A stretch of 52,003 nt of DNA from Actinomycetaceae bacterium (GTDB lineage: Bacteria > Actinomycetota > Actinomycetes > Actinomycetales > Actinomycetaceae): positions 10,225-62,227 of the forward strand of contig JAUNHH010000014.1 of NCBI GenBank assembly GCA_030524055.1. Reading direction: 5' to 3'. The position numbers and the translations under genes are program-made. Below, in pieces: positions 1 to 52,003 of the stretch (position 1 is its first letter; each line of letters begins with the position of its first letter). The notes under the pieces were generated by a model, which saw only the letters and a program-made list of their open reading frames with translations, was not told the origin of the DNA and made no database searches.

Positions 1-58
<58 letters not shown>

Positions 59-272
59 AAGTCGGATGACCGAGAGTTGAGTTTACGCGCTTAATGCCCG
101 GCAGTGCAAAACCCTTAGCTGCAAGAAAGCCCACATTGTCAATAGAGCTTCGCTTCGTTACTGCGCGGTATGGAGGTGTCGCATGAGCGTTCCGCTGCTA
201 TACCTGCAATAGGTCAGCAAGTGACGTTAATCTGGAGTTCTGACCCAAATATTTGCCAGGGAGGGAGAAGTC

Positions 273-1001
273 ATGGTGCGTGGAGTCGGAGCCCATGGGG
301 GAGCCAGCGCTGTCGCTCAGGACTACCTCAAGATCCTTTGGGCAGCCAATGAAGAAGGATTGGAAGGCTTGTCGGTGAATGAGCTTGCCCAACGCAGCGG
401 CGTGGTGGCATCGACAGCTTCAGAAAATGTGCGGCGCCTTGTCTCTCAAGGATTGGTAACGCACGCTCCCTATCGGAAGGTGCATTTGACGCAGGCTGGT
501 TGGCAGGCAGCGCTGGGGACAGTGCGGCGGCATCGCCTGTTGGAAACCTACCTTCACGACATGCTTGGCTTCGATTGGGATGAGGTCCACGAGGAAGCCG
601 AAATACTGGAGCATGCGGTTTCGGATCGCCTCCTGTCGCGCATTGATGCTGCCCTGGGGCATCCTCGCCGCGATCCTCACGGCGACCCGATTCCTTCCCC
701 AGATGGGCAGGTTGATGCGCCAGAAACGGTGAGCCTTGGCGAGGTTCCGCCGAAAACCTGGGTGAAGGTGGCTCGGGTGAGCGACCGCGACCCGCAACTG
801 ATGCGGAACTTGGAAGACCTGGGCGTTGGGTTGGATGTGGAGGTACTCGTTGAGGACTCCGCTGAGGCAGGGGAGGGCCTGCGCATTCACATTAGAGGCG
901 ACCAGCGCTGCGATGCTGCAGAAGAGGGCTCAACCTGCACAGAATCCACTTCCATTAACGAGGCCACCGCCGAAGCCATCCAAGTCCTCGCCAAAGGCTG
1001 A
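273..1001 (+). CDS. mntR: DtxR/MntR-family metal-dependent repressor
   Basis: A 242-residue iron/manganese-dependent repressor. An N-terminal winged helix (about residues 14-75) is followed by the dimerisation and metal-binding domain (about 76-150) and a C-terminal FeoA/SH3-like domain (about 150-215). The ligand positions are readable: H87, E91, H106, E110, E113 and H114. At the place where DtxR/IdeR have Cys102, this protein has Glu (HEEAEILEH), as in MntR, and D17 sits where MntR has Asp8. I therefore infer manganese rather than iron selectivity. The start follows a good GGAGG-type site. The likely target is the metal ABC importer whose promoter at 24.5 kb carries a DtxR-like box. The tail after residue 210 is low-complexity and not part of the family core. 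Confidence 0.85.
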   Translation: MVRGVGAHGGASAVAQDYLKILWAANEEGLEGLSVNELAQRSGVVASTASENVRRLVSQGLVTHAPYRKVHLTQAGWQAALGTVRRHRLLETYLHDMLGFDWDEVHEEAEILEHAVSDRLLSRIDAALGHPRRDPHGDPIPSPDGQVDAPETVSLGEVPPKTWVKVARVSDRDPQLMRNLEDLGVGLDVEVLVEDSAEAGEGLRIHIRGDQRCDAAEEGSTCTESTSINEATAEAIQVLAKG

Positions 1002-1006
1002 GCGTT

Positions 1007-1453
1007 TTAAGCAGTTTCAACTGAAGACATCTGTGGTGGGACGAGGGCGGAGTGTGGGCCTTGCAGGAGCTCTGCGCGGAGGGCCTCGATGGCTTCGTCC
1101 AGTTCCTTATCGGTGGCCTTGTGGGCATTCGCTAGCGACGCATCGGCTTCACTGTGCAGAGGAATGACGTGGAGGTGCGTATGGGGGACTTCAAATCCAG
1201 CAATCACGAGGCCGGAGCGCGCCACATTAAAAACCGTCTCCTGAGCAGCCCCAATAGCCTGGGCAACGGTCATTAAATGAGCGGCGACCTCGGCCGGCGC
1301 ATCTGTCCACTTTGCCCAGGGGTGCCGCGGAACAACAAGAACATGTCCAGGTTTGACCGGTTCGATGGTGGCAAAAGCAACGCATACATCGTCAGCCCAA
1401 ACAAAACGTCCAGGCCACTGCCCACTAATGATCTTCTCAAATACAGTGCTCAT
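1007..1453 (-). CDS. HIT-family nucleotide hydrolase
   Basis: A 148-residue histidine-triad protein, probably a purine-nucleoside phosphoramidase/AMP-lysine hydrolase of the Hint type. The catalytic signature HTHLHVIPL (HxHxHxx) lies near residues 110-118, and GHVLVVPRH near 40 fits the family. Length is normal (about 110-150). I chose ATG at 1453. A TTG at 1471 with GGAG five bases upstream would add six residues and cannot be excluded. It converges with the mntR-like gene with only five bases between stop codons. The antisense strand of its 3' end carries a degenerate copy of the 13-mer repeat (1041). Confidence 0.9.
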   Translation of the reverse strand: MSTVFEKIISGQWPGRFVWADDVCVAFATIEPVKPGHVLVVPRHPWAKWTDAPAEVAAHLMTVAQAIGAAQETVFNVARSGLVIAGFEVPHTHLHVIPLHSEADASLANAHKATDKELDEAIEALRAELLQGPHSALVPPQMSSVETA

Positions 1454-1595
1454 AGACCTATTGTTGCCCAATTAGCTCCGCCGAGTCATCAAAACGACCC
1501 CGTCCTCGGTGCTATCTGACCGATATCTTGGTATCGGTACATGAGGATAACCCGCTGTCAGGATGTGTTTTGGACATCAGGTTGTCGTCTTCGCG

Positions 1596-1647
1596 GCGGT
1601 TTGTCAGTCTCTGGCGGCTGCGGGCGAAATTTTGACCTGCGGAAATG
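1596..1647 (+). repeat. GCGGTTTGTCAGTC-type intergenic repeat, copy A
   Basis: Begins GCGGTTTGTCAGTC and continues, after a variable 20 bases, with AATTTTGACCTG and a GAAATGG end. Two copies at 25351-25405 and 25494-25552 share both conserved blocks at the same spacing, so this is one intergenic repeat family rather than chance. Confidence 0.7.
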
Positions 1648-1923
1648 GCGATGCGCCTGAATTCTCTAGTGACAAAGCGCGTCCACGATGGGGTTCGCGC
1701 TTCCGCAACTCATCTTGGCGGCGGTTTGTCCTGAGGGGCTGACTGGGTGCTGCCTATTTTCCCAGGTCGCTGCCGGCCTTCAGCCCTGCCGGCTAGACAA
1801 CCCGCCGCCACGATGCGACTCCGCTACCAGAATGACGTCCTGACAGCGGTTTGTCAGTACCAACTCCCATGTGGGATCAGATCGCCAACATCAGAAGGGG
1901 AGAAGCACCGCCCCACCACTCGC

Positions 1924-1940
1924 GCCCCGCCCTCGTCAAT
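1924..1940 (-). repeat. 13-mer repeat ACGAGGGCGGGGC, exact copy
   Basis: Minus-strand reading ATTGACGAGGGCGGGGC, in the non-coding region upstream of leuS. This is one of the fullest matches to the extended consensus. Confidence 0.85.
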
Positions 1941-2164
1941 GGGATGACAGCGGACCCTCCACACCAGGCTCGCGCAGGAAATCCCGCCCCAGCACCCCAC
2001 ACCAACCCCTGCAGTCGCTCTTGGTGAACACTCCAGCACTGGCCCGTCACGGTGCACTATCCTTGGACAGGGTTTGGAACGCGCTCGCGCAAGCACTCAA
2101 GCTCGCCTAGACGCAAACTCAAACCCACACCACATCATGATGTCACCGTGAGGATCACGTACCA

Positions 2165-5104
2165 ATGTCAACCACGCCAACGCCCGCCACCATTCCGGCC
2201 CACCGCTACACCGCGGAAATGGCAGGACAGCTCGAACTTAAGTGGCAGGACCGTTGGGACGAGCTTGGCACTTTCAACGCTGACAATCCGGTGGGTCCTC
2301 TTGCCGGGCCACTGGCCGAAAAAGAACCCTTCTTCCTGCTCGACATGTTCCCTTACCCGTCGGGTAAAGGCCTCCATGTTGGCCACCCACTGGGCTACAT
2401 CGCCACCGACACAGTGGCGCGTTTCCGCCGCATGAAGGGGCAAAACGTCCTCTACACGATGGGCTATGACGCTTTTGGCTTGCCCGCAGAGCAATACGCC
2501 GTCCAAACCGGCCAACACCCGCGCATTACCACGGAAGACAATATTGCGAATATGCGCCGCCAGCTGCGTCGAATGGGCTTGTCTCATGATCGCCGCCGCT
2601 CGCTGGCTACCACTGATATCGAGTATGTCCGCTGGACACAGTGGATTTTCCTGCAGATCTTCAACTCGTGGTTTGATCCCGAGGCCACCGCGCCCGACGG
2701 CTCGATTGGCGCCGCCCGCCCTGTCGCCGAGCTTCGCGAAAAGCTGGCAGCGGGCACCATTGCCACACCTGACGGCCGCCCATGGGCTGACCTGACCCCC
2801 GTTGAGCAGGCAAAAGTCATTGATTCCTGCCGCCTTGCCTATATTTCCGAAGCACCCGTGAACTGGTGCCCGGGATTGGGAACGGTGCTGGCCAATGAGG
2901 AAGTCACCGCTGAAGGGCGCTCCGAGCGCGGAAACTTCCCCGTCTTTAAACGGAATCTCCGCCAGTGGATGATGCGCATTACCGCTTACGGTCAGCGCCT
3001 TTCCGACGATCTCGACACCATTAACTGGCCCGACAAAGTCCGCACGATGCAACGCAATTGGATCGGGCGTTCTGAAGGTGCCAATGTCACCTTCCCCATT
3101 CCTTCTGCTCACGAGGTCGGGGCTGCGCCGGAGTCTCTGGAGGTCTACACCACCCGGCCGGACACCCTTTTTGGTGCGACCTTTATGGTGGTTGCTCCTG
3201 AACACCCGATTCTGGGCGGCACTTTCGGCGGCGAAGCTGATGACGCGGCGGCCCTGACTGTTGCCGAGACCTGGCCCGAAGGCACCCGCGAAGCGTGGAC
3301 CGGCGGCTATGCCACCCCGCGTGAAGCAGTGGCCACCTACCGCGCCCAGGCGGCAGCAAAAACCGAAATGGAACGCGCCGCAGAAGACCGCGAAAAAACC
3401 GGCGTCTTCACAGGCTTCTTCGGCGTCAACCCGGTCAATGGCCGTGAAATCCCTGTTTTTGTCGCTGACTACGTCCTGTGGGGCTATGGCACCGGTGCGA
3501 TTATGGCCGTGCCTGCCCACGATCAACGTGACTGGGATTTTGCCCGGGCTTTTGATTTGGAGATTATCCGAACCATTGGTGCCGCCGAGGATCCTTATGG
3601 CCATGACCTGGGTGAATCCGCCTATGTTGGCGATGGCGTGGCCGTTGATTCCGCCAATGACGATATTGATCTGGGCGGAATGAGTAAAGACGAAGCAAAG
3701 GCTGCGATGACGGCGTGGCTGGAGTCCACAGGGCAGGGCCGTGGGGCTGTCACCTACCGCCTGCGCGATTGGCTTTTCTCGCGTCAACGCTATTGGGGCG
3801 AGCCTTTCCCCATTGTCTGGGATGAGGACGGGGTGGCTCACGCCCTCCCAGAAGACCAGCTTCCCGTCGAATTGCCGGGGATTTCCGACTATTCGCCGCG
3901 CACATTTGACCCCGAAGACGCCGACACCTCACCGGAAGCTCCACTGGGGCGAGCCGACGAATGGGTCAATGTCACCCTTGATCTTGGTGATGGCCCGCGC
4001 CAGTATCGCCGCGAAACCAATACGATGCCGCAATGGGCTGGCTCGTGCTGGTACGAAATGCGCTATACCGACCCGTCGAATAGTGACGCGTTAGCAGATG
4101 CGGCCAATTTGGAGTATTGGATGGGGCCGCGAGAAGGGAAGAAATCCGGCGGCACTGACCTTTATGTGGGCGGCGTTGAGCACGCTGTTTTGCACCTGCT
4201 GTATTCGCGTTTCTGGCAGAAAGTCCTTTTTGATTTAGGGCATGTGCCGGATCCAGAGCCATACCACACTCTTTTTAATCAGGGATATGTGCAGGCTTGG
4301 GCCTATAAGGATGCACGCGGCCAATATGTTCCCGCCGACGAAGTCGAAGGGGATGAAGAATCAGGCTGGACGTGGAATGGCGAAAAAGTCACCCGCGAAT
4401 ACGGGAAAATGGGGAAGTCACTCAAGAATATTGTGACTCCCGATGACATGTATGACGCCTATGGCGCCGACGTTTTCCGCGTCTATGAAATGTCCATGGG
4501 TCCGTTGGACTTGTCGCGCCCGTGGGACACACGCGCAGTTGTGGGTTCTCAGCGTTTCTTGCAGCGCTTATGGCGGAATGTCATTGACGAGAATACCGGT
4601 GAGGTAAATGTTTCTGATGACGCTCCGGACTTAGAAACAGCAAAACTCACCGCACGCACAATTGCTGATGTCACTATTGAGTACGAGAATATGCGGATTA
4701 ATACCGCTATTGCGAAACTCATTGTGCTCAATAATCACCTGACAGGATTAGGGCGGGCTCCCCGCGAATCCATTGAAGCATTAGTGCTCATGGTTTCTCC
4801 TGTGGCGCCGCATATTGCGGAAGAATTATGGCAACGCCTTGGCCATAATGAGTCTTTAGCCCGCGAGCCTTTCCCCGTGGTAATGGATGAGTCATTGCTG
4901 GAAGAAGACGCGGTGACTGCCATTGTTCAGGCCAATGGAAAAGTCCGCGCCAAATTGGACGTCCCGCCGTCGATTTCTGAAGAGGATTTGCGTGAGCAGG
5001 CTTTGCAGGCGGCACCAATTGTGAAATTGCTAGATGGTCGCGAGCCGCTGAAAGTCATTGTTCGCGCGCCTTCCCTGGTCAATATTGTGCTACCAAAGGA
5101 CTGA
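2165..5104 (+). CDS. leuS: Leucyl-tRNA synthetase
   Basis: Charges tRNA-Leu with leucine in the cytosol. The 979-residue length fits actinobacterial class I LeuRS (about 950-980). The HIGH-type motif is HVGH at 71-74. The CP1 editing domain follows (about 250-460, with [20 protein letters not shown] near 335). The KMSKS loop reads KMGKS at 748-752, with Gly in place of the first Ser. An anticodon-binding domain ends the protein (about 800-979). It starts 4 bases after CCA within GTACCAATG, with GAGGAT upstream. The DNA glycosylase gene follows after only 5 bases, so the two are probably co-transcribed. A 557-residue open frame on the opposite strand is a shadow caused by codon bias. Confidence 0.97.
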
Positions 5105-5109
5105 CATTT

Positions 5110-6162
5110 ATGCCTGAAGGAGATGCCGTCCGGCGCCTAGCGGACACTTTCGAGGAAGTATTCGTTGGCCACCGATTACAGGTGACGTCTCCACAGGGGC
5201 GTTTTGCGTCGTCGGCGACCACACTCGACGGCTGGGTACTTTCCGCCGCCCGCGTGGTCGGCAAGCACATGTTTTTGGGGTTCACCCCGCCCTCGTCAGT
5301 AAAAGACAGTATTGACGAGGGCGGGGCCAACACCCCACAAATAGCCACCGATATTTCTGTCATTGACCACTGGGTCCACATTCACTTAGGACTGTACGGC
5401 TGGTGGCGTTTTAATGGCGACTCGTCTGTAATGGATGAGGGGCATGGCGTGGTCCACCGGGTCGGCCCGAAAGATAGCCACCGGGCAGAACGGTGGGGTA
5501 CGGGGCCGTTAAATCCGGCTGATGGCGACAATGTGGCCCCTGTTGCCAGCGGCGTACCCGCCGAAACTCACGGCGACGAGCAGTGGGATGCTCCGGACCC
5601 TATTGGGCAAGTCCGCCTGCGTCTTTTGGCTGACCATGCGGTGGCTGACCTAGCTGGGCCAAATACCTGCGCCCTGATTACCACTGAAGAACGACTGGCT
5701 GTCGAAAAGCGCCTTGGACCCGATCCTTTAGCGCCGGGTGCGCGCGATAATGCTGAAATGCGTTCCCGGTTTATTGCGAATATGCGCGGACGTAAACGCG
5801 CTATTGGCGAGTTAATTATGGACCAGTCCCTCATTGCGGGGGTAGGCAATATTTACCGGGCCGATGCGCTATTTCTCGCCGGTATTTCACCTCTGCGAAT
5901 CGGCAGCCGTATTTCAGAAAAGCGGCTCGGTGAACTATGGGGCCTGATTTGCGACCTGATGAATCGCGGACTCGCTGCTGGATACCTTATTACTATGGAC
6001 CCTGAAGAGGCGCCGCAACCGCCTATTGACGGTGATGAGGAAGCGTCGCGTTGGTATGTTTACCATCGCACTGGGCGCCCCTGTCTCCGTTGCGGAACGG
6101 CAATATCCGAGAAGCAGATGCAAGGACGACGCCTATTCTGGTGTTCCAATTGTCAACGATAA
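5110..6162 (+). CDS. Fpg/Nei-family DNA glycosylase with repeat-derived insertions
   Basis: Base-excision-repair glycosylase/AP lyase for oxidised bases. MPEGD at the N-terminus provides the catalytic Pro2 and Glu3, and this form is typical of the actinobacterial Nei (endonuclease VIII-like) branch. VGKHMFLGF supplies the beta-hairpin lysine region. The helix-two-turn-helix (about 225-270) and a C-terminal zinc finger (two CxxC pairs at the end) are intact. At 350 residues it is longer than usual (about 260-290). One extra loop (residues about 58-75) is exactly encoded by an inverted pair of the 13-mer repeat. A second extra segment (about 105-165) starts with VMDEGHG, a decayed-looking copy. 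All catalytic landmarks remain, so it is probably active. Confidence 0.9.
   Translation: MPEGDAVRRLADTFEEVFVGHRLQVTSPQGRFASSATTLDGWVLSAARVVGKHMFLGFTPPSSVKDSIDEGGANTPQIATDISVIDHWVHIHLGLYGWWRFNGDSSVMDEGHGVVHRVGPKDSHRAERWGTGPLNPADGDNVAPVASGVPAETHGDEQWDAPDPIGQVRLRLLADHAVADLAGPNTCALITTEERLAVEKRLGPDPLAPGARDNAEMRSRFIANMRGRKRAIGELIMDQSLIAGVGNIYRADALFLAGISPLRIGSRISEKRLGELWGLICDLMNRGLAAGYLITMDPEEAPQPPIDGDEEASRWYVYHRTGRPCLRCGTAISEKQMQGRRLFWCSNCQR
5285..5326. repeat. Inverted pair of the 13-mer repeat inside the glycosylase gene
   Basis: A minus-oriented copy (5285-5300) and a plus-oriented exact copy (5311-5326) face each other across a 10-base loop, with one mismatch in a 16-bp stem. The pair is in frame and encodes roughly PPSSVKDSIDEGGA, a loop absent from ordinary Fpg/Nei proteins. 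Confidence 0.85.
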
Positions 6163-6235
6163 TTAAGAGTTGCGATCTTTAGTCCTGGCACCTAATATGT
6201 GACCTGCATATCAACACCGATTGGAGGTAGCACTA

Positions 6236-7261
6236 ATGGGGGTGCTCAAAGTGGCTCTGAAGGTTTTTGCCGTCATCATAGCCATCATCCTTGTTTTCGT
6301 ACTGGTTATCTTTGGATTGCGCTGGTATAACGCAACCACGTATCCATTTACGAATTCGCCAAATAGTCAATTCAGTCAGTCTGCGGGTTCTTATGAAACC
6401 AATGAGCAGATTGTCCGTATTCGCGGCGAATATATGAATGGATTCCACTTTAAGCCCGCACAGCGAAAGCATCCAGGTGTGGTCATTGTCCATGGAGGAT
6501 CTGAGGGGTCGCCCAATTACGCTCAGGCGAAGGCGATTAGCGAACAGGGATATGAAGTTCTTGCCCTCTTTTTCTGGGGTCAAGACAATCAGGTGCCCAC
6601 ATTGGCTAATGTCCCACTGGACCAATTCACTGAGGTCGAAAAGTGGGTGACTGCCAATATTGAACAGCCAAAGCCGCTAACCGTTGTGGGCACCTCTAAA
6701 GGCGCGGAATATACCGCTCTTCTCGCCGCTAAAGGTTTTCCCGTTGATAACCTGGTGAATTTCACGCCAGGGGAGTTTAGCTACACGGGACTTGACTTCT
6801 CCTCACAGGAAGAAAAGCCGAGTTTTACTCTCAAAGGGGAAGCTGTTCCTTTTGCTTCTATGCGACAAGGCGATCCCGGGTCCGGTTTTAAACTCTTCTG
6901 GGATTTCCTTACTGGCTATCCACCGCAGTATCGACCAGGATATGAGTCTGCTGCGCAGCACGCTGATCCTTCCGCAAAGATTGATCTCAGCAGCTTTAAA
7001 GGCAATGCCTTGTTCTTTGCCGGAGATCAGGATCAAATGTGGCAAGGCGAAGTAGCTGCTACGAATCTTGCCGCACAAAACCCAAAGTTCGAGGCGAAAA
7101 TCTATCCCGGTGCTGGCCACGCTTTTGCTCCAGGTCTGGATAAAGCACCAAATGGCTGGCAAATCATGCTTGGTGGCACTGCCGAAGGCAATGCGGCTGC
7201 CTATGAGGATTCTAATAAGGTCCTCTACGACCACCTAGCGCAGTGGCACGGAAATCTCTAG
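6236..7261 (+). CDS. Membrane-anchored alpha/beta hydrolase, BAAT-like C-terminal domain
   Basis: A 341-residue protein with one N-terminal transmembrane segment (about residues 5-30), so the hydrolase domain is probably outside the cell. The hydrolase core shows VVIVHGGSEGS (oxyanion region), nucleophile elbow GTSKG (Ser near 160), and AGHAFAP containing the likely catalytic His. These match the acyl-CoA:amino acid N-acyltransferase/acyl-CoA thioester hydrolase C-terminal family. The substrate is unknown. ATG at 6236 was chosen because GGAGG lies eight bases before it; an upstream in-frame TTG overlaps that site. A strong bidirectional hairpin follows the stop. Confidence 0.8.
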   Translation: MGVLKVALKVFAVIIAIILVFVLVIFGLRWYNATTYPFTNSPNSQFSQSAGSYETNEQIVRIRGEYMNGFHFKPAQRKHPGVVIVHGGSEGSPNYAQAKAISEQGYEVLALFFWGQDNQVPTLANVPLDQFTEVEKWVTANIEQPKPLTVVGTSKGAEYTALLAAKGFPVDNLVNFTPGEFSYTGLDFSSQEEKPSFTLKGEAVPFASMRQGDPGSGFKLFWDFLTGYPPQYRPGYESAAQHADPSAKIDLSSFKGNALFFAGDQDQMWQGEVAATNLAAQNPKFEAKIYPGAGHAFAPGLDKAPNGWQIMLGGTAEGNAAAYEDSNKVLYDHLAQWHGNL

Positions 7262-7290
7262 TGCTTGCGCCTCACCTGTTGCGGTAATAC

Positions 7291-7322
7291 TGGGGGTCTG
7301 GGCGTCATTGCCCGGACCCCCA
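7291..7322. terminator. Bidirectional hairpin terminator
   Basis: A 13-bp stem (TGGGGGTCTGGGC against GCCCGGACCCCCA, one G-T pair) with a 6-base loop is followed by TTCTTTT. It ends the hydrolase transcript. A second hairpin (CGGGTCGG/CCGACCCG, 7339-7364) lies beside it and probably ends the converging GNAT gene. Confidence 0.85.
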
Positions 7323-7376
7323 TTCTTTTACGCAAGACCGGGTCGGTATCTGAGAGCCGACCCGAATAGCGCCGAC

Positions 7377-7880
7377 CTAGGACCCAACGGGTACGGCTTC
7401 TTCAAAGCCAAGGACGTCGTAGAGTTTCGCTGCGGCGCTATGGTGGGCGTCAATGCGCAGGGCCACTGTGTCGTAGCCCCAATTGGTACAGCGGCGCGCA
7501 ATCTCGCCAATTAGTGCGGTGGCTATTCCACGCCGTTGATGGGCAGGGTCCACGACCAGATCTAAAACAACGGGGCAGTCTTCATCGTCTTCCCACGCTG
7601 AGTTTTCGACGGCCAATAAGGCGCCCACAAGGAGTCCATTCTCCCAGGCGCCCACAAAAGAGTCATCCAATGGGGTGCCAAATGCGCCATCGAAGGTCAT
7701 CCGCATTTCTTCTGTCGCCTCTAAAAGGGACTCTGCCGTGTGCGGGGCGTTATATGCCTCGACATGGAGGGCAGCCATTGCGGGAATGTCGTAGCGCGTT
7801 AGCGTTGCGATTTCGAATTCCGCAGGCCGCTCTGCCTCGGCGAGTGCGTCCAATCGGGCTTTCAAAGTTCGCTGTGTCAT
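7377..7880 (-). CDS. GNAT-family N-acetyltransferase
   Basis: A 167-residue single-domain acetyltransferase. The acetyl-CoA-binding motif A is VVDPAHQRRGIATALI (about 112-127), preceded by the beta-4 strand CPVVLDLVV, and the C-terminal ALRIDAHHSAAAKLYDVLGF matches motif B. The N-terminal 20 residues are a helical extension. The substrate cannot be told from sequence. It stands alone and converges with the alpha/beta hydrolase. Confidence 0.85.
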   Translation of the reverse strand: MTQRTLKARLDALAEAERPAEFEIATLTRYDIPAMAALHVEAYNAPHTAESLLEATEEMRMTFDGAFGTPLDDSFVGAWENGLLVGALLAVENSAWEDDEDCPVVLDLVVDPAHQRRGIATALIGEIARRCTNWGYDTVALRIDAHHSAAAKLYDVLGFEEAVPVGS

Positions 7881-8123
7881 GACACGAGTGTATGTGACTC
7901 AAGGCACCTGCATTGGGCCATTCGTCGCGGAGTGTACAGATTCAGATTTTTTAGGCCGCCTGTTACCAGCGTGGATGAGTAGCCAATAACCTTTCTCAGG
8001 CATCATGGAATTCGTACTGAAGAATCCTGATTAGCTATTGAACTGCGGTGTTATCGTTGGTGCAGGCACACCAGAACTGCACTGGAATATTGCCGATCCA
8101 TCAACCAGTGAAGGGATGAAGAA

Positions 8124-8606
8124 ATGAAGAGACGCAGCCTTGCGGCCATAGCTGTGGCCATAGGGTTAGTGTTTTCTGGGCTATTTAGCGGTACTGCTAC
8201 TGCTTATTCGGATCGAACTCCTGTTGGGCCCTGTAAACACTACCGTTTCGTGACGGCTATGGATACCTACACTCGGATGCCGTCTACCCTGCCTTACGCA
8301 GGTACCTGCAATTGCTGGCTGAATATTTCCCTGCGCTACCAGGAAAATCCTGGTGTCAAGCAACTGCAAATCTCCCTTCCGCACTACAACGGTTTTGATC
8401 GGAAGTACTGGATTGCCGCTGATGGCCACTACGGTCCGGCAACCAGGCAGGTCGTCATGCTCACCGAGACAACAATAAACCGCGAAAAGGGATACGAGCG
8501 CCACAAAGTTGATGGTCAATATGACGTCAACTTGGGTCAGCAGATGCACTGGATTATGAACGACTATCGCAGCACGGCAGGCAGCATTACGGTCCTCGCT
8601 CCGTAA
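8124..8606 (+). CDS. Secreted protein with peptidoglycan-binding-like segment
   Basis: 160 residues with a clear signal peptide (MKRR, hydrophobic core, predicted cleavage after GTATA near residue 27). The mature part contains four cysteines (C37, C60, C62 region), suggesting disulfides outside the cell. The stretch NPGVKQLQISLP...DGHYGPATRQVV resembles PG_binding_1 repeats (LQ..L...DG.YGP.T), a weak but suggestive match. It lies just before a lipoprotein, an adaptor and an ABC exporter and is separated from them by a hairpin. I do not recognise a catalytic domain. Confidence 0.7.
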   Translation: MKRRSLAAIAVAIGLVFSGLFSGTATAYSDRTPVGPCKHYRFVTAMDTYTRMPSTLPYAGTCNCWLNISLRYQENPGVKQLQISLPHYNGFDRKYWIAADGHYGPATRQVVMLTETTINREKGYERHKVDGQYDVNLGQQMHWIMNDYRSTAGSITVLAP

Positions 8607-8627
8607 GTAGTCCAGGTCAATTTTCTC

Positions 8628-8661
8628 GATGCTCCCGTTCCACTGTGGTAACGGGAGCATC
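8628..8661. terminator. Hairpin terminator
   Basis: A perfect 12-bp stem (GATGCTCCCGTT/AACGGGAGCATC) with a 10-base loop, directly after the secreted-protein gene and just before the lipoprotein start. There is no clear T tract on the plus strand. Confidence 0.6.
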
Positions 8662-8679
8662 ACTAGTGAAGGGACAAAA

Positions 8680-9657
8680 GTGGCAACCAGAATTCACCGA
8701 TACTATCCACTTCTTAGCGTAGCTATAGTTGCTGGATTAGTAGGTTGTGGAACGATTGGGGCGGGAGATGCTCCAGCTAGTCCCCCGGCCTCGTCCCCTG
8801 TCACCACCCAGGCCAGTGGCGCTCAGCCTCCACAGGCAACCGAGACAATTGGCCACATCAAAAAAGATATTGCCACCAATGCGCTGCCAACAGACCCTTA
8901 TGTGGCACCGCGTTTAATGGTTCTGCATTTCCAGGTCCGCCTGAAACTCATCGACAAATGCCTGATTGCTCAGGGAGTTCAGCGAGACCCCGGGGGCTTC
9001 GATGCTGATGCGCCTTTCGCGGAAACGTCTCCCACAGGAATTAGCCGCATTTTTAATCCTGCTATTGCCCAGAAATATGGCTATCGCGATGCACCCGATC
9101 CAACTTTAGGTCCGCCACTGACGGGGACAAAAGAATCAGAGCCGGATCCCAAACTCCTCGCGCAATGCACTGAGGAAGCAACGAAAACGTTGCGGGGGGA
9201 TTCCACTGGACGCGACCTTTCGCAATTCGATATCGATGCCCCGGCGAATTTGAGCGGTAATGAAGCGGCTCGCGCGGCAATTAATCAGGCGTCAGTGGAC
9301 ACGTCCGCACCGCCTTTACGTGAGGCTGCGCAGCGGTGGAAAGAATGTATGGCGCCGCTTGGAATCGTCGATTTACCGGATGAACCATTTTCTTTGATTA
9401 TGGGTACTCTGCCCCAGAGTTTAGTTGATCGATGGCAATGGAATTCCATAGGAGATCCAACAGACGAAGAAATTCGTTATGCCGTTCATGACGCGAAATG
9501 CCGTGATTCTTCCGGGTGGTCACAGGCATTTTATGACGCTGAATGGGATCTTCACGCCCATATTGTCGAGAATTATCGCGAGGAGATGGATTCCATTGCT
9601 GTGGAAGTTCGTGATGAAGAAAAGCGTCTTCGTGAACTTCTTGCGACCACAAAGTAG
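8680..9657 (+). CDS. Lipoprotein of unknown function, exporter-associated
   Basis: The start is taken as GTG at 8680, with GAAGGGA five bases upstream; the longer frame has no such site. The N-terminus MATRIHRYYPLLSVAIVAGLVGCGT is a lipoprotein signal with lipobox LVGC. The Ala/Pro/Ser-rich linker that follows is typical of surface lipoproteins. The body has paired W..CM...G and CL..QG patterns and a C-terminal helix. Similar cysteine-containing exported proteins often accompany peptidoglycan-binding adaptor plus MacB-type ABC loci in actinobacteria; that association is from memory. Function unknown. Confidence 0.75.
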   Translation: MATRIHRYYPLLSVAIVAGLVGCGTIGAGDAPASPPASSPVTTQASGAQPPQATETIGHIKKDIATNALPTDPYVAPRLMVLHFQVRLKLIDKCLIAQGVQRDPGGFDADAPFAETSPTGISRIFNPAIAQKYGYRDAPDPTLGPPLTGTKESEPDPKLLAQCTEEATKTLRGDSTGRDLSQFDIDAPANLSGNEAARAAINQASVDTSAPPLREAAQRWKECMAPLGIVDLPDEPFSLIMGTLPQSLVDRWQWNSIGDPTDEEIRYAVHDAKCRDSSGWSQAFYDAEWDLHAHIVENYREEMDSIAVEVRDEEKRLRELLATTK

Positions 9658-9665
9658 AGCATGAT

Positions 9666-9719
9666 CCATTCACGAGGGCGGGGCGCGTAAATCATTGGCT
9701 ACCCCGCCCTCGTGAATGG
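9666..9719. terminator. Terminator-like hairpin built from two 13-mer repeats
   Basis: Plus copy 9666-9683 and minus copy 9702-9719 form a perfect 18-bp stem (CCATTCACGAGGGCGGGG and its complement) around an 18-base loop. It begins eight bases after the lipoprotein stop. The position suggests a transcription terminator, though no T tract follows. Confidence 0.7.
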
Positions 9720-9755
9720 GAGTACTGCGCAGCATAAGTAAAGGGGAGAGGCAAA

Positions 9756-10931
9756 ATGAGTGGACGCTTAGGACGTATTGCCATCAGTGCGGTGGCTATT
9801 GTCATTGCGGGTGCGGTAGTTGTTGGTACCTGGTTTCTGGCAACCCAGTTTCAATCTCCTCAACAGCGTGAGGCGGCTGCTGCGCCACCGTCTGCGCGTC
9901 CCGTGCTGTATTCGGTGACACGGGGGAATCTTAGTGAAGAAACGACTGTTTTAGCTCAGGCAGTGCGACAGGGTGAATATCAGGTGCCGTTGGCGGCTGC
10001 TGAGGGAACGGCAGTTATTACTGCCACTGGCGTTAATAACGGTGACACCGTGAATTCAGGTAGTGTCCTCACCTGGATTAATGGGCGACCCGTTATTGCC
10101 TTAAAAGGCTCTTTTCCTTTATACCGAGATTTCGGTGAGGGAGATAAAGGTGATGATGTCCGCCTTCTTCAACAGGCCCTGGCTGATTTAGGTTATGACA
10201 TTCAAACCTCCGGCGAATTTGGTCCATATACTGCGGCAGCCGTGAAATCTCTCTATCAGACGATTGGTGCAGAGCCGGCAACTCGCGCTGCCGCCCCAGC
10301 GGCTACGGCTGCTCCCCAAGGTGGCCAAAGTGGGGCCCAAACAACGAGAACGCAGGAAGAATCGCAGTCTGAGGACGAGATTCTGATCCGCGCCTCAGAA
10401 ATAGCGGTGATCCCCAATTTGCCGGCTGTGGCAACAAAAGTTCCTGCTCAAGGACAAGTACTCGGCGGTGAAGAATCCAGTATTACCTTAGGGGCAACAG
10501 GCATTACTTTAACGGCGCAGGCGCCCGCTGATAGCGCCCAACGTTTCACGAAAGAGGTCACGGCGCGCGCCACAATTGATGGCAAAGACATCGCACTGAA
10601 AGTTGATTCCGTAGCCCCACCACAGGACCCAGAAAAAGATAGTGCCTATACGGTGACTTTTGTGGCGGCGGGTGAAAAGATTCCCTCTAATGTGGCCGGG
10701 CAAAAAGACATTATTGTGACGGTGGATTTATCGAAGCCGTTAGATAATGTCTTTCTTGTGCCACAGCGCGCTATTGCTGCCGACGCGCAGGGTAATACCA
10801 CCGTCCTGCGTGAAGAGGAGAATGGGGCTTTTACCCAGATCCCAGTAAAAGAACGCCAATGCGTGGGTGGAATGTGCGCTATTGAGGGTGAAGGCATTAG
10901 TGAAGGTGTCCGCGTAAAGGTGGATAACTAA
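9756..10931 (+). CDS. Membrane-fusion-type adaptor with peptidoglycan-binding domain
   Basis: A 391-residue protein with one N-terminal membrane anchor (about 8-32). Next come a barrel-sandwich/lipoyl-like region (about 45-110), a PG_binding_1 domain (about 130-168, DDVRLLQQALADLGYD...GEFGPYTAAAV), a Gln/Ala-rich linker, and a C-terminal beta-rich HlyD-type region (about 215-390). Proteins of this build act as extracytoplasmic adaptors for MacB-type ABC transporters in Gram-positive bacteria. The gene overlaps the start of the transporter gene by one base, so the two are co-translated. RBS AAGGGGAG precedes the ATG. Confidence 0.8.
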   Translation: MSGRLGRIAISAVAIVIAGAVVVGTWFLATQFQSPQQREAAAAPPSARPVLYSVTRGNLSEETTVLAQAVRQGEYQVPLAAAEGTAVITATGVNNGDTVNSGSVLTWINGRPVIALKGSFPLYRDFGEGDKGDDVRLLQQALADLGYDIQTSGEFGPYTAAAVKSLYQTIGAEPATRAAAPAATAAPQGGQSGAQTTRTQEESQSEDEILIRASEIAVIPNLPAVATKVPAQGQVLGGEESSITLGATGITLTAQAPADSAQRFTKEVTARATIDGKDIALKVDSVAPPQDPEKDSAYTVTFVAAGEKIPSNVAGQKDIIVTVDLSKPLDNVFLVPQRAIAADAQGNTTVLREEENGAFTQIPVKERQCVGGMCAIEGEGISEGVRVKVDN

Positions 10932-12844
10932 TGCCACAGCTACGCCTGAAAGGAGTAGGCAGAACTTTTCCTGGCCAGGTGCCTGTCGTAGCCCTACGCG
11001 ATGTGGATATCACTATTGAACAGGGTGACTATATTGCGATTGACGGCCCCTCAGGTTCCGGCAAATCGACCTTCCTCAATCAATTAGCGTTGCTTGATAC
11101 GCCCACAAGTGGTACCTATTTAATTGACGCAACGGAGACTACCCGTTTAAGTGATTCTCGCCGTTCGCGTTTGCGCAGTCAGCTTTTCGGCTTCGTTTTC
11201 CAGTCCTTCTATTTACTTGCCGGGCGCAGTGTGATTGATAATGTCGCATTTGGCGCCCTCTATCGGCACCTTCCCGAGAAACAGCGCGTCCAGGCAGCTA
11301 AAGAAGCGCTCGATTTTGTTGGCTTGACGCACAGGGAAGACCATAAAGTTGAGACATTATCGGGCGGGGAAAGACAAAGGGTCGCTATTGCGCGCGCAAT
11401 TGTTTCTGGCGCGCCCATTATTGTCGCTGACGAACCAACAGGAAATCTTGACAGGGCCAGTGGCGAAGCTGTCATGGACACTTTAGAGCGTCTCAATCAG
11501 CGCGGTGCAACGCTGATTCTGGTGACTCACGATTCGGTTTTGGCCACGCGGGCCAAACGGCGCGTTCATGTTCTTGACGGGCATGTCACGGAAATACCTG
11601 CTACCAGGTTGGCTCCGGCCTCGTCAATCGACAATGACATCAGCGAAAGCGCACAGGCATTACCCAACCCACCCGTGCGTGGCCGTGACTCTACGATCCG
11701 TTTCCGCGACGCCCTTGGGGATGCCTGGCGAGGACTCTGGGCTAAACGTTCCCGTGCGTTGGCCCTGATTACGTCAGTGGCGCTTGGGGTGGCGCTGGCC
11801 TTGGCCACAGCGGGCCTAGGAACAACAGCGAAATACCAGGTGTCGAATATTTTTGATGCCGCTGAGAATAGGAAAGTCACAGCCAGCAGCGGTGAAATCA
11901 GGTCGGGCAGTCCGTCAGCTACTCAAGCAATGGCATCAGCGTCTTATCAGCGGCTCAGCGATATTGCCGGGGTGGAGAATATTTCAATCTGGTCGGATTT
12001 CCGCAATGTGGAGGTGGCCATTCGCCCCGGCGGTGCGCCCACGGAACTCAAACAAATCGCCGTTGTTGATGGGCATCTACCCGCTGATATTCGTATTCAC
12101 GGAAGCCATGGACCGTTAGGAAAAAATCAGCTGTATATTGGTTCTGTCGCGGCCGGCAAATTAGGTCTTGGCCCCATTGATGCCTCCCCAACAGTGTGGG
12201 TTAATGGTATGCCTTTTGGTGTGGCTGGCATTATTACCGAGGCTGGCCTGAATACGAGTTTCCTTGATGCGCTGATTATTGATTCCACGCAGGTTTCTGA
12301 CCTGAATCCGCCCTATGCGCGTGTGGAATTAGCAGTTAGCGCAGGAGCTGCCCAACAGGTGGGCCAACAGGTGGCAATTGCCTGGATTCCCGCTGATCCA
12401 GAGAGTGTAGCCGTTGATGTGCCCCCAGATCCGCGAACTTTGCGCGGCGAAATTGAAGACTCTTTGAATGCCGTGCTATTAACGCTGAGTGCGGTGGCAC
12501 TATTAACCGCCGTATTAATGATGACAAACTCAATGAGTGCCTCTGTTTTTGAGCGCACTGGGGAGTTTGGGTTGCGGCGCGCTATTGGCGCGCGCCGGAT
12601 TCATATTCGCGCCTTGGTCATTATGGAATCGCTGATTGTTGGGCTGATTGGCGGAATTATTGGCGCCTATATTTCGGTGTTGGCGATTTTGGGCGTGACT
12701 ATTGCACGGTCATGGCAACCCGTTTTAGATACCACCTTGATTCCTATTGGCATCGCGGGGGGAGTATGCGTGGGAATGCTCGGTGGGGTGATTGCATTGC
12801 GGCGGGCAGCCCGTATTGAACCGTCCGATGCTTTGCACGCGTAG
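10931..12844 (+). CDS. MacB-like ABC transporter, fused ATPase and permease
   Basis: 637 residues. The ATPase occupies about 1-225: Walker A GPSGSGKST (39-47), signature LSGGE (143-147), Walker B with ADEPTGNLD (about 165-175) and H-loop THDS. A linker, a first transmembrane helix (about 275-300), a large extracellular MacB_PCD-like domain (about 300-515) and an FtsX-type three-helix permease (about 520-637) follow. MacB-type proteins are mechanotransmitters that drive extracellular work rather than classical flux. With the adaptor upstream it probably exports or remodels something at the cell wall. The linker includes a degenerate 13-mer copy (11612-11628). Confidence 0.88.
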   Translation: MPQLRLKGVGRTFPGQVPVVALRDVDITIEQGDYIAIDGPSGSGKSTFLNQLALLDTPTSGTYLIDATETTRLSDSRRSRLRSQLFGFVFQSFYLLAGRSVIDNVAFGALYRHLPEKQRVQAAKEALDFVGLTHREDHKVETLSGGERQRVAIARAIVSGAPIIVADEPTGNLDRASGEAVMDTLERLNQRGATLILVTHDSVLATRAKRRVHVLDGHVTEIPATRLAPASSIDNDISESAQALPNPPVRGRDSTIRFRDALGDAWRGLWAKRSRALALITSVALGVALALATAGLGTTAKYQVSNIFDAAENRKVTASSGEIRSGSPSATQAMASASYQRLSDIAGVENISIWSDFRNVEVAIRPGGAPTELKQIAVVDGHLPADIRIHGSHGPLGKNQLYIGSVAAGKLGLGPIDASPTVWVNGMPFGVAGIITEAGLNTSFLDALIIDSTQVSDLNPPYARVELAVSAGAAQQVGQQVAIAWIPADPESVAVDVPPDPRTLRGEIEDSLNAVLLTLSAVALLTAVLMMTNSMSASVFERTGEFGLRRAIGARRIHIRALVIMESLIVGLIGGIIGAYISVLAILGVTIARSWQPVLDTTLIPIGIAGGVCVGMLGGVIALRRAARIEPSDALHA

Positions 12845-12909
12845 GGACGGGCGGAGAAACTGTGTATCGAGGGTCCCCGCACGCTGCAATTCCGCGCGGG
12901 CCGAGCCGC

Positions 12910-13515
12910 TCAGATATACAGCGTTGGGTCCTCGTAGCAATTGGGGTCAATAATCAGATCCCGATCCGAGCAGGGCTCTGGCGCGTCTTTAATGCGCGCG
13001 GGCACACCAATGGCCACAGAATCGGTGGGCACATCTTTCACAACCACCGCATTGGCGCCGATTTTCGATCCGGATCCCACGGTGATTGGGCCAAGAACTT
13101 TTGCGCCGGCCCCAATCATGACGTGATCTTCAATAGTGGGGTGGCGTTTGCCGGGGGTCATGGCGACGCCACCTAATGTCACTCCGTGGAAAATCACCAC
13201 GTCATTGCCGACTTCCGCGGTTTGCCCAATAACGACGCCCGTTGCGTGGTCAATAAAGACGCGGCGCCCAATTTCGGCTTCAGGGTGAATATCAACGCCT
13301 GTGCTCATTCGTGCCAGGGAGGATAAAACGCGGGCAGGAGTGCGCAGCCCGACATGCCATAGAGCATGAGAAATACGGTGAGTCCATAAAGCGTGAACCC
13401 CGGGGTAGGCCAAGGCGATTTCGATATCTGATCGGGCAGCAGGATCGCGGCGGCGCGCTGTGCGCAGATCTTCACGAATCAGAGCAAAAGGGGAGGGGTG
13501 GTGACCAGACATCAT
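12910..13515 (-). CDS. cysE: Serine O-acetyltransferase
   Basis: Makes O-acetylserine from serine and acetyl-CoA, the first step of cysteine synthesis. The 201 residues include a short N-terminal helical domain and a left-handed beta-helix of hexapeptide repeats (about 75-175). Catalytic-region motifs [21 protein letters not shown] and FHGVTLGG are intact. The short N-terminus resembles the trimeric EpsC/CysE type of Gram-positives. It lies downstream of cysK on the same strand with 113 bases between, interrupted by a hairpin, so expression may be partly uncoupled. The carboxy-terminal tail ends in DPTLYI; a C-terminal Ile is the classical anchor into the CysK active site (cysteine synthase complex). 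Confidence 0.93.
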
Positions 13516-13577
13516 GTCCTCGATGGTGTCAAAGAAGCGGGCGAGGCGACTTTACCGCGATCCGCACAATTTCATGG

Positions 13578-13619
13578 ACGAGGGCGGGGCCGGATTTGCT
13601 GGAGGCGAAACCCGGCCCC
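13578..13619. terminator. 13-mer repeat merging into hairpin between cysK and cysE
   Basis: An exact plus-strand 13-mer (13578-13590) overlaps the left arm of a perfect 8-bp stem, GGGGCCGG (13586-13593) with CCGGCCCC (13612-13619), loop 18 bases. It lies just after the cysK stop (minus strand) and could attenuate read-through into cysE. Confidence 0.6.
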
Positions 13620-13628
13620 ATACATACG

Positions 13629-14561
13629 TCAGTCAGCAAGCCCTTCAAACAGCTTGGTGGACAGGTAACGCTCGCCTGTATCTGGCAGCACTACAACAAT
13701 GGTTTTCCCTGCATTTTCTGGCCGGGCCGCGACCTGGGCAGCGGCGGCCAGAGCGGCACCAGAGGAAATACCCACTAGCAGGCCTTCTTCAGCGGCAGCC
13801 CGACGGGAGGCCTCTAATGCGGTGGGAGTGTCAATATCAATGACTTCATCGACCACTGAGGCGTCATAGTTTTCTGCCACGAAGTTCGGGCCGATTCCCT
13901 GAATGCCGTGGGGTGAGGGGGAGCCGCCGGTCAACAGAGGAGATTCCGCTGGCTGGACAGCAATGGCCTTGAACTCCGGCTTGCGTTCCTTAATCACTGT
14001 GGACACACCAGAAATGGTGCCGCCTGTGCCTACGCCGGAGACAAGAATGTCAACGGCCCCATCAGTATCGGTCCAGATTTCTTCCGCAGTGGTGCGGCGG
14101 TGAACAGCAGGGTTGGCCGGGTTGGTGAATTGGGAGGCAATAATCGATCCTGGACGCTCATCACGAATACGCTCCGCTTCAGCAACGGCAGCAGCAACAC
14201 CACCCTTGGGGTCGGTCAGCACCACTTCGGCGCCAAAAGCACGCATAAGGACCCGGCGCTCGACGCTCATCGAGGATGGCATGGTCAGCACAACCTTGTA
14301 GCCGCGGGCAGCCCCCACCATTGCTAGGCCTACGCCGGTATTTCCTGAGGTGGCTTCAATAATGGTGCCACCGGGCTTGAGCTCGCCCGATTCTTCAGCG
14401 GCGTCAATAATCGAGGCAGCAATGCGGTCTTTCACCGAAGAAGCGGGGTTAAAGGCTTCGATCTTGGCCAGAACGGTGGCCCCTTCAGGAACAATACGGT
14501 TGAGGCGAACAAGGGGGGTACGGCCAATAAGTTCGGAAACATTTGCGGCAATCGCGGACAT
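13629..14561 (-). CDS. cysK: Cysteine synthase (O-acetylserine sulfhydrylase)
   Basis: PLP-dependent synthesis of cysteine from O-acetylserine and sulfide. 310 residues, the usual length. The PLP lysine is K44 in NPASSVKDR. The substrate loop TSGNTG (near 70) and the glycine-rich phosphate loop [10 protein letters not shown] (near 175) are present. It precedes cysE on the minus strand. Upstream of its start lies a hairpin (14613-14659) in the probable leader, which may be regulatory. No other sulfur-assimilation genes are in the window. Confidence 0.95.
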
Positions 14562-14612
14562 GGGGGCTCCTGGAGAAGAAACTGTAAGGAAGTGGAGTCA
14601 AAGGTGGGGTGT

Positions 14613-14659
14613 GGGCGGATAACGGCATACGCAGAGCGCACCCAGAGGGCTATCCGCCC
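14613..14659. promoter_or_regulatory. Inverted repeat in the cysK upstream region
   Basis: GGGCGGATA (14613-14621) pairs with TATCCGCCC (14651-14659) about 50 bases upstream of the cysK start. It could be an operator or a transcript hairpin. I do not recognise a known riboswitch. Confidence 0.4.
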
Positions 14660-14685
14660 TAAAGACAGAAAAAACAGACCAGAGG

Positions 14686-14710
14686 GTGCATGGAAGAGCT
14701 CTTCATGCAC
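14686..14710. terminator. Palindrome after the YigZ gene
   Basis: GTGCATG(G)AAGAG/CTCTTCATGCAC forms a nearly perfect palindrome (one bulge) 27 bases after the yigZ stop on the minus strand. It could be a terminator or a dimeric operator for cysK. Confidence 0.45.
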
Positions 14711-14736
14711 GTGTGGGGATGATTTCTGGTCACGCG

Positions 14737-15405
14737 TCAACTGTAGAGTTGTGCCCCGCCCTCGTCCACCTCAATGATTTTTTTGCCCACTTCGTGGAAT
14801 GTGCTCCCACCCTGTGTCAAGCGTGCTAACAGCTCTTTTGCCGCGGATTTCTGCGCATTTCTCACCCCTATATCGAGGGAAACGACCTGTCCCCATGTAA
14901 CAGAAAGGACCTCGACCCCAAGGCTGCGCATTTCTGCTTCGATCCTGCCTGCGCTGTCAATGGGCACATCTGCCTGCCACACATCTAAAGGCAGTAGGCG
15001 CGCACGTGGAGCTAATGCCAACCCCTCAGAAACGGCAGAAGAATAGGCGCGCACTAACCCGCCTGCCCCTAACAGGACCCCACCGAAATAGCGCGTGACC
15101 ACTGCCGTCACATTCCACGTTCCTGCTGCCCGCAAGGCTTCCAACATGGGAGTCCCCGCAGTGCCAGCAGGCTCACCATCGTCACTGGAATGTTGATGAG
15201 GCGAATGACCATCCTCGTGAATAAGGAAAGCACTACAGTTGTGGCGCGCTTGGGGGTGGGTGGCGCGAACCTCGTCAATCAGGGCTCGGGCAGCAGCCGG
15301 GGTATCTGTGCGGGCAATCCGCGCAATAAAACGGGAGCGTTTAATCTCGATCTCGTGGATAAGATCCACCCCAGATCGCACGGTGAGAAGTCCGCTGCTG
15401 TCCAT
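14737..15405 (-). CDS. yigZ: YigZ/IMPACT-family protein
   Basis: 222 residues. The N-terminal IMPACT domain (about 15-130) carries the diagnostic SDDGEPAGTAGTPMLEAL and the YFGGVLLGAGGLVRAYSSA motif, and a C-terminal DUF1949-type domain follows. Family members are linked to translation/ribosome-associated regulation, with exact biochemistry unsettled. The last residues, VDEGGAQLYS, are encoded by an exact 13-mer repeat, so the repeat has extended or replaced the C-terminus. It lies 48 bases downstream of the CobW-like gene and is probably co-transcribed with it. Confidence 0.9.
   Translation of the reverse strand: MDSSGLLTVRSGVDLIHEIEIKRSRFIARIARTDTPAAARALIDEVRATHPQARHNCSAFLIHEDGHSPHQHSSDDGEPAGTAGTPMLEALRAAGTWNVTAVVTRYFGGVLLGAGGLVRAYSSAVSEGLALAPRARLLPLDVWQADVPIDSAGRIEAEMRSLGVEVLSVTWGQVVSLDIGVRNAQKSAAKELLARLTQGGSTFHEVGKKIIEVDEGGAQLYS
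14753..14768 (-). repeat. 13-mer repeat, exact copy in the yigZ 3' end
   Basis: Sense orientation relative to yigZ, read as V-D-E-G-G-A six residues before the stop codon. Confidence 0.85.
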
Positions 15406-15453
15406 ATCTGCCCAATCGCGCCACCCTTACGCCGGGTGCGCAAGGTAGACCCA

Positions 15454-16494
15454 TCATCCCATGGGGAACCAATCGTCAAGGCCATCGGCAGCGCCCACCC
15501 ATGCCAGACAGTCACGCATTTCTGCCTCAGTCATGAGGATCTGCCCAAATGCGCGGTGGATGCATTCCTGACTGGGGCCAACACCGGTGGCAATAATGTG
15601 GGTGAAAGGGTCGCCTTTCCAGTGGCCTGCAGTTCCCACCGATACGGATCCTCCGCTGACCTCCCATGTGCAAATGTCACGAGGGCGGGAGGGCAGCCAA
15701 AAACACCCGCGCGCACAAGAATCTGTGGCTGCTAGCTCGCCAGCGAAAGCGCGGAGGCGCTCTGGGTGGAAGGGGCGGTCAGAGTTGAGGTCCAGCGTCC
15801 ACACTCCATGCGCAGTTGGTCCGCCCCAGGCGCGGGTGGAGGTGGGGTGGATACGTGCAATGGCCTCATCAGGATCGTGGACGGACTCAAAAAGGAGGTC
15901 TTCGGTCAGGTCATCGAGGCTGTCAATGCGGAGTGTGTCAAAAGGACGAAGGTGTTCGACGAGGTCGGAGCCAAGAGGATCATTCCCTAAAGTCATCACC
16001 GCATCTGCATACCCCAGGCAGGACATGAGGACTTCGCCTGTGCAGCGCGTATCGTCCTCGCCATAAGCAATTCCCAGGTCGCTGAGGGGAATATGGCGGA
16101 CCAAATCTGCCGCAGCACTGTCCTGGTCGAGAGCGTGGACGACGCTAGTAATAGTGCATCCATAGAGGGGATATCCCCGGGTGGTCAGATCAACTAGGCC
16201 AGGTGCGGCGTGGAGTGGCTCAATAGCGACAGGCAGTGCCAGGAGAAGACGCTTGGTGCCGCAAATACGGAGTTCATTGAGGGCAGGGGCGATAGCTTCG
16301 CGGATCGAGCAGGAAATGCAGGAGTGTGCCAGGGGGATTGTGCGTGACCAGTGGATCTGGAAATCCTTGGCATAGGTGAGGATTGTTGAGGTGGAGTTCA
16401 GATCAATACTGAGTGTGTCCACCATAGCTCCCAGTGTGAGTAGCGAAATATCGCGAATCATGGGGTGGGTGGTGGACAGTACTGACACCTTCAT
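15454..16494 (-). CDS. CobW-like protein without a P-loop (zinc-starvation locus)
   Basis: 346 residues starting at ATG 16494 (GGAG eight bases upstream); an upstream extension would run through the Zur box and is unlikely. The order matches CobW/COG0523: a cysteine motif (C59-I-S-C62, in [14 protein letters not shown]) where the family has CxCC, and a C-terminal CobW_C domain (about 235-340, RPFHPERL...GCFWLPSRP). The N-terminal Walker A GxxGxGK is missing ([15 protein letters not shown]), so GTP hydrolysis is doubtful. This P-loop-less type is common next to C-minus ribosomal protein genes in actinobacteria. In mycobacteria a protein from this locus (Mrf) recruits a ribosome-hibernation factor under zinc starvation. 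Equivalence here is inferred. Confidence 0.75.
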
Positions 16495-16547
16495 GGGGAC
16501 TCCATTCCTGGACGTGTGGCGCGCAACAGTCATCCGCGTTTGGCGCA

Positions 16548-16566
16548 AATGAGAATCATTCTTATT
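16548..16566. promoter_or_regulatory. Zur-type operator between CobW-like gene and rpmB
   Basis: AATGAGAATCATTCTTATT is an inverted repeat of 9-bp arms about one central base with a single mismatch. It fits the Zur consensus of actinobacteria (TGAxAATxATTxTCA-like). It lies 53 bases before the CobW-like start and 9 bases before rpmB, so one bound Zur dimer could silence both directions. Confidence 0.8.
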
Positions 16567-16575
16567 ATAGGGGGT

Positions 16576-16812
16576 ATGACCACCTACTGTCAGGTCACCG
16601 GGAAACAACACTCCTTCGGTCACCGCATTTCACACTCACACAGGCGCACCAAAAGGCGCTTCAACGTCAACCTTCAACGCAAGCGCTACTACGTGCCCTC
16701 CCTCGGGCGACACGTCACCCTGACCGTATCGACCAGAGGCATCAAAATCATCGACAAACGCGGCATCGACGCAGTGGCCGCCGACCTGATCGCCGCAGGA
16801 GAAAAAATCTGA
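16576..16812 (+). CDS. rpmB: Ribosomal protein L28, zinc-free (C-minus) form
   Basis: 78 residues; [10 protein letters not shown]...[22 protein letters not shown] is the L28 signature. It lacks the paired CxxC motifs of the zinc-binding form, so it can replace L28 when zinc is scarce. The ATG lies only one base after AGGGGG and nine bases after the Zur-type box, so initiation is probably leaderless or uses a very short leader. First gene of the rpmB-rpmG-rpsN-rpmE2-rpmJ run. Confidence 0.93.
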
Positions 16813-16813
16813 C

Positions 16814-16987
16814 ATGGCACGAACCGCAAGCAAAGACCTCCGCCCCGTCATCACCCTCGAATCCACCGCCGGAACTGGACACCGCTATGTCAGCACAAAA
16901 AACCGGCGCAACAACCCCGACCGACTACGCATACGCAAATACGACCCCGTGGCAGGCCGCCACGTCGAATACGTGGAGACCCGCTAA
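16814..16987 (+). CDS. rpmG: Ribosomal protein L33, zinc-free form
   Basis: 57 residues with no cysteine. The order [21 protein letters not shown] then [11 protein letters not shown] is the conserved L33 core. Loss of the usual two CxxC pairs marks it as C-minus. It begins one base after the rpmB stop, and its TAA overlaps the ATG of rpsN by one base. Confidence 0.92.
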
Positions 16988-17292
16988 TGGCAAAGAAATC
17001 CAAAATCGCCCGCAACCTCCAACGAGAAAAAATCGTTGAACGCTACGCCCAGCGCCGCGCGGAACTGAAAAAAGCCTCCGTCAACCCGCACCTTTCCGCA
17101 GAAGAACGCGAAGAAGCAATGCGGGCCCTCCACGCGCTGCCCCGTGACGCTTCGCCCACACGTTTACGAGGCCGGGGCGTCAGCGACGGCAGACCCCGCG
17201 GGTACCTGCGCCGTTTTGGACTCTCCCGCGTCGAATTCCGGCGCATGGCTCTACGTGGAGAACTCCCCGGAGTCGTCAAATCCTCCTGGTGA
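16987..17292 (+). CDS. rpsN: Ribosomal protein S14, zinc-free form
   Basis: 101 residues, the long cysteine-free S14 (the zinc form is about 61 residues with CxxC). Typical core: [38 protein letters not shown]. Its start overlaps the rpmG stop (TAATG). The gap to rpmE2 is 74 bases and carries a 13-mer repeat. Confidence 0.94.
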
Positions 17293-17317
17293 AAAACGGG
17301 GAGCGCCTTGTGACGGC

Positions 17318-17334
17318 GCCCCGCCCTCGTTCAT
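17318..17334 (-). repeat. 13-mer repeat, exact copy inside the ribosomal-protein operon
   Basis: Lies in the rpsN-rpmE2 gap and interrupts an otherwise gap-free operon. A one-mismatch copy lies 140 bases upstream within rpsN on the plus strand (17166-17178). Confidence 0.85.
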
Positions 17335-17366
17335 CAGTAAACCCACACCACCAACAGATCAGAGCA

Positions 17367-17621
17367 ATGAAACCTGGAATCCACCCCGACTACCACCCCG
17401 TCGTCTACCGCGACCGCGTGGCCAACTTCGCCTTCCTCACCCGATCCACCGCCACCAGCGACACCACCATTGAATGGGAAGACGGCCAAACCTACCCCGT
17501 TATCGACATTGAAATCTCGTCAGCATCGCACCCATTTTGGACGGGGCGCTCGCGGATGATCGACACCGAAGGGCGCGTCGAAAAGTTCTACGCCCGCTAC
17601 GGAAGGGGAGGGAAGAAATGA
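17367..17621 (+). CDS. rpmE2: Ribosomal protein L31 type B (zinc-free)
   Basis: 84 residues from [16 protein letters not shown], the type B start, ending near [15 protein letters not shown]. The CxxC of the zinc form is absent. Upstream in-frame codons run through the repeat and are not needed. The stop overlaps the rpmJ start (ATGA). Type B L31 displaces zinc-binding L31 and frees zinc. Confidence 0.93.
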
Positions 17622-17740
17622 AAGTCCGTTCATCACTGCGTTCGCTGGCACGCCAACCCGGATCGAAGATTGTTCGACGTAAGGGGCGGCTCTATGTGAT
17701 TAATAAGCAGAATCCTCGGCTGAAAGCTCGGCAAGGATAG
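17618..17740 (+). CDS. rpmJ: Ribosomal protein L36, zinc-free form
   Basis: 40 residues: [40 protein letters not shown]-type pattern, the YkgO-like C-minus L36 without the Cys/His zinc site. ATGA overlap with rpmE2 and GGAGGGAAG just upstream indicate tight coupling. Last gene of the operon. Confidence 0.92.
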
Positions 17741-17945
17741 GGCTTGGAGCGGGCGGCGTGAGGTGAGTTGAGAGAAGAATCGCACTCATCACGGCTGAAG
17801 CTTTTCGTGAGTTTTGCCGCCCACATGCTAGGCTATCCGGGTTGCCGTCAGCGCAATGACACCTGTTATTGCCCTGATGCCCAGCGTTGGATGAACTTCG
17901 GTTCAGCCCAACTGAACGACCACCGAGAAGAGAGGGGGCACGATC

Positions 17946-18116
17946 ATGGCAGTACCCAAGCGCAAGATGTCTCGTGCTAACACCCGCACTCGTCGCTCTA
18001 CGTGGAAGGCCGATCTGACCGAGCTGAACACCATTAAGGTGAACGGCCGCGAGATCCGTGTCCCCCGTCGTCTGGCGAAGGCGTACAAGCAAGGCCTGCT
18101 GGAGATCGAGGACTGA
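17946..18116 (+). CDS. rpmF: Ribosomal protein L32, zinc-free form
   Basis: 56 residues starting [21 protein letters not shown], the invariant L32 beginning. The C-terminal half ([19 protein letters not shown]) replaces the two CxxC pairs of the zinc form. It is 205 bases beyond rpmJ and has a strong GAGAGGGGG ribosome-binding site, so it probably has its own promoter. An imperfect inverted repeat AATGACACCTGTTATT (17855-17870) could be a weak Zur-like site, but its spacing differs from the one at 16548. A strong terminator follows. Confidence 0.92.
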
Positions 18117-18143
18117 GAGTCTACAGTCCCCTCCAACAGTCAG

Positions 18144-18170
18144 CCCGTCACCACCTGGTGGCGGGTTTTT
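18144..18170 (+). terminator. Rho-independent terminator of rpmF
   Basis: CCCGTCACC/GGTGGCGGG stem with a short loop, followed by a run of five or six T. Confidence 0.88.
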
Positions 18171-18380
18171 GCTGTGGTGGGTGGGTTGTCGGGCTGGCGG
18201 CGCCTGGGCCGGGTGGTTGGGGCTTGCCGGGTCCGGGCGGCGTTGCTGTTTGGCTGGGTGTTTAGGCTGGTGAGGCGGTTGTGTTTGCGGCTTTTGCTGT
18301 TCTGCCGTGTTCATTGACGAGGGCAGGGCCGGATTTTTAGTGGCGGCTGTTGTTTTCGGGCGGGTGCTGCGCACCAAACC

Positions 18381-18432
18381 TGCAGAGGGCGACATTTTTG
18401 CCCGAAAACGCGGCTTTTTGTCGCCCTCTGCA
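18381..18432. repeat. 14-bp perfect inverted repeat
   Basis: TGCAGAGGGCGACA and its exact complement separated by 24 bases that themselves contain GCCCGAAAACG, complementary to GTTTTCGGGC at about 18350. The nested inverted repeats look like a transposon end or a folded non-coding element. Confidence 0.6.
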
Positions 18433-18550
18433 CGTGTGGTGTCACCGGGCTGGCCAGATTCACGTCCACACTACGCGGTGCCGCGTGCTGGTGACGTCTG
18501 CGCAGTCACATAAGTAGGCGTTGGGAACATAGGTAAGCGCCGGGGGCCTC

Positions 18551-18588
18551 CCCAACGCTGACATAACTGCCCAACACTGACATAACTT
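18551..18588 (+). repeat. Two 19-bp tandem units
   Basis: CCCAACGCTGACATAACTG is followed directly by CCCAACACTGACATAACTT (17 of 19 identical). A reverse-complement-like GCGTTGGGAACATA lies just upstream (18518). A related GGACATAGGTAAG word recurs at 31250. Confidence 0.6.
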
Positions 18589-18725
18589 GGGCTTGCCCTT
18601 TCGGGGTAGCTGGCGGTGTAGCGAGTATTGGGGCTTTATTCTTCTGGAGCCCTGGGTGACTATGACGTGCCCCGGATAGATTGGCGGTCAGACAACAGTT
18701 CACGGCGTTTCCAAAGGAGGAAATT

Positions 18726-19091
18726 ATGGAGATGATCGAGTTTATTCTGAATGCTGGTGCCTGTATTACTAGCCTTAATGTCATTGAAAAGCGCGGGCGT
18801 GTGCGCTGGATGGACCGCGGGCCCAGCGTTAATCCAGCAGATAATGGTTGGCGTATTTTCTCTGAACTTGACACCAGTGAGTATCTCAGTGACCCGAATA
18901 ATATGGTCGCGGCTGATTTTAACGCAGTCTGTAATATTGAACCGGCGCTGATTGGTATTTATGACTTCCCTATGGGCAGCCAATTGGAAATAGTTCGGCA
19001 TCCGGATGGGCGTATTGCCATTGTTGATTCTCGTACTGGCCGGGAAATTCCTCGGGAGGAATTCTACGTCCCTGAGGCTTTCCGTCGATGA
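18726..19091 (+). CDS. DUF2185 / Imm33-like protein
   Basis: 121 residues starting at ATG 18726, six bases after a perfect AAAGGAGG. The core DNGWRIFSELDTSEYLSDPNNMVAADFNAVCNIEPALIGIYDFPMGS follows the DUF2185 pattern (SGWRFFSG.ED.EY..DP.N......N.IL..DP.I...LDSP.GS). Some members are predicted toxin-immunity proteins (Imm33). No toxin gene is next to it. Base composition is AT-richer than the ribosomal-protein genes to the left, consistent with acquisition. Confidence 0.7.
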   Translation: MEMIEFILNAGACITSLNVIEKRGRVRWMDRGPSVNPADNGWRIFSELDTSEYLSDPNNMVAADFNAVCNIEPALIGIYDFPMGSQLEIVRHPDGRIAIVDSRTGREIPREEFYVPEAFRR

Positions 19092-19236
19092 GGTATCGAT
19101 ATCAACCCAGCCCAATATTCACCCATCTTTGGGTGAGATAGAATGAGGAGTTTCTCTACGTCTACCTATGCCTCCTGATCGATAAAGTGCCGCAAGCATC
19201 GATGTTAGTGAGTGGCGACGAGAATTCATGGCCAAA

Positions 19237-20547
19237 TCAATTTTCATCAGTCATGATCCGTCGAAATTGGGACGGCATATTGACTGACGTTATCGAGTCT
19301 ATAATGAACTCTCCTTCAGTGAGCTTATCTGAGTTCGCTTCAGTGAGTCGCCAAGTGATGCGTACTTTTTCCATATTGCTCCTCCGTGTAACGAGGACGT
19401 AGTTGTCATTTTCGCTTACCCATGGGGAATCTGGTCGAAAAGACTCAGGAGTAAGTACTACGCGGGCGTATTCGTCTTTATTATCCCATTCTTCTGTGGG
19501 CTGATTCCATATAGTCCTAAAATGAGAGAAATCGTAGTCCTGAAGACGAAAGGGTGAATAATCTGCTTCCGGTTCTATCGGCGTAATAAAATAACCCCAG
19601 TCTTGATTTTCGTTGGATAAATGTTTATATGCAGCACAGTTGTGAAAGAATATCTCCAGGTGTGGCTTGGAAATGAAACGTCCCCAGCTTGTTATTCTCA
19701 GGGAAAAAGGATGAAGGGCTGCGCCAATAATACGAATTCTGCTTTTCTCTTTGTGCATGGCTAGATTGTTTCGCCATTTTCCTAGCGCTAATTGCTCATC
19801 AGTGAATGTCAGTGAGGTATTATCAGTGTACTTTAAAAAAGTCTCCTCTTCGAGGGTGTAAAGGCTGTCGATGAGGGTGTCAAGCTCTAGGGGATGGAAA
19901 ATCGCTCCTATCGCCTCAATTTCAAGGTCAATTTCTGGCGCTGACTTGCTGCGTGCTCGAACTATTAGTGCGTCGATCTCTGATGCCCGTGCTTTGCGTG
20001 TCGCACTCGTGTTGCGGACGAATATGTCCCCATCTAGAAGGCTATCGTTTTTACCGAAATTGTCATAGGTTTTTCTGCAAGGAAAAATTTCTTGCCCTTC
20101 ACTGGGGGGTGAGGCGATGATGAATAGGACTTCTAGGTCGTTCTCAACAGCGATCCGTTTTAATTGATAGTCGGGAAAATTGGGACCAAGATAGTGGCGA
20201 AGGTGATCTTTAAGCTCGTGTTCCTCCATCTGCTGCGCTGGTATTCCGGCCCTCCCTTTTTCCACTCCAATCGCTAGTACTGCATAGCCCTGAAAGTGTC
20301 GCAGAGCTTCCGCTGGGACTCGATTGGCGGCGCCCAAAAGAAATTTCACGACTTTAAGTCGCTGTTTCTTATCGCCTAAATCCAATTTGCTCTTAAGTTC
20401 AAGGTAGGCGGATTCAAGCTTGTCCCCATGAGTAGTTGCACAATCAACTATATTACGCAGAGCGCTCTCAGTTAATGGAGCAATTTCCGTGTTGAGAGAG
20501 GGGAAAGTTGATGAATTAGTGACTTTTGCGTCTATTGAGGCAGTCAT
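19237..20547 (-). CDS. Schlafen/AlbA-type ATP-binding-domain protein
   Basis: 436 residues. The N-terminal ESAYLELKSKLDLGDKKQRLKVVKFLLGAANR and AVLAIGVEKG (about 45-95) match the AlbA_2/Schlafen putative nucleotide- or RNA-binding fold (E-x-K then N-x-x-GG-like elements). IFVRNTSATRKA (about 180) is the usual later part of that domain. The C-terminal 230 residues are not recognised. Such proteins are common in defence and mobile islands, but no partner gene is obvious here. AT-rich and isolated between repeats. Upstream, TTATCCTCGTCAAT resembles a decayed 13-mer repeat. Confidence 0.65.
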   Translation of the reverse strand: MTASIDAKVTNSSTFPSLNTEIAPLTESALRNIVDCATTHGDKLESAYLELKSKLDLGDKKQRLKVVKFLLGAANRVPAEALRHFQGYAVLAIGVEKGRAGIPAQQMEEHELKDHLRHYLGPNFPDYQLKRIAVENDLEVLFIIASPPSEGQEIFPCRKTYDNFGKNDSLLDGDIFVRNTSATRKARASEIDALIVRARSKSAPEIDLEIEAIGAIFHPLELDTLIDSLYTLEEETFLKYTDNTSLTFTDEQLALGKWRNNLAMHKEKSRIRIIGAALHPFSLRITSWGRFISKPHLEIFFHNCAAYKHLSNENQDWGYFITPIEPEADYSPFRLQDYDFSHFRTIWNQPTEEWDNKDEYARVVLTPESFRPDSPWVSENDNYVLVTRRSNMEKVRITWRLTEANSDKLTEGEFIIDSITSVNMPSQFRRIMTDEN

Positions 20548-20860
20548 TTTATCCTCGTCAATTGTTGGGGCTGATTGGTGTCTATTTGGTATCTTTGGGA
20601 TGCTATGTCTGGATTATATGATTGCTAGCAGACAGGGGCATTCGCTCTATCTGCCAATAATCTAGTTCAATTACTTGAAAGCTAGAATATATGTGGCGAG
20701 CAGGGGGAGGACTTCCATAAGACCATCCGCGCCAGTATTTTGCGCTGAAGCGTAGCCACCTCCCTGAAGTGCAGTGATCACGTTTTCCAACACAAAATAG
20801 GGGCCTGTCTGCCACTTTTCCAACACGATTCGGGGGTCAAAATGCCACTTTTCCAACATG
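20548..20860. other. Non-coding junction with direct repeats
   Basis: No gene is supported. The right part contains the TTTTCCAACA direct repeats listed separately; the left part is the upstream region of the Schlafen-like gene. The metal-importer operon ends at 20861. Confidence 0.6.
20782..20859 (+). repeat. Three TTTTCCAACA direct repeats, possible IS remnant
   Basis: GTTTTCCAACAC (20782-20793), TGCCACTTTTCCAACAC (20810-20826) and TGCCACTTTTCCAACAT (20843-20859) recur about every 30 bases. Multiple short direct repeats with TGCCACTTTTC-like words are a feature of IS21-family ends, so this may be what is left of an insertion sequence. No transposase is present. Confidence 0.45.
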
Positions 20861-21739
20861 CTAGGCGGTGAGAAGGCCACGCCTCCGGCCTCGTGAAATG
20901 TGACGCTTCAGGTGGGTGAACCCAAAAACTGCGGCAAAGACCAACCCGTAGAACACAGAAATCCCGGCGCTCGTGGCCGCATTGGTGGCATAGGCGACCC
21001 AAAAACCTGCGAAAGACCCCACGACAGCGAATCCAGCGCTCAACACGAAAATCATTGGCAGGCGAGAACTCAGCAAATAGGCGCTGGCTGCAGGAATCAC
21101 CATGAGGGCGATAACAAGAATTGCTCCCGCAGCATTAAAAGCAGCAGTGACTGTCAGCGATATCAGGAACATAAAAACGGTATTGATGACTCCCGAATGC
21201 AACCCCAGCGTCGAGGCATACTGAGAATCAAAAGTACTGGCCTTCAAGGTGGGATAGAAGAGTGCCACAAAAAGGCAATTCAGCGCTAAAACCCCAAGCA
21301 TCACATAGAAATATGTCGGTCCTAAAGACACCCCGCCAATAGTCAATTGATGCCAGGCAGCTAAATTTAGATCGCCCACAAGAACAGCGTGAGTATCTAG
21401 GTGGATATTGGCAAAATTCAGTGTCACCAAGATGACACCAATGCTAAAAAGTGCAGGGAAAATCAAGCCCTGTGGGGCATCACCACTGACTAAACCAGTA
21501 CGGGAAAGCCATTCACTGCCCAACGTCACCAGCATTCCTGCTGTAGCTGCACCAATAAGCAGTAGGGGAGAATCCAAGTTGCGTGTAAAGAAATAGCCGA
21601 CAACAATCCCGGGAAGAATAGCGTGACTAATGCCGTCAATCAGCATCGCATTCTTCCGCAAGACCACAAATACTCCAGGAATAGCGCATGCCAGGGCTGT
21701 GACAACAGCCAGCCCTATAGTTCCACCAATAAAACTCAT
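20861..21739 (-). CDS. Metal ABC transporter permease (ABC-3 family), second copy
   Basis: 292 residues with about eight transmembrane helices and the ABC-3 signature segment (DGISHAILPGIVVGYFF near the N-terminus). ZnuB/MntB-like. Its start overlaps the end of the preceding permease by four bases (ATGA type). Two non-identical permease genes in one operon imply a heterodimeric channel, as in TroCD/MntCD systems. Confidence 0.9.
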   Translation of the reverse strand: MSFIGGTIGLAVVTALACAIPGVFVVLRKNAMLIDGISHAILPGIVVGYFFTRNLDSPLLLIGAATAGMLVTLGSEWLSRTGLVSGDAPQGLIFPALFSIGVILVTLNFANIHLDTHAVLVGDLNLAAWHQLTIGGVSLGPTYFYVMLGVLALNCLFVALFYPTLKASTFDSQYASTLGLHSGVINTVFMFLISLTVTAAFNAAGAILVIALMVIPAASAYLLSSRLPMIFVLSAGFAVVGSFAGFWVAYATNAATSAGISVFYGLVFAAVFGFTHLKRHISRGRRRGLLTA

Positions 21740-22668
21740 GCACCCACTCCCTTCGCCGATAGGTTACGCAATAACTCTTTCCGCGCCTTGTGGCGGCGAA
21801 GATAACGCATAATAATGCTCCGCCTAGGCGACGCTAGAAGCGAAAAGAGAAATACTGCTGACAGGGTAAGAACGATGAGAGGACCAGTGGGTATCGTCCC
21901 CATAGCAATGGAAAGATAGGTGCCAATCCCACTGGCCACGCCTCCAATAGCGGCCGATAAAGCCACCATTCCCGGCAAGGAATGAGTCCACTGCCGGGCA
22001 GCCGCTGCAGGAGTCACAACAAATGCCACCATCAGAACCAACCCGACTGCTTTAGCACCAATAACAATCGAAATAGCAAGCGTGCTGAACATTGCGGCAT
22101 CAATAATGCGCGGCTGAAAACCTAAAACCGCCGAGTGGTCCGAATCAAAAGTATGAAGGGCGAATTCTTTCCACAGAAGAATCATGACGAAAAGGGCTGC
22201 CGCCCCGACAAACACACTGGCAGACAGATCGGCAATAGTCATCACCGAGGCATTCCCAAAAAGATAATCCTGTATTCCTCCCTTCCCTGGAAATGCTCCA
22301 TTAGTAATGACGCGGAGCAACAGCATTCCCGCACCAAAAAATAGGGTGAGACAAATGGCCATTGCTGTATCAATACGTATTTTTGAACGGCGAGAAATCC
22401 CATTCGCTAACAGCACCGCACAGGTGCCAGTGATCGCTGCCCCAAAAATCAGGGTCACCATATTGCGACCATCTGCGCCTATCAGCACTGCCACAAGAAA
22501 GGCGCATAAAGCTCCAGGCAAAGCAGAATGGGAAATGACATCGCTAACCAGTGACTGTTTACGCAGGTAGGCAAAACTCCCCAAGGCGCCCGAGACGAGA
22601 CCAATAGTCATCGTCCCAAAGAAGACCATCCGATAGGTGTGCGTGCTGAGGAATTCGACCATGTTCAT
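21736..22668 (-). CDS. Metal ABC transporter permease (ABC-3 family), first copy
   Basis: 310 residues, multi-pass. ABC-3 motif DVISHSALPGALCAFL near residue 40. It overlaps the ATPase gene by four bases upstream and the second permease by four bases downstream, so the operon is translationally coupled throughout. The tail (RRHKARKELLRN) is cytosolic and positively charged. Confidence 0.9.
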   Translation of the reverse strand: MNMVEFLSTHTYRMVFFGTMTIGLVSGALGSFAYLRKQSLVSDVISHSALPGALCAFLVAVLIGADGRNMVTLIFGAAITGTCAVLLANGISRRSKIRIDTAMAICLTLFFGAGMLLLRVITNGAFPGKGGIQDYLFGNASVMTIADLSASVFVGAAALFVMILLWKEFALHTFDSDHSAVLGFQPRIIDAAMFSTLAISIVIGAKAVGLVLMVAFVVTPAAAARQWTHSLPGMVALSAAIGGVASGIGTYLSIAMGTIPTGPLIVLTLSAVFLFSLLASPRRSIIMRYLRRHKARKELLRNLSAKGVGA

Positions 22669-23447
22669 GAGGCAACCTCAAAAAGAAAAGGCGAGCCTGA
22701 GGCCATTTCGTAGGCGCTGTGCACATTATCTGCGGTGAAACATGAGTCAACTGGCCCGCTGTCAATAATCGTGCGATTCAACAGCGTCACATAGTCGCAA
22801 TAGTTCCGTACATTGCTGAGATCATGGTGGACAAAAACTACCGTTTTACCCTGCTCGCGCAAGGTATGAAGTACGGAAATAATTGCCTGCTGGCTTTTTG
22901 CGTCAATGCCCTGGAAAGGCTCGTCCATAAAGAAGATATCGGGGTTTTGCGCGAGGGTACGCGCAAGAAAAGCACGTTGACGTTGCCCGCCGGAAAGCTC
23001 ACCAATGGGGCGCGCTGCTAAATCAGCTATTCCGGTTTGCTCCAATGCGGCCATGGCGCGATCGCGTTCTTTTTTGCCCGGACGGCGAAACCAGCCGAGG
23101 TCACCGTATGTGCCCATTGTTGCCACATCTAATACCGACGTCGGGAAATCCCAATCCACACTATTAGATTGCGGCATATAGCCAATCCTTTTACGCACGG
23201 CACTCAGCGGCTGCCCAAAGAACTCGCAGCTACCAGCCAGTGGTTTAACCAGTCCAAGCATCGCTTTAATCAGTGTGGACTTCCCGGCACCATTGGGGCC
23301 AATAATGCCCATAATGATCCCAGTTGGCACTCGAAAATCCACATTGAGTAAAACAGGATCGGCGTGATAAGCCACGGAAAGATTCTGTGTAGAGCAGGCT
23401 AGGGGAGAGGCAGCCCCACCCTCGTCACTGTGCGTATTTAACCCCAT
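22665..23447 (-). CDS. Metal ABC transporter ATPase
   Basis: 260 residues. Walker A GPNGAGKST (about 52-60), signature LSGGQ (about 152), Walker B IFFMDEPFQGID, and H-loop FVHHDL are all intact. ZnuC/MntB-like (manganese/zinc branch: MPQSNSVDWDFPTSVLDVATMG). The first 20 residues (THSDEGGAASPLACS) are an extension encoded partly by a one-mismatch 13-mer repeat (23413-23425). The ATPase fold starts at about residue 20. Confidence 0.92.
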   Translation of the reverse strand: MGLNTHSDEGGAASPLACSTQNLSVAYHADPVLLNVDFRVPTGIIMGIIGPNGAGKSTLIKAMLGLVKPLAGSCEFFGQPLSAVRKRIGYMPQSNSVDWDFPTSVLDVATMGTYGDLGWFRRPGKKERDRAMAALEQTGIADLAARPIGELSGGQRQRAFLARTLAQNPDIFFMDEPFQGIDAKSQQAIISVLHTLREQGKTVVFVHHDLSNVRNYCDYVTLLNRTIIDSGPVDSCFTADNVHSAYEMASGSPFLFEVAS

Positions 23448-23455
23448 AACGACAC

Positions 23456-24400
23456 CTATTTTTTCCCAAGCCCGCCAGCAACGGTGCGCGCATTGTGCTG
23501 GAATACTTCCAGGTAGGTATCCACTTCGGCCTCCGCGCCAAGAGAATCAGCATAAAGTTCCTCAGTGGACACTTCGACTTCCCATCCTCGCGCGCGAACG
23601 GCTTCGCGAAGACTGGTAATAGCCTGCGGATTTGCCTGATTATCCTGGAAAATCACTGGGACTTTCTTATCTGCGATTAACTTGGCCAATTCGGAGATTT
23701 CTTCGGGGCTTAAAGCGGCCTCCGTGGAAACAAAGTCTGTGGCGTGCACTTCTAAATCGTAGGTGGCGCCGAAGTAATTAAATGCGTCGTGGCCTGTAAT
23801 GAGAATACGAGGCTCGGGAACTTTCTCGAGGAGCTCCTTTGCCTCTTTATCGGCAGCAGTAATCTTCTCAATGTAGGCCTTGGCATTTGACGTATATTCT
23901 GCGGCGTGGGCAGGATCAATTTCGCCAAACTTATTCGCGATGGATTCAACCGCAAGAGACCACGCTTTAGGGCTATTCCAAATATGGGGATCGTGAAGAG
24001 CATTTCCCTGATCGTCTGTTTCTGGCCAGGGGAGGAGAAGATCTTCTGGGAGCTTATCGCCAACAGCAATTTGCTTATTGCCGAGGCTTTCCAATTGCTT
24101 CGTCATTTGGGCTTCCAAATGAAGGCCATTCCATAGAACAATATCGGACTTTTGGATGCTTTCAATGTCCTGCGTGGAAGGCTGGTACGTGTGCGGATCG
24201 CCGCCAGGGCCAACCATTGTCGTCACCGTGGCATTTGGGGCAATGTTATTTGCCGCATCGGCAAGGTAGCCGGTGGTGGCGTAGACGGTCAGTTTGCCGT
24301 CATCGCCTGCATTGGGTGCAGATGGCGCACATCCCACGAGGGCGAGGGCGGCGCCGACAATCACGACGCCACACTTCAAGGCCAGAGACGACCTGAACAT
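23456..24400 (-). CDS. Metal-binding lipoprotein of an ABC importer (TroA/ZnuA family)
   Basis: 314 residues. Lipoprotein signal with lipobox LVGC (C24). Cluster A-I ligands are visible: H70 (DPHTYQPS), H139 (DPHIW), H204 (GHDAFNYFG) and D253 (IFQDNQ). The H-H-H-D set is that of TroA-like binders, which take manganese, zinc or iron. There is no His-rich loop of the ZnuA type, which favours manganese. First gene of the four-gene operon; an MntR/DtxR-like box lies about 110 bases upstream. Confidence 0.9.
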   Translation of the reverse strand: MFRSSLALKCGVVIVGAALALVGCAPSAPNAGDDGKLTVYATTGYLADAANNIAPNATVTTMVGPGGDPHTYQPSTQDIESIQKSDIVLWNGLHLEAQMTKQLESLGNKQIAVGDKLPEDLLLPWPETDDQGNALHDPHIWNSPKAWSLAVESIANKFGEIDPAHAAEYTSNAKAYIEKITAADKEAKELLEKVPEPRILITGHDAFNYFGATYDLEVHATDFVSTEAALSPEEISELAKLIADKKVPVIFQDNQANPQAITSLREAVRARGWEVEVSTEELYADSLGAEAEVDTYLEVFQHNARTVAGGLGKK

Positions 24401-24503
24401 CGGAACCTTCCTTTCACCTAATCACGCAGTATCCGATGAGGAATCCTGGATTAGCCAGACTGCGTTTCACAGAGTTTCGGGTACCCGAATAATTTAGGTC
24501 GGG

Positions 24504-24521
24504 TTAGGGGAGGCTAACTAA
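24504..24521 (-). promoter_or_regulatory. DtxR/MntR-like operator before the metal importer
   Basis: TTAGGGGAGGCTAACTAA resembles the DtxR-family consensus TTAGGTTAGCCTAACCTAA (left half and TAGGCTAA core). A further half-site TTTAGGTC lies just upstream (24493). It sits in the 265-base region between the importer operon and the HicB-like gene, so either or both may be controlled by the regulator at 273. Confidence 0.55.
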
Positions 24522-24665
24522 GACTCAGGTCCTAAGTGAGCTGGCGCATGGTTAAATTTCGCGATAATAAAGCGAGTCTTATCTACTAGTCTCTGAGGGC
24601 TTACCACTGATCAAGATAAAATTTTCGCTGGTTCTGCACGTAAAGATTGGTCAGTGGGGGCGAAA

Positions 24666-24878
24666 ATGAGTCAAATTGTCGATGTTGACGCTCAGAAAGT
24701 AGGGCAGTGGTGGGCGCTGCGGTTCCAAACAGATGCTGGCATCCGCTTCATACAGGCCGAAACAATTGACCACATTGAAGAGATGGTCCGCGATATCTGT
24801 CAGATGGATGGGAGCGCGGTGGGGGGGGATCATATCCGAGTTAATCCCAGCGGCACACTCCCAACTCTGCCAGCCTAA
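24666..24878 (+). CDS. Orphan HicB-like small protein
   Basis: 70 residues from ATG 24666 (GGGGG five bases upstream). The pattern W-W-A-L-R-F-x-T-x(5)-F-x-Q-A-x-T-I-D-x-I-E-E-M-V-x-D-I follows the HicB/partial-RNase-H antitoxin fold seen in actinobacterial solo proteins (beta-beta-beta-alpha with x-TQA-xx-LxxVxxMVxxAI). No hicA gene is beside it, so it may not work as an antitoxin. It converges with tRNA-Arg, 23 bases away. Confidence 0.55.
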   Translation: MSQIVDVDAQKVGQWWALRFQTDAGIRFIQAETIDHIEEMVRDICQMDGSAVGGDHIRVNPSGTLPTLPA

Positions 24879-24901
24879 ACACCCGCGCCTCCGCAAAAAA
24901 G

Positions 24902-24974
24902 TGCCCCCGACAGGATTCGAACCTGCAACCATCGGATTAGAAGGCCGGTGCTCTATCCATTGAGCTACGGAGGC
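24902..24974 (-). tRNA. tRNA-Arg (TCT)
   Basis: Minus-strand cloverleaf: acceptor GCCTCCG/CGGGGGC, D arm GCTC/GAGC, anticodon loop CTTCTAA (anticodon TCT), T arm GCAGG/CCTGT with TTCGAAT. CCA is not encoded. The anticodon stem has a C-A apposition at 27-43 in addition to the usual C-T at 31-39, a slightly weakened stem. A degenerate 13-mer repeat (24978-24990) directly precedes the gene. Confidence 0.95.
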
Positions 24975-25088
24975 GTGCACCCGCCCTCGTAAATGCGGAG
25001 GGTGCAGATAAAGGGTAACGGAAGAACGCAGGGAAGGAATAACGCAGCTCGAAACGCACCCCCGCTAGCGCATCCACTAATTACCAGT

Positions 25089-25110
25089 GCCGTGAACCTG
25101 CATCAATTGC
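25089..25110 (+). repeat. 22-bp direct repeat, left copy
   Basis: Begins GCCGTGAACC and ends ATCAATTGC. Exactly the same 22 bases recur at 25757-25778, flanking about 650 bp of repeat-rich DNA next to a tRNA gene. Confidence 0.75.
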
Positions 25111-25195
25111 GGGTTACCGGCAGAATTGTGTGTTTTTTGGCGGTTGTATTGTGGGCAGGTTGGGCACTTGTTTGAGGGTTGTGTCCTGTTGAAAG

Positions 25196-25271
25196 AGGCG
25201 CACTTTGCTGGGGTGGATGCATCAGACGGTCATTAGGCGATGAGCAACGGGCAGTGCCGCTAAGTGCGCCT
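25196..25271. repeat. 10-bp perfect inverted repeat
   Basis: AGGCGCACTT (25196-25205) and AAGTGCGCCT (25262-25271) enclose 56 bases. They lie within the segment bounded by the 22-bp direct repeats. Confidence 0.55.
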
Positions 25272-25350
25272 TGACAGGGTGCGTGATGGGTGTCTTTCAG
25301 GATAAACCGCTGCGAGGATGCGTTTTTAGCGACACAATCTCATTGTGGTG

Positions 25351-25405
25351 GCGGGTTGTCAGTCGGGGCCTAGGCGCCAGAAAATTCCGACCTGCACAAA
25401 TAGGT
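25351..25405 (+). repeat. GCGGTTTGTCAGTC-type intergenic repeat, copy B
   Basis: GCGGGTTGTCAGTC, then AAAATTCCGACCTG and CAAATAG. GACAAACCGCCACCACGACGC at 25448-25467 is complementary to its left end (GTGGTGGCGGGTTGTC), so the unit is an inverted-repeat element of about 120 bp. Confidence 0.7.
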
Positions 25406-25493
25406 GCAGACTTGAGGCCCAGGCGTCCATCCGCACCGGGCCAGGCGGACAAACCGCCACCACGACGCATTTTCAGGCAGCAATTGTCGTTGT

Positions 25494-25552
25494 GGGCGCG
25501 GTTTGTCAGTCGGGGGTTGTTCGATCGTAATTGCCGACCTGGGCAAATAGTG
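25494..25552 (+). repeat. GCGGTTTGTCAGTC-type intergenic repeat, copy C
   Basis: GCGCGGTTTGTCAGTC, then AATTGCCGACCTG and CAAATAG; a complementary GGACAACCCACCGCG end lies at 25571-25585. The CAGGCAG(C/G)(A/G)ATTGTCGT word at 25475 and 25600 recurs between units, suggesting head-to-tail insertions of one element. Confidence 0.7.
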
Positions 25553-25569
25553 GCCCCGCCCTCGCAGAT
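25553..25569 (-). repeat. 13-mer repeat, one mismatch
   Basis: GCCCCGCCCTCGC, directly after repeat copy C. Confidence 0.7.
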
Positions 25570-25756
25570 CTGGACAACCCACCGCGAGAACGCGTTTCCA
25601 GGCAGGGATTGTCGTCATGGACGCGGGTTGTTCTGAGTAAATAGCACACGTCAAGGCCGTTGACGCGCAGGAGGCATTCATGATGCTCTTAGACCATATC
25701 TACCCTAATTTTTCCGCGCGTCCCCAACGAAAAACCCGATAACCACACACATTCGC

Positions 25757-25778
25757 GCCGTGAACCTGCATCAATTGC
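25757..25778 (+). repeat. 22-bp direct repeat, right copy
   Basis: Identical over 22 bases to 25089-25110. Confidence 0.75.
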
Positions 25779-25814
25779 TACCTCTATTCCCGCTGGTACC
25801 GCCAACCGCGCCGT

Positions 25815-25831
25815 GCCCCGCCCTCGTCCAT
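25815..25831 (-). repeat. 13-mer repeat, exact copy
   Basis: Minus-strand ATGGACGAGGGCGGGGC in the non-coding region ahead of the winged-helix gene. Confidence 0.85.
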
Positions 25832-25923
25832 GCCGCCCGCCATCCGTTTACACAATCCCGAAATATGGACGCCTTGCTAACGCCGGGTTGAATGATCCGC
25901 CCGCCTCTGGCACACTCATACCC

Positions 25924-25992
25924 ATGACTGCTTTCGAGATGCGTATGCCCCGCCCGATGTGCGGCTCCATGTGCTCTCGAATGTGTATGTGA
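25924..25992 (+). CDS. Possible 22-residue Met/Cys-rich small ORF
   Basis: Encodes MTAFEMRMPRPMCGSMCSRMC plus one Met, with seven methionines and three cysteines in 22 residues. No Shine-Dalgarno sequence is present, so it would have to be leaderless. It ends about 120 bases before the winged-helix gene. It could be a sulfur-amino-acid-sensing leader peptide, or simply chance. Confidence 0.25.
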   Translation: MTAFEMRMPRPMCGSMCSRMCM

Positions 25993-26110
25993 TCGACGCT
26001 CTCAAACCCCTGTCGATCCAGCCGCATAAAAGCCACTATCACTATGCGTAAGTTCCCGTATGTCTTTCACGGGATAAGGCTGTGCGGCTCCGTTGGAAAC
26101 GGATACAGTC

Positions 26111-26530
26111 ATGACTCTCATTTACACTCCCGAAACTGCCCCTGCCGCCCGCGCTACCTCCTTTGAAGAATTCCTGGCGGTGCTCGGAGACCTTCGCCTC
26201 GCCCCCGTCCGTGTTGACGTTGACCTGATTAACGAGCAAGTTCGTATTGATGGCGTCCCCCTGGCGCTATCCAATCAGGAATATGGCCTGCTGACACACC
26301 TGGCCGAAAACTCTGATCGCACCGTGTCACGCGACGAGCTGTACAACACCGTGTGGAGTGGCCGCGGCCTGGAAGAAAACTCGCGCACCGTGGATGCGCA
26401 CATCCGCCGCCTGCGCGTGAAACTTGGCGACGCAGACCTGATCTCCACAGTTCGCGGCGAAGGCTACCGTTTCAACTCTTCGGAGCAGGTTCGCCTACGC
26501 GTTGCCCGCATCCATACCTTGGCAGCGTGA
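26111..26530 (+). CDS. OmpR-type winged-helix DNA-binding protein without receiver domain
   Basis: 139 residues. After an unrecognised 40-residue N-terminal part, the trans_reg_C fold runs from about 45 to 125: LSNQEYGLLTHLAENSDRTVSRDELYNTVW, then SRTVDAHIRRLRVKLGD and the wing STVRGEGYRF. There is no phosphorylatable receiver domain, so control must be by another route. Start ATG 26111; the upstream GGAAACGG is a weak ribosome-binding site. It lies 133 bases from the divergent-paralogue locus and converges with its minus-strand member. Confidence 0.85.
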   Translation: MTLIYTPETAPAARATSFEEFLAVLGDLRLAPVRVDVDLINEQVRIDGVPLALSNQEYGLLTHLAENSDRTVSRDELYNTVWSGRGLEENSRTVDAHIRRLRVKLGDADLISTVRGEGYRFNSSEQVRLRVARIHTLAA

Positions 26531-26663
26531 GAGCGGGTTTGTGCCCTGGTCCGCGGTCCCGCAAAGCGGAAGTTGTGTAGGGGAAACTGACATATGTCAG
26601 CGCGGGAGCACCTTCTACCGCCTACATAACTCAGTATCACCTAGATGCTTCTTGTCCCTGTTT

Positions 26664-27326
26664 TTACTGCCAGCACGCGGGGTACGTCGTGCGCACATAA
26701 TCAATGTCGCCACTTTCTAGTTTCGGAATCAATACCCGTTTAGTTTCGCCAGCAAGCTCAAGATTGTAGACGCGAATAACCTCAAGATCGGCAAAAGCGC
26801 GGATATGCGTTAATGCCGTGGTCATTCGTTCTGTTGCCCCAGAATCATTCGCAGAAACATATTCGCGTACCCAGGCACATTGCCAATTCTGGGCAAGGCG
26901 AGTTGCATAATCTCCCTTATGCATAATGATTGTGCGTGGTCCGCTGCCCGAGTTTTCGGAGGTATTTCCTTCGCTGCTTTCAGGATTATCGGCGGTCTGA
27001 ATAATGACTCCGCCACTTTCTCCTTTGCGCACTGTTGCGTCAGAAAGTTCGGGAATAAGCTCAGTAGGGGACGGTGCCTTGACGCCTTGCGGATATTCTA
27101 AACTCAGCCCGGATACTTCCTCTTGAACAAGCTCAGCTAACTCTGGGGGCATATCTGTTGTTGATACCGCGTGCGTCGATGTTGTGCTGGGAGCAATAAG
27201 GTCAGAAGCATTCGTATCGACACTTGCCGCATGCGATGCGCAGCCTGTGACAAAAAGGCATAACGCTAAAGCGGCGCCAAAGAAAGTGGAATTCCTCGTT
27301 TTTGGTCGCAAAAGTGTCGGTGTCAT
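26664..27326 (-). CDS. Lipoprotein, paralogue of the divergent neighbour
   Basis: 220 residues with a lipoprotein signal (lipobox FVTGC near residue 29) and a long Ser/Thr-rich linker. Its C-terminal 80 residues (NWQCAWVREYVSAND...ERMTTALTHIRAFADLEVIR...RVLIPKLESGDIDYVRTTYPACWQ) align with the divergent gene at 27676. Shared positions include WQCxW, EYV, ER, ADL, RV, P-x-LE-x-G and YVRT plus the terminal cysteine, consistent with one disulfide. I do not recognise the family. Extracellular, function unknown. Confidence 0.75.
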   Translation of the reverse strand: MTPTLLRPKTRNSTFFGAALALCLFVTGCASHAASVDTNASDLIAPSTTSTHAVSTTDMPPELAELVQEEVSGLSLEYPQGVKAPSPTELIPELSDATVRKGESGGVIIQTADNPESSEGNTSENSGSGPRTIIMHKGDYATRLAQNWQCAWVREYVSANDSGATERMTTALTHIRAFADLEVIRVYNLELAGETKRVLIPKLESGDIDYVRTTYPACWQ

Positions 27327-27675
27327 TTCGTGCTCCGCAGGTGGGGTGGAATAGGGGATAGTTACGAGGGCGGGGCCCGCGTGATCAATCGAGGCTTCTT
27401 TGTATCTACGTACTTGTTAGGCGCGTTTGAGGCTACTCGCTCCCTTCCATGGGTGACGCCCGTTACGGAACTTCTTTCTTACTGTGAGCATAGCTTCTCG
27501 GATGAAGATACTCTAATTGCAGGCAATTGTTTTCTGCGCAGTTCATGCCTAACTATGTCTTAAGAGGCGAGTTCATCAGCAAATACTCCTCTTCGCGTCT
27601 GGCAGTCTTCTGCCTCATTTCCCCTTCGGGGGACTCTGTGACACTTTCCTTCACACTTTCGGAAGGCTGAGAGTA
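27327..27675. promoter_or_regulatory. Shared divergent promoter region
   Basis: 349 bases between the two paralogues. It contains an exact 13-mer repeat (27364-27376) and a small CCCC-TTC-GGGG hairpin (27621-27631). A 77-codon open frame (27330-27563) runs through the repeat but looks fortuitous. Confidence 0.5.
27364..27376 (+). repeat. 13-mer repeat, exact copy
   Basis: Preceded by GTT rather than ATTG; about 38 bases upstream of the lipoprotein start. Confidence 0.85.
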
Positions 27676-28170
27676 ATGCGCTCTGAACAGGTCCTTATTC
27701 TTAGCGCATGCACTCTCCTGTGCGCAGGGGCTGTTCTTGCCGCATCGAAATATCTGACTCAGGCAGAGGAAGCTCCTGCATCCCCCTTTCATGACCAGGA
27801 TTCGCTTTTCGTCGCTAGCGCTGACACGATCCCGCCGGAACTTCGCGATGATGCTGCTATTGAGGGTGTGAATATCGAGGACGCAGGTTCTGAAACTGTT
27901 GCCGTGGTTGCTAATGATCGGGACTACGGGGTCTTAGTCGCGCTGGACTGGCAATGCGGATGGCTGAAAGAGTATGTGGCGGCCACAGAAGTTGGATCAT
28001 CAGAAAGGGTAGAGGAAGCCATTGATAAGGTCCGATCAATAGCTGATCTTGACCTCATTCAACGCCACAGGCCAGAAATTGGACTGCGAACCCTGCGGGT
28101 TATTGTGCCCGAACTAGAACGGGGCAACCTCGGTTACGTCCGTACCCTGGTGGATTCCTGCCAGAAATAG
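27676..28170 (+). CDS. Exported protein, paralogue of the divergent lipoprotein
   Basis: 164 residues. One hydrophobic N-terminal segment (about 5-24) acts as signal peptide or anchor; the cysteines in it are poorly placed for a lipobox. The C-terminal 80 residues (DWQCGWLKEYVAATEVGSSERVEEAIDKVRSIADLDLIQ...RVIVPELERGNLGYVRTLVDSCQK) match the neighbour's domain at the same spacing. It converges with ilvA. Confidence 0.75.
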   Translation: MRSEQVLILSACTLLCAGAVLAASKYLTQAEEAPASPFHDQDSLFVASADTIPPELRDDAAIEGVNIEDAGSETVAVVANDRDYGVLVALDWQCGWLKEYVAATEVGSSERVEEAIDKVRSIADLDLIQRHRPEIGLRTLRVIVPELERGNLGYVRTLVDSCQK

Positions 28171-28182
28171 GGGAGTGCTTTT

Positions 28183-28221
28183 GAGGGTGACGCTGGTTGC
28201 AAAGGATGAAGTGTCGCCCTC
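28183..28221. terminator. Possible terminator hairpin
   Basis: GAGGGTGAC with GTCGCCCTC (one mismatch), 21-base loop, between two converging genes. The right arm is continuous with a degenerate 13-mer word. Confidence 0.4.
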
Positions 28222-28264
28222 GTCTATTGGCGATACTCCGCCTCCGGCCCTCGCTGCTATAGAC

Positions 28265-29572
28265 CTAAATCACCAAACGATAGATCTCGGAATCGGCTTG
28301 CAATTCTTCAACGTGAAGGGGAGAGGCATCCATTCTGCGTCGTAGGCCGTCAATATCCTCTTTAGCGGCTAAATCAATTCCTACTAGAGCCGGCCCGGAT
28401 TCCCGATTATTCTTCTTTGTGTACTCGAAATGCACAATATCGTCACCCGGCCCTAAAACATCCTCAAGGAACATGCGCAGCATTCCGGGCTGCTGGGGAA
28501 ATGTCACCAGGAAATAATGCCGCAATCCTTCATGGCGTAGTGAGCGTTCCATAATCTCCGCATAACGGGTTAAATCATTATTCCCACCCGACACCAAACA
28601 CACAATAGAACCGGAATCCGTCCCAATAAACTTCCGCCGTGCCTCAGCGCTACGCAAAATATGTACCGCAGCAGTAGAGGCCAAAGCGCCAGCCGGCTCA
28701 GCAATCACGCCATCGGATTGATAGAGCTCCAGCATTTCCGTACATACTGCGCCTTCAGGCACCACAAGAACATCATCAACCTCAGCCATAACCGTAGTAA
28801 AAGGCAAGGCGCCAGCCAATCCCACAGCCGTCCCATCAACAAAAGGATCGACTTTATCTAAAGTGACCGGCCGCCCCACATCTAAAGCCGCCCGCATTGA
28901 CGCAGCTCCCGCAGGTTCTACACCAATAACGCGCACCCCAGGCCGTAATGCTTTTAAGGCCACAGCAATACCGGCCACTAAACCGCCACCACCAATAGGT
29001 ACTAAAACAGCAGCCACATCATCCGGCATTTGTTCGGCTAATTCCACGCCAATGGTCCCCTGTCCGGCAATAGTCACCGGATCGTCATAGGGGTGAATAT
29101 AGGTCCGGCCAGAAACTCGCGCCGCCTCCGTCGCTAACGCATTTGCCTTGTCAAAAGTGCCATCAACAATGACCTGCTCAACCCATTTCCCACCAATTGT
29201 AGTAATACGCAGACGCTTTTGCCGCGGAGTATTTGACGGCAAATAAATGGTGCCCCGAACCCCTAAATGCGCACACGCATAGGCCACTCCCTGCGCATGA
29301 TTTCCTGCCGATGCGCACACCACACCGCGTTCACGTTCCGCAGGAGTGAGAAGCGCCATGCGCGCATAGGCTCCGCGCACTTTAAATGACCGGCATTTTT
29401 GTTGGTCTTCCCGCTTGAAATACACCGGCACGCCAAGGTCGGTCGATAGGCGTTCAGAACGCGATAAGGGCGTGCGCAAAACAACGGATTCCAGAGCCCG
29501 CGCGGCCTGATCAATAAGGTCGGGACCAAGAGAATATTCAGAAGTGGAGCGTTGCTTAGCGGCAGTAGTCAT
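28265..29572 (-). CDS. ilvA: Threonine ammonia-lyase (threonine deaminase)
   Basis: Converts threonine to 2-oxobutanoate, the entry step to isoleucine. 435 residues from ATG 29572, with AAGGAG ten bases upstream. PLP lysine K64 in SFKVRGA, SAGNHAQG near 95, GGGGL near 195. The C-terminal part (about 340-435) holds a single ACT-like regulatory domain, the shorter actinobacterial form. Isoleucine feedback is expected but not visible. Confidence 0.93.
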   Translation of the reverse strand: MTTAAKQRSTSEYSLGPDLIDQAARALESVVLRTPLSRSERLSTDLGVPVYFKREDQQKCRSFKVRGAYARMALLTPAERERGVVCASAGNHAQGVAYACAHLGVRGTIYLPSNTPRQKRLRITTIGGKWVEQVIVDGTFDKANALATEAARVSGRTYIHPYDDPVTIAGQGTIGVELAEQMPDDVAAVLVPIGGGGLVAGIAVALKALRPGVRVIGVEPAGAASMRAALDVGRPVTLDKVDPFVDGTAVGLAGALPFTTVMAEVDDVLVVPEGAVCTEMLELYQSDGVIAEPAGALASTAAVHILRSAEARRKFIGTDSGSIVCLVSGGNNDLTRYAEIMERSLRHEGLRHYFLVTFPQQPGMLRMFLEDVLGPGDDIVHFEYTKKNNRESGPALVGIDLAAKEDIDGLRRRMDASPLHVEELQADSEIYRLVI

Positions 29573-29673
29573 TGTTATAGATCTCCTTGGGCGGGTTCTG
29601 GACAAAGTCTACTCACCGCCCCGGGCTTTGCTTCAAGGTAAGTCCAGTGCGCAGACGGGCCTAAACTGGGTGG

Positions 29674-30312
29674 GTGACTACAAAACTCAAGGACCCTTTA
29701 GTGTGGATTGATTGCGAAATGACGGGGCTGGATCCTCGCCGTGACGCACTTATTGAGGTGGCAGTGGTAATTACCGATGCTGACCTGAATATTGTCGATC
29801 CTGGCATTGACATCCTTATTACTCCGCCAGCCGAAGCATTGGAGAATATGGGCGACTTTGTCCGCCAAATGCATACTTCTTCTGGTCTTCTCGATGACCT
29901 TGCTCATGGCGTGACAATGGAAGAAGCTACTGAGACGGTTTTGTCTTATGTGCGTCGTTTTGTTCCCACCCCAAAGAAGGGGCTTCTTGCGGGAAATTCA
30001 ATCGGCACCGATAAAGTCTTTCTCGAAGCAAATATGCCGGCACTGATAGAGCACCTGCATTACCGCGTGGTCGATGTCTCTACCATTAAGGAACTCACGC
30101 GGCGCTGGCAACGCCGCGTCTTTGAGGGAGCCCCTGCAAAACAGGGTGGGCACAGGGCGCGCGCTGACATTTTGGAATCCATCCAAGAACTCGCCTACTT
30201 CCGCCGCGCACTCTTCCCCACCGAGCAGGTCACTTCCCAAGAGGCCGCCATTGCCGCGCAGGAAATCCTCGCATTGCGGATTCCTTCCACTGGTGACGAG
30301 GCCGGGGCCTAA
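29674..30312 (+). CDS. orn: Oligoribonuclease
   Basis: 3'-5' exoribonuclease that clears two- to five-nucleotide RNAs, including pGpG. 212 residues, starting at GTG 29674. DEDDh residues: D13 and E15 (WIDCEMTGLD), D113 (GNSIGTDK), H160 and D165 (HRARADI). The C-terminal extension ends GDEAGA, encoded by a one-mismatch 13-mer (30296-30308). It is divergent from ilvA across 101 bases. Confidence 0.95.
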   Translation: MTTKLKDPLVWIDCEMTGLDPRRDALIEVAVVITDADLNIVDPGIDILITPPAEALENMGDFVRQMHTSSGLLDDLAHGVTMEEATETVLSYVRRFVPTPKKGLLAGNSIGTDKVFLEANMPALIEHLHYRVVDVSTIKELTRRWQRRVFEGAPAKQGGHRARADILESIQELAYFRRALFPTEQVTSQEAAIAAQEILALRIPSTGDEAGA

Positions 30313-30316
30313 ACCT

Positions 30317-30386
30317 TTATCCACAGGCGTGGGCGCTAAAAACCGTTATCCACAATTGGGCAGTACGTGAAAACGTCGTATCCACA
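30317..30386 (+). promoter_or_regulatory. Cluster of three DnaA boxes
   Basis: Two perfect TTATCCACA boxes (30317-30325, 30346-30354) and GTATCCACA (30378-30386), all on the same strand and 29 and 32 bases apart (about three helical turns). It lies between orn and the ssb paralogue. This is too few for an origin; it is more like a DnaA-binding regulatory or titration site. Confidence 0.75.
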
Positions 30387-30477
30387 AGCGAGCTCTTGAC
30401 GGATGCGAAACGTGAAGGAAAGGGAGGAACCTGAGATCAGTAGCCCCGAGCGGGGGCCATAACGTGGAGGTAAAACC

Positions 30478-31218
30478 ATGACTGAACTCAGAACAGTGAC
30501 ATTACGAGGCCGAGTTGGCACTGACGTTATTGTCACTACAACTCCCCGAGGACATGTCTGTGCCCGCTTCCGTCTAGCGGTGGGCCAATGGCGCGTCGAT
30601 GACAATGGTGAGTTCCAGGAAACAGGAACCAATTGGTACACCATTAAGGCCTGGGACACCTTGGCAGAAAATGTGCGTTCTTCTGTGCTGAAAGGCCAGA
30701 AGATTATTGTCGTTGGCAAACCTGTGGCCGAAGCGTGGCTAGATAGAAATCACCAGGCGCGCGGCGAGCTCGTGATTGTGGCCGCTAGCATTGGGCACGA
30801 TCTGACGGCTGGCCCGTCGCGTGCCCTCATGGTGCAAACACCAAAAGGCGACTCATCGCGACCATCTGCCTCAACTCACGAGGGCGGGACAACACCCAAC
30901 CAGGGGGCAACGATGACTCACGGCCCAGCAGATGGTGACCAGCACTGGCACAGCGCACCACCCGGGGAAGGATCAGCGCCAAACACGGGAGCGGACACCT
31001 ACGGGACGACACCACCCATTAACGCCGCGGGCACTGCACCGATGACAGAGGGTGCCAGTGCACCCAATAGGGAATACGTAACAGATCCGCCTGCCCCGCC
31101 AGAAGAGGACTACCCCGAAGACGGCTACGCGCCGGATAGTGAAGACGTGGCAGCTGGGGAAGACCGTGAACCGGCGTTAAGTGGAGTCGGAGCATTCGCT
31201 GGAGCTTATGACACGTAA
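30478..31218 (+). CDS. ssb: Single-stranded-DNA-binding protein paralogue
   Basis: 246 residues. The OB fold spans about 1-110 (VTLRGRVGTD, ARFRLAV, TNWYTIKAWDTLAENV, KGQKIIVVGKPV). The long tail is Gly/Pro/Thr-rich and includes THEGGTTPN, encoded by a one-mismatch 13-mer (30878-30890). The tail ends GAYDT rather than the DDxxPF acidic tip of replicative SSB, so it probably does not recruit the usual partners and is more like SsbB. GTGGAGG precedes the ATG. The three DnaA boxes lie 90-160 bases upstream. Confidence 0.85.
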   Translation: MTELRTVTLRGRVGTDVIVTTTPRGHVCARFRLAVGQWRVDDNGEFQETGTNWYTIKAWDTLAENVRSSVLKGQKIIVVGKPVAEAWLDRNHQARGELVIVAASIGHDLTAGPSRALMVQTPKGDSSRPSASTHEGGTTPNQGATMTHGPADGDQHWHSAPPGEGSAPNTGADTYGTTPPINAAGTAPMTEGASAPNREYVTDPPAPPEEDYPEDGYAPDSEDVAAGEDREPALSGVGAFAGAYDT

Positions 31219-31314
31219 TGCCCGACGTGTCCTAGCATTAAGGCAGAAGGGACATAGGTAAGTGCCTCCACACCGGCAGGTGTTTACGTATGATGTTGTG
31301 CTTGACTGCGCGCA

Positions 31315-31331
31315 TTCCCGCCCTCGTTAAT
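31315..31331 (-). repeat. 13-mer repeat, two mismatches
   Basis: ATTAACGAGGGCGGGAA on the minus strand, in the leader of ettA. Confidence 0.6.
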
Positions 31332-31395
31332 GAGGAGAGAATGCGTGCACCAAGACCCCGCCCCACCCCCTCAACAATGAAGCGGACGGAGAACC

Positions 31396-33078
31396 GTGGC
31401 TGAATACATCTTCCAAATGATCAAGGCGCGTAAAGCCCATGGTGACAAAGTCATCCTTGATGACGTGTCCATGTCTTTCTTCCCCGGAGCGAAGATCGGC
31501 ATGGTCGGTCCCAATGGCGCCGGTAAATCATCGATTCTCAAAATCATGGCTGGCTTGGACGAGCCTTCCAATGGTGAAGCCCGCCTAACTCCGGGGTATA
31601 CGGTCGGCATCCTCATGCAGGAACCGGAACTCGACGACTCGGCAACAGTGGTCGAAAATGTGCGTCTCGGTGCGAAAGACACCTTCGACAAATTGGCCCG
31701 CTTCAACGAGATCTCCGAGCAAATGGCCGACCCCGACGCCGATTTTGACGCCCTTATGGACGAAATGGGCAAACTCCAAACCGAAATCGACGCCCTCAAT
31801 GCGTGGGATATTGACGCCCAACTTGAGCAAGCCATGGACGCCCTGCGCTGCCCACCAGCTGACCAGCCTGTCAATGTGCTTTCCGGTGGTGAACGCCGCC
31901 GCGTGGCCCTGTGCCGCCTCCTTATTGAAGCTCCTGACTTGCTGCTGCTTGACGAGCCCACTAACCACCTCGACGCTGAATCCGTCCTGTGGCTAGAAAA
32001 GCACCTCGCTAACTACCCGGGCGCGGTTATTGCCGTCACCCACGACCGCTACTTCCTGGATCACGTTGCCGGGTGGATTGCGGAAGTCGATCGCGGCCAC
32101 CTGTACCCCTATGAAGGCAACTACACCACCTATTTGGAGACCAAAGAAAAGCGTCTCCAGGTGCAGGGACAAAAGGACGCGAAACTCCAAAAGCGCCTTA
32201 AGGAAGAACTCGAGTGGGTCCGCTCTAATCCTAAGGGCCGCCAGGCGAAGTCGAAAGCACGTCTGGAACGCTATGAGGAAATGGCTGCCGAGGCCGAACG
32301 CACTCGCAAACTCGACTTCGAGGAAATCCAAATCCCGCCGGGCCCGCGACTGGGTTCTGTTGTTATTGAGGCAGAAAACCTCAAGAAGGGCTTCGGCGAG
32401 CGCGTCCTGATTGATGGCCTGTCTTTCTCGCTGCCACGCAATGGCATTGTTGGTGTGATCGGTCCTAATGGCGTTGGTAAAACCACGCTCTTTAAGACCA
32501 TTGTTGGCCTTGAGCCCCTTGACGGCGGCAAACTCACTATTGGCGAGACCGTGAAACTGTCCTATGTGGACCAGTCACGTGAAGGCATTGACCCCAGTAA
32601 ATCCGTGTGGGAAGTTGTCTCCGATGGCCTCGATTTCCTGCAGGTCGGCAATGTGGAAATGCCGTCGCGCGCCTATGTGTCAGCTTTCGGATTTAAAGGT
32701 GCTGACCAGCAAAAGCCCGCGGGCGTTCTTTCCGGTGGTGAACGTAATCGCCTGAACCTGGCCCTCACGCTGAAACAGGGCGGCAACCTGCTGCTTCTGG
32801 ATGAACCGACCAACGACCTCGACGTGGAAACCCTGTCGTCGCTGGAAAATGCTCTACTGCAATTCCCCGGGTGCGCTGTGGTGATTACCCACGACCGCTG
32901 GTTCCTAGACCGCGTGGCCACACATATTCTCGCCTGGGAAGGCACCGACGAGAATCCTTCCCAGTGGTACTGGTATGAAGGCAACTTCGAATCCTACGAA
33001 GCCAATAAGGTCGAACGCCTAGGCGTAGAAGCCGCGGCACCTCATCGCGTCACTTACCGCAAACTCAGCCGCGACTGA
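31396..33078 (+). CDS. ettA: Energy-dependent translational throttle protein EttA (ABC-F)
   Basis: 560 residues, two ABC domains and no membrane part. Walker A motifs GPNGAGKSS (38-46) and GPNGVGKTT (about 355-363), signatures LSGGERRRVAL and LSGGERNRLNL, Walker B LLLDEPTNHLD and LLLDEPTNDLD. The arm/P-site tRNA-interaction motif region lies between domains (about 240-310, KRLKEELEWVRSNPKGRQAKSKARL). It acts on the ribosome E site to gate elongation by ADP/ATP ratio. GTG start 31396 with GGAG eight bases before. Confidence 0.95.
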   Translation: MAEYIFQMIKARKAHGDKVILDDVSMSFFPGAKIGMVGPNGAGKSSILKIMAGLDEPSNGEARLTPGYTVGILMQEPELDDSATVVENVRLGAKDTFDKLARFNEISEQMADPDADFDALMDEMGKLQTEIDALNAWDIDAQLEQAMDALRCPPADQPVNVLSGGERRRVALCRLLIEAPDLLLLDEPTNHLDAESVLWLEKHLANYPGAVIAVTHDRYFLDHVAGWIAEVDRGHLYPYEGNYTTYLETKEKRLQVQGQKDAKLQKRLKEELEWVRSNPKGRQAKSKARLERYEEMAAEAERTRKLDFEEIQIPPGPRLGSVVIEAENLKKGFGERVLIDGLSFSLPRNGIVGVIGPNGVGKTTLFKTIVGLEPLDGGKLTIGETVKLSYVDQSREGIDPSKSVWEVVSDGLDFLQVGNVEMPSRAYVSAFGFKGADQQKPAGVLSGGERNRLNLALTLKQGGNLLLLDEPTNDLDVETLSSLENALLQFPGCAVVITHDRWFLDRVATHILAWEGTDENPSQWYWYEGNFESYEANKVERLGVEAAAPHRVTYRKLSRD

Positions 33079-33088
33079 TGACGCGCCC

Positions 33089-33128
33089 AGCGGGGTTGGG
33101 AAGCCAAGCCTGGCTTCCCAACCCCGCT
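33089..33128. terminator. Strong bidirectional terminator
   Basis: Perfect 18-bp stem, AGCGGGGTTGGGAAGCCA with its complement, four-base loop AGCC, followed by GTTTAT. It separates the converging ettA and tesB genes. Confidence 0.92.
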
Positions 33129-33146
33129 GTTTATCTCAGACTGCGC

Positions 33147-33163
33147 GCCCCGCCCTCGTGCAA
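33147..33163 (-). repeat. 13-mer repeat, exact copy
   Basis: Directly after the ettA terminator and just before the tesB stop codon. Confidence 0.85.
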
Positions 33164-33173
33164 TCAGGCCACG

Positions 33174-34136
33174 TTACGCCGAACCAACCGCAGGTTTACC
33201 CGTTACTGGATCCACCCCGAAACCCCAACGCTGTGAGCCAGCGTGATCTTCTGTAGGCATCCGTAACATCCCTTGCTGCTCAGCTTCAGCGACCAACACG
33301 CCATCGCGAGTCCACACCCGCGTACGTGTCAATGTCCGCCCATTATTCACATTCGAGCAGGACCCTTCATATAACAACCAGTCATTAATATCGACATCCC
33401 GATGGAACCACATCGCATGATCCAGCGACGCCGCAGACATCCCCGGGCTCATCCAACACAGGCCCAAAACCCGCATGGCAGGCTCTAACATCACCTGATC
33501 AATGACATACGCCAATAATGCGCGATGGACATGCTGACTGGCCCCAGCAGGAATAGGGGAGCGCGGCTGCATCCATAATGCCTGGGTCGGCAGGCGATCT
33601 GGGTCGGGCGCGGTATAAAGGGATGTCCCCACATGCCGCACATCAAATGCCGCAGTTTTGCCCAAAAAGCGGCCCACAGGATGATCCATTTCCCGGAAAA
33701 TCTCCAGCGCCGACCGGCATTCGTTCGGACCGGCAACCTGCGGCGCCGCACCACTAAAAGACGGCCCATCTTCAGCTGCCTGAAAAGAGGCGGACATCGA
33801 TAAAATTTCCCGTCCAGCTTGGCCAGCACGGATTTCTCGCGATGTAAACGACCTGCCCCGCCGCAGCCGATCCACCCGCAATTCAAAAGTTTCTGCCGGA
33901 TCTCCGCCCCGCAAAAAACTCGCATGTAATGAATGCAAAAGGCGATCATCATCTTCAACTGTGGCCGCTGCAGCTAAAGATGCCTGAGCCAATACCTGCC
34001 CTCCATAAACTCTGCGCACTTGAGGTAATGACCATGCGTGGAAAGTATCGTCGCCAGTCTCCGTTAAAGCCAACGCCCGTAATACAGAGGCAACAGGTTC
34101 ATGTGAGTGAAGAGGAACGTCAATAGGCGCAGTCAT
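33174..34136 (-). CDS. tesB: Acyl-CoA thioesterase II
   Basis: 320 residues from ATG 34136; the frame stays open for 22 further codons with no good ribosome-binding site. Double hot-dog fold: N-terminal half YGGQVLAQASLAAAATV and LHASFLRGGD, C-terminal half YVIDQVMLEPAM (Asp of the catalytic triad), SLDHAMWFHRDVDINDWLLYE, and VAEAEQQGMLR (Gln). Hydrolyses medium- and long-chain acyl-CoA. Confidence 0.92.
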   Translation of the reverse strand: MTAPIDVPLHSHEPVASVLRALALTETGDDTFHAWSLPQVRRVYGGQVLAQASLAAAATVEDDDRLLHSLHASFLRGGDPAETFELRVDRLRRGRSFTSREIRAGQAGREILSMSASFQAAEDGPSFSGAAPQVAGPNECRSALEIFREMDHPVGRFLGKTAAFDVRHVGTSLYTAPDPDRLPTQALWMQPRSPIPAGASQHVHRALLAYVIDQVMLEPAMRVLGLCWMSPGMSAASLDHAMWFHRDVDINDWLLYEGSCSNVNNGRTLTRTRVWTRDGVLVAEAEQQGMLRMPTEDHAGSQRWGFGVDPVTGKPAVGSA

Positions 34137-34283
34137 GAGACCTATTGTCTCTCGCAGCTGGACAGCTGCACCACGAACCGTCTTTGCTGCGAGATCCTTC
34201 ACACGCTACCCTAGTGAAACTGATTACACATTCGCCCCGTGAACGCGCCACAAAGGGCGCTGAAGAGCTGGAGGACCTTACTG

Positions 34284-34562
34284 ATGGACCGTCTCGTTTC
34301 CCGCCTGATCTTGGGACTTGGAGGGGCCGAGAATGTCGTTGACATCGAACCATGTATCCAGCGAATCCGTGTTGAGGTGCGCGATCCGGCAGCCGTGGAT
34401 GAAACACTCCTTCGCCAACCCGAAGTCCTTGCCGTTGTGCGCTCAGGCGAAGTCGTCCAAATTGTTGCTGGCCGTATTTCTGATGACCTTGCCGACAAGA
34501 TTTCCCATGCCACCGGTGTTCCTCTGCACACAGTGGCAAATAATGCGCCAAGCACACCCTAG
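34284..34562 (+). CDS. PTS EIIB domain protein (glucose family)
   Basis: 92 residues from ATG 34284 (GAGG nine bases before). ILGLGGAENVVDIEPCIQRIRVEVRD is the EIIB-Glc fold with phosphocysteine C24. A longer frame from 34239 is possible. It stands 38 bases before malQ and is probably co-transcribed. No EIIC is in the window, so it must work with a permease encoded elsewhere. Confidence 0.88.
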   Translation: MDRLVSRLILGLGGAENVVDIEPCIQRIRVEVRDPAAVDETLLRQPEVLAVVRSGEVVQIVAGRISDDLADKISHATGVPLHTVANNAPSTP

Positions 34563-34600
34563 AATCGGCTTCGGACATCAACGCCGTGAAGGGATTTCCT

Positions 34601-36745
34601 ATGGACACACCCGCACCTGCCCATCAAAATATGGAACTTTTACAGGAGCTGGCCTCGCTCAATGGTGTGGCTACGGGCTTTTGGGATTGGTATGGCAATC
34701 GTAAAGATGTCAGTGCAGTCTCTTTGCTCCGTGTTCTTGAGTCCCTGGGCCTACCCGTTACAGCAGAATCCACCGTGGATGACATTCACGCTGCCCTGAA
34801 AGAAACCGAAGACCGGATGTGGCGGCGGACCGTGCCCCCCACGGTAGTGGCACGTGAAGGGACGCCAGCAGAATTCCATGTTCACGTTCCCGACGGCGCC
34901 TGGGTTAATGTCTCCTGGATCCTTGAAGACGGTGGCAGCGGCTACTGCGAACAGGTGGACGCCTGGACCCAACCACGCACCGTAGACGGGCGGCTCATTG
35001 GCCGCGCCACCTTCCGTCTCCCGCACGACCTACCAATTGGCTGGCACCGCCTAGTTGCCACAATAGAAACAGGCGAAGTACGTTCCTCGACTCTCATCGT
35101 CACCCCGAATCGCCTGGATGTTCCCGCCGCTGATGATCGCCGCCGCTGGGGCGTTGCCGCGCAGATGTATTCGACTCGTTCCGCGTCCTCGTGGGGTATT
35201 GGTGACGCTATTGACCTGGCTGACCTGCTGGCAGTATGCGCAGATAAAGGTGCAGATTTCCTCCTTATTAATCCGGTCCACGCCTCCGCCCCGCTGGCCC
35301 CCATTGAAAACTCGCCGTACCTGCCGGTCTCACGGCGTTGGTTGAATCTGATCTATATTCGCCCGGAGTTCATTGAGGAATATCTTCATGCGCCCCTGGC
35401 GGCCCGCGAGGCAATTGAACAACTCCGTATTACTGCTGCAGTCCCAGAAGAAGGTGTTGGTCTGATTGACCGCGACCGTGTCTGGGAATCAAAACGCAAA
35501 GCCCTGGAACTTCTTTTCGCTGTTCCACGTTCCCTGCATCGTGAAGGTCTTTTCCGGCGTTTCGTCGAAAATGGTGGCACCGAATTAGCGAACTTTGCCC
35601 TGTGGTGTGCCCTGGTCGAACGCAATGAGGGTATGGACTTGCCCGAAGATGTGGCCACCTCTGCCTCCCTTGGTGCCGACGCCATGCGCCTTGAACTGGC
35701 CGATCGCATCGAGTTTTGGCAGTGGTGCCAATGGGTAGCCTCCGAACAACTTGCCCATTCTCAGCGGGTCGCCCGCAATTTGGGAATGGATATTGGAGTC
35801 ATGGCTGACCTGGCCGTCGGTGTCCACGCACAAGGCAGTGAAGTGTGGTCTGAACCGGAATGGTTTGCGAAGGGAATGACGGTGGGCGCGCCGCCAGATA
35901 TGTATTCCCAGCAGGGCCAGGATTGGTCCCAGCCGCCATGGAGTCCGCGCGCGCTGGCTGAGGTTGGTTACGCGCCACTGCGCGATATGCTCCGCGCGGC
36001 TTTAGCTAATGCAGGCGCAGTGCGTATTGACCATATTCTTGGCCTTTTCCGCCTCTGGTGGATTCCCAGTGGCATGGCTGCGAGTGCGGGTACTTACGTG
36101 TCTTATGACCATGAAGCAATGGTCGGGATTGTTCTGCTTGAAGCTCAGCGTGCAGGTGCAGTGGTTATTGGCGAAGACCTCGGCACTGTCGAGCCTTGGG
36201 TGCGTGAGTACCTTGCCGATCGGGGAATTCTCGGCACGTCAGTACTGTGGTTCGAGAAAGAAGATTCTGGTTGGCCCATGCATGCCGACTGGTATCGGAA
36301 GGATTGCCTCGCAGCGGTCACCACCCATGATTTACCGCCGACTGCAGGGTACATTGAGGGTGTCCAGACCACTTTGCGTGACCAGTTAGGTCTTTTGGTC
36401 GAAGAGGTGGACAAGGTACGCGCCGATGACGCCGTTGAGTTAGAGCGAATGGGTGTTCGCCTGCGTGAATATGGGTTGACATCATCAGCACAGCCCAGCA
36501 TTCGTGAACAGGTGGAAGCTATGCACGGCTATATTGCGCGCACCCCTGCCCGTTTTGTTGTGGCCGCATTGGTGGATGCGGTAGGGGATAAGCGTCCGCA
36601 GAATCTGCCGGGCACATTTAGGGAATACCCGAATTGGTGCGTTCCGCTGTGCGATTCCGAAGGCCTGGAGGTTCACGTCGAAGATTTGCCGACCAATGAA
36701 CGTTTATCCTCCCTCATGCAGACCTTGGATCGGGCAATACATTAG
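34601..36745 (+). CDS. malQ: 4-alpha-glucanotransferase (amylomaltase)
   Basis: 714 residues from ATG 34601 (GAAGGGA just upstream). GH77: nucleophile Asp in VRIDHILGLFRLWWIP (about 477), acid/base Glu in VIGEDLGTVEPWV (about 530), third Asp in TTHDLPPTAGY (about 579). The N-terminal 170 residues form the extra domain typical of actinobacterial MalQ. It disproportionates maltodextrins in the cytosol, matching the nearby PTS and glycosidases. Confidence 0.95.
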   Translation: MDTPAPAHQNMELLQELASLNGVATGFWDWYGNRKDVSAVSLLRVLESLGLPVTAESTVDDIHAALKETEDRMWRRTVPPTVVAREGTPAEFHVHVPDGAWVNVSWILEDGGSGYCEQVDAWTQPRTVDGRLIGRATFRLPHDLPIGWHRLVATIETGEVRSSTLIVTPNRLDVPAADDRRRWGVAAQMYSTRSASSWGIGDAIDLADLLAVCADKGADFLLINPVHASAPLAPIENSPYLPVSRRWLNLIYIRPEFIEEYLHAPLAAREAIEQLRITAAVPEEGVGLIDRDRVWESKRKALELLFAVPRSLHREGLFRRFVENGGTELANFALWCALVERNEGMDLPEDVATSASLGADAMRLELADRIEFWQWCQWVASEQLAHSQRVARNLGMDIGVMADLAVGVHAQGSEVWSEPEWFAKGMTVGAPPDMYSQQGQDWSQPPWSPRALAEVGYAPLRDMLRAALANAGAVRIDHILGLFRLWWIPSGMAASAGTYVSYDHEAMVGIVLLEAQRAGAVVIGEDLGTVEPWVREYLADRGILGTSVLWFEKEDSGWPMHADWYRKDCLAAVTTHDLPPTAGYIEGVQTTLRDQLGLLVEEVDKVRADDAVELERMGVRLREYGLTSSAQPSIREQVEAMHGYIARTPARFVVAALVDAVGDKRPQNLPGTFREYPNWCVPLCDSEGLEVHVEDLPTNERLSSLMQTLDRAIH

Positions 36746-36753
36746 GTATTGCA

Positions 36754-36766
36754 ACGAGGGCGGGGC
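36754..36766 (+). repeat. 13-mer repeat, exact copy
   Basis: Nine bases after the malQ stop, in the 46-base gap before the converging EIIA gene. Confidence 0.85.
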
Positions 36767-36791
36767 GCTAGCAGAGAATAATGCTGGCGCC

Positions 36792-37250
36792 CTAGCCCAG
36801 GCGCAGGAGGGGCGTGCCTGTGGTGACTGGCGTTCCCGGATGGTGAAGGATTTCCGGCTGAGATGTGGCTCCTGCGAGAACGATAATGGGTACCACTGGT
36901 GATAGTCCCGCTTCTTTGGTGACCTCAAGATCCCAGGTGACCACAGGTTGACCAACCTCTAACTGCTGGCCTTCCTGGGCGTGAAGATCAAAACCGCGCC
37001 CGCGCAGAACAACCGTATCAATGCCCAGGTGAACTAAAACAGATAAATCCTGATCTGTGGTGATCACAAAAGCATGAGGGTGGAGTTTAGAAATGCGTCC
37101 GCTTAATGGCGCAAGAACCCGGATTGCGGATCCGTCAGGTGGGGTGATGGCAATGCCTGGCCCGACAATGCCCCCGGCAAAAACCGGGTCAGGCACCTCA
37201 CCAAGTGGCGTGGTAATACCAGCAAGGGGAGAAGTAATCTCCACACTCAC
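36792..37250 (-). CDS. PTS EIIA domain protein (glucose family)
   Basis: 152 residues. Beta-sandwich EIIA-Glc: phosphoryl His H74 in VLVHLGIDTV, supporting His H59 in KLHPHAFVI, and start PLAGITTPLGEVPDPVFAGGIVGPGIAI. Its start overlaps the preceding EIIB gene by four bases, so EIIB-EIIA act as separate soluble partners for an absent EIIC. Confidence 0.93.
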   Translation of the reverse strand: MSVEITSPLAGITTPLGEVPDPVFAGGIVGPGIAITPPDGSAIRVLAPLSGRISKLHPHAFVITTDQDLSVLVHLGIDTVVLRGRGFDLHAQEGQQLEVGQPVVTWDLEVTKEAGLSPVVPIIVLAGATSQPEILHHPGTPVTTGTPLLRLG

Positions 37251-37477
37251 CGCAGAGCCTCAACTGCCGCAGTGATTTCTTCTGCTTGAGGTCCCATCAC
37301 CAATTGCAGAGATTTCCCAACGCTGACAACGCCGAAGGCGCCAGCACTTTCAAGGGCGGCTTCATCGACGGGTTCGACATCATTGACCTCAACGCGAATA
37401 CGGGTAATACACGCTTCAAGTGCGGCGACATTGTCCCAGCCTCCGAGGGCGGCGAGGATCTTTTCTGCCTGGCTCAT
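37247..37477 (-). CDS. PTS EIIB domain protein (glucose family)
   Basis: 76 residues, the minimal EIIB-Glc: ILAALGGWDNVAALEACITRIRVEVND with phosphocysteine C23. Closely related to the EIIB at 34284, so the window holds two EIIB and one EIIA. Coupled to EIIA by a four-base overlap. Confidence 0.93.
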   Translation of the reverse strand: MSQAEKILAALGGWDNVAALEACITRIRVEVNDVEPVDEAALESAGAFGVVSVGKSLQLVMGPQAEEITAAVEALR

Positions 37478-37658
37478 ATCTGCTCCTTCTTATCGTCCCG
37501 CGACATGGCGGCTCACTATGAATCCTAGCCCGCCCAGCCATTTTTGGTGAGCTAGTACATATCGTGTTGGCGTCAATTGGCTGCCTTGAAGCAGCGCCGT
37601 TAGGACCTTCAGCCGTGAGGGGTGGGTGATCCACAGCGCAACCCGAGTCGCTCAGTGG

Positions 37659-37675
37659 GCCCCGCCCTCGTTAAT
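37659..37675 (-). repeat. 13-mer repeat, exact copy overlapping a stop codon
   Basis: The TAA stop of the HAD phosphatase lies in the first bases of the motif (AATTAACGAGGGCGGGGC), so the repeat begins exactly at the end of the gene. Confidence 0.85.
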
Positions 37676-38507
37676 TGATATCGATATCAGCCAAACCCAA
37701 CTGGGTGAAGGCACGCGCCAAACCATTGTCATCGACAGCTGTGGTCACCATATTTGCTGCCTGCTGAACTTCCGGTGGGGCCTGGCCCATGGCCACCCCA
37801 ATCCCTGCCATTTCTAGGGCCTCAATATCATTATGGGAATCGCCAATAGCAATCGTGCGTTCCATTGGCACTCCCACATGGTTGGCAAGAAAAGCAATGG
37901 CCGAGCCTTTAGAAATTCGTGTGGGCATAATTTCGGCAACGTGGGTGGCGGCAGCAGAAATCGACCCGGGAATAATCCGTAACGAGGGCGGAAGTTGCTC
38001 TGCAACAGCGCTAATCTCCACATCTGCGGGCAAATATGCCGTCAATTTCGATGTTGATTCCGGGGTTTCGTCACGTAAATATGGCGCAATGGAATCGGAA
38101 TATTCTTTCCATGCGGGTTCAGCAACATTGTGATCGACCATCTCTAAGAAGGTGGCCATAAATTTCGGTCCCGGACAAATAGCTTCAGGCCCCTGCCAAA
38201 CCCAAATTGCCCCACATGCGGCCAGAATCTTTTCGACCTGATCAATTTCTGCCCGAACAATACGTTCATCAAGAAGTGTCTCTTCCCCAAGGCGCACAAA
38301 TGCACCGCCGCCAGCCACTTCTCCCTCAAAACCAAGATCACGCAGACGTGGATAAATCTCAGGATGGGACCGTCCTGAACATAAGAAAAGGCGATGGCCC
38401 ACTGCTCGCGCTGCACTAATAGCACTGACCGCAGAGTCCGGAACACGGTGATCGTGCCCAATCAGCGTTCCATCAATATCGATAAATACGAGGCAGGGTT
38501 GATCCAT
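37671..38507 (-). CDS. HAD-superfamily (Cof-type) sugar phosphatase
   Basis: 278 residues. HAD motif I FIDIDGTL (D10 nucleophile, D12), motif II CSGRSH, and motif III/IV KGSAIAFL...AIGDSHNDIEALEMAG, with a C2-type cap between. Probably a sugar- or flavin-phosphate phosphatase, consistent with the sugar-uptake genes around it. Substrate not predictable. Confidence 0.9.
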   Translation of the reverse strand: MDQPCLVFIDIDGTLIGHDHRVPDSAVSAISAARAVGHRLFLCSGRSHPEIYPRLRDLGFEGEVAGGGAFVRLGEETLLDERIVRAEIDQVEKILAACGAIWVWQGPEAICPGPKFMATFLEMVDHNVAEPAWKEYSDSIAPYLRDETPESTSKLTAYLPADVEISAVAEQLPPSLRIIPGSISAAATHVAEIMPTRISKGSAIAFLANHVGVPMERTIAIGDSHNDIEALEMAGIGVAMGQAPPEVQQAANMVTTAVDDNGLARAFTQLGLADIDIN

Positions 38508-38746
38508 ACCCTCATTGTCCCATCACTAGCGCGACGCCAACGCGCAGACCACATCAGCGCGCAATGACAAAGTGTGCGTCCAGAGCGACAGATCATGCGG
38601 AGCTCCTTCAGTTTCGTTGTGAACTGGATCTACTCTCGCTGGAGGTGCCAAGCGCCTGAAATCACAGAGATGTGAGGACAGCGCAGACGGCAGCCGACCA
38701 TCTGCGGACCAATGGTGGTCCACAAAGACAGTGAGAGGACATCTCC

Positions 38747-41176
38747 ATGCGAATGATCACAAGGCGGCCAGCAATAGCGGCCGTAGGGGTCATGGCCCTC
38801 GTCCTTGCAGGATGTACTGCAAGTGGCGGCGCTCAAAGCGGGCAATCTGGTAGTGCCCAATCAGGTGCTGCCAGCGCAGGCAATACCACCAATGCCTATA
38901 TTTCCGAGCAAATGAGCGATGGCAAGACCTCATTCACCCGCGTTCTCAACCCCAATGGTGGACAGACCCTGTCCTACGCCACTGATGGCTCAATGAAGAT
39001 TATTGAGCAGAAAGACGGCGAATTCACCTACGCATTCAAAGATATGAATGCCAATGGCACCCTCGATCCTTTCGAAGATTGGCGCCTGGATGCCGCCAAA
39101 CGGGCTGCAGATCTCGCCCCCAAACTCAGCAAAGAGCAGCAAGCCGGACTTATGCTCTTCTCTTCCCACGAGCGAGCTCCCGGCGATGGCCTGACCGATA
39201 AGCAAAAGGACTACCTCCAGTCCTCGCACCTGCGTGCCGTTCTCAATGCAGGTAATTCTGACGCCAAGCAAAATGTCCAGTGGGTCAACGAAATGCAAGC
39301 CTTCGTTGAGACCTTGGCCAATGAGAAAACCCCGTATGTGCCCGTCAACTACTCTTCCGATCCGCGTTCGGATGGTTCTAAAGCTGGCGCCTTTACCCAA
39401 TCAGGTGAAATCTCTACCTGGCCGTCTTCTTTGGGCTTGGCTGCCACATTCTCCCCAGAAACCGTTCAGCAATTCGGCCAAATGGTGTCGGCTGAATATC
39501 GGGCGCTGGGTATTGGTACAGCCTTAAGCCCGCAAATTGATCTGGCTTCAGAACCACGCTGGTTGCGCGTCTCAGGCACCTTCGGTGAAGACTCTGATAT
39601 GGCTGCCAAGATGGCCAAAGCCTATGTTGACGGTTTCCAGGGAACCTATGACGAATCTGGACAGTCCATTGGCTGGGGCGATGACTCGGTTGCTGCCATG
39701 ATTAAGCACTGGCCCGGTGATGGTTCTGGCGAAGGAGGACGCGAATCCCACACCGCCCCCGGTAAATACGCGGTATACCCGGGTGGCAATCAGGCCGAAC
39801 ATGAAAAGGTCTTTATTGGTGCCCTGAACTCTTCCGCCATAATGACCTCTTACTCCATTGGCGTTGGCGCTGATGGCAAGCCTGCCTACAGCGCTCTCAT
39901 GGGCACCTCCTATGACAAAGGCAAACTCGATGCTCTGCGGGAAAAGAATGCCTATCAGGGCGTTGTCGTCACCGACTGGGCTGTGACGACCACCGTTGCT
40001 GATGACCCAGAAAAGAATAAGTTCGGTATGGCCTGGGGCGCGGAATCGCTCACCCCTGAACAGCGTCACTTTGAGGTGCTGAAGAACGGCACCGATATGT
40101 TCGGTGGCAATAATGCGGTAGGCCCCGTCCTCGCCGCCTATGACATGTGGCAAAGTGCCCACGCTGCTGGCCAGCTGCCGATTGATGCCCCTACCCGTTG
40201 GGCGCAATCTGCCGCACGCATCCTCACCCTGTCCTTCAATAACGATGGCTTCGACAACCCCTATTTGGTTCTCGAAGATTCCCAAGCCACCGTTGGTTCT
40301 CAAGACAAGGTTGATGCCGGACGCCAGGCACAGCTGAACTCTATCGTCCTGCTGAAGAACAGCAATAACGCCATTAACTTTGCCCAATCCGGCGACTTCA
40401 AAGACAAGGTTGTCTATGTGCCTCACACCCACGACCTTGGCTTCCCTTCGGTCCGTGGCCCGGCTGAATACACCCACGGCGCCTCTTTGGATATCGACAC
40501 CCTGAAGAAGTACTTCAAGGAGGTTGTCACCGACGAGGTTGTCCTCGACGGCGAAGAAAAGGTCAAGGAATACAAGGCTCCGGACCTATCCAAGGTTGAC
40601 CTGGTTCTGGTGGGGATGCGCTCGCCCAATAACGGCAATAACTTCTCCAAGGCTGGCTTCAATGAAGCGGATAAGAGCTACTACCCGTTGTCATTGCAGT
40701 ACCGCCCTTACACGGCTGATGGAGAGAACGTCCGTAAGACCTCAATCTCTGGCGACACCCTGCCCGACGGCTCCAAGGAAAACCGCTCTTACTTTGGCAA
40801 GACCTCGCATATCTCCAATGAGGCCGATCTGGACGCCTTCGAGCGCGCCACCAAGGCCGTTGAAGCCAGTGGCAAGAAGATCCCCGTGGTGACGGTCCTC
40901 AAAGCCAGTAACCCAGTGATCCCCACTGAATTTGAGGCCAAGTCCGATGCCCTTCTTGTGGGCTTTGGCACCGCTGACGAAGCCCTGATCCAGGTTGCTT
41001 TAGGCCAGCATTCCCCGGCTGGACGCCTGCCCATTCAGTTCCCCGCAGATATGAACACTGTCGAAGCGAATAAGGAAGACGTTCCCAAGGACGTGACTCC
41101 CTATAAAGACTCGGCAGGCAATGTCTATGACTTTGGCTTTGGCCTGGGAGCAGATGGCAAACCGCTAGCCAAGTGA
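38747..41176 (+). CDS. GH3 glycoside hydrolase, surface lipoprotein
   Basis: 809 residues. Lipoprotein signal (LVLAGC, C23) and a Gly/Ser/Gln/Ala linker. GH3 N-terminal TIM barrel (about 110-420): EPRWLRVSGTFGEDSDMAAKMAKAYVDGFQG, KHWPGDGSGEGGRESH, and the nucleophile D410 in VVVTDWAV. The C-terminal domain (about 490-800) ends with GRLPIQFP and the VYDFGFGL loop. Beta-glucosidase-type enzyme outside the membrane. GAGAGGACA precedes the ATG. Confidence 0.9.
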   Translation: MRMITRRPAIAAVGVMALVLAGCTASGGAQSGQSGSAQSGAASAGNTTNAYISEQMSDGKTSFTRVLNPNGGQTLSYATDGSMKIIEQKDGEFTYAFKDMNANGTLDPFEDWRLDAAKRAADLAPKLSKEQQAGLMLFSSHERAPGDGLTDKQKDYLQSSHLRAVLNAGNSDAKQNVQWVNEMQAFVETLANEKTPYVPVNYSSDPRSDGSKAGAFTQSGEISTWPSSLGLAATFSPETVQQFGQMVSAEYRALGIGTALSPQIDLASEPRWLRVSGTFGEDSDMAAKMAKAYVDGFQGTYDESGQSIGWGDDSVAAMIKHWPGDGSGEGGRESHTAPGKYAVYPGGNQAEHEKVFIGALNSSAIMTSYSIGVGADGKPAYSALMGTSYDKGKLDALREKNAYQGVVVTDWAVTTTVADDPEKNKFGMAWGAESLTPEQRHFEVLKNGTDMFGGNNAVGPVLAAYDMWQSAHAAGQLPIDAPTRWAQSAARILTLSFNNDGFDNPYLVLEDSQATVGSQDKVDAGRQAQLNSIVLLKNSNNAINFAQSGDFKDKVVYVPHTHDLGFPSVRGPAEYTHGASLDIDTLKKYFKEVVTDEVVLDGEEKVKEYKAPDLSKVDLVLVGMRSPNNGNNFSKAGFNEADKSYYPLSLQYRPYTADGENVRKTSISGDTLPDGSKENRSYFGKTSHISNEADLDAFERATKAVEASGKKIPVVTVLKASNPVIPTEFEAKSDALLVGFGTADEALIQVALGQHSPAGRLPIQFPADMNTVEANKEDVPKDVTPYKDSAGNVYDFGFGLGADGKPLAK

Positions 41177-41183
41177 CCTCCCC

Positions 41184-41217
41184 GCTGTGGGGGTAGACAA
41201 GCGTCGGCCCCCACAGC
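41184..41217. terminator. Hairpin terminator
   Basis: GCTGTGGGGG with CCCCCACAGC, perfect 10 bp, 14-base loop, eight bases after the GH3 lipoprotein stop. Confidence 0.75.
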
Positions 41218-41257
41218 ATCACCCGCTGATTCCCATTTTCTGAAAGGACTCAACACT

Positions 41258-41710
41258 ATGACCACCTCCCTGATTCGTCCCGTTCTTACGGCCACCCTCG
41301 CCTTGAGTGTGGGCCTTAGTCTCGCTGCCTGTGGAGGCGGTGGCACCGCTCCCGCATCAGGTGCAGCCAGTGGCGCTTCGACATCGCAGTCTGGTGCCGC
41401 TTCTTCGTCAACTGAAGAAGACGGTGCGACCAAGGAAGACCTGAAACTTGCTCTGCAGACGGTAAAAGACACATTGGCTAAGAACCCTGAATTAACTCAG
41501 ATTTACCTGGCTAATGACGTTGATAAGCCCACAGAAAAGTACGGAATGCTGGTGGTTCCTTATGCCCATTCCGAATCCACCGAAAAACTGACCACCTCTG
41601 TTGTTGAAATCAAAGGTGGTAAATATGTGATCGGTGCACTGGCAAAGGAGTCCCAGAAGACATGGGAAATCGACCAGGACGGAAAGATTAGCGAAAAGAC
41701 CGAGAAGTAA
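41258..41710 (+). CDS. Small lipoprotein of unknown function
   Basis: 150 residues. Signal with lipobox SLAAC near residue 25, then a Gly/Ala/Ser linker (to about 55) and a small soluble domain of about 90 residues (TVKDTLAKNPELTQIYLANDV...VVPYAHSESTEKLTTSVVEIKGGKYVIGALAKESQKTWEIDQDGKI). No recognised family. Between two GH3 genes, so perhaps an accessory carbohydrate-contact protein. Confidence 0.75.
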   Translation: MTTSLIRPVLTATLALSVGLSLAACGGGGTAPASGAASGASTSQSGAASSSTEEDGATKEDLKLALQTVKDTLAKNPELTQIYLANDVDKPTEKYGMLVVPYAHSESTEKLTTSVVEIKGGKYVIGALAKESQKTWEIDQDGKISEKTEK

Positions 41711-41739
41711 ACGCGGTCTTTATTGAGGTGGGGTTCAGC

Positions 41740-41767
41740 CTTGGGGCGCGCTTTTTGCGGCCCCAAG
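41740..41767. terminator. Hairpin terminator
   Basis: CTTGGGGC/GCCCCAAG with a 12-base T-rich loop, inside a weaker outer GAGGTGG/CCACCTT stem, 30 bases after the small lipoprotein gene. Confidence 0.65.
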
Positions 41768-41826
41768 TGCTCCACCTTCGTTTTGATGTATTGAGATAGA
41801 CACTCACTTAATGAGGAGCCGGTAAG

Positions 41827-44800
41827 GTGGCTAAAAAAAAGGCAAAGACGCCAATGTCCAATAGAAAGTTCGTCGGGATATGGGGCACACTCATTGCATT
41901 TCTCGCTGTGCTCCTCATCGTTCTCAATATCGCGATTGGTGTATTCGATAAGTGGATTGGTACCCAATGGGGAGCAGGGGAATACAAGGTCACGAATAGT
42001 GCTGCAGCCCAAAGTTGGGATACTTCCTACTACACCAGCGACTACGAAGATCTTGATTCACACGCTTCCGCTGCTAGCGCACTGATTGAAGAAATCGAGG
42101 GCGAGGGAATCGTTTTAGCAAAGAACGAGGGCGGGGCACTGCCACTCAATAGCGGCGCAAAAATTACGATGTTTGGCCGCGCCGCTGCTGACCCTGTTTA
42201 TGGCGGAGCGGGTTCTGGCTCTGTTGATGTCTCCACAGCAGTCAATGCCCGCACAGGCTTAGAAAATGCAGGATTCGCTATTAATGATGCTGTCTACCAG
42301 ACCATTGCTACCTACGCGGAAAGCAATGGCCGTGGCGAGATCGTGATGGATAAAGAAGAGGAATCCAGCTACACCATTGGTGAACTCCCCGTCGATCAAT
42401 ATAAAGCCCAGCAATCGACCTTCGCTGGCTTTAAAGATGCTGCTGTGGTGTTTATTGGCCGGCCCGGTGGTGAAGGTGGTGATTTGACCCGCGACATGTC
42501 GAAATGGGATCCAAATCCCACCCCCGGTCAGCACCAATTGGAACTCAATAAAGACGAGCGTGACCTTATTGAGTTGGCTAAAGCCAACTTCGACAAAGTG
42601 GTGATTGTCATTAATGCCTCCACCACTATGGAACTCGGTGATATTCAAAAAGATACGGGCGTGGACTCTATTCTCCTGGTTGGTTCCCCCGGATTATCTG
42701 GCTTTAATGCGGTTGGCCATGTGCTGGCCGGTAAAGTCAATCCCTCTGGCCATACCAGTGATATTTGGGCAGCGGACTTTACGAAGGATCCCACCTATGT
42801 GAATTTCGGTGACTTCGTTTACGAGAACCTCAAGGTCTCTTACCCGTCCTCCGCCCTCGGAAATGTTGCCTCCAACCAGGAAATCTCCGAAGAGGCCACC
42901 TTCGTCAATTACCAAGAAGGCATCTATATGGGCTACCGCTATTATGAAACGGCCGCCGCTGAAGGATTTATTAACTACAACGATGCTGTGGTCTACCCCT
43001 TTGGTTATGGATTGTCCTATACGAATTTCCAATGGGCAGTAAAAGGCAATACCTTTGGCAAGGTTGATGGCACCATTAAAGTTGATGTGGCTGTCACCAA
43101 TACTGGCACGGTGCCTGGTAAAGATGTCGTTCAGGTCTATTACTCTGCTCCCTACACAAAGGGCGGAATTGAAAAGTCAGAGGTTGTCCTGGGCGGCTTT
43201 GCTAAGACTCCGATTATTGCCCCTGGCGCGACAGAAACTGTCACTGTGGAATTCCCAGTTGAAGAAATGGCCTCCTATGACTACGAGGGCGCAAAAGCCT
43301 ATGTTCTAGAAAAAGGTACCTACGAGATCACTGTGCGCACCGACTCTCACACTATTGCTCCGCAAACCCAGGTCTTGCCCTACGTTGTGGCAGAAACTGT
43401 GACCTACGGGGACGATAATCCCAGGGCATCTGATGCGGGGGTCGCAGGTAACCGTTTTAATGATGTCTCCGCCCAATTCACTGACGACCCCAGCGAAACC
43501 AATAAGATCCTGAATATGTCCCGCGCGGACTTTGCGGGCACATTCCCCAAAGCGCCAACAAAAGAACAACGTCAGGCCCCCGATGCTGTGCAATCAGATT
43601 TCGCAGTGTGGAATACCAAGGCCATGGCCCAAACTGCCTCCGTGCAAAAGCCAAAAACCGGCGTTGACACTGATTTAACCCTGGTGGATATGCGTGGTCT
43701 TCCCTATGACGATCCGAAATGGGATCAGCTTTTGGATTCGCTGACCGTTGACGAGATGAGCGAAGTGCTTCTCAATGGCGCCTACAACTCGGCGGCTATT
43801 CCCTCTATTGCCAAACCTGCTGTTGTTGACCTTGACGGCCCCGCAGGATTCTCCTCATTCATTAATGCCTCCATTAATGGCCCGGCGTACACATCCGAAT
43901 TCCTTATTGCGCAAACATGGAATGTGGAATTGGGGAAGAAAATGGGCGAAATGATGGGTAATGAATCCCTGCTCAAAAAGGTTTCCGGATGGTATGCGCC
44001 CGCAATGAATTTGCACCGCTCACCTTTTGCTGGCCGCAACTTCGAGTACTACTCAGAAGACCCCCTTCTGTCAGGAAAAATGGCAGCAGCAGTCTCTCAA
44101 GGCGCGGCAAATAAGGGCCTGTACACCACCTTGAAGCACTTTGCTCTCAATGACCAGGAAACAAATCGTGTGAATAATGGTGTCGCCACCTGGGCCACCG
44201 AACAAACGATTCGTGAATTGTATTTGCGGCCTTTCGAAATCGCCATCAAAGAGGTAAAGGTTCCCGTCACCTATATTTCTGACGATAAAGGCACCCTGGC
44301 CCAGTCAGAAACTGGTGCAATGGCAGTAATGAGTGCCTTTAACCGGGTTGGCGCCACCTGGGCTGGTGGGTCGAAGCCGCTGATGACAGGTGTCTTGCGG
44401 CAAGAATGGGGCTTTCGTGGATTCGTTATTACGGACTTCAACCTCTACAACTATATGAGTCCCGATCAAGGCATTTATGCTGGTTCGGATTTGACCCTGT
44501 CATTCGCACCATCAAAGGCCTTTGAAGACACCTCCTCAGATTTTGCTGTGACCAATATGCGCACCGCCACCAAGAACATTCTCTATAGCGTGGCAAACTC
44601 CAATGCGATGGTTGGCCTGGCTCCCGGTGCAACGGTGACCTATACGCCACCCGCATGGCAATACGCGCGGTGGATTATTACCGCATTGGTGGCTGCACTA
44701 CTGGCTGGAGGCGCATTCATGGTTGTTAGACGAGTGCGTGCCCATTCAGGCAATCCTGTTGAGGATGGGGCTGGCACCTCGTCTACCGCACAGGCAGTCT

Positions 44801-44907
44801 TGGCCAGTGATAAGAGCACGTCAAGCGATAAAGCGGACTCTGGCACTGACGAGAAAGACACCTCCACTGACGCTGATCACGGCGTTTCAGATAGTGCCGA
44901 GAAGTAA
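41827..44907 (+). CDS. Membrane-anchored GH3 hydrolase with permuted domain order
   Basis: 1026 residues. A transmembrane helix near the N-terminus (about 16-42) and another near the C-terminus (about 943-963) hold the enzyme to the membrane. The GH3 C-terminal domain comes first (about 90-330, VLAKNEGGALPLN...GRAAADP...GGEGGDLTRD), then the fibronectin-III-like domain (about 375-510, VYPFGYGLSYTNF), and the catalytic barrel last (about 620-900), with nucleophile D870 in GFVITDFNL. This inverted order is known in a subset of GH3 enzymes. LVDMRGLPYDDPKWDQLLDSLTVDEM marks the start of the barrel. Confidence 0.85.
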   Translation: MAKKKAKTPMSNRKFVGIWGTLIAFLAVLLIVLNIAIGVFDKWIGTQWGAGEYKVTNSAAAQSWDTSYYTSDYEDLDSHASAASALIEEIEGEGIVLAKNEGGALPLNSGAKITMFGRAAADPVYGGAGSGSVDVSTAVNARTGLENAGFAINDAVYQTIATYAESNGRGEIVMDKEEESSYTIGELPVDQYKAQQSTFAGFKDAAVVFIGRPGGEGGDLTRDMSKWDPNPTPGQHQLELNKDERDLIELAKANFDKVVIVINASTTMELGDIQKDTGVDSILLVGSPGLSGFNAVGHVLAGKVNPSGHTSDIWAADFTKDPTYVNFGDFVYENLKVSYPSSALGNVASNQEISEEATFVNYQEGIYMGYRYYETAAAEGFINYNDAVVYPFGYGLSYTNFQWAVKGNTFGKVDGTIKVDVAVTNTGTVPGKDVVQVYYSAPYTKGGIEKSEVVLGGFAKTPIIAPGATETVTVEFPVEEMASYDYEGAKAYVLEKGTYEITVRTDSHTIAPQTQVLPYVVAETVTYGDDNPRASDAGVAGNRFNDVSAQFTDDPSETNKILNMSRADFAGTFPKAPTKEQRQAPDAVQSDFAVWNTKAMAQTASVQKPKTGVDTDLTLVDMRGLPYDDPKWDQLLDSLTVDEMSEVLLNGAYNSAAIPSIAKPAVVDLDGPAGFSSFINASINGPAYTSEFLIAQTWNVELGKKMGEMMGNESLLKKVSGWYAPAMNLHRSPFAGRNFEYYSEDPLLSGKMAAAVSQGAANKGLYTTLKHFALNDQETNRVNNGVATWATEQTIRELYLRPFEIAIKEVKVPVTYISDDKGTLAQSETGAMAVMSAFNRVGATWAGGSKPLMTGVLRQEWGFRGFVITDFNLYNYMSPDQGIYAGSDLTLSFAPSKAFEDTSSDFAVTNMRTATKNILYSVANSNAMVGLAPGATVTYTPPAWQYARWIITALVAALLAGGAFMVVRRVRAHSGNPVEDGAGTSSTAQAVLASDKSTSSDKADSGTDEKDTSTDADHGVSDSAEK
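42125..42137 (+). repeat. 13-mer repeat match in GH3 coding sequence
   Basis: Exact 13-base match read as N-E-G-G-A. Here the residues are also expected from the GH3 family (KNEGGALPL), so selection for protein sequence may explain it. Confidence 0.5.
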
Positions 44908-44925
44908 AGAAGGCATGAATAGCTA

Positions 44926-44969
44926 GGGGAGTACGGCCCCGAGTTGGCACCCGAAGGGCCGCACTCCCC
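44926..44969. terminator. Hairpin terminator
   Basis: GGGGAGTACGGCCC with GGGCCGCACTCCCC (one mismatch in 14 bp), 16-base loop, followed by GCTTCTTTT. Confidence 0.85.
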
Positions 44970-45023
44970 GCTTCTTTTACCGCAATATACGTCTAGATGA
45001 GTATTCAGGGAAAGGACTTTTTC

Positions 45024-47450
45024 GTGACTTCCGCATCGGATCTCACTCTTTTAGAGGCAGCAGCGCTCCTCAGTGGCGCCAGTGAATGGGACTCACGGGC
45101 TCTGCCCGCTAAAGGCATCCCATCCTTCGTCATGTCTGATGGACCTCACGGAATTCGCCGCCAATTAGGTAGTGGAGACCACCTCGGCATTGCCGCATCG
45201 GAACCCGCCACCTGTTTTCCCACCGCCGCCACAGTGGCGAATTCCTGGGACCCGAATCTCTGTGAAGAAATGGGCTCCGCCCTCGGATATGAGGCACGAA
45301 CCCTTGGCGTAGACGTCGTCCTTGGACCCGGCCTGAATATTAAGCGTTCCCCATTATGTGGCCGCAATTTCGAGTACTATTCCGAAGACCCACTTTTAGC
45401 CGGAAAAATGGCTGCTGGACTGGTTCGCGGAATTCAATCTCACGGCGTTGCTGCTACGCCAAAACATTATGCGGTGAATTCTCAGGAATTACGGCGAATG
45501 GCCTCAGATTCCATTATTGATGAGCGTACTCTGCGCGAAATCTACCTCACCGCTTTTGAAATCGTGGTGAAAGAGGCCTCGCCCCGGGCATTAATGTCCT
45601 CCTACAATAAAGTTAATGGCACCTATGCCCATGAAAATGCCCATCTCCTTATTGAGATTCTGCGGAAAGAATGGGGCTTTAATGGGATGGTCGTTTCCGA
45701 TTGGGGTGGATCGAATTCTGCTGTTGATGCCGTGAGCGGCGGCGGAAGTCTAGAAATGCCAGCGCCAGGACTATCCGGTGCCCGTGACATTGTTGAGGCG
45801 GTCAGCCGCGGGGAACTGGCAGAAGAGGATGTGCGGGCACGCGCGCAGGAAGTTCTCAACATTGCCTACCTGGCGCATTCTCACGGTTCACGGCCCGCCC
45901 CTCGCACCGAAGTGCACCACGATCTTGCCCGTCAAGTCGCCCGTGAAAGCGCCGTTTTGCTCCGTAATGATGGGACGCTACCGCTAGCGGCCGGAACGCG
46001 GGTGGCCATTATTGGCGATATGGCCACCACTCCCCGCTACCAGGGGTCAGGATCCTCCCAAGTCAATCCCACGAAGGTCGAGTCCCTGCGGGAGTCGATT
46101 GAGGGTAGCGGCCTGCAGATGGTGGGCTATGCCCAAGGATATGAACGCTTTGGGGCAGCCAACCAGGCCCTTATTGACGAGGCAGTCGTTCTGGCCAAGA
46201 AAGCTGACGCGCTGGTCTTAGCCATCGGGCTGGATGAATTATCTGAATCGGAAGGCATGGACCGCGCCCATCTGCGCCTCCCTCAGGTCCAAATCGATCT
46301 TCTGAATGCCCTGCGCGCCACAGGAGTTCCTCTTATTGGGGTGCTCTCTACAGGAGCGCCCATTGAGACCTCCTGGGATGGGCACTGCAATGCCCTCCTC
46401 CATATGTGCCTGTCTGGGCAAGCAGGGGGTGCGGCCGCGTGGGATATTGTGTCGGGCGCTGCCAACCCCAGTGGGCATTTAGCGGAAACGTGGCCACTGG
46501 CATTAGACGACCATCCCACAGCCGATATTTTCCCCGCCACCGGTCGCTACGCACTGTACCGTGAAGGCCCCTATGTGGGATATCGCTATTTCACTACCGC
46601 AGGCAAAAAAGTCGCCTACCCCTTTGGCTGGGGGCTGAGCTATTCCTCCTTTGAGTTCAGCGATCTTCGTATTGACGAGGGCGGGGCGCATGTGCGTATT
46701 CACAATACTTCCGAGCGTGAAGGCGCTGATGTGATTCAGCTTTATGTGACACCACCAGGGGCCGTCTGGGGGCCGACACGGGTTTTACGTGCCTTTACGA
46801 AAGTCACTGTGCCTGCGGGCGACGAAAAAGACGTCACCCTGCCCTTTGATGACTACACATTCCGCCACTTCGATACTGCCACTGGCACATGGCTGCGAGA
46901 AAAAGGGGAGTGGACTATTGCGGTAGGCCATCATTGCAATGACCTTCCACTATCAGGAACACTCACAATAGAGGGCGACACTATTGCCGCTAATCCAGAT
47001 ATTCCTGAGGTATATCGCACGGGCCAGGTCCGCAGCGTGAAAGACGCCGATTTTGCTATCCTTTTAGGCCGGCATATTCCCCAGGAAGACGCCAGTCGCG
47101 CATTGCAAGCTGATGATCCATTGTCAGCAATGAGCCGTGCAAAAAATCCCTTGGCACGCCTTGCTGCCAGATTTATTGATAGTCGGCGCCGCGCCGCAGA
47201 AAAACGCGGAAAACCAGATCTCAATATTCTTTTCGTCCAGAATATGCCTTTTAGAGCCATTGGGAAGATGACGCATGGAGCTGTCCCTCCAGCCGCTGTT
47301 GAAGGAATCGTCGATCTGGTCAATGGACATTTCTGGAAGGGCGCTAGCCGCGTTATTGGCATTGTCTGGAAAGCGCGGCGCCTTGACCGAAACACTCAAC
47401 GTATCCTCGATGGTTTATCGAGTGACATCCCCCTCTCAAAGACACAATAA
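45024..47450 (+). CDS. GH3 beta-glucosidase, probably cytosolic
   Basis: 808 residues from GTG 45024, chosen because GGAAAGGA lies seven bases before it; ATG 44997 has no ribosome-binding site. Standard order: barrel (about 1-260, nucleophile D226 in GMVVSDWGG), C-terminal domain (about 300-540, LLRNDGTLPLAAGTRVAIIGD), fibronectin-III-like domain (about 545-690, VAYPFGWGLSYSSFEF). An extra helical tail (about 690-808) is not typical. RIDEGGAHVRI in the FnIII domain is encoded by an exact 13-mer. No signal peptide. Confidence 0.9.
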   Translation: MTSASDLTLLEAAALLSGASEWDSRALPAKGIPSFVMSDGPHGIRRQLGSGDHLGIAASEPATCFPTAATVANSWDPNLCEEMGSALGYEARTLGVDVVLGPGLNIKRSPLCGRNFEYYSEDPLLAGKMAAGLVRGIQSHGVAATPKHYAVNSQELRRMASDSIIDERTLREIYLTAFEIVVKEASPRALMSSYNKVNGTYAHENAHLLIEILRKEWGFNGMVVSDWGGSNSAVDAVSGGGSLEMPAPGLSGARDIVEAVSRGELAEEDVRARAQEVLNIAYLAHSHGSRPAPRTEVHHDLARQVARESAVLLRNDGTLPLAAGTRVAIIGDMATTPRYQGSGSSQVNPTKVESLRESIEGSGLQMVGYAQGYERFGAANQALIDEAVVLAKKADALVLAIGLDELSESEGMDRAHLRLPQVQIDLLNALRATGVPLIGVLSTGAPIETSWDGHCNALLHMCLSGQAGGAAAWDIVSGAANPSGHLAETWPLALDDHPTADIFPATGRYALYREGPYVGYRYFTTAGKKVAYPFGWGLSYSSFEFSDLRIDEGGAHVRIHNTSEREGADVIQLYVTPPGAVWGPTRVLRAFTKVTVPAGDEKDVTLPFDDYTFRHFDTATGTWLREKGEWTIAVGHHCNDLPLSGTLTIEGDTIAANPDIPEVYRTGQVRSVKDADFAILLGRHIPQEDASRALQADDPLSAMSRAKNPLARLAARFIDSRRRAAEKRGKPDLNILFVQNMPFRAIGKMTHGAVPPAAVEGIVDLVNGHFWKGASRVIGIVWKARRLDRNTQRILDGLSSDIPLSKTQ
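46671..46687 (+). repeat. 13-mer repeat, exact copy in the GH3 FnIII domain
   Basis: ATTGACGAGGGCGGGGC in sense, read as I-D-E-G-G-A between two beta strands (FEFSDLR and HVRIHN). Confidence 0.85.
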
Positions 47451-47458
47451 GGAAGCCC

Positions 47459-48085
47459 ATGTTTCAGCCGATTATTGCCTGGTGGAAGCGCTTTGAAAAG
47501 CGCCATGAAACTGGCGCCCAATTCCTTGTCTTCTTTATTGTCTCTAATGGGGTGACGATCCTCCAAGCCCTCCTCATGCCTATTTTTAAGTGGGGCTTTG
47601 GTTTTACTTCGCTGGTGGCAATCCCCTTCCAATTTCTCCCAATTGGAATGGATGGGGAACGCGTGCTCTATATGTTCGACTATGCCGCTGGCCCCGTCCG
47701 TCCTGACGGGCTTGGCGGCGGATTAGCCTATTTCCTGGCTGTCGAAATCACCCTCCTCATTGCGCAAGTCATTAACTTCTATGCTCAGCGCAATATCACC
47801 TTTAAATCCAATGTTCCCGTGTGGTGGGCAGCCATGTGGTACGCCATCGCCTATGTCTTTATTACGATCTTCGCGGCCTGGGCACAGGTGCTCTATAAAG
47901 GCCCGATCTACGCCTTCTTCCAGAACCTCATGGGACACGGCCCCGGGCAAACCACGGCCGACATGATCACGATGCTCATTAACTCAATGATCTGTTTCTG
48001 GGTCTTCTTCCCAATTTTCAAGGTGATCTTCCGATCCAAGGAAGAAAGCCCTGAAGAACCAGCTCAAGCGGTTGCGTCAGTGTGA
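47459..48085 (+). CDS. GtrA-family membrane protein
   Basis: 208 residues with four predicted transmembrane helices and the signature NFYAQRNITFKSN. GtrA-type proteins are thought to flip or hold polyprenyl-linked sugars for cell-surface glycosylation. AAGGAAG precedes the ATG, eight bases after the GH3 stop. The GT2 gene begins 18 bases after its stop, suggesting a functional pair. Confidence 0.88.
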   Translation: MFQPIIAWWKRFEKRHETGAQFLVFFIVSNGVTILQALLMPIFKWGFGFTSLVAIPFQFLPIGMDGERVLYMFDYAAGPVRPDGLGGGLAYFLAVEITLLIAQVINFYAQRNITFKSNVPVWWAAMWYAIAYVFITIFAAWAQVLYKGPIYAFFQNLMGHGPGQTTADMITMLINSMICFWVFFPIFKVIFRSKEESPEEPAQAVASV

Positions 48086-48103
48086 GTCAGGCGACGATTC
48101 AGC

Positions 48104-49228
48104 GTGCGAGTTGAGAAAAGCGGCCCGGAAAAATTGCCGGACGGTACACAGGTGGGGCACGATGGTGAGGTGACTTCTCCCCAGCACGAGGGCGGCGCCC
48201 CCGATACCCCCGCTCCGCTCCTGTCGGTTATTGTGCCGGCCTACAACTCCCAGGACTATTTGGACCGGGCTCTCCAGTCCCTTGTTGGCTATGGGGATGA
48301 GGTGGAAGTTCTCATCGTTAATGACGGCTCAAGCGACAAAACAGCCGAAATGGCAGACGCATGGGCCGCCAAACACCCTGGCAGGATTAAAGCCATCCAC
48401 CAGGCCAATGCTGGTCACGGTGGCGCGCTGAATACGGGTATCCGCCACGCTACAGGGATTCACCTGAAAGTCCTCGACTCTGATGACTGGATGGACCGGC
48501 AAGCTCTGCGTGAGGTCCTGAACCTCCTGCGCGATATGCGCGACCGTGGAGAAACCCTTGACCTTCTGGTCACGAACTACGTGTATGAAAAGGTCGGCCG
48601 CGCCCACAAAATGGTCATCCGCTACCGCAATGTGCTGCCTGAAGGACGCACCATTGGGTGGGATGAAATGAAGCGCTGCCGCTATGAGCAGTACATGATG
48701 ATGCACGCCCTGGCGTTCCGCACTGAATTAGTGCGCGAATCAGGAATGGTCCTGCCAGAGAAAACCTTCTACGTGGACTATCTCTACTCCCACGTGCCGC
48801 TTCCCTTGGTCCATACCATTCGTTACCTTGACGTGGACCTCTATCGCTACTTTATTGGCCGCGAAGACCAGTCAGTCAACGACAAGGTGATGTTGACTCG
48901 GATTGATCAGCTTCTACGGGTCAATCGCGGAATGATTGAGGCCATGCCAAAGCGTTCCTCAGTGCCGAGGAATCTCTACCGCTATATGGCGCATTACTTG
49001 AGGATTAACTCCGTGTCCTGTTCGGTAATGCTGATGCGGTCAGGCACTCCAGAGCATTTGGAAGCCAAAGAACGCATGTGGCGAGAATTCGCTGAATATA
49101 ATCCTGAAGCCTATGAGGCGGTCACATCGGATCTCCTGGGTCGCATTATTACCCTGCGCGGTCCTATTGGGCGCATGTTGGCCCTCGGTGGCTACCAGGT
49201 CTCCCGGAGAGTTCTCGGCTATAACTAG
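48104..49228 (+). CDS. Family 2 glycosyltransferase
   Basis: 374 residues in the longest frame (GTG 48104). GT-A core: LLSVIVPAYNSQDYLDRAL (about 40), VLIVNDGSSDKT (about 70), and LDSDDWMD with the metal-binding DxD (about 126). The first 38 residues are outside the fold and include HEGGAPD, encoded by a one-mismatch 13-mer (48186-48198). The true start is uncertain; other GTG codons at 48152 and 48170 are in frame. Its stop overlaps the stop of the converging sensor kinase gene. Confidence 0.87.
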   Translation: MRVEKSGPEKLPDGTQVGHDGEVTSPQHEGGAPDTPAPLLSVIVPAYNSQDYLDRALQSLVGYGDEVEVLIVNDGSSDKTAEMADAWAAKHPGRIKAIHQANAGHGGALNTGIRHATGIHLKVLDSDDWMDRQALREVLNLLRDMRDRGETLDLLVTNYVYEKVGRAHKMVIRYRNVLPEGRTIGWDEMKRCRYEQYMMMHALAFRTELVRESGMVLPEKTFYVDYLYSHVPLPLVHTIRYLDVDLYRYFIGREDQSVNDKVMLTRIDQLLRVNRGMIEAMPKRSSVPRNLYRYMAHYLRINSVSCSVMLMRSGTPEHLEAKERMWREFAEYNPEAYEAVTSDLLGRIITLRGPIGRMLALGGYQVSRRVLGYN

Positions 49229-50571
49229 GCGCCCTGGGGCCCGCTCGTGGTGGAGGGGAGGAGTACCACCAGGGTGAACCAATTCCCGCTAATGTGAGTG
49301 GTCACCTCTCCACCATAGGTACGCGCCGTCCAGCGAATAGATTTCACGCCAATACCGTGCCCGCTTCGCTGGGGTTTAAGTGTGGCAAGTTCTCCGTCCT
49401 CGTTTCTGCGCAGTCGCCCATCAAACCAATTCTCTACGCGCAGTACTGTCATTGACCCTTGAGAGTGAAGGGCCAGCGTAATGAGCCGCTTTTCTGGGTC
49501 AGAAACACGCATACTGGCTTCAATGGCATTATCGAGGGCATTACCAAAAAGCGTGGCGACATCAATAGAAGACATGTCATTGAGTAATGTTCCGTCAGCT
49601 ACGGCAGTAAAAGTAATTCCTGCTGCCTGACAGGTGGAAGCTTTAGAGGATAAGACAATATCGAGGACGGGGCTGCCCGTATGAAATTGCTGTCCGATTT
49701 CCCCAATTGAGCGTTCTAACTCCTCGAAATGCGCAACGGTGCGCTGTGGATCAAGTTCAGCACGAATGAGAGCAATATGGTGTTTCAGGTCATGATGGGC
49801 ACGCCCAATCGCCTCAATTTCTGCTTTGGATTGTAAATACTGGGCATGTTGGGCTTTTAAGGTGGCTTCAATGCTGGCCAGTTCCGCAGCCATACGTCCC
49901 TCGAGAATACGTTCTACCTGGGCATAAAGAGCGACCACTCCGCACAGATCCACCAGCGTGCGAATATAAAACACTTCGGTCCCCATTCGCCCAGAAAATG
50001 GGGTGAGAATAGTCAGGAAAGACAAATTCGACATGAGGAAAGTAATCAGCGCAATGGCAAGTGATGTCCAGGTTTCGGCATGACTTACTGTGGGGATTTC
50101 GTCCTCAGGCCCGTAGTGGCGTTTCTCCGCATAAAAGGCAATGGCGAAGGCAGCAGTGTACACAGCGAAAGTAATTCCTAATGCCAAAGGTGAAGCGGGA
50201 TGGGGATCAGCGGAAAACCAGACCACGAGTTGCCACGCCAAAGACTGGACAAACTCAGCGAGTACAAATGCTCGTGCCGTTAAATGCCAGGTAAATCCTG
50301 GTTGCATCCGGCAAAATGACCCGATAATGCCAGACATTGCCACCACTGATGCCAGCATTCCCGGCACCCACCAGACAATATCAAGGTGATCAGCACATAG
50401 GTGAATGGCAATGAGGGCGCTCAATCCGATGCCCAAAATTATCAGTCGCCGCAGAAGAGTAATCCTCCCGCTACGCCACAGGTAATTGGCGTATACCACG
50501 CAAGCACTCCACTGGGCTACGGCAGTGTAAATCCGGGGAATATCCGGCAGTGTCTCCCATAACTCATGCAT
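49225..50571 (-). CDS. Membrane sensor histidine kinase (AgrC/LytS-like, GHKL)
   Basis: 448 residues. About six or seven transmembrane helices occupy residues 15-225, followed by a coiled dimerisation helix with phosphoacceptor H260 (HHDLKHH) and a GHKL ATPase: N-box FGNALDNAIEAS (about 342-353), then GHGIGVKSI (about 405). Paired with the LytTR regulator 33 bases upstream. This type of kinase often senses peptides. I find no signal-peptide precursor gene near it. Confidence 0.9.
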   Translation of the reverse strand: MHELWETLPDIPRIYTAVAQWSACVVYANYLWRSGRITLLRRLIILGIGLSALIAIHLCADHLDIVWWVPGMLASVVAMSGIIGSFCRMQPGFTWHLTARAFVLAEFVQSLAWQLVVWFSADPHPASPLALGITFAVYTAAFAIAFYAEKRHYGPEDEIPTVSHAETWTSLAIALITFLMSNLSFLTILTPFSGRMGTEVFYIRTLVDLCGVVALYAQVERILEGRMAAELASIEATLKAQHAQYLQSKAEIEAIGRAHHDLKHHIALIRAELDPQRTVAHFEELERSIGEIGQQFHTGSPVLDIVLSSKASTCQAAGITFTAVADGTLLNDMSSIDVATLFGNALDNAIEASMRVSDPEKRLITLALHSQGSMTVLRVENWFDGRLRRNEDGELATLKPQRSGHGIGVKSIRWTARTYGGEVTTHISGNWFTLVVLLPSTTSGPQGA

Positions 50572-50604
50572 CGGGATCTACCACTATCTGAGTACGCCCT
50601 CTCA

Positions 50605-51315
50605 TTACCGCACCCCTCCAAGAAACTCAGTTAACGCTGAGAGAAAAGCTTTTTTACGGGGCCGAGAAATACGTAATTCTGTGCCGCCACTCATATGGCA
50701 ACTTTGATTGCGTACTCCTTGAACATGAGCAAGATTCACCAGATAACAGGAATTAGAGCGGAAGAAAGAATGCGGCTCCAACTGAGCTTCCATATCTTTC
50801 AGTGTCCCGTTAAGCGTAATATTTTCTTTCGTTGTATAGACGACAAGGCGGTGTTTAATCGACTCAATATAGATAATGTCGCTAATATCGACTCTCTGTA
50901 ATGTGGTGCCGCTGTGAAGGGTAAGCGATACAGGTTTGCGTTTCCTCACCGTCGCAATACAGCGAGTGAGTTCCTGCTCGAATGCAAACCAGGGGAGGGG
51001 CTTAAGTAAATAGGACAAGGCGTCAACTTCATAGCCTTTAATTGCGAATTGTGGGGCCGAAGTAATAAAGATCAGGACCACTTGATCATCAAGAGTGCGA
51101 ATATGGCGCGCAGCAGTGAGACCGTCAATATGCTCCATTTGAATATCAAGGAGCACAATGTCATAGATGGGCCGGTAGTGAGAAAGAATTCGTGCCCCGT
51201 CCTCGTAAATATCAATGGAGAAAGTGACGTCATGTGCGCTTTCGTAACGTTCTAAATAGTCAAGAAGGAGTTTTTGGGCACTAGGGTCATCTTCGACAAT
51301 GCCAATGCGGAACAT
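50605..51315 (-). CDS. LytTR-family response regulator
   Basis: 236 residues. Receiver domain (about 1-120) with D8, D9, phospho-D57 (VLLDIQM), T85 and K106; LytTR DNA-binding domain (about 135-230, LHSGTTLQRVDISDIIYIES...FFRSNSCYLVNLAHVQ). Partner of the downstream kinase. Targets unknown; the adjacent AEC gene and glycosyltransferase locus are candidates. Confidence 0.93.
   Translation of the reverse strand: MFRIGIVEDDPSAQKLLLDYLERYESAHDVTFSIDIYEDGARILSHYRPIYDIVLLDIQMEHIDGLTAARHIRTLDDQVVLIFITSAPQFAIKGYEVDALSYLLKPLPWFAFEQELTRCIATVRKRKPVSLTLHSGTTLQRVDISDIIYIESIKHRLVVYTTKENITLNGTLKDMEAQLEPHSFFRSNSCYLVNLAHVQGVRNQSCHMSGGTELRISRPRKKAFLSALTEFLGGVR
51194..51210 (-). repeat. 13-mer repeat, one mismatch in the response-regulator gene
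   Basis: ATTTACGAGGACGGGGC, read Y-E-D-G-A. The protein context can explain it, so its membership is uncertain. Confidence 0.4.
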
Positions 51316-51471
51316 TATTCTCTCCTTTCTCTGCGTAAGATTTTATCCATCTGGGGCACTCACAATTGGCTGATAGACATAACTGACACCAAATTGCAGC
51401 TTTATTCGCTTCCGCTGTTGCGGTGATGGACGCGAAAGGGAACTCTGACCCTGCCCTGGTAGCGTGGCAAT

Positions 51472-52003
51472 ATGCTCCTCGTTGCCCAAGCGGTTGCCAC
51501 TATTGCCCTAGTGATCCTCGTGGGTTTTATTGCTCGGCGATGTGGAGCTCTAGGCGGGGAGACCACCAAGGTGCTCGCTGACCTGACTTACTGGGTGCTG
51601 GCTCCCGCCCTGCTTTTTCACACCCTTGCGGCAGCGGATTTGCCTGCTGTGGTGGGGCGGCCATTAGTGATTGCTGCCCTTGCCGGAGTGGCATCTGCAC
51701 TGTTTTTTGCCGCCATTGGGCGGTGGGTTCTTCGGTTGAATGCTGCGGATCTGACTGTGGGGGCAATGGGAGCCAGTCAGAATAATGCCGCCTATGTGGG
51801 TATTCCCGTTGCCCTTCTTGTTCTGGGGGATGCGGGACATGCCATTCCCATTATTGTGTTCCAACTGGGAGCACTGACGCCAACCTTTTTTGTTCTGGTG
51901 GATGTGGTCGCCAGGCAGACTCGTCCTACAGTGCGTGCAGTGGCTGCAATGGTTATCCGCAACCCCATGGTGGTGGCCGCAGCAACGGGAATAGCGGTGT
52001 CAG
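51472..52003 (+). CDS. AEC-family transporter, 3' end beyond the window
   Basis: Open to the window edge, 177 residues seen. Transmembrane helices follow each other from the start (MLLVAQAVATIALVILVGFIA), then LADLTYWVLAPALLFHTLA and GAMGASQNNAAYVGIPVALLVLGD, the auxin-efflux-carrier family motifs with the conserved N-x-x-Y-x-G-x-P crossover. It probably moves a carboxylate or amino acid. ATG 51472 has a weak ribosome-binding site. Confidence 0.85.
   Translation, partial: MLLVAQAVATIALVILVGFIARRCGALGGETTKVLADLTYWVLAPALLFHTLAAADLPAVVGRPLVIAALAGVASALFFAAIGRWVLRLNAADLTVGAMGASQNNAAYVGIPVALLVLGDAGHAIPIIVFQLGALTPTFFVLVDVVARQTRPTVRAVAAMVIRNPMVVAAATGIAVS

Follow-up and report, generated by a model that had tools for sequence, protein, structure and literature searches.

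Why bacteria that take up DNA of their own kind should evolve tags for it, and how a receptor and hundreds of tags co-evolve, is a classic puzzle. According to a 2025 paper, the Neisseriaceae and Pasteurellaceae are the only families known for such self-specific uptake (PMC12616744). The DNA uptake sequences (DUS) of the Neisseriaceae, described in eight dialects and with the minor pilin ComP as receptor, resemble the motif reported here in that they occur in hundreds of copies on both strands, many of them within genes, form inverted pairs (linked to terminators in that family), and show dialects that differ along phylogenetic lines around a constant short core (PMC3630211, PMC12616744). They differ in their unrelated sequence and in their setting, diderm beta-proteobacteria with type IV pili as opposed to a monoderm actinomycete with Tad loci. 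The function of the Neisseriaceae DUS is proven by experiment, that of the present motif is proposed from its sequence features, and no ComP-like receptor was identified in the host. The uptake signal sequences (USS) of the Pasteurellaceae (AAGTGCGGT / ACAAGCGGT) likewise combine a core with an AT-rich flank and form inverted pairs, there associated with terminators, and their published densities (31-913 per Mb) overlap that of the motif (PMC12616744). However, the USS core is unrelated, 9 nt long and AT-rich downstream (PMC12616744), as compared with a GC-rich core of 13 bp that is AT-rich upstream. Relative to the published inner cores (CTG and GCGG; PMC12616744), the motif contains neither CTG nor CAG, and GCGG is present without the remainder of the USS. 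The motif would work like a DUS or USS but is not a homologous member of either system; the phylum is different as well. Transformation by Flp/Tad pili is described for Micrococcus luteus, which possesses comEA/comEC, DprA and two tad loci, as does the present host, and requires comEC and both tad loci (PMC4322843). No such tag is mentioned in the main text of that report, in which the term 'uptake sequence' has 0 occurrences (PMC4322843). A DUS screen of Veillonella with a threshold of '10 bp or more, 100 times or more' found none (PMC5397411). In a literature search by titles and abstract starts, with most subscription journals and bioRxiv outside its scope, the matches listed included no report of uptake sequences in Actinomycetota and no uptake experiment on a carrier of the motif; the matches listed for the motif letters concern, judging by their titles, humans or plants.

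The window (the whole stretch of 52,003 nucleotides analysed) has a measured G+C content of 54.5%, not the approximately 57% given in the initial annotation. All 13 exact copies of ACGAGGGCGGGGC noted there were recovered at the same positions and strands, seven on the plus and six on the minus strand. On the plus strand they lie at 5315..5327 (preceded by ATTG), 9672..9684, 13578..13590, 27364..27376, 36754..36766 (in the gap where two ORFs converge, with ends at 36745 (+, MalQ) and 36792 (-)), 42125..42137 (within ORF 41827-44907, GH3 family) and 46675..46687 (preceded by ATTG, within ORF 44997-47450). The minus-strand copies are at 1924..1936 (preceded by CATTG), 14753..14765, 17318..17330, 25815..25827, 33147..33159 (in another such gap, with ORF ends at 33078 (+) and 33174 (-)) and 37659..37671, the last adjoining the stop-codon end of ORF 37671-38507 (-). 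The ten one-mismatch copies noted earlier are all real: 5284..5296 (-), 9701..9713 (-), 17166..17178 (+), 18317..18329 (+), 23413..23425 (-), 25553..25565 (-), 30296..30308 (+), 30878..30890 (+), 48186..48198 (+) and 51194..51206 (-, ACGAGGACGGGGC). Those at 17166 and 30296 have the dialect-B form ACGAGGCCGGGGC (see below). The list was incomplete, as it left out a copy at 3111..3123 (+, ACGAGGTCGGGGC) within the leucyl-tRNA synthetase ORF 2165-5104. Together these make 24 sites with at most one mismatch, while 100 dinucleotide-preserving shuffles gave a mean of 0.09 and a largest count of 1, so that the excess over chance claimed at the outset is borne out. The copies at 9672 and 9701 are the left and right arms of an inverted pair in the intergenic gap of two plus-strand ORFs, one ending at 9657 and the next starting at 9756, in keeping with the earlier description of inverted pairs at gene ends. 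The description does not suit the other pair, with its left arm at 5284 and its right arm at 5315, which falls within ORF 5110-6162, an Fpg-like frame with H2TH and zinc-finger domains of the Fpg type.

Within the Actinomycetaceae (Actinomycetota), the host genome (G000; 3,034,260 bases, G+C 55%) groups with Schaalia vaccimaxillae and Actinomyces culturomici. The genome-wide count that had been proposed as a check gave 727 exact copies in these 3.03 Mb (about 240 per Mb), 363 on the plus and 364 on the minus strand, while the motif read backwards occurred 0 times on either strand; the copies are thus not confined to the window, and the two orientations are equally common, as first stated. The motif passes the threshold of the Veillonella study (PMC5397411). 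For a 437-kb sample of the genome, a 4th-order Markov model predicts 0.075 exact copies, and 92 were counted. Tag spacing is more even than random: the coefficient of variation over 397 kb was 0.70, compared with 0.94 ± 0.07 for random placement, and 0 of 2000 simulations gave a value this low. Conservation ends at approximately 17 bp, with a short AT-rich extension 5' of the core. The ATTG-like prefix reported earlier is a real, weakly conserved part of this extension (A 63%, T 56%, T 52%, G 47%; 169 sites). The longest motif-free gap in the genome (12.4 kb), inspected by eye, showed nothing to suggest foreign DNA.

Including the motif of the host, the Actinomycetaceae have at least three forms, dialects with the core CGAGG-CG in common. 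Dialect A is ACGAGGGCGGGGC, with the prefix (ATTG) in the host; it is patchy on the tree (G000 727 copies, G013 162, G015 104, G014 80, G017 71, G007 69). Dialect B, ACGAGGCCG(G/T)GGC, is present in 250-482 copies in nine genomes (102-190 per Mb) and in 93 copies in a tenth, with 0-2 copies of the reversed control; the seven of these ten carrier genomes that were placed on a 20-genome tree form a single clade (support 1.000). Dialect C, ATT(G/T)CCGAGGGCG, belongs to another genus; it was detected in 80 kb and then confirmed by a genome-wide count of 374 copies (156 per Mb; reversed control 0). Apart from the patchiness of A itself, the dialects therefore follow phylogeny around a constant core, and within the genus of the host some relatives lack the motif or have a different dialect. 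Intergenic DNA of G000, of the B-clade genomes and of G039 is enriched in the core; counts of intergenic CGAGGNCG and of its reversed form are 143 vs 10 in G000, 34 vs 3 in G034 and 17 vs 2 in G039. Genomes sampled outside the Actinomycetaceae had near-background counts. In dialect-B genomes of several species, inverted pairs of similar spacing occupy what appear to be two corresponding intergenic positions at the comEC locus.

The motif probably serves an actinomycete capable of natural transformation as a DNA uptake sequence, a tag for self-recognition, the uptake itself being what we infer. Among the explanations considered this one is best supported, by density, strand balance, even spacing, the occurrence of singles within genes and of inverted pairs in convergent gaps, the AT-rich 5' extension, the dialects with their constant core, and the presence of com and tad genes. 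Speaking against it are the patchiness of dialect A, the 12.4-kb gap that does not look foreign, the com and tad genes of motif-poor relatives, the acidic charge of the pilin-like proteins and ComEA, the gapped alignments and favoured frame of coding copies, and the conservation figures of the pair G034/G028. Even spacing, copies on both strands, high sequence specificity and the AT-rich 5' side would also suit a chromosome-organising or regulatory site, a 13-bp operator bound by an abundant nucleoid or transcription protein at about one site per 2-4 kb. Tag density, however, peaks where genes converge (38 sites in 13.0 kb of intergenic DNA) and is lowest where they diverge (18 in 19.5 kb), the opposite of what a promoter-linked site would show. 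Inverted pairs between convergent genes are also unexpected of such a site, and the absence of the motif, or a different dialect, in relatives of the same genus is not easily allowed for an essential nucleoid site; this explanation is held to be unlikely. The same pairs favour intrinsic bidirectional terminators, in which hairpins of two inverted copies would end convergent transcripts and single copies would be remnants. Of 21 close pairs in the 437-kb sample, 20 are inverted (p = 2e-5); three lie in genes, three in tandem gaps and 15 between convergent genes, the midpoints of the latter being 24-143 bp away from the stops on either side, and the recurrence of dialect-B pairs in the comEC-locus gaps fits as well. 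Against this, at most 42 of the 201 sites in this sample belong to close pairs and most copies are single, 97 are genic and represent each of the six frame/orientation classes, and those outside genes show no preferred direction with respect to transcription (tandem 17 same and 18 opposite; convergent 24 and 23). A terminator moreover needs a stem and not one conserved 13-mer, and the same double use of tags is described in Neisseriaceae and Pasteurellaceae (PMC3630211, PMC12616744). Termination may thus apply to the paired copies only; for the single and coding copies it is ruled out, and as an account of the motif as a whole it is quite improbable.

The motif is short, non-palindromic and strongly over-represented, as would be expected of a polar recombination or segregation motif, either Chi (RecBCD/AdnAB) or the FtsK-guiding KOPS. 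The initial annotation had argued against these from the equal use of both orientations, and the argument stands: the genome-wide strand balance and the 57 plus and 42 minus sites on a single 240-kb contig stretch, both counted on contig strands of a draft with ori/ter unmapped, led to rejection of this alternative, which is given hardly any weight. Thirteen bases together with dialects are a poor fit to Chi or KOPS. A small mobile palindrome (REP/MITE-like) or an insertion product would agree with the dispersal of the copies and with the hairpins that some of them form. Homologues were available for 35 of the 97 coding copies and gave 96 alignments across tags, of which 14 were gapped, somewhat more than in control windows (67 of 730). 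The remaining 82 are gapless, from which it follows that the tag mostly arises by substitution; with conservation stopping at about 17 bp, most copies single and so many copies coding, the mobile element proposed earlier is disfavoured and considered very unlikely. The coding copies have a favoured frame (46 of 97, encoding DEGGA-type peptides), which shows that their number owes something to codon usage or peptide tolerance. A purely compositional artefact, caused by codon runs of the GAC-GAG-GGC type in high-GC genes, has some precedent in several relatives of 63-72% GC, in which CGAGG-containing k-mers fall largely into one or two coding frame classes. The weak 'dialects' of those relatives are therefore unsafe, and the weaker signals of G004, G005, G007, G008, G014, G015, G020 and G033 are not counted as dialects, a codon artefact being possible. 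In the host, however, G+C is just 55% and the count far exceeds the Markov expectation; intergenic CGAGGNCG is enriched in G000, the B-clade genomes and G039, and intergenic enrichment and strand balance are found for all three main forms. The artefact is rejected for forms A, B and C, and its probability is next to nil.

For a DNA uptake sequence, competence machinery would be expected, and a search for com/pil genes had been suggested. The host genome encodes ComEA (HHH_3 and SLBB domains), ComEC, DprA and two Tad pilus loci. Many motif-poor members of the genus also have ComEC, DprA and both TadA types; the latter are found in 11/11 motif-rich and 16/24 motif-poor members (Fisher p = 0.04, uncorrected for phylogeny), a weak link of motif richness to two TadA types. 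Charge pointed to no clear receptor candidate among the six Tad pilin-like proteins and ComEA of the host, all of which are acidic overall (pI 4.6-5.6). In a competent host, extracellular double-stranded DNA carrying (ATTG)ACGAGGGCGGGGC would be bound preferentially by a sequence-specific surface receptor, putatively one that works together with the Tad/Flp competence pilus. The DNA would then be pulled towards ComEA, enter through ComEC in single-stranded form and undergo recombination. Preferred uptake of tagged alleles could act as a molecular drive and lead to genome-wide accumulation of tags, mostly by substitution, and inverted tag pairs between convergent genes may have been reused as bidirectional terminators. 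Divergence of the receptor would give rise to lineage dialects around the constant CGAGG-CG core, which could form a barrier to exchange between species. It appears rather likely that this is a third, independently evolved uptake-sequence system, that of Gram-positive Actinomycetaceae with a Tad/Flp competence pilus and several dialects (at least ACGAGGGCGGGGC, ACGAGGCCG(G/T)GGC and ATT(G/T)CCGAGGGCG) serving as species mating barriers. If true, a third independent case in monoderms with Tad pili would be an outgroup for every hypothesis on such tags; both an outer membrane and a type IVa minor pilin would prove dispensable for self-specific uptake, and the outer-membrane secretin would be ruled out as a necessary part. 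It would also provide testable dialect pairs inside a single genus and, by addition of the tag to DNA, a practical lead for actinomycetes that are hard to transform.

The genome pair G034/G028 gave no clear excess of conservation in the tags. Identity is 96.0% in the motif and 91.0% in the flanks, but the tags without any change number 11 of 15 in intergenic DNA and 5 of 6 in coding DNA, as compared with fractions of 0.67 and 0.77, respectively, for GC-rich random 13-mers. A scan of genome contigs for inverted pairs yielded 31 stretches, and copies were counted in 7 of the 31 genomes. Two of the stretches are from the Actinomycetaceae relatives Actinomyces culturomici and Schaalia vaccimaxillae. 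The five other counted genomes have 3-8 copies each, which are read as chance GC-rich hairpins. In 100 kb of G003, ACGAGGGCGAC occurs 12 times (reversed 0), with 6 of the copies falling on its 16 intergenic CGAGGNCG sites, and this form is possibly a further dialect.

All 13 exact copies of the 13-mer reported for the window by the initial annotation (seven on the plus and six on the minus strand) and its ten one-mismatch copies are present in place, together with a further one-mismatch copy at position 3111. The 24 sites with at most one mismatch compare with a mean of 0.09 in dinucleotide-keeping shuffles. The dispersal is genome-wide: exact copies in the assembly (G000; 3,034,260 bases in 47 contigs) number 363 forward and 364 reverse, and the pattern read backwards is absent. 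The window genes that were checked are of ordinary kinds, encoding LeuRS, an Fpg-like protein, EttA, MalQ and GH3 enzymes. A tRNA is truncated at the window edge (1-58, minus strand; Rfam tRNA, 41.9 bits).

The logo of this motif (form A), obtained from 169 sites with at most one mismatch in 377 kb, is a-t-t-g-ACGAGG(G)CGG(G)GC, with conservation beginning about 4 bases upstream of the 13-mer and ending at the final C. The sites are intergenic (94), coding (71) or overlap gene ends (4), approximate classes assigned with a simple custom gene finder. Intergenic sites are densest in convergent gaps, with 38 in 13.0 kb, compared with 36 in 27.9 kb of tandem and 18 in 19.5 kb of divergent gaps, in a tally that left out 6 sites at stretch edges. 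They show no preferred orientation with respect to the direction of transcription (17/18 in tandem, 24/23 in convergent and 11/8 in divergent gaps). A 240-kb stretch of contig C3 carries 57 sites on the plus and 42 on the minus strand. Spacing between form A clusters is more even than under random placement (CV 0.70 versus 0.94 ± 0.07; 0 of 2000 simulations as low), and the longest gap is about what chance would give. On the same contig, a large ORF of 1810 amino acids (C3:92297-97729, sampled stretch L013) lies beside a motif-free stretch of low GC (0.50); this region was possibly acquired.

Among 201 form A sites in 437 kb, 21 neighbor pairs are at most 60 bp apart (5.5 expected if random), and 20 of these are inverted (p = 2e-5). 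Fifteen pairs lie between convergent genes, with midpoints 24-143 bp (mostly 24-60) from the stops, 3 lie in tandem gaps and 3 in genes. Judged by eye, the stems often reach into the AT-rich prefix. The inverted pairs look like bidirectional terminators made of two tags (motif copies), and they resemble the terminator pairs that PMC12616744 and PMC3630211 describe for the DNA uptake sequences (DUS) of Neisseriaceae and the uptake signal sequences (USS) of Pasteurellaceae, likewise bidirectional and built from two tags.

The 97 copies within genes in the G000 sample represent all six frame/orientation classes; one class, giving DEGGA-type peptides, is favored (46/97). For 35 of these 97 copies, the sampled DNA of other genus members contained a homologue of at least 35% identity that spans the site. 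Across these 35 tags 82 of 96 alignments are gapless, so the tag usually arises by base changes. The remaining 14 are gapped, compared with 67 of 730 in control windows, a small excess that counts against an origin by base changes and may reflect linkers. In the close pair G034 and G028, tags are 96.0% and flanks 91.0% identical; 16 of the 21 tags show no change at all, a share close to that of random GC-rich 13-mers (0.67 intergenic, 0.77 coding), which gives no clear excess of conservation.

The 13-mer was counted in 98 genomes, namely 35 genus members plus 25 further genomes from the family and 38 from the rest of the order, and is frequent only inside the genus. Form A copies number 727 in G000, 162 in G013, 104 in G015, 80 in G014, 71 in G017, 69 in G007, 31 in G029, 21 in G009, 13 in G004 and 12 in G020, with 0-8 in the remaining genus members and 0-6 in other genera. 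By counts and listed positions G013 agrees with Actinomyces culturomici strain Marseille-P3561, and by counts G004 agrees with Schaalia vaccimaxillae DSM 15804; both species are Actinomycetaceae (Actinomycetota). De novo k-mer counts, then a logo, revealed form B, ACGAGGCCG(G/T)GGC, in ten of the 35 genus members (482 in G011, 420, 385, 374, 370, 349, 333, 278, 250, and 93 in G031; reversed controls 0-2). It occurs alongside form A in G013 (164) and G000 (129), and the remaining 23 have 0-36 copies. In a 20-genome protein tree, the seven form-B-rich genomes covered (G011, G012, G023, G025, G028, G034 and G031; G010, G019 and G022 are not on it) form one clade (support 1.000), and G000 groups with G015 (0.988). 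At the comEC loci of six genomes (L148, L149, L150, L151, L153, L162), inverted form B pairs about 35-39 bp apart occupy two intergenic places that seem to correspond between the genomes.

Form C, ATT(G/T)CCGAGGGCG, first found in 80 kb of G039 from another genus, has 194 + 180 copies in that genome (reversed control 0) in a search of 151 Actinomycetaceae. It reaches 15-49 copies in 4 of 10 g23 genomes (1-6 in the other six) and 17-26 in 3 of 3 g55 genomes; elsewhere it has 15 in G000 and at most 13 in the rest. CGAGG(G/C)CG is common to forms A, B and C. In a count over 151 Actinomycetaceae a pooled A/B pattern is high only in the genus (0-860 in the 12 members drawn; at most 22 in other genera), and in 149 genomes of the order ATTNNCGAGGGCG has 443 copies in G000 and 26 in G052, with no more than 10 in genomes outside the family. 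Several genus members (e.g., G003, G030, G032) are near zero for forms A and B, and sampling of 80-100 kb from G001, G002, G006, G016, G024, G026 and G030 turned up no A-C-like k-mer family. In G003 (L087-L090, L154), ACGAGGGCGAC occurs 12 times in 100 kb (reversed 0) and is a possible further dialect; weaker CGAGG-type signals in other relatives may be explained by codon usage. Both were left out of the dialect count.

G000 carries comEA (SLBB + HHH_3) adjoining comEC, as well as dprA and two tad loci: C19 (a TadZ-like gene, TadA, TadB, a DUF4244 Flp-type pilin and TadE/G-like proteins) and C44 (TadA, TadB/C and TadE/G-like proteins), with Tad letters assigned by our own reading where a gene has no Pfam match. 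PMC4322843 reports ComEA, ComEC and DprA orthologues in M. luteus, abolition of transformation by comEC loss, and a requirement for two tad loci together. ComEC turned up in 55 of the 58 genomes searched, and 34 of the 35 genus members have DprA, so having these genes is by itself of little discriminating value. All 11 motif-rich genus members, defined by an A + B count of at least 250, have two strong TadA matches (E below 1e-29), as do 16 of the 24 motif-poor ones (Fisher p = 0.04, phylogeny ignored). The second TadA type is missing in seven genus members with 0-80 motif copies, two of which (G017, G021) are fragmented or incomplete assemblies; G029 (88% complete) is without the first type.

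An uptake sequence, the resemblance raised in the initial annotation and supported here, is the most economical account of the observed tag, anatomy, dialects and machinery genes, and a function in DNA uptake is rather probable. We infer that the species is competent and prefers tagged DNA: such DNA would be favored by a receptor located at the Tad competence pilus or next to it, recombination of tagged alleles would drive tag numbers up, and hairpin pairs of tags would be co-opted as terminators. This is likely a third, independent uptake-sequence system; PMC12616744 names Neisseriaceae and Pasteurellaceae as the sole families for which self-specific uptake is known. A literature search returned no paper on uptake sequences in Actinobacteria/Actinomyces or Actinomycetota, and the motif letters returned only human or plant work, judged by title. 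A Veillonella study that screened for a DUS (PMC5397411) reports no sequence of at least 10 bp with at least 100 occurrences.

Other repeats were observed in relatives. G033 (L139-L142) has a dispersed palindrome of another kind, GAGTGGTCGC-n-GCGACCAC (left half 20 copies in 80 kb), hairpin-forming by eye and REP- or terminator-like. G004 (L119-L122) has tandem/dispersed TTTTGGGCGTCCCTCGCGGAAG-type units (GCGTCCCTCG 13 copies in 80 kb, several of them at a spacing of about 22 bp), and G014 (L099-L102) partly tandem CGAAGTCCGCTCTGTTC-type units (10-mer core CGAAGTCCGC, 12 copies in 80 kb). A long MITE-like dispersed repeat in G020 (L041-L045) starts with CAAGTTTATCAGAGGGAAGGGTGACTGAT (11 copies of the start in 100 kb, one diverging). 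In G052 (L183-L186) the 12-mers ATTGTGCACCTT and TGCACAGTCGGC are enriched, with 6 and 7 exact copies and no reversed ones in 80 kb, and may represent a further dispersed motif of its genus.
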